This document shows, one piece after another, positions 1 to 64,000 of a stretch of DNA of 64,000 nt. This DNA comes from Halorubrum sp. DM2 (GTDB taxonomy: Archaea; Halobacteriota; Halobacteria; Halobacteriales; Haloferacaceae): assembly GCF_901686465.1 (NCBI RefSeq), contig NZ_LR594487.1, positions 3,113,773 through 3,177,772 on the forward strand, read 5' to 3'. The notes beneath the pieces are model-generated. The model was not told the origin of the DNA and did not search any database. It saw nothing but the letters and a program-made list of their open reading frames with translations. The stretch's first letter is position 1; every line of letters starts with the position of its first letter. The position numbers were made by a program, and so were the translations under genes.

Positions 1-1576
1 GTTCGTGGAAGATGCCGCCGCCGTCGTTGTTGATCGCCACGACCGTCGCGTCGACGTCGCAGCGGTCGATCGCGAGCAGACCGTTCGAATCGTGGTACAG
101 GGCGAGGTCGCCGAGGACGAGCGTGAGGTCGTCGGTCGTCCCGGCTCCCGCGCCGAGCGCGCTGGAGACGATGCCGTCGATGCCGGAGACGCCGCGGTTA
201 CCGAGCGCGGTGACGTTCGCGGTCGTCGGCCCGACGAACCGGTCGAGGTCGCGGACGGGCATCGAGTTGGAGACGAACAGCGTCGCGGGGTCGGGGAGCG
301 CGCCCGCGACCGCGCGGAGCGCGTCGCCCTCGTGGAATCCGGCGACGGTGTCCGACTCACCGGCACCGCTCACGTCGGCCTCACGGGCGTGAACCGCCTC
401 GGCGGTCCGGTCCGCCGCCTCCCACTGCGCGCGCCAGTCCGGGTTCCCGCCGCCGCCCGCGACGAGCCGCGAGAGGCGGGCACAGAGCCGGCTCGGCTCG
501 CCGACGACGAGGTCGGTGGCGGCGAACTCCGCCTCGCGCCAGCGGCCGGCGGGGTCGACTTGGTACTGGTCGGCCCCCGTCTCGGCGAGGTACTTCCGGA
601 GCCGCTTCGAGGTCGGCGACGCGCCGAGCCGGAGGACCGCGTCGGGGTCGGCCCAGTCGGCGCTCGGAGCGTCGCCGCCGTCGTCCGCGTCCGCTCCGTC
701 GCCCGCGAGGTCGGCCGAGAGGTACGCGTCGTAGCCCCCGATCACGGGCGCGACGCGGGTGTGGCCCCCGTACCGGAGCCCGGAGAGCGGGTCGGCCAGC
801 ACGGGGAACCCGGTGGCGTGCGCGAGCGCGGTGACCGACTCCGGGTCGATCCCCGGCGGGTCGGCGGGACCGGCGACGATCAGCCCGCGGTCGGCGTCCC
901 CGAGGGCGTTCGCGAGCGCGCGCAGTTCGTCGTCACCCGGCTCGGGCGCGCCGGGCGTCACGTCGACGTAGGGGCCGTCGCGTCCGCGCTCGGCCGCCGC
1001 CGGGAGGTCGTCGGGCACGTCGCCCGGTATCGGCGTCGGCTCCAGCGGCTTCTCGAAGGGGACGTTGAGGTGGACCGGTCCCTGGTCGGCCCCCTCCGCG
1101 GCCGCGACGGCGCGGGCGACGGTGGTGCGAAGCGACCGGAGCGCCCGGTCGTCCGCGGCCGGCTCCGGGAGGTCCTTGTAGTACCGGACTGCGTCGCCGT
1201 ACAGCTTCTCCTGGTCCGCGGTCTGGTTCGCGCCCGAGTCGCGCAGCTCCGGGGGGCGGTCGGCGGTGAGCGCGAGCAGGGGGACGCGGGCGTTGCTCGC
1301 CTCCATCACGGCCGGGTGGTAGTTGGCGGCGGCGGTGCCCGAGGTACAGATCAGCGGCGTCACCCGGCCGGTCCGCCGAGCGCGGCCGAGCGCGAAGTAC
1401 GCGGCGGAGCGCTCGTCGAGCTGGGAGAACACGCGGAGCTCGTCGTGGCCCGCGGCGGCGACGGTCAGCGGCGTCGAGCGGCTGCCGGGCGAGGCGACGA
1501 CGGCGTCGACGCCCGCGGCGACGAGCTCGTCGACGAGCGCGGTCGCCCACAGGACGTTCCGGTTCGGCGCGGTCAT
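1..1576 (-). CDS. menD: MenD, SEPHCHC synthase (partial, C-terminus beyond window)
   Basis: Thiamine-diphosphate enzyme that joins isochorismate and 2-oxoglutarate in menaquinone biosynthesis. The frame starts MTAPNRNVLWATALVDEL and shows the N-terminal motif SPGSRSTPLTVAA (about residue 30) and GTAAANYHPAV (about residue 75), both typical of MenD. At the left edge it reads INNDGGGIFHE, the thiamine-binding motif near the C-terminus, so about 525 residues are present and only some tens are missing. The start is the ATG at 1574-1576. Menaquinone is the usual haloarchaeal respiratory quinone. The downstream dioxygenase/hydrolase pair may also handle quinones, an inference from context. Confidence 0.95.
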   Translation of the reverse strand, partial: MTAPNRNVLWATALVDELVAAGVDAVVASPGSRSTPLTVAAAGHDELRVFSQLDERSAAYFALGRARRTGRVTPLICTSGTAAANYHPAVMEASNARVPLLALTADRPPELRDSGANQTADQEKLYGDAVRYYKDLPEPAADDRALRSLRTTVARAVAAAEGADQGPVHLNVPFEKPLEPTPIPGDVPDDLPAAAERGRDGPYVDVTPGAPEPGDDELRALANALGDADRGLIVAGPADPPGIDPESVTALAHATGFPVLADPLSGLRYGGHTRVAPVIGGYDAYLSADLAGDGADADDGGDAPSADWADPDAVLRLGASPTSKRLRKYLAETGADQYQVDPAGRWREAEFAATDLVVGEPSRLCARLSRLVAGGGGNPDWRAQWEAADRTAEAVHAREADVSGAGESDTVAGFHEGDALRAVAGALPDPATLFVSNSMPVRDLDRFVGPTTANVTALGNRGVSGIDGIVSSALGAGAGTTDDLTLVLGDLALYHDSNGLLAIDRCDVDATVVAINNDGGGIFHE

Positions 1577-1648
1577 TACCGCCGCTTCGGTCTCCGGCGT
1601 AAATACTCCGGCGGGTTCGGTCGCGGTTGGGTTCGGTCTCTCTGAGTT

Positions 1649-2035
1649 CTACTCCGACTCGGTCTCTCTCCCGGTCACCTTTCGGATACACGAGGAGCCG
1701 AACGGCCCGAGTTCGCCGGCGTCAAGCTTGACGAAGTGGCCGGTCGAGATCGACGCGCCGCACCGGCGACACTCGAAGTCGCCCTCGCGGGCGACGACCT
1801 GACTGTCGTACTCCACGTACGTGCCGCCCCGGCGGATCCGGAGCCGAGCGCCGTCGCGGTCGATGACCCCCCGCTTCTCGGCGGCGTCGAGGATGTCCCG
1901 CGTGAGCGCGGGGCTGGTCGTGATCGTCTCGATCCGGTCGACGGCCGCGGCGAGGTCGAGCTCCTCGCGTTCGAGGTGCGCCAGCAGCTCGACGCCGAGT
2001 TCCAGTTTCTCGTCGCGGGTCGTCGGCTCCGTCAC
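1649..2035 (-). CDS. DUF5830-type protein with zinc-ribbon-like C-terminus
   Basis: 128-residue acidic protein upstream of menD on the same strand. The N-terminal half (about residues 8-60) is helical and resembles a small DNA-binding-like fold. The C-terminal half has FECRRCGASISTGHF followed by LGPFGSSCIRKVTGRE, with three or four cysteines placed as in a metal site. This fits the haloarchaeal DUF5830 family; its function is unknown to me. The GTG at 2033-2035 is preferred over upstream in-frame starts because a TATA-like CTTAAG lies about 26-29 nt before it and the upstream residues are low-complexity Arg/Ser/Gly. Confidence 0.75.
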   Translation of the reverse strand: MTEPTTRDEKLELGVELLAHLEREELDLAAAVDRIETITTSPALTRDILDAAEKRGVIDRDGARLRIRRGGTYVEYDSQVVAREGDFECRRCGASISTGHFVKLDAGELGPFGSSCIRKVTGRETESE

Positions 2036-2201
2036 GGCCGGCGAAACGGCACGGTCGGTCTTAAGTCGGCGGGATGACGGTCCGACCTCTGACCGAGCCG
2101 CCCGCCGACCGGTCCCGGCGTCGCCCCGCCGAGCGCTCCTGCCGACCCCGCCGATCGCTCCCACCGACACCGACTTTCCCGCGCGGCCCCGATCGGAGCC
2201 C

Positions 2202-3260
2202 ATGCTCTCTGACACCCCCGGACTCCACCACGTCACGGGGATCGTCGGCGACCCCGAGACCCATGCCGCCTTCTACGGCGAGACGCTCGGCCTCCGCCTG
2301 CTCCGCCGCACGGTGAACTACGAGGAGATCCTCCAGTATCACCTCTACTTCGGCGACGCGACCGGCTCGCCCGGCTCCGTGTTCACCGTCTTCCCGGACC
2401 CGACGGGCGATCCCGGACGGACCGGGAAACCCGGCTACGAGGCCGTCGCGTTCGCGGTGCCGCCGGACTCGCTCGACTACTGGCGCGACCGCCTCGCCGA
2501 CCGCGGCGTCGAGGCGGGACCGATCGACGCCGAGGCGCGCTTCGGCGACCGCGGGCTGACGCTGGCGGACCCGTCCGGCACGCGGATCGAGCTGATCGCG
2601 GACGCGGACGGGAGTGAGAGCGGGAGCGGCGACGGCGAGACCGAGAGTGGGCCCGAGAGCGACGGAGCCGACCCGTGGACCGACAGCCCCGTCCCGGTGC
2701 GGCACGCGATCCGCGGGCTCTGCGGCGTGACCGCGCTCCCCGCGGACTCGTACGGGACCGCGAGCGTGCTGGAGACGCTCGGCTTCGAGTACGAGGCGGA
2801 GTCGGCCGATCGGGTGCGGTACCGCGCGCCGGGCGACCGCGCGACGGTCATTGATCTCCTCGACCGCGACGCCGCGTACCTCCGCGAGGGGCCGGGGACG
2901 CTCCACCACGCCGCGGTGCGCGTCGCGGACCGCGAGACGCTGCTGGAGTGGCACGAATTGTTCCGGGAGCGCGGGTACGACGTGTCGCGCGTGAAGGACC
3001 GCCACTTCTTCTACTCGCTGTACGTCCGCGGTCCCGGCGGGCTTCTCGTCGAACTGGCGACCGAGGCCCCGACCGACGACGGGCCGCCGGGGCCGGGCCT
3101 CGCGGACCCGGACGCGACCGGGCACGCGACGGATCTGTACCTTCCGCCGCGCTTCGAGTCGGACCGCGACCTGATCGAGTCGCAGCTCCCGCGGTTCGAC
3201 TGGCCGGAGGCCGGCGATTCGGACCACCGAGACACCGGCGACGCGAACTCGCTGCGATGA
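2202..3260 (+). CDS. VOC-family ring-cleaving dioxygenase (MhqO-like)
   Basis: 352 residues with two vicinal-oxygen-chelate halves. The first begins PGLHHVTGIVGDPETHAAFY and the second is around residues 165-300 (RHAIRGLCGVTALP, then TLHHAAVRVADRETLLEWHE). Candidate metal ligands are the His of GLHHVTG, the His of LHHAAVRV and the Glu of LLVELATEAP. Between the halves is an acidic insert rich in Gly, Ser, Glu and Asp. Bacillus MhqO-type enzymes act on hydroquinones or catechols. The stop overlaps the next start (ATGA), so the two genes are one operon. The start is the first ATG that gives the VOC N-terminus. The exact substrate cannot be read from sequence. Confidence 0.85.
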   Translation: MLSDTPGLHHVTGIVGDPETHAAFYGETLGLRLLRRTVNYEEILQYHLYFGDATGSPGSVFTVFPDPTGDPGRTGKPGYEAVAFAVPPDSLDYWRDRLADRGVEAGPIDAEARFGDRGLTLADPSGTRIELIADADGSESGSGDGETESGPESDGADPWTDSPVPVRHAIRGLCGVTALPADSYGTASVLETLGFEYEAESADRVRYRAPGDRATVIDLLDRDAAYLREGPGTLHHAAVRVADRETLLEWHELFRERGYDVSRVKDRHFFYSLYVRGPGGLLVELATEAPTDDGPPGPGLADPDATGHATDLYLPPRFESDRDLIESQLPRFDWPEAGDSDHRDTGDANSLR

Positions 3261-3952
3261 GCCAGCAGATTCGCGGCGTCTCCGGGCCGCACGCCGAGGC
3301 GACGCTCGTCACCGGCGGCGCGCCGGCCGCGGCCGCCGAGGCCGCGGTCGTGCTGGTCCACGGCCGCGGCGGCACCGCAGAAGGACTGATTCGGCTTGCG
3401 GACGAGTTCTACCGGTCGGGAGTCGCCCTCCTCGCGCCGGGCGCGGTCCGGTCGACGTGGTACCCGGCCCCCCACGAGGCGTCGCTGTCGGCCAACGAGC
3501 CGGCGCTGACCTCCGCGGTCGACTGCGTCGCGGCCGCGGTCGACGCCGCGCGCGACACCGGCGTCCCGACCGATCGCATCGTGCTCGTCGGCGTCTCGCA
3601 GGGGGGGACGGTCGTCGCCGAGTCCCTCCGCCGTCGCCCCCGCCGGTTCGGCGGCGCGTTCGTCGTCTCGGCCGCGCTGCCGGGCGACGACCTCGACTCG
3701 GCCGAGGTGGAGGGCTCGGAGCGGGAAGGGGACGGTAACGGCCCCCTCTCCGGGACCCCGGTGGCGCTCGACAGCAGCGAGGCCGACCCGTACGTGCCCG
3801 CCGACCGCGTCCGGGCGACCGCGCGCGCCTTCGAGCGCGCCGGTGCCGCGGTCGACCTCCGGATCGACCCGGGGGACGGCCACGGGCTCTCGGACGCGAC
3901 GATGGGCCGGATCGGCGAGCGACTCGGGGAACTGCTCGGCGACAGTCACTGA
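3257..3952 (+). CDS. alpha/beta hydrolase, phospholipase/carboxylesterase type (MhqD-like)
   Basis: 231-residue serine hydrolase. Visible elements are the oxyanion region VVLVHGRGGTAEGLIRLA (about residue 30), the nucleophile elbow GVSQGG (about residue 115), an acidic residue in SSEADPYVP where family members usually have GxxDPxVP, and the catalytic His in GDGHGLSD near the end. Its start overlaps the stop of the dioxygenase gene. A hydrolase next to a ring-cleaving dioxygenase matches the mhqO/mhqD type of pairing, so it may cleave ring-fission products; this is inference. No signal peptide, hence cytoplasmic. Confidence 0.88.
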   Translation: MSQQIRGVSGPHAEATLVTGGAPAAAAEAAVVLVHGRGGTAEGLIRLADEFYRSGVALLAPGAVRSTWYPAPHEASLSANEPALTSAVDCVAAAVDAARDTGVPTDRIVLVGVSQGGTVVAESLRRRPRRFGGAFVVSAALPGDDLDSAEVEGSEREGDGNGPLSGTPVALDSSEADPYVPADRVRATARAFERAGAAVDLRIDPGDGHGLSDATMGRIGERLGELLGDSH

Positions 3953-4016
3953 CACCGCCCGTCCGAACGTGTTCGCGCCGCTCGACATGCGTCCGTAGCG
4001 TCGAGGGTGAACTGCG

Positions 4017-4559
4017 ATGACCGAACTCGACGTCAGAGAGATTCCTCCGAACGAGCGACACGACCGGATCCACGACGCGTTCGACGACTTGGAGCCGGGC
4101 GAGTCGCTCACGATAGTGAACGACCACGACCCGAAGCCGCTCTACTACGAGCTGTCGGCGGAGGTCCCCGCGTTCGACGACGAGGCGTACGCGGTCGAGC
4201 GCGAGGGGTCAGAGCGGTTCGTCGCCGAGCTGCCGAAGGTGGCGTCGGCGTCCGAACCGGAAAAAGTCCGGATCGAGAACATCGACGGCGAACCGGCCGC
4301 GCAGGCGTTCCCCGAAAGCGAGCCGAAGACCGTCCGGCTCTCGCTGTCCGCGGGCGAGGGCGTCGCGGAACACGACCACCCGGACAAAGACGTGCTGTTC
4401 CACGCGCTGGAGGGCGTCTTCGACGTCGCACTCGACGGCGAGGACCACCGCGTCGAGGCGGGCGAACTGCTCCGGTTCGACGGCGAGCGGCGCGTGGAGC
4501 CGACCGCGCGCGAGGACGCCACCGCGCTGATCGTGTTGGCACCGCGGGGCGACCCGTAG
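4017..4559 (+). CDS. DUF2249 plus cupin domain protein
   Basis: 180 residues. Residues 1-75 match the DUF2249 pattern (LDVREIPPNERHDRIHDAF, then LTIVNDHDPKPLYYEL), a small domain often linked to redox or nitrogen-oxide proteins. From about residue 110 a cupin follows, with EHDHPDKDVLFHALEGVFDV carrying the His cluster and a final strand LIVLAPRG. Starts at ATG 4017, 64 nt after the hydrolase. The halocyanin lies downstream. No specific substrate is suggested; a redox-associated role is inference. Confidence 0.8.
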   Translation: MTELDVREIPPNERHDRIHDAFDDLEPGESLTIVNDHDPKPLYYELSAEVPAFDDEAYAVEREGSERFVAELPKVASASEPEKVRIENIDGEPAAQAFPESEPKTVRLSLSAGEGVAEHDHPDKDVLFHALEGVFDVALDGEDHRVEAGELLRFDGERRVEPTAREDATALIVLAPRGDP

Positions 4560-4654
4560 CCGGACCCGGTCCCCGTTGGGATCGACGGAACGGGGTGAGG
4601 CGTCTGTGCCGAACATATTCGCCGCGTTCCCGATCGACGGGGCGACGCACAGGG

Positions 4655-4664
4655 CGTTACAACC
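4655..4664 (+). promoter_or_regulatory. TWACAA-type promoter element of the halocyanin gene
   Basis: CGTTACAACC begins 37 nt before the halocyanin ATG, where the BRE/TATA region of a near-leaderless archaeal promoter lies. It belongs to the NNTWACAA family seen repeatedly in this window. Confidence 0.4.
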
Positions 4665-4691
4665 ACACGCGACCGATCGACGACCGAACGC

Positions 4692-5240
4692 ATGACCGAC
4701 GACACCACACTCGATCGACGACGGTTCGTACAGGCGACGACCGCCGCGAGCGCGACGCTCCTGCTCGCCGGCTGTTCCGGCGGCGGCGACGGCGGTGACG
4801 GCTCGGACGGCTCGGACGGCGGAGACAGCAGCGACGGGGGCGACGGCTCCGACGGTTCCGGCGACAGTGGCGACGGCGGCGACACGCAGTACCTCGGCGA
4901 GGAGCCGGACTACGGCGGCTGGCTCGGAGACGCCAACAACTACGAGCAGACCGTCGACGCCACCGGCCAAGATCAGGTCACGGTCGACGTCGGCGCGGGG
5001 GACGGCCTCGCGTTCGGCCCGGCCGCGGTGGCGGTGAGCCCCGGGACCACCGTGGTCTGGGAATGGACCGGAGCGGGCGGCGGCCACAACGTCGCCGCGG
5101 AGTCGGGCGACTTCGAGAGCGAGACCGCGACGGAGGAGGGACACACCTTCGAGTACACGTTCGAGGAGACGGGGACGTACGAGTACGTCTGTACGCCCCA
5201 CAGCTCGGTCGGAATGAAGGGCGCGGTCGTCGTCCAGTAG
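4692..5240 (+). CDS. halocyanin-like blue copper lipoprotein
   Basis: 182 residues. The N-terminus has a twin-arginine motif DRRRFVQATT and a lipobox LLLAGC, so it is exported folded by Tat and anchored by lipid outside the membrane. A roughly 35-residue Gly/Asp/Ser linker follows. The cupredoxin domain (about residues 75-182) carries the copper ligands: His in GGGHNVAAE, and Cys, His and Met in YVCTPHSSVGMKG. The role is small-protein electron transfer at the cell surface. The start is the only ATG giving the Tat signal. Confidence 0.95.
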   Translation: MTDDTTLDRRRFVQATTAASATLLLAGCSGGGDGGDGSDGSDGGDSSDGGDGSDGSGDSGDGGDTQYLGEEPDYGGWLGDANNYEQTVDATGQDQVTVDVGAGDGLAFGPAAVAVSPGTTVVWEWTGAGGGHNVAAESGDFESETATEEGHTFEYTFEETGTYEYVCTPHSSVGMKGAVVVQ

Positions 5241-5450
5241 TTCCGCCGAGAGCCGCCGTCCCAGCCGTCTCTCGGTAGGCGATCGCACGGCGAGCGTTCG
5301 GCCGGACCGACGCGGGCGTCAGTCGGTGGTCGGCTCGCTCTCGGAGACGACCGCCTCCTCGCCGGAACACGGCCTAGAGTATGAGACGCTTTACCGGCTT
5401 TCTCGCCCGTTTCGGGGTTCGGGGACCGGTGAGCGAGCTCGGTCCCGAAC
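5241..5450. other. intergenic, no gene seen
   Basis: About 210 nt between the converging halocyanin and GT2 genes. I see no coding frame with family resemblance, no RNA gene and no clear terminator. Confidence 0.5.
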
Positions 5451-6239
5451 CTACCGGCCGGCGTCCGCCGCTGACGTCGGTTCGCGCCGATCGCGAGTCC
5501 TGTCGCCCCGACGGCGCATCCCCCGGACGCGGCCGGCGGCCCGCGCCAGCGTGCCGGCACCGTGAAGCAGCGCCGACCGAACCGGGAAGCCGACGTAGTT
5601 CGTCGGAGTGACCGCGTCGCTGAGGATCGTCAGCCACTGCTCCCGCCTGCTCAGTCCCTTCTTGGTCCACAGGTACGGCTGCTCCACCTCTTGGCGGTAC
5701 GTCTTCGTCAGGTAGTCCGACACCGAGTCGGCGTAAGGGTGATCGACCACCAGCTCCGGGTCGTAGTAGATGGGAGAGACGGAGAGCACCCGTTCCGCGA
5801 GTTCGACCTCCTCGTGACCCCACGGGATCGCCTCGTCCCACCCGCCGACCTCGTCGAACACGTCCCGGTGGACCCCCATGTTACAGCCCCAGAAGCGCGT
5901 GACGTAGCGCGGCTCGTCGCCGAAGTCGTAGTGGTTGGTGAGCTTCCCGGCGAAGATGTCGTCTCGGGGGTGGACCGTCCGCCCGGCGACGGCGGTCTCG
6001 GTCTCGAAAATCTCCGACATCCGGGAGAGGTACCCGTCTCGCGGCCGGGAGTCGTCGTCGAGGAACACCAGTTTGTCCGATTCGGCGCGCTCGATGCCGG
6101 CGTTCCGAGCCGCCGTCGCCGTCGACTCGCTCTGGAGACAGACCTCGTAGTCGGAGAAGGAGTTCGCGGCCAAGTAGTCGAGACACTCGACTTTGTCCCG
6201 TGATTTCAGCGTGGGGATAATGACGCTAATCTCGGTCAT
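5451..6239 (-). CDS. family 2 glycosyltransferase
   Basis: 262 residues with a GT-A fold: ISVIIPTLKSRDKVECLDYL at the N-terminus, the metal-binding FLDDDSRPRDGYL (about residue 80, DDD) and an acceptor-side motif GHEEVELAERVL (about residue 165). The C-terminal 60 residues are basic with one weak hydrophobic stretch and no clear transmembrane helix. It probably transfers a sugar from a nucleotide donor to a lipid-linked or surface glycan. The start ATG 6237-6239 sits 34 nt downstream of CATAACGAAG. The gene is divergent from the AAC(3)-like gene. Confidence 0.88.
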   Translation of the reverse strand: MTEISVIIPTLKSRDKVECLDYLAANSFSDYEVCLQSESTATAARNAGIERAESDKLVFLDDDSRPRDGYLSRMSEIFETETAVAGRTVHPRDDIFAGKLTNHYDFGDEPRYVTRFWGCNMGVHRDVFDEVGGWDEAIPWGHEEVELAERVLSVSPIYYDPELVVDHPYADSVSDYLTKTYRQEVEQPYLWTKKGLSRREQWLTILSDAVTPTNYVGFPVRSALLHGAGTLARAAGRVRGMRRRGDRTRDRREPTSAADAGR

Positions 6240-6263
6240 GCGACTCCGAACGGACCTCCGAGG

Positions 6264-6273
6264 CTTCGTTATG
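6264..6273 (-). promoter_or_regulatory. TAAC promoter element, GT2 gene
   Basis: CATAACGAAG on the minus strand begins exactly 34 nt before the ATG at 6239, the spacing seen for most copies of this element in the window. Confidence 0.4.
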
Positions 6274-6584
6274 GACGGCCTATCGATCCCTCCTCGTCGC
6301 TCCGACCCGGGTTTACCGGACCGCCCCGGCGGCCGATCGCCGGATCGAATCGGTCCGCGGACGGTCGTCGGGGGCGACTCGGCCACGGGCCGGCGTACAC
6401 ATGCTCCCGAGGTCGACCGCCCGGGGGGAGCCCGACCGTCTCGCGCTCGACGCTCCGCCGCGACGCGCGGTCGCGGTCTCGACCGGTAACGTCCGACTAC
6501 CCGCGGATAGGATGGTGGTAACTACACGACCGACCGCCGATCGACGGGTACGATCGGGTTATCCGGAGCCCCGAGTACCCAGCC
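6274..6584. other. divergent intergenic region
   Basis: About 310 nt between the GT2 and the AAC(3)-like gene. GGTAACTACA at 6517-6526 could be a further plus-strand copy of the TAAC element with a 34-nt leader. Nothing else is recognised. Confidence 0.35.
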
Positions 6585-7403
6585 ATGGTACCCGAGACAC
6601 TGACGGACGCCAGTCGAGTCGCGAACCTGGCCAAACACCAGACGCTCAAGCGCCTGAACCGGCGACGAAGCGCCGGCGAGGTGCCGGTCTCCCGGCTGGA
6701 CGAGCTGCTCGACCGCCACGGCGGAGCGCACTCGAAGGCGTTCGTTCACGCGGGGCTGAGCGACGTGAAACGGGCGTTCGACACCGACCCCTACGCGTTT
6801 CTCCGATCGAAGCTCAACGAGCACTTCCGGAGCGTCCTCACCCCGGGCTTTACGGACTACTTCGCCACGTCCGGCGTGTACCACAAGCAGTACTCCCGAC
6901 CGAAACACGGCACGTTCGGGCCGCTTTTCCTCCAAGACGCCGACTATCGGACCGACGACGCGATGAAGTCGATCTTAGTGGAGGGTCCCTACCGGTTCGA
7001 CGGCTGTCGACACTCGGACAGCTACCACGAGGACGGCTGTTTCGCCCGACTCGTCGAGGAGGACACCCTGATACTCGACGTCGGGACGCCGTGGATCACC
7101 TGTTCGCACCTCCACTACTTCGAGAGCCGCGCGGACCTCGACTACGTCGCCGAGGAGACGTTCGAGGGGGTGATCTGCTCCGAGGGGGCCGGCTGCGAGC
7201 CGATCGAGCAGACCTGCGGGGTCCGCACGTCGCCGTTCTACTCGTGGAACAAGCCGAAGCTGACACGCGATCTGGAGCGGGACGGCGTCCTCCACCGGTA
7301 CGACCTCAACGGGCTTCGGGTGCTGTTTTTCACCTTAGGAGACCTGAAGTCGTCGCTACTACCGCGGCTCGACGCGGACCCGAACTACCTCGTGACGCTG
7401 TGA
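6585..7403 (+). CDS. AAC(3)-family N-acetyltransferase-like protein
   Basis: 272 residues resembling the aminoglycoside 3-N-acetyltransferase fold: HSKAFVHAGLSDVKRAFDTD (about residue 46), LTPGFTDYF (about residue 86), then DGCFARLVEEDTLILDVG (about residue 145) and WITCSHLHYFE (about residue 165). The usual RSxHPxHS stretch appears replaced by MKSILVEGPYRF, so the expected active-site His is not visible; a residual or different chemistry is possible. In this glycan setting an amino-sugar or surface-glycan acetylation role is more plausible than drug resistance (inference). Fourteen Cys/His residues is high for a haloarchaeal protein. Confidence 0.65.
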   Translation: MVPETLTDASRVANLAKHQTLKRLNRRRSAGEVPVSRLDELLDRHGGAHSKAFVHAGLSDVKRAFDTDPYAFLRSKLNEHFRSVLTPGFTDYFATSGVYHKQYSRPKHGTFGPLFLQDADYRTDDAMKSILVEGPYRFDGCRHSDSYHEDGCFARLVEEDTLILDVGTPWITCSHLHYFESRADLDYVAEETFEGVICSEGAGCEPIEQTCGVRTSPFYSWNKPKLTRDLERDGVLHRYDLNGLRVLFFTLGDLKSSLLPRLDADPNYLVTL

Positions 7404-7444
7404 CGCCGCCGCCGCGCCGACCCGCCTCGCGGCGGTAGCCGACG

Positions 7445-7454
7445 GATAACAAAA
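7445..7454 (+). promoter_or_regulatory. TAACAA promoter element, small ORF + GT4 unit
   Basis: GATAACAAAA begins 33 nt before the ATG at 7478, supporting transcription that starts at the small ORF and runs into the GT4 gene. Confidence 0.45.
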
Positions 7455-7477
7455 CTCGCGACCCCGGAGGTGTCGGT

Positions 7478-7681
7478 ATGAACGACGACTCCCGGCCCGA
7501 CCGGCCGGAGACGGGCTTGGACCGCTTCGATCGTGGCGACAACAGGCGGTTCGACCGCACGCTCTCCGGACTGTTCGACCGTCTCTTCGGGACATTCGAC
7601 CACCTCTCCGAGACGTTCGACCACCGATTCGCCGGAATCGTCGCCCGCGGGCGGTCGGCGTTCGATCGGGGGACGAGATGA
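7478..7681 (+). CDS. small repetitive FD[RH]-rich leader ORF
   Basis: 67-residue basic/acidic protein of unrecognised family built from repeated short units such as RFDRTLSGLFDRLFGTFDHL and TFDHRF, suggesting an amphipathic helix. It starts 33 nt after a TAACAA-type element and its TGA overlaps the ATG of the glycosyltransferase gene (ATGA). It may be a real small protein or a translated leader that couples translation of the GT4; I cannot decide. Five other genes in this window have a short ORF placed the same way. Confidence 0.45.
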   Translation: MNDDSRPDRPETGLDRFDRGDNRRFDRTLSGLFDRLFGTFDHLSETFDHRFAGIVARGRSAFDRGTR

Positions 7682-8895
7682 GCGTCGTCGAAGGAGTCGA
7701 CGGGGAGTCGGCGTCGGAGCCGAACGCCAGCGAGTCGAACGTCCCGTCGTCGACGGAGGTGCTCGTCGTCGGGCCGGCGGGATCCCGGACGGAGGGGACG
7801 GGCGGCATCGGTCGGTACATCGCGGAGCAGCGGCGGCACCTGAAAGGCCGGGTCTCCTTGGATGTCGTCGACACCGCCGTGCGGACGCCGGAGCGACCGG
7901 TCGAGTACCTCCGGACGGCGGCGGTCCTCCTGTCAGTGTGGGTCGGCTTCCTCGCCCGCCGTCGTCCCGACATCGTTCACGTCCACACCTCGCACTCGTT
8001 TTCGTTCTACATCTCCGCGCCGTACGTGCTCGTCGCCGGGCTGCTGTGGAACCGACCCGTGATACTCCACGTCCACGGCTCGTCGTTCGACACCTTCCTC
8101 GAAGACGCGTCGCCGCTGGCGGCTCGTTTCCAGCAGACGGTGTTCGGGGCCTGTACCGCGGTCGTCGCCCTGTCGGACCACTGGCGCGACGTCCTCGCGA
8201 CGCGCGTTCCGCCGGAGCGGATCGTCGTCGTTCCGAACGCCGTCGACCCGGACGAGTACGACCCCGATCCCGCCGCCGACCCGCCGCACCTCGTGTTCGT
8301 CTCGAACCACATCGAGCGGAAGGGGATAGTCGAGGTGACGGAAGCCGTCGACGAACTTCAGGACTCGGGGCTCCGGTTCCGGGCGACGATCGCCGGTAGC
8401 GGACCGCTCTCGGGCCACGCCGAGGCGGTCGCCGAGGCGCACGACGCCGTCGACTACGCCGGGTTCGTCTCCGAGGAGCGGAAGCGAGGTCTCCTCGGCG
8501 AGGGGAGCGTCTACGTCCTCCCGACGAGCGCGGAGGGACTCCCGATCGCCGTCTTGGAAGCGATGGCCGGAGCGAACGCGATCGTCTCGACCGACGTGGG
8601 GGGGATCCCCTCGATCGTCGACGAGTCGAACGGCGCGCTCGTCGCTCCCGGGGACGTCCGGGGCCTGACCGACGCCCTAGAGGAACTGCTCTCGGACCCG
8701 GAGCGGACCGAACGGATGGGTCGGGCCAGCCGACGCCGCATCGAGGAGTCCTACGCGTGGCCCGACGTCGTCGACGAACTCCTCTCGCTGTACGCGCGCG
8801 CCCTGAGCGACGCAGAGGGTGCGAACGACGACAGCGCTGCGAACGACGACGGCAGTGCGGACCCCGACGGCGCGGGCGTCGGCGTCGAGACCTGA
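7678..8895 (+). CDS. family 4 glycosyltransferase
   Basis: 405 residues with a GT-B fold. The N-terminal domain has VLVVGPAGSRTEGTGGIGRY (acceptor-side glycine-rich loop, about residue 25) and DIVHVHTSHSFSFY (about residue 99). The C-terminal domain has VVVPNAVDPDEY (about residue 183), HLVFVSNHIERKGI, and the donor-binding segment PTSAEGLPIAVLEAMAGANA (about residue 282, E-x7-E). The last 35 residues are an Asp/Asn-rich tail. No signal peptide; it acts at the cytoplasmic face. Its start overlaps the small upstream ORF, so translation is probably coupled. Confidence 0.92.
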   Translation: MSVVEGVDGESASEPNASESNVPSSTEVLVVGPAGSRTEGTGGIGRYIAEQRRHLKGRVSLDVVDTAVRTPERPVEYLRTAAVLLSVWVGFLARRRPDIVHVHTSHSFSFYISAPYVLVAGLLWNRPVILHVHGSSFDTFLEDASPLAARFQQTVFGACTAVVALSDHWRDVLATRVPPERIVVVPNAVDPDEYDPDPAADPPHLVFVSNHIERKGIVEVTEAVDELQDSGLRFRATIAGSGPLSGHAEAVAEAHDAVDYAGFVSEERKRGLLGEGSVYVLPTSAEGLPIAVLEAMAGANAIVSTDVGGIPSIVDESNGALVAPGDVRGLTDALEELLSDPERTERMGRASRRRIEESYAWPDVVDELLSLYARALSDAEGANDDSAANDDGSADPDGAGVGVET

Positions 8896-8970
8896 ACGAC
8901 GACGGCCCTCCGCGAGGCGACGGGCCGCCGGAGACGTCAAGAAAGCCGTTCCTGTCGGGGGTATGAGCCG

Positions 8971-8980
8971 CATAATAATC
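8971..8980 (+). promoter_or_regulatory. promoter element, Nudix gene
   Basis: CATAATAATC begins 35 nt before the Nudix ATG at 9006, a T-variant of the NNTAACAAT element, and favours 9006 over the GTG at 8991. Confidence 0.35.
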
Positions 8981-9005
8981 AGTACGGGTCGTGTCGAAGG
9001 CGCGT

Positions 9006-9512
9006 ATGTCGAACCACCCTTCCGACGGTTCCATCCGGCGGGTACGCGACGAGCGGGGGACTTCGTCGGTCCCCCCGAACGTGCCGGAGGGTGTCCCCGA
9101 GCGGCGGGAGCTCAGAGTCGGTGCCAAGGCCTTCGTCACGGACCGAGACCGGGTACTGCTCGTCAAGGAGCGCCGCGAGGACGGCTCGACGTTCTGGACG
9201 CTCCCGGGCGGCGGCGTCGAGTCCGGGGAGTCCTTCGCCGAGTGTCTCCGCCGCGAGCTCGACGAGGAGATCCGGTGTCGCGCGACCGTCGGGGAGCGGG
9301 TCGGCCGCTGCGTCTACCGCCACACGAGTCGACCCGCGACGACGGTGTACTCGGTGTTCGACGCGACCCTCGGATCGGAGCCGGAACCCAATCCGACTGA
9401 ACGCGTCCTCGACCACGCCTGGCTGGAGCCGGCGGACCTCCTGCCGACGACGCTCGACCCCGTCGAACGCTTCATCCACCAGTCGGTGGCGGGGACGGAC
9501 GGGGACCGATAA
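9006..9512 (+). CDS. Nudix hydrolase
   Basis: 168 residues. The Nudix box GX5EX7REUXEEXGU is recognisable as GGGVESGESFAECLRRELDE followed by EIR, at about residues 73-96. Such enzymes hydrolyse nucleoside diphosphates linked to another moiety, including nucleotide sugars. The N-terminal 35 residues are low-complexity. Start chosen at ATG 9006 because a promoter-like element sits 35 nt upstream. The substrate cannot be told; the glycan context makes a sugar nucleotide or general housecleaning equally possible. Confidence 0.9.
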   Translation: MSNHPSDGSIRRVRDERGTSSVPPNVPEGVPERRELRVGAKAFVTDRDRVLLVKERREDGSTFWTLPGGGVESGESFAECLRRELDEEIRCRATVGERVGRCVYRHTSRPATTVYSVFDATLGSEPEPNPTERVLDHAWLEPADLLPTTLDPVERFIHQSVAGTDGDR

Positions 9513-9532
9513 GCGTCCACACCGACTCACAA

Positions 9533-10063
9533 ATGACAGAAACCCGGGAAAACGGACTGAGCCAAGACGCACTGTTTAGCCTCCTCAGCAATCCGCGACG
9601 GCGGTTCATCCTTCGGTATCTGAACAGGACCGACGAGAGCATCCAACTACAGGACCTCGCCGCGGAGGTCGCGGCGTGGGAGAACGAGACGGACCGAGAG
9701 GCGCTGACCAGCAAACAGCGGAAGCGGCTGTACGTCTCCCTGTATCAGACGCACATCCCGAAGCTCGAAGAGGCCGGTATCGTCGAGTACGACGGCGACA
9801 CCGGTCAGATACGGCTCACCGACAGAGGCGGCGATCTCAACCGGTACCTCGACGTGGACGCTCCCGACGCCGACGGGACGCGCCGCTGGGGACGCTATTA
9901 CCTCCTCCTCGCGCTCGTCGTAGCGCTGGCGTACGGGGCGCTCGCGGTCGGCGGGGGGCCACTGGATCGGACCGGTGTGGTCGTGATCGGCGTCGGGTGG
10001 GTCCTCCTGGCCGGTCTGGCCGCGGTCCACTACCTCAAGACCGAACGCGACGACGGACGTTGA
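9533..10063 (+). CDS. DUF7344-type winged-helix protein with two membrane segments
   Basis: 176 residues. Residues 8-110 form a winged-helix-like domain: LFSLLSNPRRRFILRYLNRT, then LTSKQRKRLYVSLYQTHIPK and LEEAGIVEYDGDTGQIRLTD. Two hydrophobic helices follow (about residues 122-140 and 148-166), so a DNA-binding-like domain is tethered to the membrane. Two paralogs occur at 46268 and 47070. In haloarchaea such proteins are putative transcription regulators; targets unknown. It follows the Nudix gene by 20 nt and is probably cotranscribed. Confidence 0.8.
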   Translation: MTETRENGLSQDALFSLLSNPRRRFILRYLNRTDESIQLQDLAAEVAAWENETDREALTSKQRKRLYVSLYQTHIPKLEEAGIVEYDGDTGQIRLTDRGGDLNRYLDVDAPDADGTRRWGRYYLLLALVVALAYGALAVGGGPLDRTGVVVIGVGWVLLAGLAAVHYLKTERDDGR

Positions 10064-10072
10064 GGCGTCGGT

Positions 10073-10645
10073 TCATCGCTTCGAGCGGCCGAACGTCCTC
10101 AACAGGCCCCAACCGGGTTTCCCGTCGGCGAACCACAGCGCCAGCGTCCCGCAGAGCAGGAGGGCCTCGATCAGGAAGTACGTCCGTCCCATCCCGCCGC
10201 CGAGGAGCGCTCGACTGTCCAGCAACAGCTGCCAGGTCTTCGCACCGAGCCCCGGAGCGGGCGCGGCGGGCGTCGCGTAGACCGGCCACAGGAACGACGG
10301 GAGGACCGGCGGCCGACTGAACAGGACGGCGAACAGGATGTCCCCGAGAACGTGGCTGACGTAGCCGACCGCGACGGCGAGGCCGAGCGCCGGGTGACCT
10401 CGCCGCCGGAGGGCGACCGCGACGGCGAGCGCGGCGGGAACGCCGACGAGCAGGGAGTGCGCAGCGCCGATTCCGTTGCTCAACAGTCCGAACTGCCAGG
10501 CGAGCGGCTTGTCGACGAGATCGGGCAGCTGCGTGGCGACCGCGAGGACGACCGCGGCCCGGTCGGTCGGTCGACGATCCAACCCGATCCGCACAAACGC
10601 CGAGAACGCGACGTAGCCGACCGCGAGGTGACCCCAAGGCCACAT
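10073..10645 (-). CDS. membrane-bound metal-dependent hydrolase (YdjM/LexA-binding-like family)
   Basis: 190 residues with about four hydrophobic segments. Family landmarks are MWPWGHLAVGYV (His near the N-terminus), LATQLPDLVDKP-like ATQLPDLVDKPLAW (Asp pair, about residue 40), GIGAAHSLLVG (His) and VGYVSHVLGDIL (His/Asp). These His and Asp residues suggest a metal site at the membrane. Function unknown. It starts 3 nt after the DUF1616 gene ends, so the two form an operon. Confidence 0.8.
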   Translation of the reverse strand: MWPWGHLAVGYVAFSAFVRIGLDRRPTDRAAVVLAVATQLPDLVDKPLAWQFGLLSNGIGAAHSLLVGVPAALAVAVALRRRGHPALGLAVAVGYVSHVLGDILFAVLFSRPPVLPSFLWPVYATPAAPAPGLGAKTWQLLLDSRALLGGGMGRTYFLIEALLLCGTLALWFADGKPGWGLLRTFGRSKR

Positions 10646-10648
10646 GGG

Positions 10649-11608
10649 TCACTCACCGGCCGTCCCGGCGGGCTGGACGTCGAACCAGACGTAGGTGGTC
10701 CTGTAGGCGGACTCCGCCGTCGGGTTTTCGGGGGGCTCACCCCGGTAGAGGTACGTGACGAACCGAACGTTCTCGCCGGTGAGCGTCGCCCGGAACTCCT
10801 GCGGTTCGCGCCAGCTCTCCCCGTGTGTCAGCTCGAAGGCGTATCGGTCGATCTGTCGGCTGTCCACGACGATGACGGACCGGCCGTCGACCTGGACCCG
10901 TTGGAGTTCCGTGACGGCCGTGTACTCGACCGACCGGTGTTCATCGTTGGTCACGCCGACGGTGATGGTCGCCGACTCGCCCGCCGTGAGGGTCTCCGGG
11001 TACTCGTTCGCGACGAACTCGCCGTCCTGTTCCGTCAGCAGGTGGAGGTCCGTCGCCGTCTCGCCGTCGACGGGGACGGTCACCGCCGCGCCCAGCGTGC
11101 CGACCGCGAGGAAGACGCTGACGGCGAGAACGACGGTGGTCGGACCCGTCTCATCGGGTAGCCGGCCGGGAGACGACGAGCCGGCCCCTCGCGGTCCGGC
11201 CGGTCTCGGTCCCCCCTCGCCGCTGGAGTGACGAGCGCGGCGCACGACCGTCGCCGCAGCGCCGAGGACGACGTACGCGGAGGCGGCCGCGACGAGCCCC
11301 CACCTGGTCAGCGCTCCCGTGGACAGCGAGACGAGGATCGCCAAGAGCGGGAGTATCGCCAGACTGCCGCCGAGCGAGAGCGCGGACCGCTCGACGAGCG
11401 CCGCGAACGTCCACGGCTCCCGTTCGCGCTCGGCGTACGCGAACGCCGCCGTTACGTACCCCGGAAGCACCAAGAGGAGCAGGAGGGCGGGCTGAAGCCG
11501 GACGGCGCTCGTCGTCCCGACCGCGGTCACCACGATGGCGACCGCGACCGACCCACCGACCACGAGGAGGTCGCGGCTGGCTAACAGCTCGTCGGCCAGC
11601 GAACTCAT
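10649..11608 (-). CDS. DUF1616 membrane protein
   Basis: 319 residues. Four hydrophobic helices lie in the first 125 residues (around 14-34, 40-56, 80-100, 104-122), then a Gly/Pro/Arg-rich cytoplasmic loop, a fifth helix (about 155-175) and a roughly 140-residue C-terminal beta-rich domain outside (ESATITVGVTNDEHRSVEYT), ending VQPAGTAGE. This architecture matches archaeal DUF1616 proteins found in glycan and S-layer loci; function unknown. The start ATG overlaps the stop of a 56-codon upstream ORF (ATGA). Confidence 0.85.
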   Translation of the reverse strand: MSSLADELLASRDLLVVGGSVAVAIVVTAVGTTSAVRLQPALLLLLVLPGYVTAAFAYAEREREPWTFAALVERSALSLGGSLAILPLLAILVSLSTGALTRWGLVAAASAYVVLGAAATVVRRARHSSGEGGPRPAGPRGAGSSSPGRLPDETGPTTVVLAVSVFLAVGTLGAAVTVPVDGETATDLHLLTEQDGEFVANEYPETLTAGESATITVGVTNDEHRSVEYTAVTELQRVQVDGRSVIVVDSRQIDRYAFELTHGESWREPQEFRATLTGENVRFVTYLYRGEPPENPTAESAYRTTYVWFDVQPAGTAGE

Positions 11609-11775
11609 CGCTGCCGGGAGCCGACGCGTCCGGTCTCGGGGTTCGCGTCGGCGGCGGCGGCCGCTCCGGAGCGGGCCGAGGGCGGACGGAACGAGCGTCG
11701 CGGTCGACTGCTGCGCGACGCGACCGATGCGGAGCGGCGGTCACTCACGTTGAACGCGGAACGGCGGTCACTCAT
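11605..11775 (-). CDS. small Arg/Ser-rich leader ORF upstream of DUF1616 gene
   Basis: 56-residue frame beginning MSDRRSAFNVSDRRSAS, with an internal direct repeat of VSDRRSA that is visible at DNA level as two copies of cggcggtcactca about 28 nt apart. Its stop overlaps the DUF1616 start codon, and CATAACGATA lies 37 nt before its ATG. The composition is low-complexity, so a conserved protein product is doubtful, but the placement repeats that of other leader ORFs here. Confidence 0.35.
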   Translation of the reverse strand: MSDRRSAFNVSDRRSASVASRSSRPRRSFRPPSARSGAAAAADANPETGRVGSRQR

Positions 11776-11996
11776 TTCGTCGGGTACTGCGTCGAGTCGG
11801 CGTATCGTTATGCGGAGCCTATCGCGTTCGTCGGACGACGGATCCGGGCGTCCTCCGGCTCGGTAAGTCGACGTTACCGCCCGACTGCGTCCGGATCTCC
11901 GGCGTCGAACCGGACGGGATCGGGTCGCTGTGGACGGGTTTCGGACTCCGTAAACGATCTCCACGCCTTATGACCGTACGGCGGGAAAGGGGGCTA
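11776..11996. promoter_or_regulatory. divergent promoter region, with TAAC element at 11803-11812
   Basis: Region between the DUF1616 unit and the winged-helix gene. CATAACGATA on the minus strand lies 37 nt before the leader ORF. On the plus strand CTTATGACC (about 11967) is the only TATA-like string before 11997. Confidence 0.35.
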
Positions 11997-12299
11997 ATGG
12001 AGAACGAGCGGAACGACGACGCCACTGACGATTGGGACCAGATCGGGTTCATCATCAGTTCCAAGTACCGGACGGCGGTGCTCGAACAGCTCGTCGACGG
12101 CCCGTCTATTCCCTCGTCGATCGCGTCCCGGACCGGTCTCTCGATCACGCACATCTCGCGGGCGCTGCGTTCCCTCCGCGAGCGCTCGCTCGTCGAACTG
12201 CTCGTGTCGAAGGAGAAGCGGAAGGGCCGCATCTACGGGATCACGGAGGAGGGAAAGCGGCTCTGGAACCGCATCGAGAGCGAGGGACTGATCGAGTGA
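11997..12299 (+). CDS. small winged-helix transcriptional regulator
   Basis: 100 residues, ArsR/MarR-like: IISSKYRTAVLEQLVDGPSI, IPSSIASRTGLSITHISRAL (recognition helix, about residues 45-60) and wing KEKRKGRIYGITEEG. The N-terminus is acidic. ATG 11997 follows a purine-rich gggaaaggggg; an upstream in-frame ATG at 11970 would add nine residues. It lies beside the large GT-C-like membrane gene, which is convergent, so regulation of the divergent DUF1616 unit is at least as likely. No ligand domain. Confidence 0.82.
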   Translation: MENERNDDATDDWDQIGFIISSKYRTAVLEQLVDGPSIPSSIASRTGLSITHISRALRSLRERSLVELLVSKEKRKGRIYGITEEGKRLWNRIESEGLIE

Positions 12300-12358
12300 T
12301 CCGCCCGAAACCCAACGGGATTCGTGCGAGAGGGGAGCGCAGCGGCGATTCCGTTTCA

Positions 12359-14437
12359 CTATCCGCCGGGGACCGTCACCGGCTCGCGGTCGAGTGAGTT
12401 CGCGGACGCGTTGGCCGGGACGTCGACGAAGTAGACGGTCAGCTCGCCGTTGGCTCTGACCTTCCCGACACCCGGTTGGGCCGCCACGGCCTCGAAGCTC
12501 TCGGTCGAGTACCGCAGTTCGCGGTACGCGATCACCTCCCGCTGGCGGTCGGCCTCCGCGACCGCGAAGTAGTGGTCGCGCCTGACGGTCTCGTCGGGGT
12601 TGTTCGCGTAGAACGCCGGTAACCCGTCGAGCATCGCCTCCTCCGGGACCGGGCCGCTCGACCGCGGTTGCGGGGTCACCTCGCCGTCCCACGGCGCTGA
12701 CTCCACCCCGTACAGCGCGACCTCGTAGCGGTCGGACGAGTGGCGCACGCCGCCGAACCAGACGGGAGACTCCGCTGACTGGCTCGCGAACGTCCGCTCG
12801 TAGCCGTCCATCTCGCCCTCGGGGACGTGGGACCCCGAGAGGTAGATGAACGGCGAGGGGAACAGGGTGGCCAGCGACAGCGACAACACGAGCACGACGA
12901 CCGCGACCGCCGCGACCGACCGCGCCTCGGGGAGCGCCGCGGCGAGCCGTCTCCCGCCCGCCCGCGCTCCCGGTCCGGTCGAGCCGGCACCGAGATCGGT
13001 CAACGGCGATCCGTCGGCGACGAGGTACCGGACGCCGACCGCCCCGAATATCGTGGCGAGCATCATGAGGAACCCGACGTGCCGGAACAGGTACGTCGAG
13101 ATGGAGCCGACGAAGTGCGCCGCGAAGAAGGGGAGCAACAGCGCCAGTCCGGCGAAAAACAGCGTGATGACGTCCTTCGCGGTGTCGGGCGTCGTCCGCA
13201 TCGACCGGTTCCCCTCCGGCGGGCCGAGGTATCCGGTTACTCGGCCGAGCACGACCGCCGTCGCCGAAAGCGAGTAGATCGCGCCGACGCCGAACAGCTT
13301 GACGAAGAGCTCATAGATGCTCCCGCCGATCGACGACGCGGACTCGCTCTGTTCCTCGACGCGGGGCGTCGCCTCTCCCTCGCCGGTGACGAACTCGCTC
13401 ACCGACTCGATCATCGCCTCCGCCGTGCTGACGAACGCCCAGTCGTGCGTCGCGATCCAGGCCACGAACGCCATCACGAGAACGACCGTCTGGACCGTGA
13501 GCAGCCGGTACTCGGCGATCGGACTGGCCGGCCGAAACCGGCGATACGCGTGCTGTGTCACGGTCATACCGACGAGCAGGAACAGCACGTTCAACGCGAT
13601 CTGCGGATGGACGACGACCAGCGCGACCGAGGCCAGCGGCAGGAGGTACGTCGTCGGGACCGGTCGCTTCGGACTCACGGTGACCCCGACGCTATCGTCG
13701 AATCCCGTCGCACGGCGGCCCAGCGCACGGCCACCGTCGGCGAGTCGGTCGGCGATCCGGTCGCGCCGGTCGCCGCCGATGAGGTGCGTGAACACGAGGT
13801 AGATCACGAAGGGGGTAAACAGCATCCCGATCGAGTACGTGTGGAAGTGGAGGTACGTGCTGACGTTGTTTATCGGTAACAGCAGGAACGCCGAGAACGC
13901 GCCGATCGCCAGCGCGCGGCGGTCCGGAACGAGGAACCAGACGCAGAGCGCGACGCTCGCGAAGAACGACAGCGTGTACGTCCACATGACGAGCATCAGT
14001 GCCCGGGTGGTCTCCACGCCCGCGACCGATGCGAGACTGTTCGCGATGAGGTGCCCCGCGGGATACAGCAGTTCGAACGGGTCCCCGCCGCCGCTCATCG
14101 TCCGCGCGAAGCCGAGGTGAACCAGCGAGTCGGCCCGACCGTAGAAGTGGTAGCCGCGGATCAGCGGGAGTCCGGCGACCGTCGCGGCCGCGAGGCCCGC
14201 GAGCAACACCGCCGGCGCGAGGTACCGTTCGTCGGACAGGCAGACGGCGACCGAGACGGCGACCGCGACCGCCAGCGCCCCCCACGTCGCCGCCGGCGTC
14301 GCGGCGTAGATCGACAGCTCGTAGGCGGTCGCCGGCGCGGCGTAGGAGGCGACGATCCCCCCCGCGACCGCCAGGTAGCCGACCGCGAGCGCGACCTCGA
14401 CGATCCCGTTGCCGTCGCGCTTCGAACCCGATATCAC
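12359..14437 (-). CDS. large polytopic membrane protein, GT-C-like
   Basis: 692 residues with roughly 12-13 hydrophobic segments in the first 500 residues and a 160-residue extracytoplasmic C-terminal domain (LSGSHVPEGEMDGYE onward). The first exoplasmic loop contains HFYGRADSLVHLGFARTMSG and FELLYPAGHLIANSLAS, acid/His-containing patterns typical of GT-C lipid-sugar-dependent glycosyltransferases and oligosaccharyltransferase-like proteins. A transfer step outside the membrane using a lipid-linked sugar is plausible but unproven. Start GTG 14435-14437 overlaps the stop of a 27-codon upstream ORF. Confidence 0.75.
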   Translation of the reverse strand: MISGSKRDGNGIVEVALAVGYLAVAGGIVASYAAPATAYELSIYAATPAATWGALAVAVAVSVAVCLSDERYLAPAVLLAGLAAATVAGLPLIRGYHFYGRADSLVHLGFARTMSGGGDPFELLYPAGHLIANSLASVAGVETTRALMLVMWTYTLSFFASVALCVWFLVPDRRALAIGAFSAFLLLPINNVSTYLHFHTYSIGMLFTPFVIYLVFTHLIGGDRRDRIADRLADGGRALGRRATGFDDSVGVTVSPKRPVPTTYLLPLASVALVVVHPQIALNVLFLLVGMTVTQHAYRRFRPASPIAEYRLLTVQTVVLVMAFVAWIATHDWAFVSTAEAMIESVSEFVTGEGEATPRVEEQSESASSIGGSIYELFVKLFGVGAIYSLSATAVVLGRVTGYLGPPEGNRSMRTTPDTAKDVITLFFAGLALLLPFFAAHFVGSISTYLFRHVGFLMMLATIFGAVGVRYLVADGSPLTDLGAGSTGPGARAGGRRLAAALPEARSVAAVAVVVLVLSLSLATLFPSPFIYLSGSHVPEGEMDGYERTFASQSAESPVWFGGVRHSSDRYEVALYGVESAPWDGEVTPQPRSSGPVPEEAMLDGLPAFYANNPDETVRRDHYFAVAEADRQREVIAYRELRYSTESFEAVAAQPGVGKVRANGELTVYFVDVPANASANSLDREPVTVPGG

Positions 14438-14517
14438 GCCGTGTCACTCCGTTTGCGTCCCCGCGGTGCGCGGGTCGTCCGCGGCCCCTCGGGCGGGATG
14501 GGCTGGTGAACGAGCAC
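14434..14517 (-). CDS. 27-codon leader ORF before the GT-C-like gene
   Basis: Frame GTG at 14517 encodes VLVHQPIPPEGPRTTRAPRG and seven further residues, ending TGA inside the GTGA start of the membrane gene. TATAACAAAA begins exactly 34 nt upstream of its GTG. A leaderless transcript would therefore begin at this codon. Probably a regulatory or coupling leader; a stable product is not implied. Confidence 0.35.
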   Translation of the reverse strand: MLVHQPIPPEGPRTTRAPRGRKRSDTA

Positions 14518-14541
14518 TACCCCATCGAATCCGGTAGCGGC

Positions 14542-14551
14542 TTTTGTTATA
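14542..14551 (-). promoter_or_regulatory. TAACAA promoter element, GT-C-like unit
   Basis: TATAACAAAA on the minus strand, 34 nt upstream of GTG 14517; identical core to the element before the small ORF at 7478. Confidence 0.45.
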
Positions 14552-14617
14552 CATCGGTTACCGGGTCCGAGGCCGGCCGTCGCTCCCGGCGGTCGGTCGC
14601 GCGTGCGGTAAGCGATC

Positions 14618-14627
14618 TATTACAATC
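14618..14627 (+). promoter_or_regulatory. TTACAAT promoter element, DUF354 gene
   Basis: TATTACAATC begins exactly 34 nt before ATG 14652 and helps choose that start. Confidence 0.5.
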
Positions 14628-14651
14628 GGATCTCCTCCCCGAGACGACCGC

Positions 14652-15776
14652 ATGCGAGTCGTCTTCTTCACGAACACGCCCGCCCACGTCCACCTGTACA
14701 AACACGCCGTCGACCGGCTCGAACGCGCCGGACACGACGTGCTCGTCCTCGGGCGGGACTACGGGTGTACGGTCGCGCTGCTCGACCGATACGAACTCCC
14801 CTACCGCCTCTACGGCTCCTGCGGGACGACGAAGGGGTCGCTGTTTCGGAACCTCCCGCGCCACTACGCCCGCATCATCCCCGCGGTACGGTCGTTCGAT
14901 CCGGACGTGATCTTCGGCGTCGGCGCGTACGCCGCCCACGCCGGGCTGGCGAGCCGGTCCCCGGCGGTGCTGGTCCTCGACTCGGAGCCGACGTCGATCG
15001 ACCACGCGATCTCTCGGCCGTTCGCGGCGGCCTTTCTCACGCCGCACGCCTTCCAGAAGGACCTCGGCGAGAATCACTACCAGTTCCGCGGCTTCTGCGA
15101 GACCGCGTACCTCCACCCGGACGTCTACGAGCCGAACCCGGGGATCCGCGATGACCTCGGCCTCGACGCCGACGAGGAGTTCGTCCTGCTGCGGTTCAAC
15201 GCGTTCGGCTCGCACCACGACGTCGGGCAGTCGGGGTTCACCCCGGACCAGCGGCGGCGGCTGATCGAGACGTTCGCCGACCACGCGACGGTGTTCGTCT
15301 CGGACGAGGGCGGGACGCTGGACCTCGGATCGCTTCCGGCCCGCGAGTTCGACGTCCACCCCGCGCTGCTCCACGACGCGCTGGCCGAGGCGCGGCTCGT
15401 CGTCACCGACACGCAGACGGTCTGTACCGAGGCGGCCCTGTTGGGGACCCCCGTCATCAGGTCGAACTCCTTCGTGGGGGACGGCGACATGGGCAACTTC
15501 ACCGAGCTCGAACGGCAGGGGCTGGTCGTCAACACCACCGACTTCGACGAGGTCGTCTCCACCGGCGTCGACGTGCTGACCGACGAGTCGATCGGGGCCG
15601 AGTGGCGACGGCGGCGGAACGAGTACGTGGGCGGGCTGGTGGATCTCACCGGGGTCATCGTCGCCTGGGCGGCGGCGGGCGGTCCCCAAGGGGTCTCCGG
15701 GATCGAACGCTGGCGGGCGGGCACGGACCGAGCGAGTTCGGACCGTCGGGCGTCGGTCACGGAGGAGTCGACATGA
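14652..15776 (+). CDS. DUF354 protein (UDP-GlcNAc 2-epimerase/GT-B-like fold)
   Basis: 374 residues beginning VVFFTNTPAHVHLYKHAVDRL, the DUF354 signature, followed by GHDVLVLGRDYG, FDPDVIFGVGAYAAHAGLAS and, in the C-terminal half, FVLLRFNAFGSHHDVGQSGF and VVTDTQTVCTEAALLGTPVI. DUF354 proteins share the GT-B/2-epimerase fold and are common in archaeal surface-glycan loci; the reaction is unknown. The final 30 residues are low-complexity. The stop overlaps the next start (ATGA), indicating an operon. Confidence 0.85.
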   Translation: MRVVFFTNTPAHVHLYKHAVDRLERAGHDVLVLGRDYGCTVALLDRYELPYRLYGSCGTTKGSLFRNLPRHYARIIPAVRSFDPDVIFGVGAYAAHAGLASRSPAVLVLDSEPTSIDHAISRPFAAAFLTPHAFQKDLGENHYQFRGFCETAYLHPDVYEPNPGIRDDLGLDADEEFVLLRFNAFGSHHDVGQSGFTPDQRRRLIETFADHATVFVSDEGGTLDLGSLPAREFDVHPALLHDALAEARLVVTDTQTVCTEAALLGTPVIRSNSFVGDGDMGNFTELERQGLVVNTTDFDEVVSTGVDVLTDESIGAEWRRRRNEYVGGLVDLTGVIVAWAAAGGPQGVSGIERWRAGTDRASSDRRASVTEEST

Positions 15777-17212
15777 CGGCCTCCGGTTCCGGTCGGAGCG
15801 CGGTCGGCGGAGAGAGCGCTCCGCAGTCTCGCGACGGCGTCGGAGACAGCGACGATGTCGGTGACCCCGACGGCGCGGGGGACCGCGACGGCGTCGACGG
15901 GAGGCCCCCCGCGCCCGAGACCGACACCCCCTGCCACCGCGTCACCGACGACGCGGCGGCGCGGGTGTTGGAGCAGACGCTCGCGTACGCGCGCGAGCGG
16001 GAGTACACCGGATGGGACTACTTCGACGGCATGAGCAGCCGGTTCCGGCGGTGGCTCCCGGTGGAGAACAAGTGGCTGAACATCGCGATCCAGGAGGGGA
16101 TAAAGCGCTTCCCCGTCAACGTCCGCCGGCTCATGCTGGTGGAACAGCGGCAGAACTTCAAGGGGACGGCGCTGTTCGTCATGGCCAACAGGGCGGCCGC
16201 CGACCGGCTCGGCGACGATCCGTACCGCCGCGAGGCCGACCGGCTGTCGAGGTGGCTCGTCGAGAACCGGAGCCGCGGGTACGCGGGCTTTTGCGGCGGT
16301 CACCAGCACGCGACGCAGGGGCTTGACGACCGGCTGGAACCGAGGCACCCGGGGATCGTCTCGACCGGCTACGCCGTGCGAGCGCTGCTGTCCGGGAACG
16401 ATGAGGGCGCTGGCGACCGGAACGGTTCGAACGACGGCGACGTCGATCTCGGCGACATCAACGGTCTCGACTTGGACGACATTGACTTCGACGACGGCGG
16501 CTCCGGCGGGCGCTTCGCGGCGGTCGCGGAGTCCGCCCTCCCGTTCGTGTACGAGGACCTGAACTACCGGGAGTCGGGGGAGACGGCGCGGATCGACTAC
16601 CACGCCAGCGCCGAGGCGGGCGAGACGACCGTCGTCAACGCGAACGCGATCGCCGCCCGGCTGCTCCTCGACATCCACGAGCGGCGGCCGCGGGCCGAAC
16701 TCCGCGAGCGGGCGGAACGGATCCTGAACTACGTCGCGGGCCAGCAGGCCGAGATCGGCGGGTGGTTCTACACCGACCCGCCGTCCGCGTCCCACCTCTC
16801 GATGGACAACCACCACAACGGGTTCATCCTCGAATCGTTCCTCCGCTATCGGGAGGTGACGGGGTCGGATCGGTACGACGACACGCTGGAACGCGGCCTG
16901 AAGTTCTACCGCGAGACGCTGTTCGAGCCGTCCGGAGCACCCAACTGGGACGAGACGAGCGCCTATCCGAAGGACATCCACGCCGCCGCGGAGGGGATCG
17001 TGCTGTTCAGCGCGGCGGGCGACACGGCGTTCGCGTCGCGCATCATCGACTGGACGCTCTCGAACCTGTACGCCGGCGACGGGCGGTTCTACTACCAGAA
17101 GCGACGCTTCTACACGAAGCGGTTCACGCTGATGCGGTGGTGTCAGTCGTGGATGGCCTTCGCGCTCGGCGAGTACCTCCGCGCCCGACGGCGCGAGCGA
17201 GACGGGGACTGA
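15773..17212 (+). CDS. alpha/alpha-toroid (six-hairpin-like) protein, possible glycan-active enzyme
   Basis: 479 residues, cytoplasmic (no signal peptide). After an acidic, disordered 50-residue N-terminus come repeated helical segments with conserved-looking His/Trp/Asp motifs: YTGWDYFDGM (about residue 82), GYAGFCGGHQHATQG (about residue 172), YHASAEAGETTVVNANAIAA (about residue 275), SHLSMDNHHNGFILESF (about residue 343), YPKDIHAAAEGI (about residue 402) and YYQKRRFYTKRFTLMRWCQS. This resembles (alpha/alpha) barrels of C5-epimerases, glycoside hydrolases and lyases. I do not know the precise reaction. An acidic 25-residue insert lies near residue 210. Translationally coupled to the DUF354 gene. 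Confidence 0.65.
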   Translation: MTASGSGRSAVGGESAPQSRDGVGDSDDVGDPDGAGDRDGVDGRPPAPETDTPCHRVTDDAAARVLEQTLAYAREREYTGWDYFDGMSSRFRRWLPVENKWLNIAIQEGIKRFPVNVRRLMLVEQRQNFKGTALFVMANRAAADRLGDDPYRREADRLSRWLVENRSRGYAGFCGGHQHATQGLDDRLEPRHPGIVSTGYAVRALLSGNDEGAGDRNGSNDGDVDLGDINGLDLDDIDFDDGGSGGRFAAVAESALPFVYEDLNYRESGETARIDYHASAEAGETTVVNANAIAARLLLDIHERRPRAELRERAERILNYVAGQQAEIGGWFYTDPPSASHLSMDNHHNGFILESFLRYREVTGSDRYDDTLERGLKFYRETLFEPSGAPNWDETSAYPKDIHAAAEGIVLFSAAGDTAFASRIIDWTLSNLYAGDGRFYYQKRRFYTKRFTLMRWCQSWMAFALGEYLRARRRERDGD

Positions 17213-17319
17213 GAGCGACTGAGCGCGGCGACGCGGCCGATCGGACTGAGCGCGGCGCGGCGGACGAACCGAAAAACGGAACCGACCCGGCGCGGCTCGG
17301 TCGCCTCCGCGACCGCTTC

Positions 17320-18402
17320 CTATTCCGACGGTCCGTTCCCGAACGCCGCCTCCAGCGCCGCGACGGTTCGCTCGGCCGCGTCGCCGCCGCCGTAGAGTTC
17401 GGGCTTCGGTGGGAGCGCGGACCGGTCGGTCAGCGCGCGGGCGATGCGGTCGGGGTCGGCCCCGACCAACACGTTCCAGCCGGCCTCGACGGTCTCGACC
17501 CACTCCGTCTCGTCGCGGAGCGTGACGCAGGGCGTGTCGAGGTAGAACGCCTCCTTCTGGACGCCGCCGGAGTCGGTGGCGACCTTCGAGGCGTCCGCGA
17601 GGAGCCGGAGGAACTCGACGTAGCCGACCGGGTCGACGAGCCGGAGCTCCTCTGCGGCGCGGTCGTAGAGGCCGTGTTCGTCGAGCGCGGCCGCCGTCCG
17701 CGGGTGGAGCGGCAGGACGACCGGGCTGTCGATCCCGGCCAAGCCGTCGAGGATGCCCGCCAGCCGGTCCGGGTCGTCGGTGTTCGCCGCCCGGTGGACC
17801 GTCGCCAACACGTACTCGTCGGGCCGGATCCCCGACACGGGCAGCGGCGTCGACCCGCCGAGCGCGCGGTCGCGGACGGCGAGGACGGCGTCGTACATCA
17901 CGTCGCCGGTCACGACGACCTCGCCCCTGATATTGTCCTCGCGGAGGGTCTCCGCGGCGTTCGCCGCGGGCGTCAACAGGAGGTCGGAGCAGTGGTCGGT
18001 GAGGACGCGGTTGACCTCCTCCGGCATCGACCACTTCCCGCTGCGGAGCCCGGCCTCGACGTGCGCGAGCATCGGTTCGCGCTTGGCCGCGACCAGCGCG
18101 GCCGCGAGCGTCGAGTTCGTGTCGCCGTACACCAGCACGGCGTCGGGCGACTCCGCCTCGATCACTTCGTCGAGCAGCCGCATCATCTCGGCCGTCTGGG
18201 GGGCGTGCCCGCCGGATCCGACTCCGAGGTTGTACTCCGGCTCGGGGATGTTTAGATCCTCGAAGAAGACGCCCGAAAGCTCCTCGTCGTAGTGTTGACC
18301 GGTGTGGATCAGCACCTCCTCGTGGTCCGCCCGCAGCCGCCGCGAGACGGGGAACGCCTTCACGAACTGGGGCCGCGCACCGACCACCGAACAGACTCGC
18401 AC
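17320..18402 (-). CDS. wecB: non-hydrolysing UDP-GlcNAc 2-epimerase family (WecB/WbpI-like)
   Basis: 360 residues covering the whole family length: VCSVVGARPQFVKAFPVSRR at the N-terminus, HTGQHYDEELSGVFFEDL, VYGDTNSTLAAALVAAK, VEAGLRSGKWSMPEEVNRVL and DSGGVQKEAFYLDTPCVTLR. Members invert C2 of UDP-GlcNAc or of UDP-GlcNAc(3NAc)A. As last gene of an operon with a 6-dehydrogenase, 3-dehydrogenase, aminotransferase and acetyltransferase it most likely performs the final WbpI-type step to UDP-ManNAc(3NAc)A; a WecB role cannot be excluded. 3 nt separate it from the upstream GT2. Confidence 0.9.
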   Translation of the reverse strand: MRVCSVVGARPQFVKAFPVSRRLRADHEEVLIHTGQHYDEELSGVFFEDLNIPEPEYNLGVGSGGHAPQTAEMMRLLDEVIEAESPDAVLVYGDTNSTLAAALVAAKREPMLAHVEAGLRSGKWSMPEEVNRVLTDHCSDLLLTPAANAAETLREDNIRGEVVVTGDVMYDAVLAVRDRALGGSTPLPVSGIRPDEYVLATVHRAANTDDPDRLAGILDGLAGIDSPVVLPLHPRTAAALDEHGLYDRAAEELRLVDPVGYVEFLRLLADASKVATDSGGVQKEAFYLDTPCVTLRDETEWVETVEAGWNVLVGADPDRIARALTDRSALPPKPELYGGGDAAERTVAALEAAFGNGPSE

Positions 18403-18405
18403 GGG

Positions 18406-19686
18406 TCAGTCCTCCCCCGCGGGCGTCTGCTCGGTCGGCTCGGCCTCCGCGGCCGGCGGGGCCCCGTCGGCCTCGACGCCGCCCCGCCACGGCGGTGCGT
18501 CCGGGTCGACTCGGACCTCCAAGTCGGCGTTCCGCCGTCGCTCGGTCGCGACGCCGGCGACGAACGAGACGAGACCGAGAAGCGCCACGACTCCGCCCGC
18601 GGACGCCGCCGCCGGAGCGAACGCGAGGAGCGCACCCAGCCCAATCGCGACCCCGACGACGACCGATCCCATCCCGAGGAGCTGTGCGGCGGCCGCCGGG
18701 TCGCCGAACCCCCCTCGGTCGGCGTCGAGCAGCCGTCCGAGGTAGCTCCGCAACAGCAGCAGCGAGAGCGCCGGGACGAACGAGCCGTACCGGATGTGGC
18801 TCGTCTCGTCGCCGTACACCGCTCGCATGGGGACGTCGGCGATCCGCAACCCCTGCCTGTTCAGGCGGACGAGCAGGTGGTTACAGAAGCCGTAGTCCTC
18901 GTAGAGCGACTCGAACTCGACGCGCTTGAGCGCCTCCCGGGAGATCGCCGTGTACCCGTTCTGCGGGTCGGTCATCCCCCAGTAGCCGCTGGCGATCCGC
19001 GTGAGACCGGTGAGCAGGAAGTTCCCGAACGTCCGCCACACCGACATGTCGCGCCTGTACTCCGTGTGCCGGAGGCGGTTCCCCTTCGCGTAATGGGAGT
19101 CCCCGTTCACGACCGGGTCGATGATCCGGTCGAGGATCGTCGGGTCCATCTGCCCGTCGCCGTTCATCACCGCCACGACGTCGACGCCGGCGGCGTCGCC
19201 CGCGGCGTTGCGGTATCCGGTCTTTATCGCGCCGCCGACCCCGGTGTTCTCGCGGTGCCGGAGCGCGACGATGTGACGGTCGGGCAGCGCCGTTCCCGAC
19301 CGCGCGTCCCGGGCGACGATCCGGTCCCGCCAAGCGGGTTTCAGCCCGTCGGGGACCGGTCTCGGTCCGTCGTCGATCGGTCCCGATCCGCCGGCGACGG
19401 CCTCCGATCCGTCGGTGATCGCTCCCGATCCGTCGGTGATCGCTCCCGATCCGTCGGTGACTGTTTCCGCCCCGTCGACGATCGGTCGCAGGAGACCGCC
19501 GGGACGCTCCGACCCCTCGAACCCGGAGAGCGTCTCGCGGATCTCCGCCCACGTGTCGTCGGTCGAGCAGTCGTCCACGACGTACACGCGGTCGACGAAC
19601 CGGGGGACGGTCTCGATGACCTCGCCGACGAACCCCGCCTCGTTGTAGGCGGGGACCACGACGGCGACGGTAGCCCCCCGATACAT
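18406..19686 (-). CDS. family 2 glycosyltransferase (polyprenyl-phosphate type) with heptad-repeat insert
   Basis: 426 residues. The GT-A domain shows VAVVVPAYNEAGFVGEVIET, VYVVDDCSTDDTW, ENTGVGGAIKTGY, VAVMNGDGQMDP (DxD-like) and YGFCNHLLVRLNRQGLRIAD. Two hydrophobic helix pairs near the C-terminus (about 340-405) anchor it. It resembles dolichol-phosphate-glycosyltransferase-like enzymes. Between the nucleotide-binding strand and RHRENTG is an unusual insert of about 50 residues containing seven-residue repeats (GAITDGS). The ATG at 19684-19686 overlaps the preceding TGA (TGATG), preferred over GTG 19695. Confidence 0.88.
   Translation of the reverse strand: MYRGATVAVVVPAYNEAGFVGEVIETVPRFVDRVYVVDDCSTDDTWAEIRETLSGFEGSERPGGLLRPIVDGAETVTDGSGAITDGSGAITDGSEAVAGGSGPIDDGPRPVPDGLKPAWRDRIVARDARSGTALPDRHIVALRHRENTGVGGAIKTGYRNAAGDAAGVDVVAVMNGDGQMDPTILDRIIDPVVNGDSHYAKGNRLRHTEYRRDMSVWRTFGNFLLTGLTRIASGYWGMTDPQNGYTAISREALKRVEFESLYEDYGFCNHLLVRLNRQGLRIADVPMRAVYGDETSHIRYGSFVPALSLLLLRSYLGRLLDADRGGFGDPAAAAQLLGMGSVVVGVAIGLGALLAFAPAAASAGGVVALLGLVSFVAGVATERRRNADLEVRVDPDAPPWRGGVEADGAPPAAEAEPTEQTPAGED
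19406..19463. repeat. in-frame 21-bp tandem repeat, about 2.8 copies
   Basis: Unit gatccgtcggtgatcgctcc plus one c, at 19406-19426, 19427-19447 and a partial copy from 19448, inside the GT2 gene. It encodes GAITDGS-like heptads on the minus strand, extended by more diverged heptads on both sides. Confidence 0.85.
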
Positions 19687-21080
19687 CAGCTCCACCCCCG
19701 TCCGACGGTGTAGACGCGGTGCGCCGTCCCCGAGAGGTCGAGCGCCTGCCGCCCGTCGACGACGGGGATCCCGCGTCGGGTCCCGTCGGGGCCCTCCCGC
19801 TCAAACGCGGTCCAGTCGATCGACCGGAACTCGTCGTGCGCGGTGACGAGGACCGCGGCGTCGACCTCGCGGCCGGTTATCTCGTCGAGGGAGACGCGTT
19901 CTCCGGGCATCACCGGTAGCTCGTCGAGGATCGGGTCCACCGCGAGGACGGTCACCCCGAGGCGGTCCAGCCGGTGGGCGATGTCGATCGCCGGCGACGC
20001 CCGCGTCTCGGGGACGCCCGCGCGGTACGCGACGCCGAACAGCGCGACCGTCGCGCCCTCGACGCCGCCGTCTGCCGCCAGCGCGTCGACGAGGGTCTCG
20101 ACGACGAACCCCGGCATTCGCTCGTTGACCTCGCGGGCCGTCCGGATCAGCGGCGCGCCCCCCTCGATGCCGGCGAGGAGGAAGTGCGGGTAGTACGGGA
20201 TGCAGTGGCCGCCGACCCCCGCGCCCGGCGTGAGGATGTCGCAGTACGGCTGGGTGTTCGCGGCCTCGATGGTCTCGACCACGTCGACGCCGAACTCGTC
20301 GGTCAGCGTCGCCAGCTCGTTGGCGAGCGCGATGTTGACATCGCGGTAGACGCCCTCGAACAGCTTGACGCACTCCGCGGTCCGGGCGTCGCTGGTGCGG
20401 ACGATATCGTTGTCGGTCAGCACCCCGTACACGAGCTCCGCGACGCGGCCGCTCTCGGCGTCGACCCCGCCGACGACCTTCGGGTACGACCCCCGGATGT
20501 CCCGGAGCGCGCGGCCGCTCGCGGTGCGCTCGGGAGTGTGTGCGAGACCGAACTCGCCCGGCTCGCGGTCGCCGGCCGTCAGGATCGGCTCGATCACGTC
20601 CTCGCAGGTCCCCGGCGGGACGGTCGACTCGACGAACACCGTGTCCCCGGGGTCGAGGCCGGCGCGGACGGTCTCCGCCGCCGCTTCGAGCGCCGAGAGG
20701 TCGGGGTCGTCGGCCTCGTCGATCACCGTCGGCACGACGATCACGTGGAGCCGCGCGGCCGCCGCGGCCGCCTCGCCGTCGGTCGTGGAGGCGAAGCGAC
20801 CGTCGGCGACCGAGTTCGACAGCAGCGCGGACACGCCCGGCTCGTGGTCGAACGGGTTGACGCCGCGGTTCAGCGTCGCGACCCGCTCGGAGTCGATGTC
20901 GACGCCGGTGACGGCACCGGTCGCCTCGGCGTACACGAGCGACAGCGGCAGTCCGATCTTCCCCATCCCGTACACCGCGACGGGGACCCGCCCGTCTCGG
21001 AACGCCGTCCGCTGTTCGTCCGCGCTCGCGTCGACGCCGTACAGTCCGAGGGACTCCGAAACCGGCGCGTTCGCGGTCAT
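19686..21080 (-). CDS. UDP-N-acetyl-hexosamine 6-dehydrogenase (WecC/WbpA-like)
   Basis: 464 residues of the UDP-glucose/GDP-mannose dehydrogenase family: NAD loop VAVYGMGKIGLPLSLVYAEA (about residue 32), VVPTVIDEADDPDL, FVESTVPPGT, LAHTPERTASGRAL, the catalytic cysteine in GAGVGGHCIPYYPHFL (about residue 275) and GVAYRAGVPETRASPAID. It oxidises C6 of UDP-GlcNAc or UDP-ManNAc to the uronate with two NAD+. With the three following activities this is the first step toward a diacetamido-uronic acid. It overlaps the Gfo/Idh gene by 4 nt. Confidence 0.9.
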   Translation of the reverse strand: MTANAPVSESLGLYGVDASADEQRTAFRDGRVPVAVYGMGKIGLPLSLVYAEATGAVTGVDIDSERVATLNRGVNPFDHEPGVSALLSNSVADGRFASTTDGEAAAAAARLHVIVVPTVIDEADDPDLSALEAAAETVRAGLDPGDTVFVESTVPPGTCEDVIEPILTAGDREPGEFGLAHTPERTASGRALRDIRGSYPKVVGGVDAESGRVAELVYGVLTDNDIVRTSDARTAECVKLFEGVYRDVNIALANELATLTDEFGVDVVETIEAANTQPYCDILTPGAGVGGHCIPYYPHFLLAGIEGGAPLIRTAREVNERMPGFVVETLVDALAADGGVEGATVALFGVAYRAGVPETRASPAIDIAHRLDRLGVTVLAVDPILDELPVMPGERVSLDEITGREVDAAVLVTAHDEFRSIDWTAFEREGPDGTRRGIPVVDGRQALDLSGTAHRVYTVGRGWS

Positions 21081-22063
21081 CGTCCCCCCGTCCCGGCGAC
21101 CGTCGCCCGAGGACCGCCGACCGCGTCGCGTATCCGGCGGACCAGCTCGATCGCCCGGATCCCGTCGTGGCCGGTGACCTCGGGGGTAGACCCCGTCTTC
21201 ACGGCCGAGACGAACGATTCCAGCTCCGCGCGGAGCGGCTCGCCGTTGTTGACCTGCGGCCGCTCGACGACGCTCTCCGAGCGGTACCTGACGTCGCCGT
21301 TCGACTCGACGTAGCCGGGCAGCGAGTGGCGGTGGATCTTCACCGACTGCGTCAGGTAGTCGACGCTCACTCGGCACTCTCGCCCGGTGACCGCGAGTTC
21401 GCGGATCTTCTGGTGGGTGACCCGGCTCGCCGTCACCGTCCCCAACACGCCGTTGTCGAGCCGGAGCGTCGACGTGACGTGGGGTTCGCCGTCGATCCCG
21501 GCCGCGAACACCTCGTCGACCTCGGCGTCGAACAGCGACAGGAGGACGTCGAGGTCGTGGATCATCAGGTCCTCGACCACCCCGTCGGTGTTCTCGCGGT
21601 CCACCGGCGGACCGAGCCGGCGGGCGTCGACCGCGAGGACCTCCATCTCCGGCAACACGTCGACGAGCGCCCGAACCGCCGGGTTGAACCGCTCGACGTG
21701 ACCGACCTGTAGCCGGAGGTCGTTCCGGTCCGCGAGGTCGATCAGCTCGCGCCCCTCGGCCGGGTCCGCGACGAACGGCTTCTCGACTAAGACGTGGGTG
21801 TCGGCTTCGAGCGCCTCGCGGACGATCGGCGCGTGGAACTGCGTGGGAACGACGACCGAGACGGCGTCGACCGCCTGTAGGAGCGTCTCTCGGTCGAGCG
21901 CTCGCGTCCCGTGTTTGTCGGCGATCTCCGCCGCCCGGTCCCGGTCGGTGTCCGCGACGCCGACGAGGTCCACCGCGGACGAGCTGGCGTACACGCGGGC
22001 GTGGTGTGACCCCATGCTCCCGACGCCGACGACGCCGACGCGGAGCGCCCCGTCGTCAGTCAT
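21077..22063 (-). CDS. Gfo/Idh/MocA oxidoreductase (WbpB-like 3-dehydrogenase)
   Basis: 328 residues: Rossmann motif VGVVGVGSMGSHHARVYASS, the catalytic EKP in THVLVEKPFVADPAEG (about residue 93), GHVERFNPAVRALV and the substrate-site HDLDVLLSLFD (about residue 170). WbpB-type members oxidise C3 of UDP-GlcNAcA to the 3-keto sugar. Position between a 6-dehydrogenase and a DegT aminotransferase makes this the best assignment. Overlaps both neighbours (4 and 8 nt). Confidence 0.88.
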   Translation of the reverse strand: MTDDGALRVGVVGVGSMGSHHARVYASSSAVDLVGVADTDRDRAAEIADKHGTRALDRETLLQAVDAVSVVVPTQFHAPIVREALEADTHVLVEKPFVADPAEGRELIDLADRNDLRLQVGHVERFNPAVRALVDVLPEMEVLAVDARRLGPPVDRENTDGVVEDLMIHDLDVLLSLFDAEVDEVFAAGIDGEPHVTSTLRLDNGVLGTVTASRVTHQKIRELAVTGRECRVSVDYLTQSVKIHRHSLPGYVESNGDVRYRSESVVERPQVNNGEPLRAELESFVSAVKTGSTPEVTGHDGIRAIELVRRIRDAVGGPRATVAGTGGR

Positions 22064-23183
22064 CCGCGGCCACCCCCGTCTCGGACAGCCCGTAGTGGCC
22101 GCGCACGGCGGCGGCGACCCGGTCTATCTCCTCGTCGACGAGTCCGGGGTGGATCGGCAGCGACACGACCTCGTCCGCGATCCGGCGCGCCGTCGGAACC
22201 GACGCCTCGTACCCGTCGTACGCGGGCTGGTCCGGGATGAGCGTCGGGTAGTAGACGGCCGTGTCTACGCCGCGCTCGTCGAGGTGGTCCCGGAGCGCCG
22301 CCCGGTCGGGACAGCGGACCGTGTACTGGTGGTAGACGTGGCGTCGCTCCGGCGGCTCCGTCGGGAGGACCAGCTCGGGGACGTCCGAGAGCGCCGCGGA
22401 GAGCCGTGCCGCGTTCTCGCGGCGGCGCGCGTTGTACGCCGGGAGCTTCCGAAGCTGCTCCACTCCGATCGCGGCCGCGAGGCTCGTCAGCCGGAGGTTG
22501 TGTCCGACGGAGACGTGGTCGTAGCCGTGAGCGGCCGCGTCCGCGCGGCCGTGGTTGACGAACCGGGCGGCGCGGTCGGCGACTCCCTGGTCGTCCGTGA
22601 CGACCATCCCGCCCTCCCCGGTCGTCATGTTCTTCGTGGGGTAAAACGAGAAGCAGCCGGCGTCGCCGAACGCGCCGACGTTGGTCCCCTCGTAGGTCGC
22701 CCCGTGGGCCTGCGCGGCGTCCTCTATCAGCGCGAGGTCGTGCTCCTCGGCGATCTCGGTCAGCCGGCCCATCTCCGCGGGCAGCCCGTACAGGTGGACC
22801 GGGAGGATCGCGGCGACGTCGTCGTTTTCCGCGACGACCGCCTCGACCGCCTCGGGGTCCAGCGTGTAGGTCGCCGCGTCGATGTCGGCGAACACGGGCC
22901 GAGCGCCGCAGAGCCGGACAGCGTTCGCGCTCGCGACGAAGGAGAACGGGGTCGTGACGACCGCGTCGCCCTCCCCGATCCCGACCGCTTCGAGCGCGGT
23001 CTGTAGGGCGGCGGTCCCGTTGGCGGTCGCGACGCCGCGTTCGACGCCGCAGTAGTCCGCGAACTCGCGTTCGAACGTCCGGACGACGGGGCCGTCAGCC
23101 AGCCGACCGCCCGTCAGCACCTCGCGGATCCGATCGAGCTCCCGGTCGCCGACGTCGGGGTCGGCGATGGCGATCCGGCTCAT
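22056..23183 (-). CDS. DegT/DnrJ/EryC1/StrS aminotransferase (WbpE-like)
   Basis: 375 residues, PLP-dependent sugar aminotransferase. Seen: GVERGVATANGTAALQTALE, TPFSFVASANAVRLCGARPV, LIEDAAQAHGATYEG (Asp contacting PLP) and the Schiff-base lysine in CFSFYPTKNMTTGEGGM (about residue 187). It would aminate the 3-keto-GlcNAcA intermediate using glutamate. Overlaps the acyltransferase gene upstream by 4 nt (ATGA) and the oxidoreductase by 8 nt. Confidence 0.92.
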   Translation of the reverse strand: MSRIAIADPDVGDRELDRIREVLTGGRLADGPVVRTFEREFADYCGVERGVATANGTAALQTALEAVGIGEGDAVVTTPFSFVASANAVRLCGARPVFADIDAATYTLDPEAVEAVVAENDDVAAILPVHLYGLPAEMGRLTEIAEEHDLALIEDAAQAHGATYEGTNVGAFGDAGCFSFYPTKNMTTGEGGMVVTDDQGVADRAARFVNHGRADAAAHGYDHVSVGHNLRLTSLAAAIGVEQLRKLPAYNARRRENAARLSAALSDVPELVLPTEPPERRHVYHQYTVRCPDRAALRDHLDERGVDTAVYYPTLIPDQPAYDGYEASVPTARRIADEVVSLPIHPGLVDEEIDRVAAAVRGHYGLSETGVAADD

Positions 23184-23800
23184 GCTATCGAGTTCGGCCC
23201 GTCGAGCGGTTCCGGCAGGTCGCGGGTCGCGGCGGGGACGCCGGCGACCAGCGTCTCCGGCGGGACGTCCTCGGTGACGACCGCGCCGGCGGCCACGAAC
23301 GCCCGCTCGCCGACCGTGACGCCGGGCAGCACGGTCGCGTTGGCCCCGACGGAGACGGAGTCGCCGAGCGTCGGTCCCTCGAGGTCGACGTCCTGACGGA
23401 CCGGGTAGGGGTCGTTCGTCAACACCGCGCCGGGCCCGACGAACACGTCGTCGCCGATCGTCGTCTCCTGCGGGACGTAGACGCCGCTCTGGAGGCTCAC
23501 GTTCGAGCCGACCGTCGTCTTTCCGTCGACGACGGTGTTGGTTCCGACGAGGACGTCGTCGCCGAGTTCGGTGTGTTCTCTGACTAAGACGTTGTGTCCG
23601 GTCGTGAACCCGTCTCCCGCGCGCACGTCCGCGTAGACGATAGACCCGGAACGGACCGTCGCGTCGGCACCGAGGACGGTCGGACCGGCGTCCTCGGCGT
23701 ACTCGTGTCCCAGCGTCGCGCGTTCGCTTACCGTCGACCCCGCTCCGAGTCTGACGTCCGCGACCGTCGAGGCCGGGGCGTTTCGTTGTGAGTCTCCCAT
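23180..23800 (-). CDS. left-handed beta-helix N-acetyltransferase (WbpD-like)
   Basis: 206 residues made mostly of hexapeptide repeats: VRLGAGSTVSERATLGHEY, VRAGDGFTTGHNVLVREHTE, DVLVGTNTVVDGKTTVGSNV, TIGDDVFVGPGAVLTNDPYP and SVGANATVLPGVTVGERAFV, ending GVPAATRDLPEPL. Such trimeric enzymes acetylate the 3-amino group made by the adjacent aminotransferase using acetyl-CoA. First gene of the six-gene operon; TATAACAATG lies 34-43 nt upstream of ATG 23800. Confidence 0.9.
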   Translation of the reverse strand: MGDSQRNAPASTVADVRLGAGSTVSERATLGHEYAEDAGPTVLGADATVRSGSIVYADVRAGDGFTTGHNVLVREHTELGDDVLVGTNTVVDGKTTVGSNVSLQSGVYVPQETTIGDDVFVGPGAVLTNDPYPVRQDVDLEGPTLGDSVSVGANATVLPGVTVGERAFVAAGAVVTEDVPPETLVAGVPAATRDLPEPLDGPNSIA

Positions 23801-23833
23801 GTCTGATTCGTGTGGCGCTGGGGCCGGTCGCGG

Positions 23834-23843
23834 CATTGTTATA
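23834..23843 (-). promoter_or_regulatory. TAACAATG element, diacetamido-uronate operon
   Basis: Exact TATAACAATG on the minus strand, starting 43 nt before ATG 23800, implying a leader of about 9 nt if transcription starts 34 nt after its first base. The same 10-mer occurs at 30228. Confidence 0.5.
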
Positions 23844-24211
23844 GAGAGGCTTGCCGCGGTACGACGGGCATACTCGACCGCCGACGCCGCCGGTCGTCCC
23901 CCCGGGAACCCCCGTCCGTCGGGGGCGATTCCCGCGTCTCCGGGCCGTCTCCGGTCGATCAGAGCGCCCTCGCGAGGCGTCGCCCGGTGCGACGAGGAAC
24001 GACGGCTCCGTCCGTGGGGGCCGCGACCGCGAACGGAGGAATCGAACCCAAAAACCGGAATAAAGCGGGGATTAGCGGACGGAACGGCGAAGTAAGGTGA
24101 CGCGGAAACCAGGCCCGGTCTCCCCGTGTCGCGTTCGCGGTCGGAAGGTCCGCGCCCGAACCGATCGCCGCGATTGGTGTGTACAGGCGCTATGTCGCGG
24201 AGTATGTCCAT
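23844..24211. other. divergent intergenic region without recognised gene
   Basis: About 370 nt between two divergent promoters. Open frames here are GC-rich shadows without family resemblance. No RNA gene or repeat recognised. Confidence 0.5.
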
Positions 24212-24221
24212 CGTAACAATG
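24212..24221 (+). promoter_or_regulatory. TAACAATG element, CARDB surface protein gene
   Basis: CGTAACAATG starts exactly 34 nt before ATG 24246 and supports that start over upstream in-frame codons. Confidence 0.5.
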
Positions 24222-24245
24222 TCGGTATCCCCCGCAGATCCTCGC

Positions 24246-26021
24246 ATGAACCTCACGGGAATACAGGTGGCAGCGGTGTTGGTGATCGTAGTCGGCGGGA
24301 GCGTCGGGGCCGCGTCGGTCGTCGACCTCGGCGGCGGAGAGCCGCTGACCGTCGACGGGTCAGAGGTCGTGAAATCGAGCGCCGGCGACGCCGCGTTCGA
24401 GGTGCGGGCCACGCTCAACAACACCGGCGCGACGAACGCGACGCGGTCGCTCGAACTCGTCGTCGAGGACGAGAGCGGCTCCGCGCTCACCGTCGACGAG
24501 CGGAGCGCGACGCTCGCAGCGGGAGAGGTCCGGGTCCTCACGCTGTCGGCTCCGAGAGACGCGGTGACCGCCGGGCGGTACAACTACACGCTCAGCGAGG
24601 GCGGGGAGGCGCTAGCGACGGGGACCGTCTCCCTCGACCGGCCGACGTTCACCGTTTCGGCGGCCGGCGCGGACCCGGTCGTCCGCGGGGAGACCGGGAC
24701 GGTCACCGCGACCGTCCGCAACGGCGGCGACTTCCGCGGCCTGCGGACCGTCGACCTCTCGATCGACCGGAACGACGACGGCGCGTTCGACGACGGCGAA
24801 ACCGTCGCGACGAGGTCGCCGCTGCTCGACGCCGGGAGCGACGCGTCCCTCCGGTTCTCGGTCGCGACCGACGGTCTCGAACCCGGGCGATACGCGTACC
24901 GCGTCGAAACGGAGGAGAGCGCTCGGGAGGGGACGCTGGTCGTCGAGCGACCGGCGACCGTCCGCATCGCGAACTCGACGCTGACGTCCGACGCCGTCCG
25001 GGGCGACCGGTTCAACGGGTCGGTGACGCTGGCGAACCTCGGTGACGTTCCCGGTACCGAGACGGTTCGCCTCGACGGGCCGAGCGAGGCGTTCGACTGG
25101 AACCGGACGGTGACGCTCGGCGGGAACGAGACGACGACGTACGAGTTCGACGCCGCGACGGCGAACCTCACCCGCGGGAACTACTCGGTCGCAGTGACGA
25201 CGGCGAACGACTCGGCGTCGACGACGCTCCGCGTCCGCGAGGGCTTCCTCAAGGTCGACCGGCTCGACGGGCCGGGGTCGGCCGACGTGGACGACGACAT
25301 CCGGTTCTCGGCGCGCGTGACGAACATCGGCGACGCGGCCGCGAACGAGACCGTCGAACACCGGATCGACCTGGACGGCGACGACGATCCGGAGACGGTG
25401 ACGGCGAACTCGACGGTCGACCTCGCGCCGGGCGAGCGGACGACCGTCGAGTTCGCGATCGCCGCCGACGACCGGGACCGGTTCAGCGACCGGGACCTGC
25501 TCGGCACGCACGTCCACGGCGTCTACACCGGGGACGCCAACGCGACCGACGTCGTAGTGATTCGGGAGTACCGCTCGGGCGGGGGCGGCTCGTCGGCGTC
25601 GCCTTCTGCGGACGACGAGCCGGAGACGGTCTCGAAGGATGCGATCACCCAAGAGAAGTACGGCCTCGACTACGACGAGGTCAGCGGCGAGACGCAGTCG
25701 CAGGTCGACGAGATCCACGAGCGGCAGCCGTTCGCGGGCGACCTCGTCATCACCGAGGTGCTGACCCGCGAGGAGATCGCGCGTCAGGAGTTCGGGCTCG
25801 ACGTTAAGCGGAACGACAAGTTCGACTTCACCGCCATCGACGTGGAGACCCAACAGGAGATCGAGGCGGAGTTCGACGCGCAGTTCGAGTCCGACGACGG
25901 CGACCGGATCGACTCGTGGGACGAACTGGCGCAGGCGCAGTTCGGGAGCGAGTACGAAGCGCTCGACGAGAGCCAACAGGAGTCGATCCGCGAGCAGTAC
26001 CGAGCCCAGTTCGACTCCTGA
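24246..26021 (+). CDS. secreted CARDB-type protein with C-terminal helical repeats
   Basis: 591 residues. A signal peptide (MNLTGIQVAAVLVIVVGGSV) precedes about four immunoglobulin-like beta-sandwich modules of CARDB type, with phrases such as VEVRATLNNTGATNATRSLE-like FEVRATLNNTGATNATRSLE, GTVTATVRNGGDFRGLRTVD, NGSVTLANLGDVPGTETVRL and RFSARVTNIGDAAANETVEH. Many N-x-S/T sequons are present. After a Gly/Ser linker (about residue 445) come three diverged 30-residue helical units, for example SKDAITQEKYGLDYDEVSGE and WDELAQAQFGSEYEALDESQ. Similar units end the convergent neighbour. Likely cell-surface; no C-terminal anchor is seen. Confidence 0.82.
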   Translation: MNLTGIQVAAVLVIVVGGSVGAASVVDLGGGEPLTVDGSEVVKSSAGDAAFEVRATLNNTGATNATRSLELVVEDESGSALTVDERSATLAAGEVRVLTLSAPRDAVTAGRYNYTLSEGGEALATGTVSLDRPTFTVSAAGADPVVRGETGTVTATVRNGGDFRGLRTVDLSIDRNDDGAFDDGETVATRSPLLDAGSDASLRFSVATDGLEPGRYAYRVETEESAREGTLVVERPATVRIANSTLTSDAVRGDRFNGSVTLANLGDVPGTETVRLDGPSEAFDWNRTVTLGGNETTTYEFDAATANLTRGNYSVAVTTANDSASTTLRVREGFLKVDRLDGPGSADVDDDIRFSARVTNIGDAAANETVEHRIDLDGDDDPETVTANSTVDLAPGERTTVEFAIAADDRDRFSDRDLLGTHVHGVYTGDANATDVVVIREYRSGGGGSSASPSADDEPETVSKDAITQEKYGLDYDEVSGETQSQVDEIHERQPFAGDLVITEVLTREEIARQEFGLDVKRNDKFDFTAIDVETQQEIEAEFDAQFESDDGDRIDSWDELAQAQFGSEYEALDESQQESIREQYRAQFDS

Positions 26022-26082
26022 GACCGCGGTTCGACGCCTGAGATTCGCCTGTTTTCGCGGGCGACGCGACGCTCGCCGACGG

Positions 26083-27282
26083 CTACGACGGGCCGTCGAC
26101 GAACTGCGCGCGGTAGAGGGTCGCGATCTCTTCGCTCGTCTCCTCGCTCAGCTCCGAGAAGGACATCTCGTAGCGCATCCGCGAGAGCTCGTCTTTCGTG
26201 AGTTTGTCGTCCGCGTCTTGCCGGTCGTGGACCGCCCGCACGAGCCGCGCGGTCGGACCGCTCAGTTCCTCGAACGAGATCCCGTACGCGGTCCGCGATA
26301 TCTCGTCGAGCGATCGCGTCTCGTTTTCCGGCACCGGTTCCGCGTCGATCGCCGACTCGTTGATCGTTACGCTCAGGTCGTACGGACCGCTCCCGCCCTC
26401 GACCGCCGCCACGGCGACGTAGTACAGCTCGCCCTCTTCGGCGGTGAACCGGACGCCGGCGGGAGTGCCGGAGCCGACGTACCGCGTCGCGGTGTCGGTC
26501 TCCGCTCCGGCGGGGGCGGTGTCGACGTTCAGCACCGAGACGCCGTCTGACGACTCTCGGTCGATCGTGACGGAGACCGGGACCGTCACGGACCGCGGGT
26601 ACTCCGGCGTCCGGTAGTCGGGGACCGTGAACGCGTAGTAATCGAGGTCCCCGCCGCCGAGCCCGGCCGAGACAGTCGCGTTGCGCCCGGTGTCGGTGGC
26701 GGTGAACTCGACCCACGTCGCGTTCTCGCGGTCGTCGTTCGGCTCGTCCGGAACGTCGCCGGTCCGCTCTACTTCGAGCGAGAGTTCGAACGTCCCGCTG
26801 GCGCGGATGTCGGTGCTCCCGACGAAGACCGTCGCTCGTCCCGGCGTCTTCGTCGTCGCGTTGAACCGCCCGGTCTCCCCGCTCCGGACGGGGAGCCCCA
26901 TGCTATTAGGTGCCGCATTGCCGTCGGGCATCTCGGCCCGGACCGTCGAGGTGTAGACCATCGACGAGTCCGCCGGTTCGCCGAGCGCGAACTCGACCGT
27001 GGCCGTCTCGCCCGGCTCGATGTCGAACGCGTAGCTCGGGAACGCCGACAGGTTCCCGGTCACCGTCTCGCCCGGCTCGATCACTTCGGGACCGCCGTCG
27101 GTCTGATGCTGGATGTCCCCTGACGACGCCGGTTCGCCGTCAGGCCCGTCGGCGACGGCTCCTCCGTCACCGGCGTCCGAGACGGGACCGCTCGCCCCGT
27201 AGACGCCGGCAGCCACCCCGCCCGTCGCGACGAGGCAGACGGCGAACAGTACGACGAGCCGCTTCGTGGGTCTCCGTGACAT
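26083..27282 (-). CDS. secreted PPC-like protein with the same C-terminal helical repeats
   Basis: 399 residues. N-terminal signal peptide (RLVVLFAVCLVATGGVAAGV), then an acidic stretch and two beta-sandwich modules resembling bacterial pre-peptidase C-terminal domains: GETVTGNLSAFPSYAFDIEP and DEPNDDRENATWVEF, GGGDLDYYAFTVPDY, GVRFTAEEGELYYVAVAAVE. Two helical repeat units close the protein: SLDEISRTAYGISFEELSGP and TKDELSRMRYEMSFSELSEE. It is convergent with the CARDB gene that shares these units. Function unknown; a surface adhesin or scaffold is a guess. Confidence 0.8.
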   Translation of the reverse strand: MSRRPTKRLVVLFAVCLVATGGVAAGVYGASGPVSDAGDGGAVADGPDGEPASSGDIQHQTDGGPEVIEPGETVTGNLSAFPSYAFDIEPGETATVEFALGEPADSSMVYTSTVRAEMPDGNAAPNSMGLPVRSGETGRFNATTKTPGRATVFVGSTDIRASGTFELSLEVERTGDVPDEPNDDRENATWVEFTATDTGRNATVSAGLGGGDLDYYAFTVPDYRTPEYPRSVTVPVSVTIDRESSDGVSVLNVDTAPAGAETDTATRYVGSGTPAGVRFTAEEGELYYVAVAAVEGGSGPYDLSVTINESAIDAEPVPENETRSLDEISRTAYGISFEELSGPTARLVRAVHDRQDADDKLTKDELSRMRYEMSFSELSEETSEEIATLYRAQFVDGPS

Positions 27283-27311
27283 AAGCGGGCGGCCACGTGA
27301 CCTCCCCTCCT

Positions 27312-27321
27312 CATTGTAATT
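27312..27321 (-). promoter_or_regulatory. TTACAATG element, PPC-like gene
   Basis: AATTACAATG on the minus strand begins 39 nt before ATG 27282, followed by the purine-rich GAGGAGGGGAGG. Confidence 0.4.
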
Positions 27322-27446
27322 CGGGGCGTAGCGAGGGTAAGGCGGCCGTAGCGCGAGCGGGCGAGCGATACCCGCGTCTTACCCGCCTGACGGCGGTCGG
27401 ACGCGACCCGTCGACCGGAGCCGGTCGTCGAACCCGGCTTCGCTCG

Positions 27447-28664
27447 CTACCGGCCGGGAGCCGGCGCGTGTACCGCGGACGCCTCCTCTGCGATCCGCGG
27501 CAGCGCCTCGGGCGGGACGCGGATCACCGATCCCGCGTCGCTCCGCGCGTTGAACGGGTTCACGAACAGGCCCATCTCCTCGTCGGCGGCGAGGAAGCCG
27601 TACGCGCTGGCGGTCGGAACGCCGGGGAGACGCTCTCCCAGCGGTCGGCGGCGGCGGAACGCGGCCAGCTCGTACCACGTCTCGTACGACGACGCGGAGG
27701 AGGCGACCAGCACCCGCGCGGTGTCCCCGCTCCGGTTCGCACGGCCCGCGGGTGCGGTGCTGTCCGCGCCGACCTCGGCCGCGGTCGCGACGGCGACCCA
27801 GAGCTCGCCGTCGACCGGCAGCGTCGCCGCGTAGTATGCCGACGCGTCGGTGCGGCCGATCGTCTCCGGCTCCGCCGGGCCGTCGCGTCGCAGCCGCAGC
27901 AGTTCCACGCGCTCCGCGTACGAGCAGTCCATCCCCCACAGCACGGCCCGGGGGGTGAACGCCAGCCCGACGGCCCGCCACCGCTGGCTCCCGCTCCCGA
28001 CGCGGACGAACTCGCCGCCGTCGAGGCGACCGACGGCGCTCTCGTCGTCCGCGTCGCCGGATGTCGCCCACAGGTCGTCTCGATAGGGGTCGTCGAAGAC
28101 GCCGTGGAAGTGGCGAACGGCGGTCGTCTCGACGTGGGTCTCCCAGCTCCGGCCGTCGTCCCGGCTCCGGAGGATCCGTGCGGGATCGTCACCGAGCGTA
28201 TACTCGGCGAGGTACACGTCGCCGCCGTGGAGGCAGACCGACGTCGGGAGGACGCCCATCGGGCCGGAAGAGTCGGGGAGTCGGTGGACCGGCTCCCACG
28301 ACCGTCCGCGGTCGTCGGACCGGAACACTCGCCGGCCGACCGTCGCGAGCAGCGTACCGCCGCGGAGCGGCCACAGGTTCGTCGTCGTCCACGAGCCGAC
28401 GAGCGGGCGCAGGGCGCGCTTCGCGAGCCGCCCGTGTCGCAGCCGGAACGCGGCGTCCGGGCCGCCGTCGCCCGGCGTCGGAAGGGTTCCGACCGCGACG
28501 CGCCCCTCCGACGGGGTCCAGGTCCCGACCGTTCGACCGCGGGTCCAGTAGAGCCGCCCGTCGCGGACCCCGCCGATCCGCGCCTCCGGCCCGAGACCGA
28601 GCGGGTCGCCGTACCCGTCGGCGACTCCGCGCTCGGTCGCCCGCTCGGAGTGGGTTCGACTCAT
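27447..28664 (-). CDS. beta-propeller protein with Asp-box (BNR) motifs
   Basis: 405 residues, no signal peptide. Asp boxes of the sialidase/BNR type are visible as FRSDDRGRSWEPVHRL (about residue 115) and LRSRDDGRSWETHVET (about residue 165), with repeated beta-blade phrases (GGTLLATVGRRVF, GGDVYLAEYTLGDDP, DGELWVAVATAAEV). It is probably a six- or seven-bladed propeller, binding or acting on a glycan. ATG 28664 is preferred; GTG 28673 adds three residues. It follows the Gfo/Idh gene by a few nt and likely shares its transcript. Confidence 0.75.
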   Translation of the reverse strand: MSRTHSERATERGVADGYGDPLGLGPEARIGGVRDGRLYWTRGRTVGTWTPSEGRVAVGTLPTPGDGGPDAAFRLRHGRLAKRALRPLVGSWTTTNLWPLRGGTLLATVGRRVFRSDDRGRSWEPVHRLPDSSGPMGVLPTSVCLHGGDVYLAEYTLGDDPARILRSRDDGRSWETHVETTAVRHFHGVFDDPYRDDLWATSGDADDESAVGRLDGGEFVRVGSGSQRWRAVGLAFTPRAVLWGMDCSYAERVELLRLRRDGPAEPETIGRTDASAYYAATLPVDGELWVAVATAAEVGADSTAPAGRANRSGDTARVLVASSASSYETWYELAAFRRRRPLGERLPGVPTASAYGFLAADEEMGLFVNPFNARSDAGSVIRVPPEALPRIAEEASAVHAPAPGR

Positions 28665-28674
28665 CACCGGCACG

Positions 28675-29982
28675 TCACCGGTCGGGAGCCGACGCGTCTC
28701 CCGTCGCGTTCGCGGCTGACGCCGCGTTCGGCGTCGCGTCGTTTGCGTCGCCTACGCCGTCGGCGTCGTTCGCGGCGTCCGCGGCGTCCGCGTCTTCCGG
28801 GTCACCTCCGTCGCTCGCGTCGTCGTCCTCCGCGTCGTCCGCGGCGGGGCCCAACTGTCCGGACTCGATCATGGCGACGAGCGGGTTGTCCTCGATGTCG
28901 AGCGGGAGGTCGACCCGTCCCCGGCGTCGGGTCGACTCCCAGGCGGCGAAGATCACCTCCGTCGCTCGGAGCGCGTTCCGGCCGGAGAGCTCCGGTTCCA
29001 CGTCTCGGTTCAGTCCCTCGACCGCGTCGGCGATCGCCCGCTCGATGAAGATCGGAGCCGTCCGGTCCGCGGTCGAGACGAGCGGGAGCCGCGATCGGAT
29101 CTTCCCCAGCGCGGCACCGAGGTACCCCGGCGAGTCGCGGCCGTGGAGGTTCTCGCCGTCCGTGTCGACCGACTTCCACTTCCCGCCGTCCGTCCGGTAC
29201 CGGAGCGTCGGCCCGTCCTCGACGCCGAGTTCGATCGTACCGTCCGCGCCGACGATCCGGAGGTAACACGCCCCCGGCGGCGCGGAGTCGCCGGTCGTGG
29301 CGAGCCCGAACGTCCCGTCGGCGTAGCGCCACTGGACGAGCGCCTGCGTGGCGTTCGGCGTTCCGAACCAGCGGTTCTCCTCCCGGTAGTCGACCTGCGC
29401 CGCGACCCAGTCGACGTCGGCCCCGTCGGTGAAGAACTGACAGAGGTCGACCTGGTGGATCCCGGCGTCGAACAGCGTCTCGTCCGCGAACTCCAGCCGG
29501 TGTAGCTCGCCGACCTCCCCGTTCGCGAGCAGTCGCTTGGCCTTGCGAAACGGCGCGCCGAACCGCCGCTGGTGGTTGATCGTCAGTTGGACGTCGGCGC
29601 GCTCGCACGTCCGGACCATCTCTCGACAGTCCCCCCAGGTGTCCGCCATCGGCTTCTCGCAGTGGATCGCCGCGACGTGGCCGCTCTCGGCGCAGTCGAC
29701 GACGATGTCGGCGTGAATCCCCGGGGGGACGCAGACGCTCACGAGGTCCGGCTCGACCGCCGCGATCATCTCCGCGTAGTCCTCGTAGACGGCGTCCGCG
29801 CCGAGGTCGAACGTCCGGGCGAACGCCTCACCGTTCTCGGGGACGATGTCCGCGCACGCGACGAGCTCGCACTCCGCGTTGTTCGCGTAGGCGCGCCCGT
29901 GACGATACCCCATCGCGTAGCCGTCTCGACCGGGGTCAGAGGGGTCCGGACCTGTGCCGATGACCGCGACGTCGTAAACCAT
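28675..29982 (-). CDS. Gfo/Idh/MocA oxidoreductase with long acidic tail
   Basis: 435 residues. Rossmann domain MVYDVAVIGTGPDPSDPG, with GYRHGRAYANNAECELVACA and the catalytic EKP in VAAIHCEKPMADTWGDCREM (about residue 118), then INHQRRFGAPFRKAKRLL and FDAGIHQVDLCQFFTDGADV (substrate His/Asp). About 60 C-terminal residues are a repetitive Asp/Ala/Asn-rich tail not expected for the family. It would oxidise or reduce a sugar or sugar nucleotide. TATACTC lies about 34 nt upstream of ATG 29982, so its promoter differs from the TAACAATG set. Confidence 0.85.
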   Translation of the reverse strand: MVYDVAVIGTGPDPSDPGRDGYAMGYRHGRAYANNAECELVACADIVPENGEAFARTFDLGADAVYEDYAEMIAAVEPDLVSVCVPPGIHADIVVDCAESGHVAAIHCEKPMADTWGDCREMVRTCERADVQLTINHQRRFGAPFRKAKRLLANGEVGELHRLEFADETLFDAGIHQVDLCQFFTDGADVDWVAAQVDYREENRWFGTPNATQALVQWRYADGTFGLATTGDSAPPGACYLRIVGADGTIELGVEDGPTLRYRTDGGKWKSVDTDGENLHGRDSPGYLGAALGKIRSRLPLVSTADRTAPIFIERAIADAVEGLNRDVEPELSGRNALRATEVIFAAWESTRRRGRVDLPLDIEDNPLVAMIESGQLGPAADDAEDDDASDGGDPEDADAADAANDADGVGDANDATPNAASAANATGDASAPDR

Positions 29983-30261
29983 TTCGGCCGGAGAACGCCG
30001 CCGCCGCCCAAAGAGTATAGACCGCCTACCCCGCTCGGCCCGCACCGGCACCCTCCGGGCGCTCCGGGCCGGCACCCTCGGAGGGCCCCTGGCCGCATCG
30101 AACCCGGTCGATCCGTACCGAACCGCACGAATCGCGGACCGCGTCGGGTCAGCGCTCGCGCGAGTGCGCGCACAACAAACCACGTGCCAGCACATCGATC
30201 CGGCGGGCGCACCGCCGGTACGGCTCCTATAACAATGTGCGTCGTCGCGGACACACTCGGT
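29983..30261. promoter_or_regulatory. divergent promoter region with TAACAATG at 30228-30237
   Basis: TATAACAATG (plus strand) begins exactly 34 nt before GTG 30262. On the minus strand TATA at 30016-30019 serves the oxidoreductase. Otherwise nothing is recognised in the 279 nt. Confidence 0.5.
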
Positions 30262-31257
30262 GTGACTCCCCAACCGAGCCCGTCGACCGCCGATCGCCGC
30301 CCCTCCGACGCGGGAGACACCGCGGACGCCGAGGGCGACGAACTCCCGTTCGTCTCGGTCGTGATCCCCGTCTACAACGACCCGGACGGGATCGAAGCGA
30401 CGCTCGACTCGCTCCGCAGGCAGTCGTTCCCCGCAGACCGGTACGAGGTGATCGTCGCAGACAACGGGTCGACGGACGAGACGCGAGACGTCGTCCGCGA
30501 GTTCCTCGGCGCGTTCGACGGCCTCCGACTGATCGTCGAAGACGACGTACAGGGGTCGTACGCCGCCCGAAACGCGGGGATCAGAGCGACGACGGGAGAC
30601 GTGATCGCCTTCGTCGACGCCGACATGGTCGTCGACCCCGGTTGGATCGAGGCGGTGGCGCGGCGGATGGCGCGGACGGACGCGGAATACCTCGCCTGCG
30701 ACGTCCGGCTGTTCACGACCGGCGACGAGGGAGCGGTGGCCGAGTACAACCGGCGCGAGGACCTCCACGTCGAGCGGCTGGTCGACGAGCTCTCGTTCGC
30801 GCCGACCTGCTGTCTGGTCGTCCGTCGGGCGCTCCTCGCGGAGGTGGGCGGCTTCGACCCGCGCCTCCGGTCCGGCGGGGACATGGAGTTCGGGAACCGC
30901 GTCGCGGCGAGCGGTCGCGACCTCGAATACGCCGCGGACGTCGTCATGTACCACCCGACGCGGACGACGCTCGGCGCGCTCCTCGGTAAGTCCAGACGAG
31001 TCGGACGCGGGAAGACCCAACTCCGGCGGCACTACCCCGACCGCTACGGCTCGCCGGTCCTCTCCGCGCTCAACCCCGCCGCGTTCCTGCCGCCGCGCCC
31101 GAGCTTCATGCGGCGGGCGGTGCGCGGCTGGGCGGAGCTGTCCGCCCGCAAGAAGCTCGTCTTCCTCGTCGTGAGCTACGTCGAGTCGCTGGCGAAGGCG
31201 TACGGCCAGCTCCTCGAACTGGCCTCGCCGACGGAGACGAGCGCCGACGCCGACTGA
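30262..31257 (+). CDS. family 2 glycosyltransferase
   Basis: 331 residues. After an acidic 30-residue N-terminus the GT-A domain reads PFVSVVIPVYNDPDGIEATL, VIVADNGSTDETRDVVREFL, GSYAARNAGIRATTGDVIAF, VDADMVVDPGW (DxD) and FDPRLRSGGDMEFGNRVAAS. The C-terminal 60 residues are basic with a hydrophobic segment (KLVFLVVSYVESLAKAYGQL) that could touch the membrane. GTG 30262 is chosen because the TAACAATG element is at -34; ATG 30235 overlaps that element and would add nine unconserved-looking residues. Confidence 0.88.
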   Translation: MTPQPSPSTADRRPSDAGDTADAEGDELPFVSVVIPVYNDPDGIEATLDSLRRQSFPADRYEVIVADNGSTDETRDVVREFLGAFDGLRLIVEDDVQGSYAARNAGIRATTGDVIAFVDADMVVDPGWIEAVARRMARTDAEYLACDVRLFTTGDEGAVAEYNRREDLHVERLVDELSFAPTCCLVVRRALLAEVGGFDPRLRSGGDMEFGNRVAASGRDLEYAADVVMYHPTRTTLGALLGKSRRVGRGKTQLRRHYPDRYGSPVLSALNPAAFLPPRPSFMRRAVRGWAELSARKKLVFLVVSYVESLAKAYGQLLELASPTETSADAD

Positions 31258-31339
31258 CGGAATCGGTCCGCGGACACGTATCGCCGGTCGGGCGGTCCGC
31301 ACCGAGAACGAGTCGAACGCGGCTCGGCGGGACTCCCCT

Positions 31340-31564
31340 CTACGAGTCGTCGTCCCGGAACGCCTCGACGCCCGGGAGGTCGGAGACGCCCTCGTGTTGG
31401 CCGGTGTACTCGGCTCCCTCCGTCGCCGCCTCGAACGTCTCCTCGTCCGGGTACTCGCGGACGGTCAGCACGCGCCCGCCGTCGACGGCGAACACGATCT
31501 CCACGGACCCGTCGTCGTGTCGGTACTCCGCGGCCTTTCTCGCCGAGTCGGCAGGCTCTTTCAT
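31340..31564 (-). CDS. small acidic hypothetical protein
   Basis: 74 residues, MKEPADSARKAAEYRHDDGS onward, with a beta-strand-like core VEIVFAVDGGRVLTVREYPD and an acidic end. I do not recognise a named family; the shape fits small conserved haloarchaeal proteins. ATG at 31562-31564 stands alone. Convergent with the GT2 gene. Confidence 0.6.
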   Translation of the reverse strand: MKEPADSARKAAEYRHDDGSVEIVFAVDGGRVLTVREYPDEETFEAATEGAEYTGQHEGVSDLPGVEAFRDDDS

Positions 31565-31655
31565 TTCTTCGGCGTTCGAGCGTCAACGGCTTACCCGTTT
31601 CGGCCGTGTTCGGCCCGAAACGCCGAGCGTTCGCCGGCTCGGCCGCGGCTCCGGT

Positions 31656-31874
31656 CTACCGGTTGTCGACCAGGTCCGCGACGTCCGCCGGCGCGACCAC
31701 GACGAACGCCTCCTCGCGGAGCAGGTCGTCGTCGCCGGGGAGGTAGAGGAACTTGTCGGAGTCGACTCCCGCCGCCCGGATCCGCTCCCACTCGTCGAGG
31801 TCGTAGCCGAGGTCGTCCCCGGCCGGATCGTCGGGCTGACCCTCCCACTCCCCGTCGAGCGAGCTCCGGGTCAC
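31656..31874 (-). CDS. small acidic hypothetical protein
   Basis: 72 residues from GTG 31872-31874: VTRSSLDGEWEGQPDDPAGD, then YDLDEWERIRAAGVDSDKFL and EEAFVVVAPADVADLVDNR. Acidic and lacking a signal. Family not recognised. The GTG is chosen because upstream in-frame residues are Arg/Ser low-complexity. It is on the strand of the small gene at 31564, about 90 nt upstream of it. Confidence 0.5.
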   Translation of the reverse strand: MTRSSLDGEWEGQPDDPAGDDLGYDLDEWERIRAAGVDSDKFLYLPGDDDLLREEAFVVVAPADVADLVDNR

Positions 31875-31973
31875 GGCTCTCTCCCTCGGCGGTCCGGTCC
31901 GCTCACGGCTCTCGCAGCGGACCCGCCGAGACGCCGAGCGACCGACGGACGGCACTGGTGTGACGCCATCGGT

Positions 31974-34900
31974 CTACCTCCGGAAGGTGAGCGAGGCGTC
32001 GCCGTCCAGCCGTAGCCGCGCGATGTCCCCGGAGAAGCCGAACGTGTCGCGGTCGTCATCGACCGTGCCGCTGGCGACGGCACCGTCCGCGTCGTCCGCC
32101 GCCTCGGCTCCCCACGGCCCGTCGCGTTTCGCGATCGACCCGGTCGTCTCGACGAGGTAGCTCGCCTCGACGCCGTCGCCGACGACGACGAGCTCGTGCG
32201 GCAGGTCGTGCTCCGTTCCGAGCGTCCCGGGATCGACGGGGTCGCCGTCGACCCGAACGACCGGGTCGCCGTCGACCTGGAACTCCGTGAACTCGCCGGT
32301 GACCTCGTAGGCGTCGACCCCGCCCTCGACGGCGGCGGCAACGGCCGACCCGTCGATCGCGTCGTCGGTCGCGCCGTCGCCGGCCGCGACGCTCCCGTCC
32401 GTCCCGAACGCGTACGCGAGCCGGTCGGTCGTGTGGCTACCGTCGATCTCGACGGTGCGGACGGTCGCGCCGAGCTCGTCCGGGTCGACGGTCTCGCCGT
32501 CCAGCCGGACCGGAACGTCGTCGTCGACCTCGAAGGCGGTGAACTCGCCGGTGATCTCGTAGGAGTCGATACCGCCCTCAACGTGGCCCGAGACGGTCGT
32601 CCCGTCGATCTCGTCGCTCTCGTTGGCGCGCGCGCCGGGAGCGACGCTCCCGTCGACGGTGAACGTGTAGTCGATCCGGTCGTAGGTGACGCTCCCGTCG
32701 ATGACGAGGGTCTTCGCCTCCGTCGGCGCGTCGGTCGAGTCGCCGTCCCCGCTCGTGTCGTTCGAACCGCCGGCGTCGGAATCGGTGTCGTCTGACGTGG
32801 AGCCGGTGACGTCGGACGCGGAGTCGTCCGTCTCGTCGTCGGACTCCTCCGTCTCCGAGACGACCAACTCCGACGGCTCGACCGTCTCGCCGTCCAGCCG
32901 GACCGGCACGTCGCCGTCGACGTCGAACGCGGTGAACTCTCCCGTGACCTCGTAGGAGTCGATTCCGCCTTCCACCTGTCCGGTGACGGCCGTCCCGTCG
33001 ATCGCGTCGTCCGGGTTGGCCCGCGGACCGGCCGTGACGCTCCCCTCGACGGTGAACGTGTAGTCGACCCGGTCGTACGTGTCGCTCCCGTCGATGACGA
33101 GCTCCTTGCCGTCGGTCGAATCGTCCGTCGGGCCGCTGTCCCCGCTCGTGGAATCGCTGTCATCGGACGTGGAGCCGTCCGTCTCATCGTCGGACTCCTC
33201 TGTCTCCGAGACGACTAACTCCGACGGCTCGACCGTTTCGCCGTCCAGCCGGACCGCGGCGTCGCCGTCGACTTGGAAGTCCGTGAACTCGCCGGTCACC
33301 CAGAAGGAATCGATTCCGCCCTCGACCTGCCCGGAGACGGTCGTCCCGTCGATCGCGTCGTCCGGGTTGGCCCGCGGACCGGCCGCGACGCTCCCGTCGA
33401 CGGTGAACGTGTACGTGATCCGGTCGTACGTGTCGCTCCCGTCGACGACGAGTTCCCGGCTGCCGTCCGGTCGGGTCGCCGCGGAGTCGTCGGTCGAGTC
33501 GTCGGTCTCCTCCGACTCGGAGCCGTCGGTCGACCCCGACGACGCCGGCTCGGGGTTCGGGAACGGGCACGATCCCTCCCGGGTTATCGACGAGCTCGAC
33601 GCCGTCGAGTTCTCTAAGGTGATCTCCCTGCCGGTCACGTCGATGGTCGAGTCCTCGACGACGCCGCCGCTCGCGTCCTCGAAGTTGATCCCGTCGCGGC
33701 TCGATCCGGACTGGTGGATACAGCAGTTCCGGACGACCGAGTCGTCCGCCTCGACCAGTCGGACCGCCTCGCGGCCGGACGCCGATCCGGTGATGCTGAC
33801 GTTCTCCATCCGGATCCAGTGGGGCTCCGGCGACGTCTGCTGCCACTCGCGCCAGGAGATCGTACCGGGTCGCCCCCGACGGACCGCCCACATCCGGTCG
33901 ATGTCCACCTGAACGCGAGTGTTCTCGACGGAGAGGCTCCGACCCTGCGGCGAGAGGTTGATCATGGCGATCCCGTTGGGCGCGTTCCTGCCCACGAGCT
34001 CGCAGTCGCGGACTTCCGCCCCCGCCGGGATCGGCTGGGCCCCTTCGATCTGGACGCCCTGCTCGATCTGAACCCCGCGCATCCCGAAGCCGGTGGAGAT
34101 GTCACCCAGCTCCGGCCCGGTGTACTTCTCGAAGTCGATCTCGACCGTACAGTTCTCGATGTAGCTCCCCTCCCCGCCGATGCGTACGTTCGCGGCGTTG
34201 TTGTTGAGGAAGTAGCAGTCGACGATCTCCACCTGTCCGGGCGTCCGAGAGGTGTACGTGCCGTTGTTGCCGAACTCGCGGAAGTCACACCCCTCGATGC
34301 GGACGGTCCCCTTGTTCGTCCAGCCGACCCAGACGCCGATCCGCCCGTTGCCCCTCGCGTACCCGTCGACGCGGGACCCCTTCTTCGCGACCGCGTTCCG
34401 CAGGACCCCCCGCCCGTCCTCGCTCGTGACCGCGAGCAGGAAGGCGCTGACCTGTCCCGAGTTGTCGGTGAGTCCCCGCCCGAGGAACTCGACGTCCTGA
34501 ATGTGGAACCGGTTCCGGCACCTGAGCCGGATCCCGGTCGTCGTGTCGTCGGCGCGCATGTCGACGTCGACGTTCTCGATGAGCACGTCGTCCGGCACCG
34601 GGTCGTAGTTGAACAGGAACCCGGTGTGGCCGGTCGGGGGGACGAACCGCACGTCGCCCTCGCCGAGCACCCCGACGCGGTCGGCGTCGATCTCGAACTC
34701 CCCGTCGAACAGGTACTCGCCCTCGGGGAACCGCACCAGCGTCCCCTCGGTGAGCGCGTCGTCGAGACGATCGTTCACCGCCCCGTTCCCGGACGGGTCC
34801 AGCCCGAGGTCGTCGACCGCGTTCAGCACCCGATCGAACTCGATCCCGTGGCGGGTCGTTCCCCCGGCGGCGGCGACCGAACCCGACGAGCCCGCGGCGA

Positions 34901-35105
34901 CCGCGGCCGCGGCCGCTCCGGCCATCTTCAGGTAGCCGCGTCGGTCGAGCAGCCGACTGTCGCCTCGTGGGTCGTCTCCGCCCGCCGCGTCGGTTTCGCG
35001 GTCGTCGCGGACGTCCGCGTCGGCCTCGTAGCCTTCACCTACTCCGTCTTCGCGGCCGTAATTGGTTCCTACTGTGCCGCCGTCGGGTGCCCGTTCTTTG
35101 GACAT
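31974..35105 (-). CDS. Tat-exported right-handed beta-helix protein with five C-terminal repeat domains
   Basis: 1043 residues. A twin-arginine signal (DRRGYLKMAGAAAAAVAAG, about residues 60-80) follows an acidic N-terminus. Residues about 90-500 form a pectate-lyase-like parallel beta-helix (IEFDRVLNAVDDLGLDPSGN; VLIENVDVDMRADDTTTGIR; CDFREFGNNGTYTSRTPGQV; EIVDCYFLNNNAANVRIGGE). From about residue 545 to the end are five copies of an approximately 80-residue beta domain (YDRITYTFTVDGSVAAGPRA; DAIDGTTVSGQVEGGIDS; RLDGETVEPSELVV), separated by Ser/Thr/Asp linkers and progressively diverged. Likely surface polysaccharide binding or processing. Start ATG 35105 has a TATA-like GAATATC near -30. 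Confidence 0.85.
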   Translation of the reverse strand: MSKERAPDGGTVGTNYGREDGVGEGYEADADVRDDRETDAAGGDDPRGDSRLLDRRGYLKMAGAAAAAVAAGSSGSVAAAGGTTRHGIEFDRVLNAVDDLGLDPSGNGAVNDRLDDALTEGTLVRFPEGEYLFDGEFEIDADRVGVLGEGDVRFVPPTGHTGFLFNYDPVPDDVLIENVDVDMRADDTTTGIRLRCRNRFHIQDVEFLGRGLTDNSGQVSAFLLAVTSEDGRGVLRNAVAKKGSRVDGYARGNGRIGVWVGWTNKGTVRIEGCDFREFGNNGTYTSRTPGQVEIVDCYFLNNNAANVRIGGEGSYIENCTVEIDFEKYTGPELGDISTGFGMRGVQIEQGVQIEGAQPIPAGAEVRDCELVGRNAPNGIAMINLSPQGRSLSVENTRVQVDIDRMWAVRRGRPGTISWREWQQTSPEPHWIRMENVSITGSASGREAVRLVEADDSVVRNCCIHQSGSSRDGINFEDASGGVVEDSTIDVTGREITLENSTASSSSITREGSCPFPNPEPASSGSTDGSESEETDDSTDDSAATRPDGSRELVVDGSDTYDRITYTFTVDGSVAAGPRANPDDAIDGTTVSGQVEGGIDSFWVTGEFTDFQVDGDAAVRLDGETVEPSELVVSETEESDDETDGSTSDDSDSTSGDSGPTDDSTDGKELVIDGSDTYDRVDYTFTVEGSVTAGPRANPDDAIDGTAVTGQVEGGIDSYEVTGEFTAFDVDGDVPVRLDGETVEPSELVVSETEESDDETDDSASDVTGSTSDDTDSDAGGSNDTSGDGDSTDAPTEAKTLVIDGSVTYDRIDYTFTVDGSVAPGARANESDEIDGTTVSGHVEGGIDSYEITGEFTAFEVDDDVPVRLDGETVDPDELGATVRTVEIDGSHTTDRLAYAFGTDGSVAAGDGATDDAIDGSAVAAAVEGGVDAYEVTGEFTEFQVDGDPVVRVDGDPVDPGTLGTEHDLPHELVVVGDGVEASYLVETTGSIAKRDGPWGAEAADDADGAVASGTVDDDRDTFGFSGDIARLRLDGDASLTFRR
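31977..33480 (-). repeat. five tandem copies of an approximately 80-aa extracellular domain
   Basis: Copies lie at about 33475-33205, 33115-32845, 32720-32465, 32465-32215 and 32215-31977 (approximate). The first three are nearly alike; the fourth loses part of the YDR motif and the fifth keeps only GSI, DTFGFSGD and the RLDGDASL ending. Conserved core: DGS-TYDR--YTF-V-GSV, AIDGT-V-G-VEGGIDS, V-RLDGE-V-P-EL. Confidence 0.8.
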
Positions 35106-35456
35106 GGCCGGGATTTCCGAGGTTACTATGATATTCGTTTTCGCCAGTAACTGACCGGGTGGGGACGGATGCCCCCGCTTGGTTACCAAGTGGTGGCCGG
35201 GTGTTACCGGCACCGTTCATTTCACGGTAGGAGGTGTCTACCACCCAACCTATCCGGATAGAATCCAGTAATCCGTTCATAGCCACGAGTAGGACACCCT
35301 TACCGAAGGAAACGGGGGGATCGATTGAGCGATCGTGCCGGCATCGAGATCCAGCGGTCCGCCGGCGCGCAGAGAGGGCCGGCGCGCAGAGAGGGCCACC
35401 GGGAAGGGACCGCGTCGGTCGCGGTCAGTTCCGGTCGCCGCCCGAGGCGACTGCGC
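35106..35456. other. intergenic region with promoter and short tandem duplication
   Basis: 350 nt between the two beta-helix genes. The minus-strand promoter of the larger gene is near 35130-35139. A 17-bp unit gccggcgcgcagagagg is duplicated in tandem at 35361-35377 and 35378-35394. No gene seen. Confidence 0.55.
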
Positions 35457-37229
35457 TCACGGTCGGTTCAGGACCCGCCCGACGGGGACCCCGTCCTCCA
35501 GCGCGTCGACGCCGATCCGGAGCGAGTCGGAGCCGGCGGCCAGCAGCGCGGAGGCGGCGGGACCGAGCCCGAGACAGACGTCGTCGGTCCCGGAGCTTCG
35601 GGCGAGCGTCCGGAGCACGGACGGGTCCGTGAGTTCGATCCCGGACCCGTCGTCGCCGAACCGCTCCAAGACCGTTCCGACGCCGAGACACAGGAGGTCG
35701 TCGTCGGAGTTCGCCGGGTCAACCTCGACGACGACCGGGTGGCCGTCCGTCCGGATCGCGCCCCCGGTCACCGCGCTCTTCGGCGAGCTGTCCAGGAGGA
35801 CCCCGTCCCGGTCCGCGCCGCGGCAGGTTATCTCGCAGTCCGTCACCCTCGATCCCGGTGCCGATTGGAGGTCTATCGCGACGCCCCCGGACGCGTCCCC
35901 GCCGACCGTGACGTTCCGTAGTCGCGTCCAGTGCGGCCCCGGCGGCCGCTGCCGGTCCGGTCGGAACGGGAGCGCTCCCACCGGTCCCCGGCGCACCGCC
36001 GGCGTCCCGTCGATGTCACAGCGGATCTCCGTGTCGCGGACGGTGAGGTTCCGGGCCACCGGCGACTGTTCGATGACCGACTGCGACAGCGGCGACGAGC
36101 GAGCGTGGAGCGTACAGCCGCGGATCTCCGCGCCGCCCGGAAGCGCCGGTGCGTCCGTCCGCTGGATGCCCTGCTCGACGACGATCGCCCGGGTGTTGAA
36201 CTCCGTCGAGGTGTCTACCGTCCCGCCGGTGTATCTGTCGAGGTCTATCTCGACCGTACAGTTCTCGACGTAGCTCCCCGCGCCGCCGATGCGCGGGCCG
36301 CAGACGTTGTTGTTGAGGAAGTAGCAGCCGACGACCTCGACGTTCCCGGGCGTTCGGGAGCCGTACACGCCGTTGTTACCGAACTCGCGGAAATCGCAGT
36401 TCTCGATGCGGACCGTCCCCTTGTTCGACCAGCCGACCCACACGCCTATCCGACCGTTTCCGCCCTCGTATCCGTCGATCCGAGACCCCTTCTTCGCCAC
36501 CACGTTCCGCAGGACTCCGCGCCCGTTCTCGCTGCGGACCGCGAGGAGGAACGCGCTCGTCGTCCCGCCGGACGAGGGGTTCGTCCCGCGCCCGACGAAC
36601 TCGACGTTCTCGACGTGAAAATGGTGCCGACAGTTGAGCCGGATTCCGGCCGTCGTCGCCGGCGCGCGGATATCGATATCGACGTTCTCGACGAGGACGT
36701 CGTCGACGGCCGCTCCCTGTCCGTCGAACAGCAGTCTGTCGAACCCGAAGTCTGGGGAGAGTTCGACGGCCTCCAGTCCGAGAATCCCGACGCGCTCGGC
36801 GTCGAGGGACACGGAACCGCCGAACCGGTAGCTCCCCTTCGGAAACGCCAGCAGCGTCCCGTCGTTCGACAGCGCGTCCTCGACGTCGTCCTCCGCCGCG
36901 ACCTCGCCCGACGGGTCCAGTCCGAGGTCGTTGACCGCGTTCAGCACCCGGTCGAACTCGATCCCGTGGCGGCTACCGAGCCGGTCCGCGTCGAACTCGA
37001 TCCGTGCGCCGTCGCCGTCCGTTCCGTTTCCGGACGCGTCCGCTCCCGGATCGGCCGAGCCGTCTGTCGGTTCCGCGGAGTTCCCGTCCAGACAGCCGGC
37101 GACCGACGCCGCGGCGGCACCGAGGGCCGCGAGGTAGGGGCGTCTGCCGCAGCGTCGCTCGGGGTCGCCGCCGAGATTCGCCCCTCCGGTCCGGTCGTCG
37201 GAGCCGCCGTCGTCTGACTTCCGGTTCAT
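35457..37229 (-). CDS. beta-helix lipoprotein, paralog of the repeat-bearing protein
   Basis: 590 residues. RRPYLAALGAAAASVAGC gives a Tat-like lipoprotein signal with lipobox cysteine at about residue 47. The rest is a parallel beta-helix strongly resembling the neighbour at 31974: IEFDRVLNAVNDLGLDPSGE, VLVENVDIDIRAPATTAGIR, GVWVGWSNKGTVRIENCDFR, REFGNNGVYGSRTPGNVEVV and YFLNNNVCGPRIGGAGSYVE. It lacks the C-terminal repeats. The start overlaps the stop of the phosphatase-family gene (ATGA). Local duplication followed by domain gain or loss is inferred. Confidence 0.85.
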   Translation of the reverse strand: MNRKSDDGGSDDRTGGANLGGDPERRCGRRPYLAALGAAAASVAGCLDGNSAEPTDGSADPGADASGNGTDGDGARIEFDADRLGSRHGIEFDRVLNAVNDLGLDPSGEVAAEDDVEDALSNDGTLLAFPKGSYRFGGSVSLDAERVGILGLEAVELSPDFGFDRLLFDGQGAAVDDVLVENVDIDIRAPATTAGIRLNCRHHFHVENVEFVGRGTNPSSGGTTSAFLLAVRSENGRGVLRNVVAKKGSRIDGYEGGNGRIGVWVGWSNKGTVRIENCDFREFGNNGVYGSRTPGNVEVVGCYFLNNNVCGPRIGGAGSYVENCTVEIDLDRYTGGTVDTSTEFNTRAIVVEQGIQRTDAPALPGGAEIRGCTLHARSSPLSQSVIEQSPVARNLTVRDTEIRCDIDGTPAVRRGPVGALPFRPDRQRPPGPHWTRLRNVTVGGDASGGVAIDLQSAPGSRVTDCEITCRGADRDGVLLDSSPKSAVTGGAIRTDGHPVVVEVDPANSDDDLLCLGVGTVLERFGDDGSGIELTDPSVLRTLARSSGTDDVCLGLGPAASALLAAGSDSLRIGVDALEDGVPVGRVLNRP

Positions 37230-38896
37230 CGGTACCCGAGTCCGCGGAGGCGCTCCTCGACCGCCTCGTCGCTTCCCGGCCCGTCGGTCGCGGCGGCGGA
37301 CCCGCGGCGGTCCAGTCTGGTCACCTCGCGAGTCGCCGGCGGCGAACCGGGTTCGAACGCCTCCGACAGGACTCGACCCTGCGCGGCCGTCGGAACCGGC
37401 TCGCCGAGCCCGTGGAGCAGGGTCGGCGTCACGTCGACGACCGAGGCACCCTCCACCGTGGCCCCGGCCGCTATCGAGGGGCCGCGGGCGAAGAACACGC
37501 CCTCCGGGCGGTGGTAGCCGGCGATCCCGTCGGCGTCGACGACGGCCTCGTCGGCGAGTCCGGGCTTGACGTGGTACCCCTCGACGCCCTCGACGACCAC
37601 GTCGGGGGCGAACTCGTCCTCCGGATTGAGGTCGTCGCCGTCGTGAACCGAGAGCACCGGATCGCCGGTCTCGGGGTCCGTGAGCGCCGAGAGCGCGGCC
37701 ATCACGTCGGCCTTGACCCGGTCGCGGTCGGCCGGGTCGACGGCCCCGTCCTCGAAGCGATCGGTGTCGTTGACGTACACGCTTCCCAGCCCGTGGAGGA
37801 ACGCCCGCGTCCGCTCGGAGTCGACGTCGTAGAGGGCGTGGTCGCCGGGGACGGTCCGGGCCGCCCTGTCGACGACGGACGCGGGGAGCCGCTCGACGAG
37901 CGTCTTGTCGTCGACGCCGATCCGCGCCAGCGCACTCAGGACGCGCGACTTTGTCATCCCGGTCCGCGAGAGCGCGGCCCGGAGTCCGGTCGGCTCCTTC
38001 GGCGTCAACAGCCCGGCGTCCGCTAGCGCCCGGTTCACGTTGACGATCCGCGAGACCGGCCCGAACCCGTGGTCGGAGACGACGTAGAGGGTCGCGTCCA
38101 GCCGGTCGCAGTACGCCATCACCTCCCCGAGGACCGCGTCCAGCTCTCGGTAGTGGTCCAGGAGTACGTCCTCGTCCCAGATCAGGTGTTGGAGCCGGTC
38201 GGGCGCGGTGAACGTGAAGAAGAACAGCCGCCAGTCCTCCCGCTCCATGAGCGACCGCAACAGCTCGCGGCGCGCCGCGAACAGCGCCGCGAAGTCCTCC
38301 CGGAACTCCTCGCGTCGGTCGTCACCGTACCGGTGCCACTTGAGGCCGACGCGGTACTCCGGAATGCGCTCGCGGATCTCCTCGCCCAACGCCGGCGGGT
38401 AGGTGAACCCGTCCGCGTCGGACGTCGGCGTCATCATCCCGGCGACCATCGTCCCGTCCTCGCCGACGCCGCCGGCGGGGTACGTCATCGGGACGTTCGC
38501 GACGATCGCCGGCGAGAGCAGCTCCCACAGCGGGGGCACTCGGAGGTCCGTCCGGTTGTACGGCCGTTGGCTGTGGTCGGCGTCGAGCTTCGTGAACTCG
38601 TACAGGCCGTGGCGGTCGGGCCAGGTACCCGTCGCGATGGAGGGCCACGCGACCGGCGTGTTCGCCGGCGTCGTACTCCGGAGCGGTCCGGCGGCCCCCT
38701 CGGCGACTAACTGGGCGAACGCGGGTAGCTCGCCCGCCTCGGTCCACCGGTCGACGAGCGACCACGGGACGCCGTCGAGACCCAGAACGAACGCGCGGTC
38801 GCCGGCTTCGCTCACCGGAACCGCCCCCGTCGACACGGGTCGATCCGAATCATCGTGCCCCGCTTCGCGAGGGATCCCGTTTGTTATGCTTGTCAT
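37226..38896 (-). CDS. alkaline phosphatase superfamily protein (type I phosphodiesterase-like)
   Basis: 556 residues, no signal peptide. Metal and nucleophile region: FVLGLDGVPWSLVDRWTEAG (Asp) and STTPANTPVAWPSIATGTWP (Thr candidate, about residue 75), with TLYVVSDHGFGPVSRIVNVN (Asp-His) and EGYHVKPGLADEAVVDADG further on (His). Similar archaeal proteins are phosphodiesterases or phosphoglycan-modifying enzymes. CATAACAAAC overlaps the first codons, so the true start may be GTG 38836, which would lose 20 disordered residues. 31 nt downstream of the lyase-like gene. Confidence 0.82.
   Translation of the reverse strand: MTSITNGIPREAGHDDSDRPVSTGAVPVSEAGDRAFVLGLDGVPWSLVDRWTEAGELPAFAQLVAEGAAGPLRSTTPANTPVAWPSIATGTWPDRHGLYEFTKLDADHSQRPYNRTDLRVPPLWELLSPAIVANVPMTYPAGGVGEDGTMVAGMMTPTSDADGFTYPPALGEEIRERIPEYRVGLKWHRYGDDRREEFREDFAALFAARRELLRSLMEREDWRLFFFTFTAPDRLQHLIWDEDVLLDHYRELDAVLGEVMAYCDRLDATLYVVSDHGFGPVSRIVNVNRALADAGLLTPKEPTGLRAALSRTGMTKSRVLSALARIGVDDKTLVERLPASVVDRAARTVPGDHALYDVDSERTRAFLHGLGSVYVNDTDRFEDGAVDPADRDRVKADVMAALSALTDPETGDPVLSVHDGDDLNPEDEFAPDVVVEGVEGYHVKPGLADEAVVDADGIAGYHRPEGVFFARGPSIAAGATVEGASVVDVTPTLLHGLGEPVPTAAQGRVLSEAFEPGSPPATREVTRLDRRGSAAATDGPGSDEAVEERLRGLGYR
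38879..38888 (-). promoter_or_regulatory. TAACAA element near the phosphatase-family start
   Basis: CATAACAAAC lies just downstream of ATG 38896 and 52 nt upstream of the alternative GTG 38836. If active, it argues for the later start. Confidence 0.3.
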
Positions 38897-38927
38897 ACTC
38901 GCCTGAGCCGTCAGTAACGGTCGAACG

Positions 38928-40160
38928 TCACCCGAGGTCGAGCTCGAAGCGATTGGCGTGGGTCAGCGTCGTCCACCCGAGGATCCGCCGCTCGTACAGC
39001 GGCCGCCCCATCGACTCGACGACGCGCCGGAACTCGGGGCGGGACCACCGCGAGTGCGCGAGCTCGTACACCGACCCCGCCGCCGTCCGGTCCGTGTCGG
39101 TGTACCCGTTCTCGCCGGTCCCCCACTCCCACTCGTCGGCGTCGAGCACGTACGGCCGATGGCCTTCGAAGGCTCGGCAGAGCGCGCTCTCGTCGTCTCC
39201 CGGGAGGCGGTAGCCGTAGAGGTCGACGCCGTAGTGGCGGGCGATCTCCGCGGTGAGGGTCAGCGCCTTCAGCCCGTACACCGAGTACTCCAGCCCGTCG
39301 ACCCGTCCGATCTCGTGTTTCAAGAGGCCGTCCGGCTGGAGCTGGTCGAGCGCGCGCTCGCGCCAGTCGCCGAACGCCAGCGACAGCGCGTCGCGGTCGT
39401 CGAGGTAGGCCGCCGCGGTCGCTCGCGCGAGGATCCACCAAGCGTAGATGTTGTTTTTGACCGTTCCGACGTACCGCTGTTCCCCTCGCCCGGCTTCGAG
39501 GTCAGCGAGGTACGTCTCGACCCACGTCCGGAGCTCCGCCCGGTCGGCCTCCGCGGTCGACCACTGCGGGGAGTCGCGGACGAGCGCCGCGCCGTACAGG
39601 AGCGTCGGAACGGTGATGTGGAGTTCGATCGAGAAGTACGTCTCGCCGAAGTTCCGACCGGAGGGATACATCCGCGTGTCGGGGTCGAGAAACCAGTGGT
39701 CGAGCAGCTCGATCGCCTCGCGGGCGAACCGTTCCTCGGACGTGAACGCGTACGCCAGCCCGAGGTCGCGGACCCGCGTACCCATCTCGATCGCGGCCTG
39801 GTAGTCGGGGCGCTCCTCGCCGGTCGCGAACCGATTCTCGTCGACGCCGTCCGGAGAGCCGTCGTCGACGACGCTCAACGGCGTCGCGCCGAGCGCGCGC
39901 TCCGCGTCGCGCAGCTGGGCGTCGTACGCCGACCGCCAGGGCTCCTCGTCGTCGCCCACCCGGTCCCGGACCGCGACCACCTCGTTGCCGTCGAGGAACC
40001 CGGCGTACACGGCGGGATCGTCTCGGATCTCTTCGGGCGCGCCGGAGTCGGTCGTGTTCGACCCGGAGCCGCAGCCGGCGAGGACCCCCGCGGCCCCGAG
40101 CGCCGCGGCCCCGCGCAGGAGGTCGCGACGCGAAGCCCCGTCGCCGTCGCGCTCGGTCAC
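38928..40160 (-). CDS. alginate-lyase-like Tat lipoprotein
   Basis: 410 residues. N-terminus SRRDLLRGAAALGAAGVLAG followed by C gives a Tat lipoprotein signal. The remainder is an alpha/alpha barrel resembling the alginate lyase family: AIELLDHWFLDPDTRMYPSG (about residue 160), GETYFSIELHITVPTLLYGA, VKNNIYAWWILARATAAAYL (NN-x5-W type motif, about residue 245) and LLKHEIGRVDGLEYSVYGLK. It probably cleaves a uronic-acid-containing polysaccharide outside the cell, consistent with uronate synthesis elsewhere in the window; the substrate is inferred. Start overlaps the propeller gene by 4 nt. Confidence 0.82.
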   Translation of the reverse strand: MTERDGDGASRRDLLRGAAALGAAGVLAGCGSGSNTTDSGAPEEIRDDPAVYAGFLDGNEVVAVRDRVGDDEEPWRSAYDAQLRDAERALGATPLSVVDDGSPDGVDENRFATGEERPDYQAAIEMGTRVRDLGLAYAFTSEERFAREAIELLDHWFLDPDTRMYPSGRNFGETYFSIELHITVPTLLYGAALVRDSPQWSTAEADRAELRTWVETYLADLEAGRGEQRYVGTVKNNIYAWWILARATAAAYLDDRDALSLAFGDWRERALDQLQPDGLLKHEIGRVDGLEYSVYGLKALTLTAEIARHYGVDLYGYRLPGDDESALCRAFEGHRPYVLDADEWEWGTGENGYTDTDRTAAGSVYELAHSRWSRPEFRRVVESMGRPLYERRILGWTTLTHANRFELDLG

Positions 40161-41329
40161 CGTTCACCGTCGCGCTCGTTGTGCCAGACGTCGACGTGGT
40201 GGTCGGGGGTGTACGACTTCCCGACGACGTCCGGGAGGCCGGTGCCGGTGAGGTCCACCGCCTTCGCCTCGTGGGTCTCGACGCCCTCCGCGACGACGGT
40301 CCGCTCGAACTGCCCGTCGCCCTCGTTTCTGAACACGTAATGTCTCGGGATCCGGTTCTCGCCGAGACTCATCTCCGCCGCGTAGACGTCGAGTCGGCCG
40401 TTTCCGTCGAAGTCGGCCAGTTGGAGGCTGTGTGGACAGAACAGCCCGTCCGCGATCACCGTCTCCTCCCACCCGTCGTCTCGGCGGTCGAACAGCCCGA
40501 CCCGCCCGGGGTGGGTCCCGTAGGTGGGGGAGTCCCCCTCCGCGAGAACGACCTCGTACTCGCCGTCGGCGTCGATGTCCCCGACCGCGACGCGGACATC
40601 GTCCCAGTCGACGGCGATCGGCTCGCGGTCCCACTCGTGGGTCCCCTCGCGGCGACGGTAGAGGTCCGTGCCGACGACGAGCTCCGTCCGACCGTCGCCG
40701 TCGAGGTCGCCGATCCACACCCCCTCGGCGTCGCTGTCCCCGTCGACGACGTGACAGTTCTCCGCGGGCCACGGGCCGTCGGTCGGGTCCGCGGGAACGT
40801 CGTAGTAGAACACCGTGTCGGAGCGCTGTGAGAGCCCCACGACCTCCGGCTCGCCGTCGTCGTCGACGTCGCCGAACGCGAGGTCGTGGTACTTCTCGAA
40901 CCGGTCCGTGACCAAGTGCCGCTCCCAGCTTCCGCGCGGGTCCGACGGCTGTTCGAACCAGAAGACCCCGTTGTAGTGGATCCCCTGTCCGGCGAGGACG
41001 TCGACGCGGCCGTCGCCGTCGACGTCGCCGAGCGCGCAGCCGACCCCGAGCTGCGGGACGTCGGAGATGGCGTGTCGCTCCCAGCCGGGGTTCTCGTACC
41101 AGAACAGCGTCGGCCCGGCGAGACCCGTCGCCTGCTTGATCCCCTCCACGCTCGGCAGTCGGGTCCGCCCTCCGGCCACGAACAGCTTCGTCTCCGGGCC
41201 GGCACCGCCGACGATAACGTCCGGGCGACCGTTACCGGTGAGGTCCGTCGTCAGGCAGATGCCGAGCTTGGTCGTCGGAGGAGCCGAGTCGATGACTTCG
41301 TGGCGGAAGCCGTGTCGTTGTGTCTGCAT
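40157..41329 (-). CDS. FG-GAP/VCBS repeat beta-propeller protein
   Basis: 390 residues with about six calcium-loop repeats: LTTDLTGNGRPDVIVGG, ALGDVDGDGRVDVLAGQ, AFGDVDDDGEPEVVGLS, WIGDLDGDGRTELVVGT, AVGDIDADGEYEVVLAE and QLADFDGNGRLDVYAAE. This is an integrin-alpha-like propeller with D-x-D-x-D-G loops. No signal peptide is visible although the operon partners are exported. ATG 41329 lies exactly 34 nt after the TAACAATG element, so a longer N-terminus is unlikely. First gene of a minus-strand unit continuing into the lyase, phosphatase and beta-helix genes. Confidence 0.88.
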   Translation of the reverse strand: MQTQRHGFRHEVIDSAPPTTKLGICLTTDLTGNGRPDVIVGGAGPETKLFVAGGRTRLPSVEGIKQATGLAGPTLFWYENPGWERHAISDVPQLGVGCALGDVDGDGRVDVLAGQGIHYNGVFWFEQPSDPRGSWERHLVTDRFEKYHDLAFGDVDDDGEPEVVGLSQRSDTVFYYDVPADPTDGPWPAENCHVVDGDSDAEGVWIGDLDGDGRTELVVGTDLYRRREGTHEWDREPIAVDWDDVRVAVGDIDADGEYEVVLAEGDSPTYGTHPGRVGLFDRRDDGWEETVIADGLFCPHSLQLADFDGNGRLDVYAAEMSLGENRIPRHYVFRNEGDGQFERTVVAEGVETHEAKAVDLTGTGLPDVVGKSYTPDHHVDVWHNERDGER

Positions 41330-41353
41330 GGATCCGACCTGGGGGGTGATCGG

Positions 41354-41363
41354 CATTGTTACC
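41354..41363 (-). promoter_or_regulatory. TAACAATG element, propeller-lyase-phosphatase-beta-helix unit
   Basis: GGTAACAATG on the minus strand begins exactly 34 nt before ATG 41329. Confidence 0.5.
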
Positions 41364-41388
41364 GATCGCCTACGCGCCCCCTCGGGGG

Positions 41389-42894
41389 TCAGATCGCCCC
41401 GGCGAAGTTCCGGAGCGTCTCGCGCAGTTCCCAGTTCAGCTGGGTCTCGAACAGCCCGACCGCGGCCCCATACACCGCGACGCCGGCCGCGACGAGGACG
41501 ACCAGTTCGAGGATCGCCCATTCGAGCGTCAGCGTGGCCTGGAGCCAGAGGACGACCCCGCCCATGAGGAGGCTCGCGACGGCCGGGTAGGCAATCTCTC
41601 TGAGCAGCCGACCGAGGCTCGTCTCGACCGACTTGATCACGAGGTACACGTCGATCGGCATCACCGGGAAGACGTAGACGCCGAGGACGGCCGCCGCGGT
41701 CCCCACGATTCCGAACTCGCGGGTGACTGGAATGATGATCGCCGCCGTCAACACGAGCCGGAAGACGCCAAGTTTCGCCATGTAGTCGGGGCGACCGAGC
41801 GCCTTCCACACCGGCGAGTACGCCGACCCCAGCGCGATGAGGAGGCCGTACACCGCGACGATCTGCATCACCGGCACCGCCGGCCCCCACCCGGGTCCGA
41901 GGACGGCCTCGACGAAGGTCGGCGCGACGACCCCGATCCCCACTGAGGCGGGAAACGCGATCACCATCGTCACCTGAAGCGTTCGGTAAAACGCCGACCT
42001 GAGGGCGGGGATGTCGTCTTGAAGCTGGGAGTACGCCGGAAAGGCGACGCTCGAAATGATCTGCGAGATCTCCGTCGCCGGTGCCTTGGCAAACTGGTAC
42101 GCGACCTGATATAATCCGAGCGACGTGGCGGACAGTAGCCATCCGATGACCGCGTCGTCACCCTGATTAATGACGAAGTAGACGCTCTCGGAGCCGGTGA
42201 TCCACTTCCCGAACCCGAACAGGTCGCGGGCGATGTCGAGGTTGAGTTCGGGCCACGGGCGGTAGCCGTGGACGGCGTACGACGCCAGCAATCGCGCGGC
42301 GTCGGAGGCGATGTATCCCAAGACGAGCGCCCAGACGCTCTGCGTCGCGAGCGCGACCGCGAGCGCGACGACGAAGTTCGTCAGCGAGCCGCTCATCGTG
42401 TAGACGAACTGCTTGTGGAACTCGAGGTTCTTCCTGAAGTAGACGATACCGGGATTGCGAAGCCCTAAGAGTAGCGGCGTGAGCGCGATGGCCCGGAGGA
42501 TCGGGGTGGCGCGGGGCTCACCGAAGAAGCCCGCGACGAAGGGCGCGACGCCCACGAGGATGCCGGCGAGCAGGAGTCCGCGGAGGATCTCGATGCTCCA
42601 GTAGGTGTTGAGATAGCCGTCGACGTTCCCCGACGCCTTCTGGATGAGCGCCTGATCGAACCCGATGTTCGAGAACCGCTTGAACGCCGTCAGCGTCAAC
42701 AGGGCGATACCGAGCAGGCCGAAGTCCGCCGGCGAGAGCATCCGGGCGAGGATCGCGATCATCAGCAGCTGTAGGCCGCGGTCGAGGACGTTCGTTATCG
42801 TGGCCCAGATGCCGCTTTTCACCGTCTGCTCGGTGAGATCGCCGCCGGGCGTGAGGCGGGTGAGAAGCCGTCGGAGTGAAGAGAGCGGTGACAT
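41389..42894 (-). CDS. Wzx-type polysaccharide flippase
   Basis: 501 residues, about 12-14 membrane helices, MVF/MATE-like. N-terminus TVKSGIWATITNVLDRGLQL, then LSPADFGLLGIALLTLTAFK, SNIGFDQALIQKASGNVDGY, NPGIVYFRKNLEFHKQFVYT and FPAYSQLQDDIPALRSAFYR. It would move lipid-linked oligosaccharide across the membrane. A clear paralog lies at 52929. CATAACAATG occurs 54 nt upstream, implying a roughly 20-nt leader. Confidence 0.9.
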   Translation of the reverse strand: MSPLSSLRRLLTRLTPGGDLTEQTVKSGIWATITNVLDRGLQLLMIAILARMLSPADFGLLGIALLTLTAFKRFSNIGFDQALIQKASGNVDGYLNTYWSIEILRGLLLAGILVGVAPFVAGFFGEPRATPILRAIALTPLLLGLRNPGIVYFRKNLEFHKQFVYTMSGSLTNFVVALAVALATQSVWALVLGYIASDAARLLASYAVHGYRPWPELNLDIARDLFGFGKWITGSESVYFVINQGDDAVIGWLLSATSLGLYQVAYQFAKAPATEISQIISSVAFPAYSQLQDDIPALRSAFYRTLQVTMVIAFPASVGIGVVAPTFVEAVLGPGWGPAVPVMQIVAVYGLLIALGSAYSPVWKALGRPDYMAKLGVFRLVLTAAIIIPVTREFGIVGTAAAVLGVYVFPVMPIDVYLVIKSVETSLGRLLREIAYPAVASLLMGGVVLWLQATLTLEWAILELVVLVAAGVAVYGAAVGLFETQLNWELRETLRNFAGAI

Positions 42895-42938
42895 GGTGCG
42901 GTCGGTATAGTACTGTTCCCGAGAACCCGCGTCGAGGG

Positions 42939-42948
42939 CATTGTTATG
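42939..42948 (-). promoter_or_regulatory. TAACAATG element, flippase gene
   Basis: CATAACAATG on the minus strand starts 54 nt before ATG 42894; the first base after the usual 34-nt spacing is 42914. Confidence 0.4.
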
Positions 42949-43050
42949 AACGCGTTACCGGCCCGAGACGGCGGTGTCGTCGACTGTGATACGGTCGCAC
43001 ATACGCGGCCGCCGTGCCGCGCCGGCCGGCCGGAGCGGCGTAACGGCCGT

Positions 43051-43060
43051 CCTAACAATG
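43051..43060 (+). promoter_or_regulatory. TAACAATG element, GT2 gene
   Basis: CCTAACAATG begins exactly 34 nt before ATG 43085 and forms a divergent pair with the flippase element. Confidence 0.5.
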
Positions 43061-43084
43061 GTTCCCCGAAGCCACATCGAACCG

Positions 43085-44026
43085 ATGGACACACCGGACC
43101 GGCCGCTGGTCAGCGCGGTCGTGATAACCTGCGATCGCCCGGAGAAGTTGGTGGGCGCGCTCGCCAGCCTCCGCCGACAGACGTACCCGAACCTCGAACT
43201 CGTCGTCGTCGACGGCTCCCGAGAGCCGGTCGAGTCGCTCGTGCGCCGCTGTGCCGGGGACCTTCCGGTGACGTACCGCCGCGACGACGGCGAGGGGCCG
43301 GGCGCTGCCCGGAACCTCGGCATCCGCGCGACGAACGGAGAGTACGTGGCGTTCCTCGACGACGACGACAGGTGGCTTCCCGAGAAGACCGAGCGGCAGG
43401 TGGCCGCGTTCGACCCCGGGGTCGTCGCCGTCTACACGGGGCAGTTCGCGGTGCGGGACGGCGAGCGCGTCGGCGGCCGGACCTCGTCGCTATCCGGGGA
43501 CGTGACCGAGGAGCTCCTCCGCGGAGCCGCCTGCGGTCCCACCTCGACGGTCATGGTCCGGCGGTCTGCGATCGACGCCGTCGGCGGGTTCGACGAGGAG
43601 CTCCCGATCTGGGAGGACCGCGAGTGGTACGTCCGGCTCTCGAAGCGGGGGGCGTTCCGGCCGGTCCCCGAGGAGCTGGTCCAGCGCGGGTTCGGGGAGT
43701 ACGACCAGCTCACCGACGACTTCGAGGCCGCCCGCGACGTCGCCTATCCCCGGTTCCTCGCGACCCACCGGGAGCTGGCCGCCGAGTACGGTCCCGACTG
43801 CGAGCGCGCGCTCGTCGCGTCGCTCTCGCGGAAGCTCGGCGCGACCGCGATGGAGAACGGACGGTACGCCGACGCGCGCCGCTGGCTATCGTGCTCGCTC
43901 CGGCACGAACCGGGTCGGGCGCGGACGTGGATCTATCTGGCGCTGTCGCTCGGGGGAAGTCCGGCGTGGAACGGGGTTCGACGGGTCCGACGGGCGTACG
44001 AGTCGCTCGCCGCCGTCAGACCGTGA
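43085..44026 (+). CDS. family 2 glycosyltransferase
   Basis: 313 residues: VSAVVITCDRPEKLVGALAS, LELVVVDGSREPVESLVRRC, GPGAARNLGIRATNGEYVAF, LDDDDRWLPEKTERQ (DDD metal site, about residue 92) and FDEELPIWEDREWYVRLSKR (acceptor loop, E-D). The C-terminal 90 residues are helical and basic with no transmembrane helix. ATG 43085 is chosen from the element at -34. Its 3' end overlaps the convergent glmS gene by 11 nt. Confidence 0.9.
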   Translation: MDTPDRPLVSAVVITCDRPEKLVGALASLRRQTYPNLELVVVDGSREPVESLVRRCAGDLPVTYRRDDGEGPGAARNLGIRATNGEYVAFLDDDDRWLPEKTERQVAAFDPGVVAVYTGQFAVRDGERVGGRTSSLSGDVTEELLRGAACGPTSTVMVRRSAIDAVGGFDEELPIWEDREWYVRLSKRGAFRPVPEELVQRGFGEYDQLTDDFEAARDVAYPRFLATHRELAAEYGPDCERALVASLSRKLGATAMENGRYADARRWLSCSLRHEPGRARTWIYLALSLGGSPAWNGVRRVRRAYESLAAVRP

Positions 44027-45830
44027 CGCTCTTCGCGAGGTTGCGCGGCTTGTCGATCGACCGGCCGCGGCGCTTCGCGGCGTGATACGCGACGAGCTGG
44101 AGCTGGACGTTCGCGAGGACCCCCACGAGGTCCGGGTGGGTGGCGGGGACCGGCAGCACGTGGTCGGCGATCCCTTCGAGGTCGGGGGCGTCCTCGCTCG
44201 CCACCGCGATCACCGGGCCGCCCCGCGCTCGGATCTCCTTGACGTTCCCGAGCGTCTCCGTGTCGCCCTCCCGCCCGTCGAACACCGCGAACACCGGCGT
44301 GTCCTCGGTGACGAGCGCGAGCGGCCCGTGTTTCAGCTCGGCGGCGGTGAACCCCTCGGCGTGTTCGTAGGTGATCTCCTTGAACTTCAGCGCCCCCTCC
44401 AGCGCGACGGAGTGACCCGGCCCGCGTCCGATGAAGAAGTACGCGTCGGAGTCGGCGAACGCGTCGGCGACCGCCTCGGCCGCGGTGCTCTCGACGACCT
44501 GCCGGACGTACCCGGGCAGCTCGGTCAGCGCGGACAGGAAGGCCGCCGCGTCCGGGGAGGGCGAGCCGACCACGTCTCGGCGGATCCGTTCGCTGAGGAG
44601 CGACAGCGTCGCCACCTGCGAGGAGAACGACTTCGTCGCGGCCACGCCGATCTCGGGCCCGGCGCGGACCAACAGCGTGTCGTCGCACTCCCGCGTCAGC
44701 GACGAGCCGACGACGTTCGTCACCACCATCGTCCGCTCCGCGCTGGCCGCCCTGACGGCCGCTATCGTGTCCGCGGTCTCGCCGCTCTGCGAGATCGCTA
44801 TCACGAGCGTCCCGTCCTCCTCGGGCGGCGGGGCCGTCGCGTACTCGGAGGACATGAACGCGCGGGCCGGAACGCCCCGGCCCGCCAACAGCGACTCGGC
44901 GTACATCGCCGCGTGGTACGACGTACCCATCGCGATCAGGTGGACCCGTTCGATCCCGTCGAAGGTCCCGGGCGGGAACCCGTCGAGGTCGACCTCCCCC
45001 GCGGCGGGGTCCGTGCGACCGCTGACGGACCGCCCGAGGGCGGTCGGCTGTTCGTTTATCTCCTTGAGCATGTAGTGGTCGTACTCGCCTTTCCCGGTGT
45101 CTTGGGGGTCCCAGTCGACGGTCTCGACCGCCCGGCGAACGCGCTCGCCGCGCTCGTCGGTGACCGTGAATCCGCTCGGAGTGACTCGGACGACATCGCC
45201 GTCTTCGAGGTACGCCACGCGGTCGGTGAACTGCAGGAACGCGGGGACGTCGCTGCCGAGGTACTGCGCCGAGTCGCCCGCGCCGACCACCAGCGGCGAG
45301 TCGTTCCGGGCCGCGTACACCGCCTCTCGCCCGCCGACGACGGCGGCGACGGCGTAGCTCCCCTCGATCCGGTCGACGGCCGCGCGGAACGCCGCCGCCG
45401 GGGCGGCCCCGTCCGACAGCGCCGACTCGATCAGATGCGGGATGACCTCGGTGTCCGTGTCGCTCTTGAAGACGTGGCCCGCCTTCGAGAGCGTTCGACG
45501 GAGTTCGTCGTAGTTCTCGATGATCCCGTTGTGGACGACCGCGACGTCGCCGGCACAGTCCGTGTGCGGGTGGGCGTTCGCGTCGGTCGGCGGACCGTGG
45601 GTGCTCCAGCGCGTGTGGCCGATGCCGATGGAACCGCTCGGCCGGCCCGTCGCGAGCGCACTCCGCAGGTCGTCGATACCGCCGGCGCACTTGCGGACCT
45701 CGACGCCACAGCCGTTCTGAACCGCGATCCCGGCCGAGTCGTAGCCGCGGTATTCGAGGTTGTCCAGCCCGACGAGGAGTTCGTCTACCGCGTCGTCGCC
45801 TGCTCCGACGCGAGCCACGATGCCGCACAT
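44016..45830 (-). CDS. glmS: glutamine-fructose-6-phosphate aminotransferase (isomerising)
   Basis: 604 residues, full length. The N-terminal glutaminase begins MCGIVARVG, so Cys2 becomes the nucleophile after Met removal, and has YRGYDSAGIAV, GHTRWSTHGPPTDANAHPHT and HNGIIENYDELR. Two SIS isomerase domains follow (MGTSYHAAMYAESLLAGRG; AISQSGETADTIAAV; KFKEITYEHAEGFTAAELKH), ending in LAKSVTV, typical of the family. It makes glucosamine-6-phosphate, first step to UDP-GlcNAc. The ATG overlaps the TAA of a 23-codon leader ORF (TAATG). Confidence 0.97.
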   Translation of the reverse strand: MCGIVARVGAGDDAVDELLVGLDNLEYRGYDSAGIAVQNGCGVEVRKCAGGIDDLRSALATGRPSGSIGIGHTRWSTHGPPTDANAHPHTDCAGDVAVVHNGIIENYDELRRTLSKAGHVFKSDTDTEVIPHLIESALSDGAAPAAAFRAAVDRIEGSYAVAAVVGGREAVYAARNDSPLVVGAGDSAQYLGSDVPAFLQFTDRVAYLEDGDVVRVTPSGFTVTDERGERVRRAVETVDWDPQDTGKGEYDHYMLKEINEQPTALGRSVSGRTDPAAGEVDLDGFPPGTFDGIERVHLIAMGTSYHAAMYAESLLAGRGVPARAFMSSEYATAPPPEEDGTLVIAISQSGETADTIAAVRAASAERTMVVTNVVGSSLTRECDDTLLVRAGPEIGVAATKSFSSQVATLSLLSERIRRDVVGSPSPDAAAFLSALTELPGYVRQVVESTAAEAVADAFADSDAYFFIGRGPGHSVALEGALKFKEITYEHAEGFTAAELKHGPLALVTEDTPVFAVFDGREGDTETLGNVKEIRARGGPVIAVASEDAPDLEGIADHVLPVPATHPDLVGVLANVQLQLVAYHAAKRRGRSIDKPRNLAKSVTV

Positions 45831-45901
45831 TACGTGATCACCCGAATCGCCTCGCGTTCGGTGAGGGCGCTTGTTGCGGTCGTTTCGGAACCGATTTTCA
45901 T
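45830..45901 (-). CDS. 23-codon leader ORF of glmS
   Basis: MKIGSETTATSALTEREAIR plus VIT, ending TAA that overlaps the glmS ATG. CATAACAAAG begins 33 nt before its ATG, so a leaderless mRNA would start at this short ORF and glmS would be translated by reinitiation. Peptide family not recognised; a regulatory leader is the inference. Confidence 0.45.
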   Translation of the reverse strand: MKIGSETTATSALTEREAIRVIT

Positions 45902-45924
45902 ACCCTCCCATACCGTGACGGTTA

Positions 45925-45934
45925 CTTTGTTATG
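45925..45934 (-). promoter_or_regulatory. TAACAA promoter element, glmS leader
   Basis: CATAACAAAG on the minus strand begins 33 nt before the leader ATG at 45901 and about 100 nt before glmS itself. Confidence 0.45.
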
Positions 45935-46080
45935 GACCGGATTGCGAAACCGACTGCGAGTAAGGGAGTGATACCCACGTCGGCCGATGCCCGTCGTCTC
46001 GCACCGTCTCCGCCACGTTCTTCGTCGTAGCTTCCCTGAGTCCAGTCGAACGCCGACCGGCATCGGACCGTTTCACTCGG

Positions 46081-46116
46081 TTTCTCAAAACATAGTTATT
46101 CAGTTAATTTGAGAAA
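46081..46116. promoter_or_regulatory. inverted repeat TTTCTCAAA-N18-TTTGAGAAA, putative operator
   Basis: Perfect 9-bp arms at 46081-46089 and 46108-46116, spaced 18 nt, immediately upstream of a TATA box. This is typical geometry for a dimeric regulator binding next to an archaeal promoter. Confidence 0.55.
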
Positions 46117-46126
46117 CATATAAATA
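46117..46126 (+). promoter_or_regulatory. TATA box (CATATAAATA)
   Basis: TATAAATA at 46119-46126 predicts a start near 46145-46150, giving a leader of about 65 nt before the short ORF at 46212 and about 120 nt before the DUF7344 gene. Confidence 0.55.
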
Positions 46127-46211
46127 GGCTTGATTACGTTGAACTGACAAGACTGACTTACCTCACATAGGAATGAACTACTCAGTTTAGAAACCAAAAC
46201 AAAACAACCAG

Positions 46212-46271
46212 ATGAACGAGACCCACAACGATCTGCCCGGTCAGACAGTACGGAACGGTGAGAGAAGATGA
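46212..46271 (+). CDS. 19-codon leader ORF before a DUF7344 gene
   Basis: MNETHNDLPGQTVRNGERR ends in TGA overlapping the ATG at 46268 (ATGA). Family not recognised. It repeats the pattern of short ORFs coupled to the next gene. Confidence 0.35.
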   Translation: MNETHNDLPGQTVRNGERR

Positions 46272-46879
46272 GTGCCAGATCGGACGGTGAATCACCCGAT
46301 TCGAACCGAGTCCGCCCGGAAACCACGGATCCGGGTCCCACCGCGTCGGACGAGGATCCGGTAGCTGCGGAACCGGTGGCCATCGAAGACGCCGCGATCG
46401 GCTTCGATCAGCTGTTCGAGATCCTGAAAAACCAGCGGCGGCGGCGCGTGCTACAGTATCTGATCGAGAACGACGGCGAGGTGACGTTGGATCATCTGGC
46501 CGAGGAGATCGCCGCGCGCGAGACGGGGAAAGACATCAAACAGATCACCTCACAGGAACGCAAGCGCGTCTACGTCGGACTGTATCAGTGCCATCTGCCG
46601 AAGATGGACGACTACGGTGCGATCTCGTACAACAAGCCGCGAGGGCGGATCGAGATGGGCGAGCACACGTCCCTGTTCGACCGCTACCTCGCCGTCGAGA
46701 CCGACGAGACCGAACCCGGACTGACGCGGTATCACTCGACGCTGTCGCTTCTCGTCGGCCTCCTGCTCGTCGTGCCCGTCGTCGTCGGGGCGCTCGGGTC
46801 GAACGCGACGCTCCAAGTGATCACCGCCCTCCTCGTCGGGGGACTCGTCGGCGTGTCGGCGGTCCGCCTGCTGCGGTAG
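46268..46879 (+). CDS. DUF7344-type winged-helix protein with two membrane segments
   Basis: 203 residues. A 50-residue acidic N-terminus, then FDQLFEILKNQRRRRVLQYL, TSQERKRVYVGLYQCHLPKM and DDYGAISYNKPRGRIEMGEH, and two hydrophobic helices at about 160-178 and 182-200. Paralog of the proteins at 9533 and 47070. A membrane-tethered DNA-binding-like regulator is the likely type; target unknown. The upstream TATA box and inverted repeat suggest it is itself regulated. Confidence 0.8.
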   Translation: MSARSDGESPDSNRVRPETTDPGPTASDEDPVAAEPVAIEDAAIGFDQLFEILKNQRRRRVLQYLIENDGEVTLDHLAEEIAARETGKDIKQITSQERKRVYVGLYQCHLPKMDDYGAISYNKPRGRIEMGEHTSLFDRYLAVETDETEPGLTRYHSTLSLLVGLLLVVPVVVGALGSNATLQVITALLVGGLVGVSAVRLLR

Positions 46880-46991
46880 CCCGCGGTCCGCCCCGTTTCC
46901 GTGAATTCCGGCCGTGAGAGGTACTCTTTCTGTGCGCGTCACCGCCGGACGAATCGGCGGTAGGACTCTCTTAAACCCGAGTAATCCGGTC

Positions 46992-47001
46992 CATAACTAT
47001 C
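46992..47001 (+). promoter_or_regulatory. TAAC promoter element, second DUF7344 unit
   Basis: CATAACTATC begins exactly 34 nt before the ATG of the 15-codon leader ORF at 47026. Confidence 0.35.
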
Positions 47002-47025
47002 GGCCGTTTGCGGGATCAGGCGGGT

Positions 47026-47073
47026 ATGTACGGAGACGGAACCGACGAGGGAGACCGGGACGCCTACCGATGA
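47026..47073 (+). CDS. 15-codon leader ORF before a DUF7344 gene
   Basis: MYGDGTDEGDRDAYR, ending TGA that overlaps ATG 47070 (ATGA). The element at -34 would start a leaderless transcript on this ORF. Confidence 0.35.
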   Translation: MYGDGTDEGDRDAYR

Positions 47074-47624
47074 GCTCCGCCGAGACGGACGGGCTGACGG
47101 CGGACGGCGTCTTCGAGCTGCTGAGCAACCACCGACGGCGAATGGTGTTGTACTACCTCCGGACGAACGGGAGGTCGGTCGGGGTCCAAGAGCTCGCCAC
47201 CCAGATCGCGTCGATGGAGAACGACGTCCCGACCGACGAGCTGACCAGCCAACAGCGCAAACGGGTCTACGTCTCGCTGTATCAGACCCACCTCCCGAAG
47301 ATGGCGGACATGGATATCGTTGAGTACGACAAGGACAGCGGGACCGTCCAACTCGCCGGACGGGCCGACGACATCGACGACTACCTCACGACGGACGACG
47401 AGCCGGCGTACCCGTGGCGGTTCCACTACACCCTCCTCGCGATCGGGGGGGCGGCCGCGCTGTCGCTGTTCGCTCTGGACGCACCGGGCTTCGACGCCGT
47501 TCCCGTGTCGGTCTTGGCCGCCGCCATCCTCGTCGCGTTCGCGGGGTCGGTCGTCGGACAGTACTGGCAGGCCCAGCGCGGCACCGATGAGGTTCCGGTC
47601 GAACTGAGTCGGTACGATCAGTGA
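47070..47624 (+). CDS. DUF7344-type winged-helix protein with two membrane segments
   Basis: 184 residues: VFELLSNHRRRMVLYYLRTN, TSQQRKRVYVSLYQTHLPKM, ADMDIVEYDKDSGTVQLAGR, then hydrophobic helices around 118-135 and 143-162. Third DUF7344 copy in the window and closest in layout to the one at 9533. The ATG 47070 is chosen because it overlaps the leader ORF stop and gives the family N-terminus. Confidence 0.8.
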   Translation: MSSAETDGLTADGVFELLSNHRRRMVLYYLRTNGRSVGVQELATQIASMENDVPTDELTSQQRKRVYVSLYQTHLPKMADMDIVEYDKDSGTVQLAGRADDIDDYLTTDDEPAYPWRFHYTLLAIGGAAALSLFALDAPGFDAVPVSVLAAAILVAFAGSVVGQYWQAQRGTDEVPVELSRYDQ

Positions 47625-47846
47625 TCGTCCGACACACCGGAGGGGCGTCTCCCGATCCTCACGACGATCCGAGGGCGTCGCGGGGGATCGGCCGCGGGGT
47701 CGGTCCCAGCCCCTCTCGGGGCTGGCGGCGTTAACGTCCGATTGAATCGAGTAATCCCAAGGAAGCGGAAACGGCGGTTCGAGTAAGGCCACGGGAGCGA
47801 CCGATATGTGGCGTATTATTAACGGGGTCTGCGGTAGTTCGGGGGT
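47625..47846. promoter_or_regulatory. intergenic region with TATA box at 47814-47822
   Basis: TATTATTAA at 47814-47822 lies 25-33 nt before ATG 47847, the expected place for a leaderless promoter. Nothing else is recognised. Confidence 0.5.
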
Positions 47847-48110
47847 ATGAGTGGGGTCTACGACGAGATATGCGTAACCGTGAGCGAGACCGTCTCGGAC
47901 GCGCTCGACGAGCCGGTGGACGCGCTCCCGCCGCTCTCCGACGCGATCGACACCGACGGGCTGGACGCGGTGATGGCGGACGACGGGGACCAGGACGTGA
48001 CGATCACGTTCTCGTACGCCGAGATGTTCGTCTGCGTCCGTTCCGACTCCACCGTGTACGTCCGTCCGCAGCGTTCGTTCGAGGAACGTTCCCCGGACAC
48101 CCGCATCTGA
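47847..48110 (+). CDS. HalOD1-domain protein
   Basis: 87 residues matching haloarchaeal output domain 1: ICVTVSETVSDALDEPVDAL, PPLSDAIDTDGLDAVMADDG and VTITFSYAEMFVCVRSDSTV. A stand-alone copy without a receiver domain. HalOD1 is a presumed signalling output module of unknown target. First of four copies within about 2.2 kb. Confidence 0.82.
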   Translation: MSGVYDEICVTVSETVSDALDEPVDALPPLSDAIDTDGLDAVMADDGDQDVTITFSYAEMFVCVRSDSTVYVRPQRSFEERSPDTRI

Positions 48111-48227
48111 ACCGCGCGCCGAACGTGTGGGCCGAGAGTCGGGCGGCCGCCGAGCAGGGACGAGCGGCGCATCGCTCGTCGGTCAGATCGCGGGGACACA
48201 ATTAACTCGTATAATCACAACAGATTA

Positions 48228-48566
48228 ATGAGTCCCAGAGGGAAACTCGTATTCGTGAATCGAATCGAAGCGTCAGGTCGCGGACCCGCCGAGGTCCGGA
48301 CGCAGTACGACTGGTCGGTCACGAGTCCGTCGGACGCCGTCGTCGACGCCGTTTCGGACGCGGTCGACGGCGGCCCCACCTCGTTCGGCCCGCTGTACGA
48401 TCGCATCGATCCCGACGCACTGAACGCGCTCTTCCGATCGGACGCCGGTGATCGGACGGCGGACGGAATCCGTGTCTCGTTTTCCCTCGCCGGCCGGGTC
48501 GTCGTCGTCCACGGTACCGGAGCGGTCGTCGTGCGAACGGCGTCCGGAGACGGTGGCGACGAGTGA
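48228..48566 (+). CDS. HalOD1-domain protein
   Basis: 112 residues: AEVRTQYDWSVTSPSDAVVD, FGPLYDRIDPDALNALFRSD and RVSFSLAGRVVVVHGTGAVV. Stand-alone HalOD1. ATG 48228 has AATTAA about 24-28 nt upstream. Close paralog of the next gene. Confidence 0.85.
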   Translation: MSPRGKLVFVNRIEASGRGPAEVRTQYDWSVTSPSDAVVDAVSDAVDGGPTSFGPLYDRIDPDALNALFRSDAGDRTADGIRVSFSLAGRVVVVHGTGAVVVRTASGDGGDE

Positions 48567-48660
48567 CGGGACGGGAGTCCTCCGAGGCAGGGGAGACGCC
48601 GTCGGCGTCGCCAGAATTCAAAAGAGTTACTAGGAACTTCCCCTGAAATCAGGCAATCAG

Positions 48661-48969
48661 ATGACCGACGTTGACCAAATCGGCTCCGAGTTCGGAGCCG
48701 GGAGCGCCGACGAACATCGGGCCACGTACGACTGGGCGCTGACCGCCCCGAGCGCCGGCGTCGTCGAGACGGTGGCCGACGCGACGAACCGCGGTCCGCT
48801 GACGCTTCCCCAGCTGTACGACTCCGTCGACCCGGACGCGCTGGACTCGCTGTTTCGCTCGGGGGACAGAGCGGTGTCCGTCTCGTTCGCGTTCGCCGAC
48901 TGCGAGGTGAGCGTCGGCGGCGACGGCGAAGTCGTCGTTCGACGGATCGGCCCCGATCCGGGACAGTAG
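48661..48969 (+). CDS. HalOD1-domain protein
   Basis: 102 residues: HRATYDWALTAPSAGVVETV, LPQLYDSVDPDALDSLFRSG and VSFAFADCEVSVGGDGEVVV. Very similar in order and length to the protein at 48228, so a tandem duplication is likely. GTTACTAGG lies about 34 nt upstream of the ATG. Confidence 0.85.
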   Translation: MTDVDQIGSEFGAGSADEHRATYDWALTAPSAGVVETVADATNRGPLTLPQLYDSVDPDALDSLFRSGDRAVSVSFAFADCEVSVGGDGEVVVRRIGPDPGQ

Positions 48970-49086
48970 GTCCGAAAGGCCCCGCGTCACTCCCGGTGGC
49001 CGCACCTCACTCCCGGTGGCCGCGCCTCGCTCTTGTACTCACCTTTCGCCACGTCGCGTCTACCGCTCGGAGATTCGTAGGTCGTC

Positions 49087-49096
49087 TATAACGATA
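49087..49096 (+). promoter_or_regulatory. TAAC promoter element, DUF7511-like gene
   Basis: TATAACGATA begins 39 nt before ATG 49126. Confidence 0.35.
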
Positions 49097-49125
49097 GGGA
49101 TCTGTGTAGTATCGGGGGGTATCGC

Positions 49126-49302
49126 ATGAGCACGGACTCACAGACCCCGAGATACGAAGTGTTCGAGGCGGCGATCGTCAGCGACAACGGGAGGTCGACC
49201 GAGTGTACGATATTCCCGAGAGACGTCGACGAGGACCGCCGAACGACGGCGTGGATCACCGCACACGAGGGCGCGTACTGCTCGGCCGCGTCCATGCGGT
49301 GA
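49126..49302 (+). CDS. DUF7511-like small protein
   Basis: 58 residues: MSTDSQTPRYEVFEAAIVSD, then STECTIFPRDVDEDRRTTAW and ITAHEGAYCSAASMR. The CTIFPRD, TTAWITA and final SM[R] pattern fits the haloarchaeal DUF7511 family of about 60 residues. Function unknown. Two cysteines are notable. Between HalOD1 genes, so probably part of the same regulatory neighbourhood. Confidence 0.7.
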   Translation: MSTDSQTPRYEVFEAAIVSDNGRSTECTIFPRDVDEDRRTTAWITAHEGAYCSAASMR

Positions 49303-49597
49303 TTTCCGACCGGAACGTCGCCCGGCCGCGTCGGCGCGGTGACCCGCGGATCCGAACGCCGCCTCGACCGGTTCGACCCACCTTTTTCCACGCGACGGCG
49401 AGACGGGAACCGTAGTCGACGGACCCGACGGTCTGTCTCATCGTCGGACGCGACGCGTCGATCCGAGACCGGTGCGCGGTCGAGCCCGCCGGACGGCTCC
49501 GCGGGAGCCGGTGGTCGGGGCCGACGGAGCCGGGTATCAACTGACTACCGTCGAGAACGGTCTCATTACTCAAGTTACCTCGGCTTAACGGGGTGGT
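49303..49597. other. intergenic region
   Basis: About 295 nt after the DUF7511-like gene. It ends with CATTACTCAA (49564-49573), a promoter-like element exactly 34 nt before ATG 49598. No gene recognised inside. Confidence 0.45.
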
Positions 49598-49702
49598 ATG
49601 GAAAGTTCCATCACGGAAGAAGACGAGCGGCGAATCGCGGCGTTCGTGTCGACGCCGAAATACGAGCGTACCCCGGAAATGCTGGTTCCCACCGACGAGT
49701 AA
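49598..49702 (+). CDS. 34-residue small protein
   Basis: MESSITEEDERRIAAFVSTP followed by KYERTPEMLVPTDE. A helical acidic start and the phrase STPKYERTPEMLVP look protein-like rather than random. Promoter-like element at -34. Family name unknown to me. Convergent with the HalOD1 gene on the other strand. Confidence 0.55.
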   Translation: MESSITEEDERRIAAFVSTPKYERTPEMLVPTDE

Positions 49703-49729
49703 GCCGTCGCTCGGAGCCGCGAAGCGCGG

Positions 49730-49966
49730 TCAGGAGATGGTCCGAATTCGCTCGCTGTCGACGAATATCCGACCGTCTCCGGTGAGTTCGACGGTGTGAT
49801 CCGGCGTCTCGAACTGGAGTCGCCACGAGTCGCTGTCGTGGCTCACGAGGCTGCGTAACGCGTCCGTACAGACGTAGTTCTCCAGCGAGAAGTCGAGCTC
49901 GTCGGGCGGCACCGACTCCGTCTCGGCGATGGCTCTGACGACTTGTTCGGGAGGGAATTGATTCAC
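49730..49966 (-). CDS. HalOD1-domain protein
   Basis: 78 residues from GTG 49964-49966: VNQFPPEQVVRAIAETESVP, FSLENYVCTDALRSLVSHDS and WRLQFETPDHTVELTGDGRI. The GTG is chosen over ATG 50143 because TTTTTAT lies 24-30 nt upstream of it and the extra 59 residues lack domain resemblance. Opposite in strand to the other three copies. Confidence 0.82.
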   Translation of the reverse strand: MNQFPPEQVVRAIAETESVPPDELDFSLENYVCTDALRSLVSHDSDSWRLQFETPDHTVELTGDGRIFVDSERIRTIS

Positions 49967-49989
49967 TGGGGTAAATTTCTGCTTAATCG

Positions 49990-49996
49990 ATAAAAA
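49990..49996 (-). promoter_or_regulatory. TATA box that fixes the HalOD1 start
   Basis: TTTTTAT on the minus strand at -30 to -24 relative to GTG 49966. Confidence 0.6.
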
Positions 49997-50359
49997 GCCT
50001 GTCTGTTCGGCACGAATCCGGTTCGAACTGCCGTCGGCGCGTCGCGCGAGAAATCGCCTCTGCTCGATCAGTCGATCGAAAACGCGGAGGGTAACGCGGC
50101 CGTCGACGGATCCGTTCGACCGCGAGGGCGAAACGTTTCTCACGAGCAGACAGATCGCGACTTAGCTGACTACACGTCCCGCGCGCGGAACGGGAAGCCC
50201 CGGCGGTTCCGCCGGGAAGGTATCGCTCGGACGACTCGTCGATCGCGTCACGGAGTCCGTGCCTCTGACAGTTGGCTTACCCCCTGAACGCTCTGCGGCC
50301 GTGACCGCGGCTCGCCGGTCGAGTCATCTTCGTCGGCGCGGCTGCGCTCCGAGTACGGT

Positions 50360-50437
50360 CCGGTCACCCCGTCACGGGGCGACCGGAGTCGCACGCAGGA
50401 GGTACGGTGGTTGGGACACAGAACGCACCTGCGTGCG
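50360..50437. repeat. tandem hairpin region (12-bp and 10-bp stems)
   Basis: First stem ccggtcaccccg/cggggcgaccgg at 50360-50371 and 50375-50386 with one A-C mismatch. Second stem cgcacgcagg/cctgcgtgcg at 50390-50399 and 50428-50437, perfect, loop 28 nt. Could be a structured RNA or element end. Confidence 0.5.
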
Positions 50438-50527
50438 GCTAGTTTGTCGACGCACCCCGATATATACTTTTTGTGATTATCTGAGTTACTTCCTCTCGGA
50501 TACGCCGGAGCGCGTGTCGGGCGAAGG

Positions 50528-50564
50528 TTATTTATAGTAGTGTGGTAGCGTTTGACACGTCAAA
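50528..50564 (+). promoter_or_regulatory. TATA box plus palindromic operator
   Basis: TTATTTATA (50528-50536) is followed by the perfect palindrome TTTGACACGTCAAA (50551-50564), which would cover the expected transcription start. The first gene downstream is the TrmB regulator at 50721, so autorepression is possible. Confidence 0.5.
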
Positions 50565-50720
50565 GCAATTGACCCTCCACCGTGCTGACGCGGATCTCGC
50601 GGCCGGGACCGAAAGACGGTGTCCGATCGAACGCTCCCGTCACACGTAGAGTGATAATACCTATCCGTTCCGGGAGGTTATCGCCGGGCGCATCCCGGGA
50701 TCCCCGGGAGGTTGGGACAC

Positions 50721-51521
50721 ATGGACACATCAGACAACGTGGAGGACGCGGTCCAGATCCTCCAGCAACTCGGCTTGAAGGAGTACGAGGCTCGATGCTT
50801 CGTCGGACTGACTCGGCTCGACACGGGAACCGCGAAGAAACTCAGCGAGATAACGGAGGTCCCCCGAACGCGGGTGTACGACGCGATACGGGTCCTCGAA
50901 GCGCAGGGACTGGTCGAGGTCCAACATTCCAGTCCGCAGCAGTTCCGCGCGGTCCCGCTGGCAGAGGCGACCGAGACGCTCCGTGACCAGTACGAGGAGC
51001 GCGTCGAGCGGCTACACGACGCCCTCGACACGATCGAGATCGTCGACGAGGGCGACAGGTCCGCGGTCCAGCAGATATGGGCGATCTCCGGGCACGAGGC
51101 GATCAACAACCGGACGTGTCAGCTCATCGAGGCGGCCACCGAGGAGGTCGTGTTGGTCGTCGGCGACGAGTCGCTTCTGACCGAGGAGCTCGTCGAGACG
51201 CTCACCGACGTCGACGACGACATCGATCTGATAGTCGGGACGCTGACCGAACCGCTCCGAGACGAGGTCGAGGCGGCCGTCCCGCGCGCCACGACGTTCG
51301 TCTCCGGCCTGGAGTGGCTACGGGACGACGAGGCGACCGACCACGAGACCGCGGTCGGGCGGCTCCTGCTGATCGACCGCTCGTCGATTCTGGTGAGTTC
51401 GATCCTCCTCGACGGGAACCGAGAGCAGGCGGTCTACGGGGAGGGGTTCGGTAACGGCTTCGTCGTGATCGCCCGACGGCTGATGGCGCACGGGCTAATT
51501 CCCGGGCAAGACGCGGAGTAG
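50721..51521 (+). CDS. TrmB-family transcriptional regulator
   Basis: 266 residues. N-terminal winged helix LKEYEARCFVGLTRLDTGTA and EVPRTRVYDAIRVLEAQGLV, a short coiled segment (about 90-120), then an effector region WAISGHEAINNRTCQLIEAA, EVVLVVGDESLLTEELVETL and LLLIDRSSILVSSILLDGNR. TrmB proteins regulate sugar metabolism, so control of the glycan genes is plausible. Start ATG 50721 rather than TTG 50712. Paralog at 51958. Confidence 0.88.
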   Translation: MDTSDNVEDAVQILQQLGLKEYEARCFVGLTRLDTGTAKKLSEITEVPRTRVYDAIRVLEAQGLVEVQHSSPQQFRAVPLAEATETLRDQYEERVERLHDALDTIEIVDEGDRSAVQQIWAISGHEAINNRTCQLIEAATEEVVLVVGDESLLTEELVETLTDVDDDIDLIVGTLTEPLRDEVEAAVPRATTFVSGLEWLRDDEATDHETAVGRLLLIDRSSILVSSILLDGNREQAVYGEGFGNGFVVIARRLMAHGLIPGQDAE

Positions 51522-51613
51522 CGGTCGAGCGCGTCGCCGGGGGTCACGCCCCGAGCGGTCGTCCTCGTTTCCATCGTGGGAACGCTTTTGCCCTCTCCCG
51601 TCCGACAGGTCGC

Positions 51614-51961
51614 ATGCCCGCGACCGCACCGACGCGCGACGACGTTCTCGAACGAGTCGACGCCCTCGGTCCCCCCGGAACGCCGGTGACGACTCCGGAA
51701 GTCGCCCGGGAGTTCGACTGTACCAAACGGACGATCTACAACCGCCTCGACGCGCTCGTCGCGGACGGACGCCTGCGGACGAAGAAGGTCGGGGCCAACA
51801 GCCGCGTCTGGTGGCGACCCGTCGACGCGGCGACGCACCACCGCGAGGCGGCGTCCGGGCGGTCGTTCGACGCGCTGCGAGGCTCGTCCCGGCGGCGAAC
51901 GCCGCCGTCCGCCGAGTACAGTCCGGGCGACGAGGACAACCCCTCTGAGGGGTGGGCGTGA
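51614..51961 (+). CDS. helix-turn-helix DNA-binding protein
   Basis: 115 residues. Residues 1-70 form a winged helix: TTPEVAREFDCTKRTIYNRL then GRLRTKKVGANSRVWWRPVD. The C-terminal 45 residues are low-complexity, Arg/Ser/Pro-rich. Haloarchaeal proteins of this type often precede PAS or bat-like regulators; here it is short. The stop overlaps the next gene's GTG (GTGA), so it is cotranscribed with the second TrmB. Confidence 0.78.
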   Translation: MPATAPTRDDVLERVDALGPPGTPVTTPEVAREFDCTKRTIYNRLDALVADGRLRTKKVGANSRVWWRPVDAATHHREAASGRSFDALRGSSRRRTPPSAEYSPGDEDNPSEGWA

Positions 51962-52794
51962 CCGACCAGCCGGCTCGCCGCGAGGCCGTCGAACTCCTCC
52001 AACAGCTCGGACTGAAGGAGTACGAGGCGCGGTGTTTCGTCGCGCTTTCCCGGCTCCCGTCCGCGACCGCGAAAGAGATCAGCGAGCGCTCCGGGGTCCC
52101 TCGAACGCGGGTGTACAACGCGGCGCGGGTGCTGGAGTCGAAGGGGCTCGTCGAAGCCCGGCACGCGAGTCCGAAGCGGTACCGCGCCATCGCGGTCGAC
52201 GAGGCGACCGACCTGCTCAGAGACGAGTACCAGTCGCTGACCGACTCGCTCCGAGAGGACTTACGGTCGATCGACCCCGTCGAGTCCGACGAGGGGTCGG
52301 ACCCTCACCAGACGGTTTGGACCTTATCGAACGCCCCGGCGATCACGAATCGGATGCGTCGCCTCGTCGAGGGGGCCGAGGACGAGGTCGTCCTGCTGGT
52401 CGGACGCGAAGGCGAGGTAGCCGAACCGCTGCGCCGGACGCTGCGAGACGCCCACGGGCGGGGCGTCTCCGTCGTCGTCGGAGCGACGACCGACGCGCTC
52501 CGGCGGTCGTTCGAGGACTGTCGCGACGTCGATACGATCTCGCTGCGGGACACGTGGATCGAGCAGTCTGCCGCCGCCGGCACCGACGCCGAGATCGGTC
52601 GCGTGCTCCTCGTCGACCGGGAGACGGTGCTGATAACCACGGTCCACGCGGACGGCCGCGGAGAACGCCGCGAGGAGGCGGTGTTCTGTCAGGGCTCCGC
52701 CAACGGCGTCGCGACGATCGTTCGCCGTGCGGTCCTCGCGCTCCTCCCCGCGGACGACGTGGCGGCCGTGGCCCAGCAGTCCGGCGTCTCCTGA
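51958..52794 (+). CDS. TrmB-family transcriptional regulator
   Basis: 278 residues, paralog of the protein at 50721: LLQQLGLKEYEARCFVALSR, ISERSGVPRTRVYNAARVLE, TVWTLSNAPAITNRMRRLVE and VVLLVGREGEVAEPLRRTLR, VLLVDRETVLITTVHADGRG. GTG 51958 is chosen for its overlap with the preceding stop. Two TrmB genes within 1.3 kb next to a flippase suggest duplicated control of glycan export. Confidence 0.88.
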   Translation: MTDQPARREAVELLQQLGLKEYEARCFVALSRLPSATAKEISERSGVPRTRVYNAARVLESKGLVEARHASPKRYRAIAVDEATDLLRDEYQSLTDSLREDLRSIDPVESDEGSDPHQTVWTLSNAPAITNRMRRLVEGAEDEVVLLVGREGEVAEPLRRTLRDAHGRGVSVVVGATTDALRRSFEDCRDVDTISLRDTWIEQSAAAGTDAEIGRVLLVDRETVLITTVHADGRGERREEAVFCQGSANGVATIVRRAVLALLPADDVAAVAQQSGVS

Positions 52795-52928
52795 CGACGG
52801 CGGGAGGCGCGCGACCGCCTCACAGACCGCGACGGAGGTCGTGTCGCGAGCCTCTGCCCCGCATTCGGCGGGGGCTTCGTTCGCCGAGGGGGCCAGAGCC
52901 CTCTTTTCTCTCGGACGGCTCGACGCCG

Positions 52929-54437
52929 CTAGCTCCGTACTTCGGCGACGACGTACCGGAGGTCCCGTTTGATACCCCAACTGAACAGCTCGTCGAGCAG
53001 CAGCACCGTGAGGGTGTACACGACGGCCCCGATCGGCACCGTGAACAACAGTTCGACCAGCGGAGAGACGTCGACGAGTCCGTGCGCGTACCAGAGGACC
53101 CCGAACATGACCGCCGACCCGACCGCCGGGTAGACGTACTCGTAGAGGACCTCGAAGGGGTGGGCTCGGGTGAGCGTCGAGACGGCGTAGACGTCGAGCG
53201 GGAACATCGGGAAGAGGTAGACGCCGATGATGGCACCCGCGGTCCCTGCGACGCCCCACTGTGCCGTTGCCGGCCAGATGACGGCCGCGAGACAGACGAT
53301 ACGGACCGTGTCGAGTTTCATGTTGTAATCGGGGCGATCGAGGGCGTTGAACACCCCGCCGAAGTGCCGCGTTATCCCGTGAAGGAGCCCGAACACCGAC
53401 AGCAGCTGGAGGGGGAGAATCATCGGCTCCCACTCGTCGCCGAGCGCGACCGGGACGAACGACGGCGCGATAAGCGCCATCCCGGCCGAGAGGGGGAAAG
53501 TGACAAGCGCGACCAATCGAGTCGTTCCCAGCAGCGCGTCCTTGAGCGCTGCGGGGTCGTCCTGTAGCTTCGAGTACGCCGGGAAGGTGACCGACGAGAT
53601 CACCGCCGTGAACTGTGTGGCGGGCATGTCTGCGATCCGGTGGGCGTACTGGTAGAACCCGAGCGCGGTCGCGGAGAGGAACCACCCGACGAACGCGTCG
53701 TCGCCCTCGCTGTGGACGAACTTCGTGATGGACGATCCCGTGATCCACTTCCCGTAGTGGACGAGTTCCCACAGCGTCTCGCGGTCCACCGACGGTCTGG
53801 GACGGTAGTCGTGAAGGGCGTACGACAACACCACTTTCGACGCGCTCACGCTGACGAATCCGGCGACGAGCGCCCACACGGTCGGGCTGACGAGCGCGTA
53901 CCCGATGCCGACGACGAAGCGGGCGAAGCTGCTTGTCGTCTGGTAGACGAACTCCTTGTGGAACTCGAGGTCCTTCTGGAAGTAAACGACGGCCGGGTTC
54001 TGGAGCCCTGACAGAAGCGGCGAGAACGCGATGACGCGAATGATGGCCGCCAGCTCCGAGTCAGCCTCGCCGAAGAATCCCGCGATGAACGGCGCTGCGA
54101 AAAACAGTACGACGACGATCAGTACCCCGCGACCGATCGCAAGCATCCACGCGGTGTTCAGGTACTCGTCGATGTCCGCCGCCTTCTGCTGGACGAGCGC
54201 GGTGTTTATACCGATATCGCTGAACCGTTTCATCGCGCTCAGCGTCAACAGCGCGACGCCGAGAATACCGAAGTCACGGGGGGAGAGCAACCGCGCGAGA
54301 ACGACCAGCATCAGGAGGTACGACCCCTGACTGAGGAAACGGATCATGGTCATCCAGACGCCCCCCTTCGCGGCCTGCTGGACGACAGTCCCCCTCGGAA
54401 CCAGCTTCTCGACGATCGCCCGGAGTCGGTCCCTCAT
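52929..54437 (-). CDS. Wzx-type polysaccharide flippase
   Basis: 502 residues, about 12-14 membrane helices: AAKGGVWMTMIRFLSQGSYL, LSPRDFGILGVALLTLSAMK, RFSDIGINTALVQQKAADID, NPAVVYFQKDLEFHKEFVYQ and FPAYSKLQDDPAALKDALLG. Aligns along its length with the flippase at 41389. Two flippases in one region imply two glycans or two acceptor lipids. Convergent with the second TrmB gene. Confidence 0.9.
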   Translation of the reverse strand: MRDRLRAIVEKLVPRGTVVQQAAKGGVWMTMIRFLSQGSYLLMLVVLARLLSPRDFGILGVALLTLSAMKRFSDIGINTALVQQKAADIDEYLNTAWMLAIGRGVLIVVVLFFAAPFIAGFFGEADSELAAIIRVIAFSPLLSGLQNPAVVYFQKDLEFHKEFVYQTTSSFARFVVGIGYALVSPTVWALVAGFVSVSASKVVLSYALHDYRPRPSVDRETLWELVHYGKWITGSSITKFVHSEGDDAFVGWFLSATALGFYQYAHRIADMPATQFTAVISSVTFPAYSKLQDDPAALKDALLGTTRLVALVTFPLSAGMALIAPSFVPVALGDEWEPMILPLQLLSVFGLLHGITRHFGGVFNALDRPDYNMKLDTVRIVCLAAVIWPATAQWGVAGTAGAIIGVYLFPMFPLDVYAVSTLTRAHPFEVLYEYVYPAVGSAVMFGVLWYAHGLVDVSPLVELLFTVPIGAVVYTLTVLLLDELFSWGIKRDLRYVVAEVRS

Positions 54438-54757
54438 CGCGGTCGAGTACCCCCGATTTGAGTGATGTTCGGACGCTTCCGTTCCATACGAGCGCTGTGT
54501 GACATCGTGAATAAAGGTATGCGCGACCTAACAGGCGACAAATAGGTTCTACTCGGCACCGGGAGAGTGCCGAGGCGCATCCGCCTTCGGGGTAGTCAAG
54601 TCGCTGAAGACTGGCTCGACCGCTCAGCGCCGTCACCGCCGGCAGAAACGAGGATCTCGACGGACCACAGGGATTCCGGATTTCGAAGCGCAGAACGGGC
54701 CGTAGCGGCGACGTTAGGCACCGTGTACTAATGAGTCGCTCCGTGCGAGCATCGGAT
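54438..54757. other. divergent intergenic region
   Basis: 320 nt between the flippase and the isomerase gene. TGTACTAATG (54724-54733) is 34 nt before ATG 54758 and resembles the TAACAATG element. No gene or RNA recognised. Confidence 0.4.
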
Positions 54758-55690
54758 ATGACGTCGCCGCGTACCGCTTTTCAGTTGTACAGTGTCCGGT
54801 CGGACCCCGACTCGCTTCCCGAGGTCGTTCGCCGGGTGGCAGCGAGCGGATACGACGGCGTGGAGTTCGCCCATCGGTTTCGGCGGGAACCGTCCGAAGA
54901 GGTCGCCGCCGCGCTCGACGACACCGGGCTCGCACCGGCCGCGGTACACGCGGACCTCCCGACCATCGAAGCCGCTCTCGCCGGTGAGGACGACCTGTTG
55001 GAGCGGTGTGCGACCGTCGACTGTGATCGGATCGTCGTCGCCCACCCCGACTCGACGCACTTTCACACCCGCGAGTCCGTCCGCGCGCTCGCGGACCGCC
55101 TGAACGACGCCGCGACGGCCCTAGACGACCGGGGAGTGGAACTGGGGGTACACAACGACCGGCGATGGCTGTCCCCGTTGCTGCCGGGCGGCGTCGAGAC
55201 GCTCATCGACGCGACGCCGATACCCGACGGAGCGGACGAGTATCTCCAGGAGGCGACTCGGCGGCTTCGGGCTCGAAACGCGGGGAAGATTCCGCGCAGG
55301 ACGCCGCTCTGGCAGCTCATCGCGGAAACGGATCCGGGTGCCGTCTGGTTCGAACTCGACGTCGCCGAGCTCCGCGCCGGCGGCGTCGCGCCGACCGAGG
55401 CGCTGTCGTTGCTCGACGACCGGGTGAAGATGCTCCACCTCCGCGACGTGACTCCCGGTCCCGGGCTCGACGACTACGAGAGCGTCCCGCACGGTGACGG
55501 CGTCGTGGACATGGAAGGGGCCCTCGATGTCGCCGGTGACGCCGACCTCGAATGGCTCGTGTACGAGAACGAACTGGACACGCCTCCAGAGACGAAAATC
55601 GACGACGGCAGACGGTTCTTCGATCGGATGCCCGGAGAGCGCTCCCCGACGAACGGATCGGTTTCCCTACGGGCGCAAGCCGAACGATGA
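54758..55690 (+). CDS. sugar phosphate isomerase/epimerase (xylose-isomerase-like TIM barrel)
   Basis: 310 residues: TAFQLYSVRSDPDSLPEVVR, SGYDGVEFAHRFRREPSEEV, RIVVAHPDSTHFHTRESVRA, GVELGVHNDRRWLSPLLPGG, AVWFELDVAELRAGGV and VKMLHLRDVTPG, WLVYENELDTPPE. Glu, Asp and His at these strands would bind a divalent metal. Possibly interconverts a ketose or inositol-like substrate. ATG 54758 is preferred over 54731 because an element lies at -34 and the family begins at AFQLYS. A roughly 25-residue insert near 170-195 is unusual. Confidence 0.82.
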   Translation: MTSPRTAFQLYSVRSDPDSLPEVVRRVAASGYDGVEFAHRFRREPSEEVAAALDDTGLAPAAVHADLPTIEAALAGEDDLLERCATVDCDRIVVAHPDSTHFHTRESVRALADRLNDAATALDDRGVELGVHNDRRWLSPLLPGGVETLIDATPIPDGADEYLQEATRRLRARNAGKIPRRTPLWQLIAETDPGAVWFELDVAELRAGGVAPTEALSLLDDRVKMLHLRDVTPGPGLDDYESVPHGDGVVDMEGALDVAGDADLEWLVYENELDTPPETKIDDGRRFFDRMPGERSPTNGSVSLRAQAER

Positions 55691-55697
55691 TCCTCGG

Positions 55698-55784
55698 TCG
55701 GGCGCTCAAACACTGCTCAGTCGGGCGCTCAAACACTGCTCAGTCGGGCGCTCAAACACTGCTCAGTCGGGCGCTCGAACACTA
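55698..55784. repeat. 23-bp tandem repeat, about 3.8 copies
   Basis: Unit tcgggcgctcaaacactgct plus cag, perfect at 55698-55720, 55721-55743 and 55744-55766, then a partial diverged copy to 55784. It lies between convergent genes (isomerase and rnhA). Confidence 0.95.
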
Positions 55785-55878
55785 CCGTCGAGGGAGTTCG
55801 AACGCCTGCTACCCGCCGCGAGACGGTGGCTCTCGTATCACCTCGAACACCTCGTGTTCGGTCTCAGGCGGGCGCTTC

Positions 55879-56523
55879 TCACGGCCCGAGCGCGGCGATA
55901 TCCGCGCCGACGGCGGCGCGGGCGTCCGCCGGGTTCGGATCGCTGTCGGCCAAGTGCGTCCACTCGCACGCGGGCAGCGCCGCGAGGCGCTCGCGGATTG
56001 CCGGCCTGTAGCGTGCCGCCGCGGCGAATCCCTCCGCGTCGCCCCAGACGTCGTCGATGACGGTCCGCGAGTCGATCCGGACCTCGACGGTCGCCGGCTC
56101 GTACCGTGCCGTCAGCGCTTCGAGGCCGAGATGGAGGGCCGCGTACTCCGCGGTGTTGTTCTCCGAGCGCGCGCCGACCGGTCGACCGAGCCGGACGCTC
56201 GGTCCGTCCGCGACCCGGAGCACCGCGCCCGCGCCGGCCGGTCCGGGGTTTCCCCGCGAGCTCCCGTCGACGTAGAGAACGACCTCGTCGTCGGCCGATC
56301 TCGGCCGGCGCTCCGCCGCCGCGGACGGATCGGTGGCGAGCACCTCCTCGGCGGCGCTTCGGATCTCCCCGTCGGTGGTCCCCGGGTCGAACAGTCCGCC
56401 GTATCCGGGGACGGCACCGTCGATGGCGGCTATCGCGGGACCGATCTCGTAGTCGTACCGCGCGAGGACCTCGTCGACGCGGGCGGCGAGCGGGGAGAGC
56501 GTGCCCGTGGGGAGTCGGTCCAC
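55879..56523 (-). CDS. rnhA: ribonuclease HI
   Basis: 214 residues. The catalytic domain has VVLYVDGSSRGNPGPAGAGA (first Asp, about residue 82), SENNTAEYAALHLGLEALTA (Glu) and VEVRIDSRTVIDDVWG (Asp), with a final Asp in LADSDPNPADARAAV. The first 70 residues are a helical extension typical of archaeal RNase HI. It removes RNA from RNA-DNA hybrids. GTG 56521-56523 start. Convergent with the isomerase gene. Confidence 0.92.
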   Translation of the reverse strand: MDRLPTGTLSPLAARVDEVLARYDYEIGPAIAAIDGAVPGYGGLFDPGTTDGEIRSAAEEVLATDPSAAAERRPRSADDEVVLYVDGSSRGNPGPAGAGAVLRVADGPSVRLGRPVGARSENNTAEYAALHLGLEALTARYEPATVEVRIDSRTVIDDVWGDAEGFAAAARYRPAIRERLAALPACEWTHLADSDPNPADARAAVGADIAALGP

Positions 56524-56735
56524 GCTACGGCCCGGCCGGACATCGGGTTCCGTGCCTGTTCATCACTCTCAACAGGGGTAGCAGGCACAAAAAGCCGATG
56601 GCGGCAACGCGCCGCGGCGAGGAGGCGGCCGCGAGAGGGAGGTCACGAGAGGACGGCCGTGAGAAGGGCGATCGCGATCGGAGACGCCGACGCCCAGCCA
56701 GAACCGTCTTTTCGATGGCCGGCGAACGGCGGGAC

Positions 56736-58079
56736 ATGTTCGGAACAAGCGGCGTCCGCGGCCCGGTCGGCGACGAGATCACGGCCGGCCTCGCGCTCGA
56801 CGTCGGGCGCGCGCTCGCGACCGACGGCGCGGAGACGGTCGTGATCGGGCGCGACGCCCGCGACAGCGGCGCGATGCTCGTGCGTGCGCTCCTCGCGGGG
56901 CTCACCGAATGCGGGGCCGACGCGGTCGACGTCGGCGTCGAGGCGACGCCCACGGTGGCCCGCGCCGTCGCCCGCGAGGGCGCGGACGCCGGCGTCGTCG
57001 TCACCGCCTCGCACAACCCTGCGCCCGACAACGGGATCAAGCTCTGGACGGCGTCCGGGCGGGCGTTCGACGAGGAGCGCAACGATCGGATCACCGAGAT
57101 CGTCGAGGCGGCGGCGTTCGACTTCGCCGACCACGACGGGATCGGCACGGTCGAAGAGCGCGACGTGGTCGCGGGCGGCGACGCCCGACGCGCTCACGAG
57201 CGCGCGCTCCGCGAGGCCGTCTCGCTCCCGGACGACCTGTCCGTCGTCGTCGACCTCGGGAACGGGGTCGGTCGCGTGACCGCCGACGCGCTCCACGCGG
57301 CCGGCTGCGACGTGGAGACGCTCAACGCCCAACGCGACGGGCGCTTTCCCGGGCGGCCGAGCGAGCCGACGGCCGAGAACTGCGGGACCGCCTGCGAGGT
57401 CGTCGCGGCGACCGACGCCGACCTCGGCGTCGTCCACGACGGCGACGCCGACCGGCTGATGGCGATCGACGAGCGCGGGCGGTTCGTCGCCGGCGACGCG
57501 CTGCTCGCGCTGTTCGCGCGACGCGAGGCGGGGCCGGGCGACCGCGTGGCGGTCCCGGTGGACACGAGCCTCCTCGTCGCCGACGCGCTCGCGGCGGTCG
57601 ACGCCGAGGTGACCTACACGCCCGTGGGCGACGCGTACGTCGCCGCGGAGACGACGAAGCCCGACGTGGTGTTCGGCGGCGAGCCCAGCGGGGCGTGGAT
57701 CTGGCCGGCACAGACGCGGTGTCCGGACGGTCCTCTCGCCGCCTGTACCCTGGCCGCGCTGGTGGGCGCGGAGGGATCGCTCGCTGCGATGGTCGACGAC
57801 CTCCCCGCGTATCCGATCCGGCGGGACTCGGTGCGCACCGAGGCGAAGCGGGTGATCGTCGAGCGCGTCGGCGAGATCGCGGCCGCCGAGTACGACGACG
57901 TCTCGACGCTCGACGGGATCCGCGTGGAGACCGACGCGGGCTGGTTCCTCGTGCGCGCGAGCGGCACCGAGCCGCTGGTGCGGATCACCGCCGAAGCGCG
58001 CGACGAGGCTGACGCCGCCGCGCTGTTCGAGACGGCCCGCGACCTCGTCGACCGGGCCGCCGCGGATCGCGGGCAGTAG
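56736..58079 (+). CDS. glmM: phosphoglucosamine mutase
   Basis: 447 residues. MFGTSGVRGPVGDEITAGLA at the N-terminus, catalytic phosphoserine loop VVVTASHNPAPDNGIKLW (about residue 95), metal loop GVVHDGDADRLMAID (about residue 232), sugar loop VVFGGEPSGAWIW (about residue 312) and phosphate-binding RASGTEPLVRITAEA near the end. Converts glucosamine-6-P to glucosamine-1-P; some haloarchaeal members also act on other hexoses. ATG 56736 fits CTTTTC at about -28; 56715 would add seven residues. Confidence 0.93.
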   Translation: MFGTSGVRGPVGDEITAGLALDVGRALATDGAETVVIGRDARDSGAMLVRALLAGLTECGADAVDVGVEATPTVARAVAREGADAGVVVTASHNPAPDNGIKLWTASGRAFDEERNDRITEIVEAAAFDFADHDGIGTVEERDVVAGGDARRAHERALREAVSLPDDLSVVVDLGNGVGRVTADALHAAGCDVETLNAQRDGRFPGRPSEPTAENCGTACEVVAATDADLGVVHDGDADRLMAIDERGRFVAGDALLALFARREAGPGDRVAVPVDTSLLVADALAAVDAEVTYTPVGDAYVAAETTKPDVVFGGEPSGAWIWPAQTRCPDGPLAACTLAALVGAEGSLAAMVDDLPAYPIRRDSVRTEAKRVIVERVGEIAAAEYDDVSTLDGIRVETDAGWFLVRASGTEPLVRITAEARDEADAAALFETARDLVDRAAADRGQ

Positions 58080-58180
58080 GTCTCGACCGCGGTGGGCGAC
58101 CACCCCCGGTCTCGACCGTAATCGGCAGGTCTCGCCACCGACCGCAGCGGCTAAACCCCGGCCCGTCGTCGATGCCCCAC

Positions 58181-59404
58181 ATGTACGGAGTCGTGCTCGC
58201 GGCCGGCCGCGGGACCCGGATGCGACCGCTGACGGACCGCCGCCCGAAACCGCTCCTGCCGGTCGGGAACCGCTCGCTGCTCGAACAGGTGTTCGAGGCC
58301 GCCCGCGAAGTCGTCGACGAGTTCGTCGTCGTGACGGGGTACCGCGGCGACGCGATCCGCGAGTCGATCGGTGAGTCGTATCGCGACCGTCCGGTCCACT
58401 ACGTCGAGCAGGCCGAGGCGCTGGGGACCGCCCACGCCGTGGCGCAGGCCGAGCCGGTCGTCGACGACGACTTCCTCGTACTCAACGGCGACGTGGTCGT
58501 GGACGCGTCGCTCCCCCGTGCGCTCGCAGCGGCGGGTGCGCCGGCGATCGCCGCCACCGAGGTCGAGGACCCGCGGGCGTACGGCGTGCTCTCGACCGCG
58601 GCCGACGGGTCGCTCGCGGACATCGTCGAGAAGCCCGACGACCCGCCGACGAACCTCGCGAACGTCGGCTGTTACGCGTTCGAGCCGGAAGTGTTCGAGT
58701 ACATCGACCGGACACCCGAAAGCGAGCGCGGTGAGTACGAGATCACGACGACGATCGACCTCCTGCTCGGCGACGGTCGACGGATCGACGTGGCCCGCTA
58801 CGACGGCACGTGGCTCGACGTCGGCCGTCCGTGGGAGCTCTTGGAAGCGAACGAGCTGGCGCTCGCGGAGTTGGACGCGGGTGACGGCGCGACGGGCGCG
58901 ACGGACGCGATCGCCGGCACCGTCGAGGAGGGCGTCCATCTCCACGGGCCCGTCGTCGTCGAGGACGGCGCTCGACTCCGGTCCGGCGTCTACGTCGAAG
59001 GCCCGGCGCTGATCCGCGAGGGGGCCGACGTGGGACCGAACGCCTACATTCGCGGGTCGACCGTGGTGGGCCCGGGCGTCCACGTCGGCCACTCGGTCGA
59101 GGTGAAGAACTCGGTGCTCATGGCCGACGCGTCGGTGGGCCACCTCTCGTACGTCGGCGATTCGGTGGTGGGCCGCGGCGTCAACTTCGGCGCGGGAACG
59201 AACGTCGCCAACCTCAGACACGACGACGAGAACGTGCGCCTGACGGTCAAAGGCGAGCGCGTCGACACCGGTCGGCGAAAGCTCGGCGTGATCGCCGGCG
59301 ACGGCGCGAAGACCGGTATCAACACCTCGCTGAACGCCGGCGTCAAGCTCGGTGCCGGCGAGACAACAGGTCCCGGAGAGGTCCTGACGCGCGACCGGAC
59401 GTGA
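58181..59404 (+). CDS. glmU: bifunctional sugar-1-phosphate nucleotidyltransferase/acetyltransferase (GlmU-like)
   Basis: 407 residues. Pyrophosphorylase domain: YGVVLAAGRGTRMRPLTDRR and PKPLLPVGNRSLLEQVFEA, then DFLVLNGDVVVDASLPRALA and VEKPDDPPTNLANVGCYAFE. From about residue 245 hexapeptide repeats form a left-handed beta-helix (VHLHGPVVVEDGARLRSGVY; VGPGVHVGHSVEVKNSVLM) ending GDGAKTGINTSLNAGVKLGA. It acetylates GlcN-1-P and transfers UMP, completing UDP-GlcNAc. ATG 58181 is preferred over 58172 because CTAAAC sits at -30. 101 nt after glmM, same strand. Confidence 0.92.
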   Translation: MYGVVLAAGRGTRMRPLTDRRPKPLLPVGNRSLLEQVFEAAREVVDEFVVVTGYRGDAIRESIGESYRDRPVHYVEQAEALGTAHAVAQAEPVVDDDFLVLNGDVVVDASLPRALAAAGAPAIAATEVEDPRAYGVLSTAADGSLADIVEKPDDPPTNLANVGCYAFEPEVFEYIDRTPESERGEYEITTTIDLLLGDGRRIDVARYDGTWLDVGRPWELLEANELALAELDAGDGATGATDAIAGTVEEGVHLHGPVVVEDGARLRSGVYVEGPALIREGADVGPNAYIRGSTVVGPGVHVGHSVEVKNSVLMADASVGHLSYVGDSVVGRGVNFGAGTNVANLRHDDENVRLTVKGERVDTGRRKLGVIAGDGAKTGINTSLNAGVKLGAGETTGPGEVLTRDRT

Positions 59405-59506
59405 GGAGACCGAGCCGGCACAGTCGCGCCGTCGTCCGCAGCTGAGATCGCTCCGCGGAACGACCACCTCCCCGTCGTGAACCGTGCGCCGATCTCGACG
59501 AACCAG

Positions 59507-60811
59507 CTACCAGGTCAATCCCTCGTAGGTGATCCCGTCCCGCCGCTCGACGATCCGTCTCCCCTCGACGACGACGGGGTTCGCCATCGCGTCGAACTCC
59601 TCGTCGAGCGCGGCGAACTCGTCCCAGTCGGTGACGACGACCGCCCCGTCGGCGTCGTCGAGCGCGGCCGCGGCCGAGTCGGCGTACTCGACATCATCGA
59701 GGTACGCCTTCGCGTTTTCCGTCGCGACCGGGTCGTAGGCGGTCACCGTCGCGCCGCGTTCTTGAAGCCCTTCGACGACGGGAATCGCCCGGGAGTTACG
59801 CACGTCGTCGGTTCCGGGTTTGAACGCGAGTCCGAGGACGGTCACGCGAGCGCCGGCTAAATCGAGGTGTCCCGCGAGGAGGTCGACCAGCCGACCCGGT
59901 TGACGGTCGTTGAGGTCGACCGCGGCGTTCAACACCGGGGGTTCGTACCCCTGCTCTTCCGCGGCTGCGATGATCGCGGCGACGTCTTTCGGGAAACACG
60001 AGCCGCCCCACCCCACGCCGCTCCGGAGGAACTGCTCGCCGATGCGGTCGTCGAGACCGATCGCGTCCGCGACCTCGTAGGAGTCGATGCCGAACTCCTT
60101 GCAGATGTTCCCGATGTCGTTGATGAGGCTGATCTTCGCCGCGAGGAAGCCGTTGTTGGCGTACTTGATCATCTCGGCGGTGCGCGTGTCCGTCTCGACG
60201 ACCGGCGCGTCGGCCCGGTCGACGAGCGGGTCGAACACGTCGCGCATGTCGGAGAGTGCCCGCTCGTCGTCGGCACCGAGGACGACCTTGTCGGGGTTCA
60301 GAAAGTCGTCGACGGCGGTCCCCTCGCGCAGGAACTCCGGGTTCATCCCGACGCCGAACGCCTCGCCCGCGGTCTCGTCGCTCGCGTCTTCGAGGATGGG
60401 CGTGATAGTGTCCTCCGTAGAGCCGGGGACGACCGTACTCTTGACGACGACGGTGTGCCAGTCCGACTTCTCCGCGAGCGTTTCGCCGAGCTGGGTCGCG
60501 CCCGCCTCCATGATCGAGAGATCGATGCTGCCGTCGTCGTTCTGCGGCGTCGGCAGACAGAGGAACGTCACCTCGGTGTCGTGGACGGCCTCGTAGTCGG
60601 TGGTCGCTCTGAGGCGACCGGTGCCCTCGGGGCCGGCGTGGGCGGCGATGAGTTCGTCGAGGCCCGCTTCGTGGATGGGCGCGTCGCCGTCGTTGATCGT
60701 CTCGACGATAGACTCGTCGATGTCGACGTTGACGACCTCGTGGCCGAGATCGGCGAAACAGGCTGCGATGGTGGTACCGACATAGCCGCTTCCGATGATT
60801 GAAAGACGCAT
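59507..60811 (-). CDS. aglM: UDP-glucose 6-dehydrogenase (AglM-like)
   Basis: 434 residues: [20 protein letters not shown] (NAD loop), [60 protein letters not shown], the catalytic Cys in [20 protein letters not shown] (about residue 260) and [20 protein letters not shown]. Makes UDP-glucuronate, which haloarchaea use in N-glycosylation. It is distinct from the HexNAc dehydrogenase at 19686. Convergent with glmU. Confidence 0.94.
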
Positions 60812-61163
60812 TCTGGGTGGCCGTTCGCGGGACCGGCACAAGAAACGTCTGGTCGGGTTTCGCCGTTTCGAGAGAATGGAGTTCGTCGCGATTCGGGGTT
60901 TCCCTGCGAGTCTGCGACGTCTTAGTCCGCGTCGTCTGCCCCTTCTTCGATCTCAGTTCCTACTGTATCATTGAGCCGGTCCGAAGCCTTGTATCCGACC
61001 TTATTCAATGTTAGAATTAGATCTTAGTGGGAATAACTGCCACCTCCGCTGAATAAATTTACTTTTGGAACATGATTTAATCCCTATCTAATATAATGAT
61101 ATAGATCACGTTATCCGGAAGCATTTTAACATCATTTCTCGTAATATCCATTATATTCACAAG
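60812..61163. other. divergent intergenic region and composition boundary
   Basis: 350 nt. GC drops sharply from about 60950 onward, with strings such as aataaatttacttttgg and ctaatataatgatatagatc. Several TATA-like boxes are possible for the gene at 61164. No gene seen. Confidence 0.6.
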
Positions 61164-62261
61164 ATGACTGGTTCGAATCGGCAAATTGTGCTACTCGGCG
61201 ATTATGACTACGACTACCCCCGTGAGAAACTACTGCGACGCGGATTCGAAAGTGCAGATGTAACTATTCACGAATGTCGATTTAGCGAGACCTCACACTT
61301 CATCGGGATTTGGAAGCTTATCCTTCTACCGTTGTTTTTATTTCGAATCCACCGACGTATGTGCGAGATTCGTGGATCGAACGTAGAGATTGATGCTCTT
61401 GTATTAACGAAATTTAATCCCTTACTCCTCCCAACTGCCGCGTATTACGCATGGCGTCTCGACTGTCGGCTCGTCTACGATCTATTTGTTTCCTTGTATC
61501 GGACCGCAGAACTGAGAGACGTTCATCCCTCAATCGTTCGTGGCTTAGCACTCCTCGAAGGGATGGTTCTTCGACTACCAGATGATCTCCTTGTAGGTAC
61601 AGATCAGTTCATCGATCTCTACAGTGAAATGTACGGACTTCCAAAAGAGCGATTTGTCCGGCTCCCCCCTGGCGCTGACGAGGACTGGTTCTATCCGCGC
61701 GAAGAGGTTGACAAACGCGACACATTCACTATTCTCTATTGGGGGAATTTCCTACCTCATCATGGTGTCGGCACAATACTTGGAGCTGCTGTTGAACTCC
61801 GTAAGAAGCCATACGAATTTGTATTCTTGGGTAGCGGGCCGGAACAAGAGCGATATCAACAGATGGCCAACGAACTTGCCCTCTCAAACGTCCGTTTCGA
61901 AGGGTTTGTTTCACGCGAAAAGCAGCAGGAGTGGATCGCATCCTCTCACGTCTGCCTTGGTATTTTTGCGGACGATCCCCGGTCGCTGGCGAGTATTACA
62001 AATAAGGTTAGTGAGGCAGTCGCCTCGAAAAAGGCGGTCGTTACTGAACAATCGCCGGCCATCGATAAGTGGTTCAAACACGGCGAAAGTATCTATACTG
62101 TTCCACCGGACAATCCAGTTGGATTGGCTGACGCGATACAGACGCTCGCCACAGAACGGGATCGCATAGAACGACTCGAAGCGGGTGGCTACCGCGTGTA
62201 TCAACAGGAGTTCGATGTGACAAGTATCGGAGAAATATTAGAGGACCAGTTGTTCTCCTAG
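61164..62261 (+). CDS. family 4 glycosyltransferase, low-GC
   Basis: 365 residues. GT-B: QIVLLGDYDYDYPREKLLRR, DALVLTKFNPLLLPTAAYYA, VRLPPGADEDWFYPREEVDK, TILYWGNFLPHHGVGTILGA (donor-domain start) and PRSLASITNKVSEAVASKKA (donor-binding region). A hydrophobic segment IWKLILLPLFLFRI (about residue 52) may sit at the membrane. Codon use favours A/T at third positions, unlike neighbours to the left, indicating recent acquisition. Starts a block with two epimerase genes. Confidence 0.85.
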   Translation: MTGSNRQIVLLGDYDYDYPREKLLRRGFESADVTIHECRFSETSHFIGIWKLILLPLFLFRIHRRMCEIRGSNVEIDALVLTKFNPLLLPTAAYYAWRLDCRLVYDLFVSLYRTAELRDVHPSIVRGLALLEGMVLRLPDDLLVGTDQFIDLYSEMYGLPKERFVRLPPGADEDWFYPREEVDKRDTFTILYWGNFLPHHGVGTILGAAVELRKKPYEFVFLGSGPEQERYQQMANELALSNVRFEGFVSREKQQEWIASSHVCLGIFADDPRSLASITNKVSEAVASKKAVVTEQSPAIDKWFKHGESIYTVPPDNPVGLADAIQTLATERDRIERLEAGGYRVYQQEFDVTSIGEILEDQLFS

Positions 62262-62288
62262 AGCTGGTCACCTCTGTAAGTCGGAGAA

Positions 62289-62295
62289 TATATTA
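62289..62295 (+). promoter_or_regulatory. TATA box of the epimerase gene
   Basis: TATATTA at -29 to -23 relative to ATG 62318, which supports that start over 62303. Confidence 0.6.
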
Positions 62296-62317
62296 CCCCT
62301 AGTTGACGATCTGTAGT

Positions 62318-63325
62318 ATGGAGTTATCCGGATCGACAACCTTAGTCACGGGTGGTGCCGGTTTCATCGGTAGCCACCTCGTCGACCGCCTCTTGGAGGA
62401 AGACTGTAACGTCGTCGTCGCAGACGATTTTTCTCGTGGTTCACTTGAACACCTCGAGCATGTCTCAGATGAGATCGATATCGTGCCGGCCGATCTCACA
62501 ACTCGCGAAGGATGTCTGCGTGCTACTGAGGGCGTCGATCACGTCTTTCATCTTGCCGCGCGAGTTGGTGGGATTCATTACATCAAACGCGAGAACGTGG
62601 GGGGACTAACGCCTAGTGTACTGATGAATCAGCACATGCTAGAGGCCTCACGAATCAATGATGTCGATAGATTTCTCTTTGCTTCCAGTGCGTGTATATA
62701 CCGACAACAGCATAATGACCTAAATCGTTTCACGGAGGACCAAGCGATTCCAGCAGACCCACACAGTACCTACGGATGGGCGAAGGTACTTGGCGAAGTA
62801 GCGTGCCAAGCGTACCACGAAGACTGCGATCTCGACTGTGCGATGGTCCGCATTTTCAACGCGTATGGTCCCCGAGAGAATTTAGATCTAGACAGCGCAC
62901 ATGTCATTCCCTCGTTCATCCGCAAAGCCATCGAGTATCCTGAGCGGGACTTCGAGATGTTTGGCGATGGATCGCAAGAGCGTGGTTTCATCTACGTGAG
63001 CGACCTCGCCGAAGGGATGGTTCGAGCCATCGAGCGAAAAGCAGACGGCGAACCGATCAATCTCGGAAACGGTGAGGAGGTCGTAAGTATCATGGACCTC
63101 GCAGAACTGGTTGTCGAAATCAGCGGCAAAGATATCGAGATTCAACACGACATGGACGCACCAGAGGGTACTTACAAATACGCGGCGGACACCACAAAAA
63201 TGCAGGAAGCTCTCGACTGGACTCCCGAAGTGAGCCTTACAGAGGGGCTGGCGGAGACTTACGAGTGGGCTGCAAACGAACTTGATGCGGAGGAAGAAGC
63301 GTTCTCCGAGGTGACGGCAGAATGA
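62318..63325 (+). CDS. NAD-dependent sugar-nucleotide epimerase/dehydratase
   Basis: 335 residues, extended SDR: TLVTGGAGFIGSHLVDRLLE (NAD loop), VVVADDFSRGSLEHLEHV, HVFHLAARVGGIHYIKREN, LFASSACIYRQQHNDLNRF (Ser) and STYGWAKVLGEVACQAYHED (YxxxK), MVRIFNAYGPRENLDLDS, then GDGSQERGFIYVSDLAEGMV. Resembles GDP-mannose epimerases and related UDP-sugar epimerases; donor unknown. Codon use is intermediate to AT-rich. Overlaps the next gene by 4 nt. Confidence 0.88.
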   Translation: MELSGSTTLVTGGAGFIGSHLVDRLLEEDCNVVVADDFSRGSLEHLEHVSDEIDIVPADLTTREGCLRATEGVDHVFHLAARVGGIHYIKRENVGGLTPSVLMNQHMLEASRINDVDRFLFASSACIYRQQHNDLNRFTEDQAIPADPHSTYGWAKVLGEVACQAYHEDCDLDCAMVRIFNAYGPRENLDLDSAHVIPSFIRKAIEYPERDFEMFGDGSQERGFIYVSDLAEGMVRAIERKADGEPINLGNGEEVVSIMDLAELVVEISGKDIEIQHDMDAPEGTYKYAADTTKMQEALDWTPEVSLTEGLAETYEWAANELDAEEEAFSEVTAE

Positions 63326-64000
63326 GCTTCGAGGGCGACACCGTTCTCGTTACTGGTGGTGCGTCGTTCATTGGTAGTCACCTCGTTGAAGAACTTGTCG
63401 AGGAGGGAGCCGACGTTCGTGTTGCCGACGACCTTTCTAGTGGCGAGCGAGAGAACCTGGTAGCCGTTCAAGAAGAGGTTGAGTTCCGGGAGGGCAACCT
63501 CAAGGACCGCTCGTTCGCGAACGAAGCGACGGAAGACATCGACCGTCTCTTTCACCTTGCTGCCGATCACGGCGGCCGCGGATACATCTCGAATTATCCC
63601 GCGAACTGCGCGACGAACATGGCTCTGGACAACATCGTCTTTGAGGCTGCCGTCCAGAACGGCGTAGAGAAGATCACGTTCGCGTCGAGTGCTTGTACAT
63701 ACCCCACGGACATACAGCAGGAGCGTCAGCGCCTTCAGGAGGACATGGTGAGCTTCGACGAGCGCGGCGGCGCGTATGCCGACGAGACCTACGGTTGGGC
63801 GAAACTCATGGGGGAACGTTCGCTACAGGCGTTCCATGAACAGTACGGCGTCGATACGAGTTCTGTTCGTATTTTCACCGCCTACGGCCCTCGAGAAAAT
63901 GAGACCCACGCGATCATCGCGCTAATCGCGAAGGCGTACGCAGGCCAAAATCCGTACCAGATCTGGGGCGACGGTGAACAGACGCGGAACTTTACGTACG
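63322..64000 (+). CDS. NAD-dependent sugar-nucleotide epimerase (partial, runs off the window)
   Basis: 226 residues seen from ATG 63322, which overlaps the preceding stop (ATGA). VLVTGGASFIGSHLVEELVE has Ser where the SDR glycine motif usually has its middle Gly. Also RLFHLAADHGGRGYISNYPA, KITFASSACTYPTDIQQERQ, DETYGWAKLMGERSLQAFHE (YxxxK) and SVRIFTAYGPRENETHAIIA, with GDGEQTRNFTY at the edge. A paralog of the preceding gene, so probably two successive modifications of one sugar nucleotide or a heteromeric pair. Confidence 0.88.
   Translation, partial: MSFEGDTVLVTGGASFIGSHLVEELVEEGADVRVADDLSSGERENLVAVQEEVEFREGNLKDRSFANEATEDIDRLFHLAADHGGRGYISNYPANCATNMALDNIVFEAAVQNGVEKITFASSACTYPTDIQQERQRLQEDMVSFDERGGAYADETYGWAKLMGERSLQAFHEQYGVDTSSVRIFTAYGPRENETHAIIALIAKAYAGQNPYQIWGDGEQTRNFTY

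Follow-up and report, generated by a model that had tools for sequence, protein, structure and literature searches.

Sequence comparison establishes a fixed two-part element, KTARS-N7-(A)TWACRAW, that is conserved before orthologous genes and recurs through a 42-kb extracellular-glycan island. We regard it as an even prospect that the island is coordinated by this element acting as a non-canonical leaderless core promoter, probably via a winged-helix activator. The element, as delimited by comparison of orthologues, is about 19 bp long and bipartite: an upstream KTA lies one helical turn (11–12 bp) above the core, the core occupies positions -32 to -26 relative to the start codon, which follows 31–33 nt below it. 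The two halves have no inverted-repeat relation to one another. Nearly every transcription unit of the island probably starts from this shared signal, which would provide a precise promoter code for haloarchaeal extracellular-glycan islands, whose regulation is largely unknown, and points to an uncharacterised way to switch on cell-surface genes. Operons and start codons can be predicted from the element, which also gives a small set of candidate regulators, occurs in genera with genetic systems (e.g. Haloarcula), and bears on an old question, the targets of the many haloarchaeal TFBs and small winged-helix proteins. No description of it was found in the open-access literature, including that on DUF7344, HVO_A0261 and DUF1616.

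The window, that is, the whole 64,000-nt stretch of DNA analysed, holds at least ten full elements and three weaker ones between 7.4 and 49.1 kb. On the forward strand, GTAGCCGACGGATAACAAA (7435..7453) precedes a small ORF with its ATG (7478) at +31, followed by a glycosyltransferase gene at 7678, and H. coriense, H. sodomense, H. cibi and G022 have the same element at the corresponding position. GTAAGCGATCTATTACAAT (14608..14626) lies before a glycosyltransferase-like gene (DUF354) that starts at 14652 (+32), and its core is TTACAAT in 4/4 orthologues. Also on this strand are GTATGTCCATCGTAACAAT (24202..24220) before a CARDB surface protein gene at 24246 (+32), GTACGGCTCCTATAACAAT (30218..30236) before a GT2 glycosyltransferase gene with a GTG start at 30262 (+32), and GTAGGTCGTCTATAACGAT (49077..49095) before a DUF7511 gene at 49126 (+37). 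The 12-bp variant GTAACGGCCGTCCTAACAAT (43040..43059, forward strand; GT2 gene at 43085, +32) and GTAACGCGTTCATAACAAT (42940..42958, reverse strand; Wzx-type flippase gene 41389-42894, +52) are both kept in six genomes. Also on the reverse strand, GTAGGCGATCGGTAACAAT (41355..41373) serves an FG-GAP repeat protein gene (40157-41329, +32), and TTACAATG (27313..27331), with CTA as its upstream half, precedes the gene 26083-27282 (+37) and retains its core, TA step and spacing in H. sodomense. A core alone, TAACAAA without the KTA half (45926..45932, reverse strand), stands before glmS (44016-45911, ATG at +31), where the context cggtccaTAACAAAgta is unchanged in relatives. A variant upstream half is found in GCAAGCCTCTCTATAACAAT (23835..23854, reverse strand), which precedes a diacetamido-uronic-acid-type UDP-sugar operon (17320..23800, reverse strand; Pfam/NCBIfam matches, with the pathway assigned by homology) encoding a hexapeptide acetyltransferase, a DegT aminotransferase, a GFO/IDH oxidoreductase, a UDP-sugar dehydrogenase, a GT2 protein and a WecB-type epimerase; the operon starts at +41 here and at +32 in the H. 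cibi orthologue.

The preliminary description had singled out the 8-mer TAACAATG as the shared element, and all six of its sites were recovered, at 23834-23841(-), 24214(+), 30230(+), 41354-41361(-), 42939-42946(-) and 43053(+), together with the TTACAAT copies that it named, at 14620(+) and 27313-27319(-). It had expected the string less than once; the computed expectation in the window is 0.04, and 0/100 shuffles reach six. The constant spacing it described is equally exact, with the core T 32 nt before the start codons at 24246, 30262 (GTG), 41329 and 43085 and likewise before that at 14652, and the leaders of 9 and 20 nt agree with distances of 41 nt to 23800 and 52 nt to 42894. Its list of sites was incomplete (further sites lie at 7447+, 14549-, 38886-, 45932- and 49089+), and the 8-mer, a real promoter-position signal, proves to be only the downstream half of a longer bipartite element, with an eighth base (G) that is not conserved in orthologues.

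As a genome-wide motif the 8-mer is rejected: the bare string occurs 19 times against 17 for the reversed string, i.e. without enrichment, and most copies outside the window are stop–start junctions, TAA-CA-ATG. Six of the 19 copies fall in the window, 1.85% of the genome (P about 9e-7, for a window chosen post hoc). The junctions, and an in-frame ATG within TAACAATG at several island sites, are what would be seen if the signal belonged to translation or coding, with that ATG as the real start codon or with the copies as stop–start junctions or chance occurrences. We consider this highly improbable, and the comparative data already contradict it: orthologues have the same downstream start below TAACAATA/C/T or TAACAAA, the core falls outside the coding region, on its upstream side, the upstream half is conserved, and chance falls far short of explaining the clustering. 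As a start codon, the ATG inside TAACAATG is rejected because the eighth base varies in orthologues.

In this genome the element is almost confined to the island, as judged from pattern searches and a sample of 360 kb. Eight of the nine genomic sites matching GTA-N9/10-TAACAA lie within the window (P about 1e-13), as do four of the five matching TWACAAW-N25-ATG (reversed control 6). Nor is the signal equally common before housekeeping genes, a point on which the earlier proposal could have failed: TWACAAW appears in 0/165 random upstream regions. Comparison with orthologous loci of related Halorubrum, which had been suggested as a check, finds the element kept in six other genomes of the genus; in footprints drawn from four to six genomes the core and half-site are kept while the spacer drifts. 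Beyond the genus, the element precedes genes of about 50–60% identity in Haloarcula, Halogranum, Halogeometricum and Halobellus, and the FG-GAP homologues of other genera are preceded by the same element. An order-wide search found it in 144/293 haloarchaeal genomes, against 34 for the reversed control, and in 52/87 genera; the matches have A at -1 in 66% of cases, although this base was not part of the search pattern.

The geometry is as strict as the sequence. At 68 loci, duplicates included, the KTARS half lies 12 nt before TAACAAW in 50 cases and 13 nt before it in 10, while any of 24 other offsets is seen at most twice and the reversed control gives none at 12 or 13. Of 102 sites, again counting duplicate loci, 68 have an ATG at +31 to +33, as do 33 of the 57 elements of a non-redundant set. 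This strict 31–33 nt spacing implies a predicted transcription start at the start codon.

Ordinary promoters of the genome show an AT peak at -29 to -26 (165 random gene upstream regions), and the core falls in the same register, which bears out the earlier placement of the string at the BRE/TATA position of a leaderless gene. The canonical haloarchaeal promoter comprises a BRE (CGAAA), a TATA box (TTWT) and a WW at -10 (PMC4983044). The island element shares its register relative to a leaderless start codon and, presumably, a start about 31–33 nt downstream. Unlike that promoter, it has the core TWACRAW, with no TTWT box in the island promoters, which upholds the remark that this is not a usual TATA box; it adds a conserved KTARS one turn upstream; and it is limited to particular loci. 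The A-rich BRE (CGAAA) is absent directly above the core in the 57 elements, where the seven nucleotides are variable and mostly GC-rich, and these promoters have no AT-rich stretch apart from the core. The core would stand in for the TATA box and make transcription begin at the start codon or close to it.

Multiple TFBs could define promoter classes in haloarchaea, and a conserved TFB or TFB/TBP pair might read KTARS-N7-ATAACAAW directly, the island being its regulon without a gene-specific activator. The exact BRE/TATA register, the spread over 52/87 genera, which suits a widely conserved factor, and the roughly 6–12 TFB and 2–5 TBP genes per genome of the genus make this possible, if on balance unlikely. 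All haloarchaea carry several TFBs, yet half of the sampled genomes have no exact matches, and the KTA stands about 4 bp higher than a BRE usually does. Within about 85 kb of the island in G000 there is no TBP or TFB gene, and none is specific to island genomes when compared by gene number rather than paralogue by paralogue in sequence, a result with which a conserved general paralogue remains compatible; the island-free G038 equals G022, G043 and G008 in TFB/TBP numbers. The regulon served by one TBP/TFB pair that the preliminary description envisaged is therefore not supported, and a dedicated pair is rejected. Its other suggestion, a DNA-binding activator, fits better, as a candidate explanation.

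In the activator reading that we prefer, the core would be a poor TBP/TFB site, and initiation would therefore depend on a winged-helix protein that reads KTA just above the BRE position and recruits TBP/TFB, a mode likened to that proposed for EarA at archaellum promoters. A counterpoint is that contact at -32 to -26 would put an activator in competition with TBP. EarA-dependent promoters in Methanococcus and Pyrococcus carry a box, TACATA or A(C/G)(C/G)TACA(T/C), with a normal TATA below it (PMC5512572, PMC10665913). They resemble the island promoters in having a short element at a fixed distance above a weak BRE, before cell-surface genes, and, within the locus, a gene for a wHTH protein from a related Pfam family; the island's such protein, 11997-12299, is conserved in all seven islands. 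In the island, by contrast, it is the TATA box itself that gives way, the element is common to many promoters, and no TACATA-like box is found about 9–11 bp above the BRE, the half-site being KTARS, 11–12 bp above the core. CsmR of Haloferax volcanii is likewise a haloarchaeal surface and motility regulator with a site adjoining the basal promoter, but it is an Lrp/AsnC protein, and its semi-palindrome, TATCA-N4-TGATA, lies upstream of a normal BRE/TATA (PMC13286277).

A winged-helix protein could instead be a repressor that binds both halves and blocks TBP/TFB; TWACRAW would double as a weak TATA box, and the island would stay off until an inducer frees the repressor. The BRE/TATA region is a common site for archaeal repressors; the TA-containing halves, 11–12 bp apart, span it, and wHTH genes are present in the island. 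We nevertheless think such an operator improbable: a repressor site does not have to keep a constant distance from the start codon and would usually be found together with a canonical TATA box, which the core here replaces, and the halves do not form an inverted repeat.

The best candidate activator is the island's EarA/HVO_A0261-like protein (11997..12299, forward strand), which clearly passes the Pfam model HVO_A0261_N (1e-10) and barely exceeds the cut-off of the EarA model (9e-5; 22.7 vs 22 bits). It is 85–94% identical in 7/7 island genomes, no other genome has a homologue above 61%, and its predicted structure is a winged-helix model (pLDDT 89.5). GTA and TTA upstream halves number 29:3 near EarA-like genes and 12:23 elsewhere (Fisher 3e-6), or 16:3 against 12:23 without the island genomes (6e-4), for related sequences from loci chosen partly for holding EarA-like genes. 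Genomes with TAACAAT clusters, H. kocurii, H. salsamenti and H. aquaticum among them, lack a close homologue of the protein, and it therefore cannot be a universal reader; distant relatives would use paralogues with TTA, not GTA, in the upstream half. More tentatively, and less likely than not, KTARS-N7-ATAACAAW may form an order-wide second core-promoter class, 32 nt above leaderless starts, serving in place of BRE/TATA and read by a locus-encoded EarA-like winged-helix family, with GTA/TTA specificity co-varying with the paralogue in a sigma-like division of promoters.

Next as candidates come the DUF7344 proteins at 9533..10063, 46268..46879 (with an orthologue only in island genomes) and 46914..47624, all on the forward strand. 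Outside island genomes DUF7344 lies within 50 kb of 13/54 TAACAAT sites, where an estimated 3–4 would do so by chance. As sole regulator it is rejected, being present in 52/52 genomes of the genus and absent near the FG-GAP genes of Haloarcula and Halogranum.

Two further reverse-strand elements lead into short ORFs. The GTG at +32 from GTAACCGATGTATAACAAA (14543..14561; footprint in four genomes) begins a leader ORF of 27 codons, and the TGA of this ORF overlaps the GTG with which a membrane protein gene (12359-14437) starts. The ATG at +33 from GTATGACAAGCATAACAAA (38880..38898) begins a leader ORF that ends in a GTGA overlap with a phosphodiesterase gene (ORF 37226-38896) and has 13 codons in 5/5 genomes compared. 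Two conserved mini-ORFs, predicted to be leaderless, thus each overlap the start of the gene downstream.

All six copies of the 8-mer TAACAATG reported for the window in a preliminary description were found where it had placed them, against 0.04 copies expected by chance. TTACAAT was confirmed at both further places named. The core T lies 32 nt upstream of the start codons at 24246, 30262, 41329, 43085 and also 14652, in agreement with the fixed distance described, and the two longer spacings are 41 nt (23800) and 52 nt (42894). The bare TAACAATG is not enriched across the 3.45-Mb genome (19 copies versus 17 for the reversed string); six of the 19 fall within the 64-kb window (binomial P 9e-7, for a window chosen post hoc), and the copies outside it are mostly stop-start junctions of the form TAA-CA-ATG.

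Aligned upstream regions of orthologues in related Halorubrum indicate that the element is longer than the 8-mer. Conservation is confined to two blocks, GTA(A/G)(C/G) and TWACAAT, with a spacer between them that drifts, and the eighth base of the 8-mer (G) is variable. Over 68 loci, which include some duplicates of one genome region, KTARS occurs 12 or 13 nt upstream of TAACAAW in 60 cases and at any other offset at most twice, and of 102 cases with a half-site 68 have the ATG at +31 to +33; the control with the string reversed gave no KTARS at offsets 12 and 13. The logo of the 57 elements remaining once similar sequences were removed, which were selected by half-site offset and letter classes and not by ATG spacing or A(-1), reads KTA (-12 to -10), S (-8), A (-1) and T-A/T-A-C-A/G-A-A/T. 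Orthologous loci in these comparisons are not independent.

Within the genome, the element is nearly private to one island. GTA-N9/10-TAACAA has nine genome matches, eight of them inside the window (reversed control, seven), while the generalised KTANS-N7-TWACRAW has 15, nine inside; in this whole-genome search no copy outside the window had an ATG at +31-34. Five genome sites, four in the window, have TWACAAW placed exactly at -32 from an ATG, and the reversed control gave six, so this pattern is weak alone and the weight rests on clustering. Equal frequency before housekeeping genes, the case that would count against a shared motif, was not seen: the core occurs in 0 of 165 upstream regions of random genes sampled from 360 kb elsewhere. 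The AT peak of these ordinary promoters lies at -29 to -26, which places the element in the BRE/TATA register of leaderless genes. Two island transcription units, at 29982 and 35111 (-), apparently lack it: the first (GFO/IDH oxidoreductase) has TATA-like TATACTCT about 37 nt upstream, and the second encodes a beta-helix protein.

The genes at 5.4-51.5 kb are syntenic in H. cibi, H. coriense, H. sodomense and genomes G022 and G043 (identity mostly 60-90%), and partially so in Halorubrum sp. CBA1125. They include genes for GT2/GT4 glycosyltransferases, a Wzx-type flippase, beta-helix, alginate-lyase-like and FG-GAP proteins, a phosphodiesterase, a CARDB surface protein, DUF1616 and glmS; the island product is likely an extracellular polysaccharide or surface glycan. 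The operon behind the element with its core at 23841 (hexapeptide acetyltransferase, DegT aminotransferase, GFO/IDH oxidoreductase, UDP-sugar dehydrogenase and WecB-type epimerase) would, by homology, correspond to the genes characteristic of diacetamido-uronic-acid sugars, for example those of the Wbp pathway. At the island edge (47847-50143), small HalOD1-domain and DUF7511 proteins, kept in relatives, cluster beside DUF7344 genes. GC content drops from about 0.70 to 0.55 at 60001-64000, which suggests that this stretch next to the island was acquired recently.

One TBP/TFB pair or a DNA-binding activator had been proposed to serve the element. The first part found no support: no TBP or TFB genes lie near the island, and their numbers do not distinguish genomes with the island from those that lack it. 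The regulators kept in all island copies are a 100-aa wHTH protein (11997-12299) and three DUF7344 proteins; conservation extends to a TrmB-type gene (50712), but in H. cibi it has changed position. The wHTH protein is among the most conserved island products (85-94%), it is modelled as a winged helix (pLDDT 89.5) similar to regulators of the MarR/ArsR type, and 19 of 19 homologues match HVO_A0261_N and nine EarA. The half-site ratio GTA:TTA is 29:3 near EarA-like genes and 12:23 elsewhere, among loci picked partly for having such genes. EarA reportedly binds a short box 9-11 bp upstream of a weak BRE, and TFB recruitment has been proposed (PMC10665913, PMC5512572). Together, the undistinguishing TBP/TFB genes, the conserved wHTH protein, the GTA bias and the EarA precedent favour an activator-dependent promoter, a reading whose chances we put about level with those of the TFB and repressor readings combined.

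The element, mostly with TTA instead of GTA, also lies upstream of FG-GAP homologues that are 50-60% identical and come from Haloarcula, Halogranum, Halogeometricum, Halobellus and Halorientalis. Order-wide, KTA-N9-TWACAAW-N25-ATG matches 144 of 293 genomes and 52 of 87 genera (reversed control, 34 genomes, counted from the table). Among the matches listed, 79 non-redundant ones have A at -1 in 66% and TAACAA over TTACAA at 67:12, preferences that the search pattern did not demand and that agree with the Halorubrum logo. Genes behind sampled matches encode GT2, DegT, GFO/IDH, WecB-type epimerase, CARDB and DUF7344 proteins, and unrelated ones too, so the class is broader than glycan genes. One genus (G219, G070, G174, G309, G242 and further genomes) has an almost invariant promoter, GTAACGGGGGTGTAACAAAACGGTACCCCGGGTTTCGTGTATATATG, with conservation reaching far past the element. 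In many genomes of another family (loci L237-L240, L242, L243 and L245), TTAAC-N7-ATAACAAAG stands at -32 of a conserved 132-aa membrane-like protein, whose L237 copy gave no Pfam match.

Some elements precede putative leaderless mini-ORFs. The ORF MIRIDPCRRGRFR (38812-38853, -) starts 33 nt downstream of the 38886 element and ends in a TGA that shares bases with the GTG start codon of the phosphodiesterase; it is exactly 13 codons long in five of five genomes examined. The 14549 element is followed by VLVHQPIPPEGPRTTRAPRGRKRSDTA (14434-14517, -), of 27 codons in four genomes, with a GTGA overlap with the gene at 12359-14437. Mini-ORF and main gene may be translationally coupled. At four order-wide matches (L254, L256, L258 and L264), the ATG likewise opens a mini-ORF of 10-24 codons with an ATGA/GTGA overlap, and the main genes encode DegT, CARDB-type surface proteins and WecB-type epimerase.
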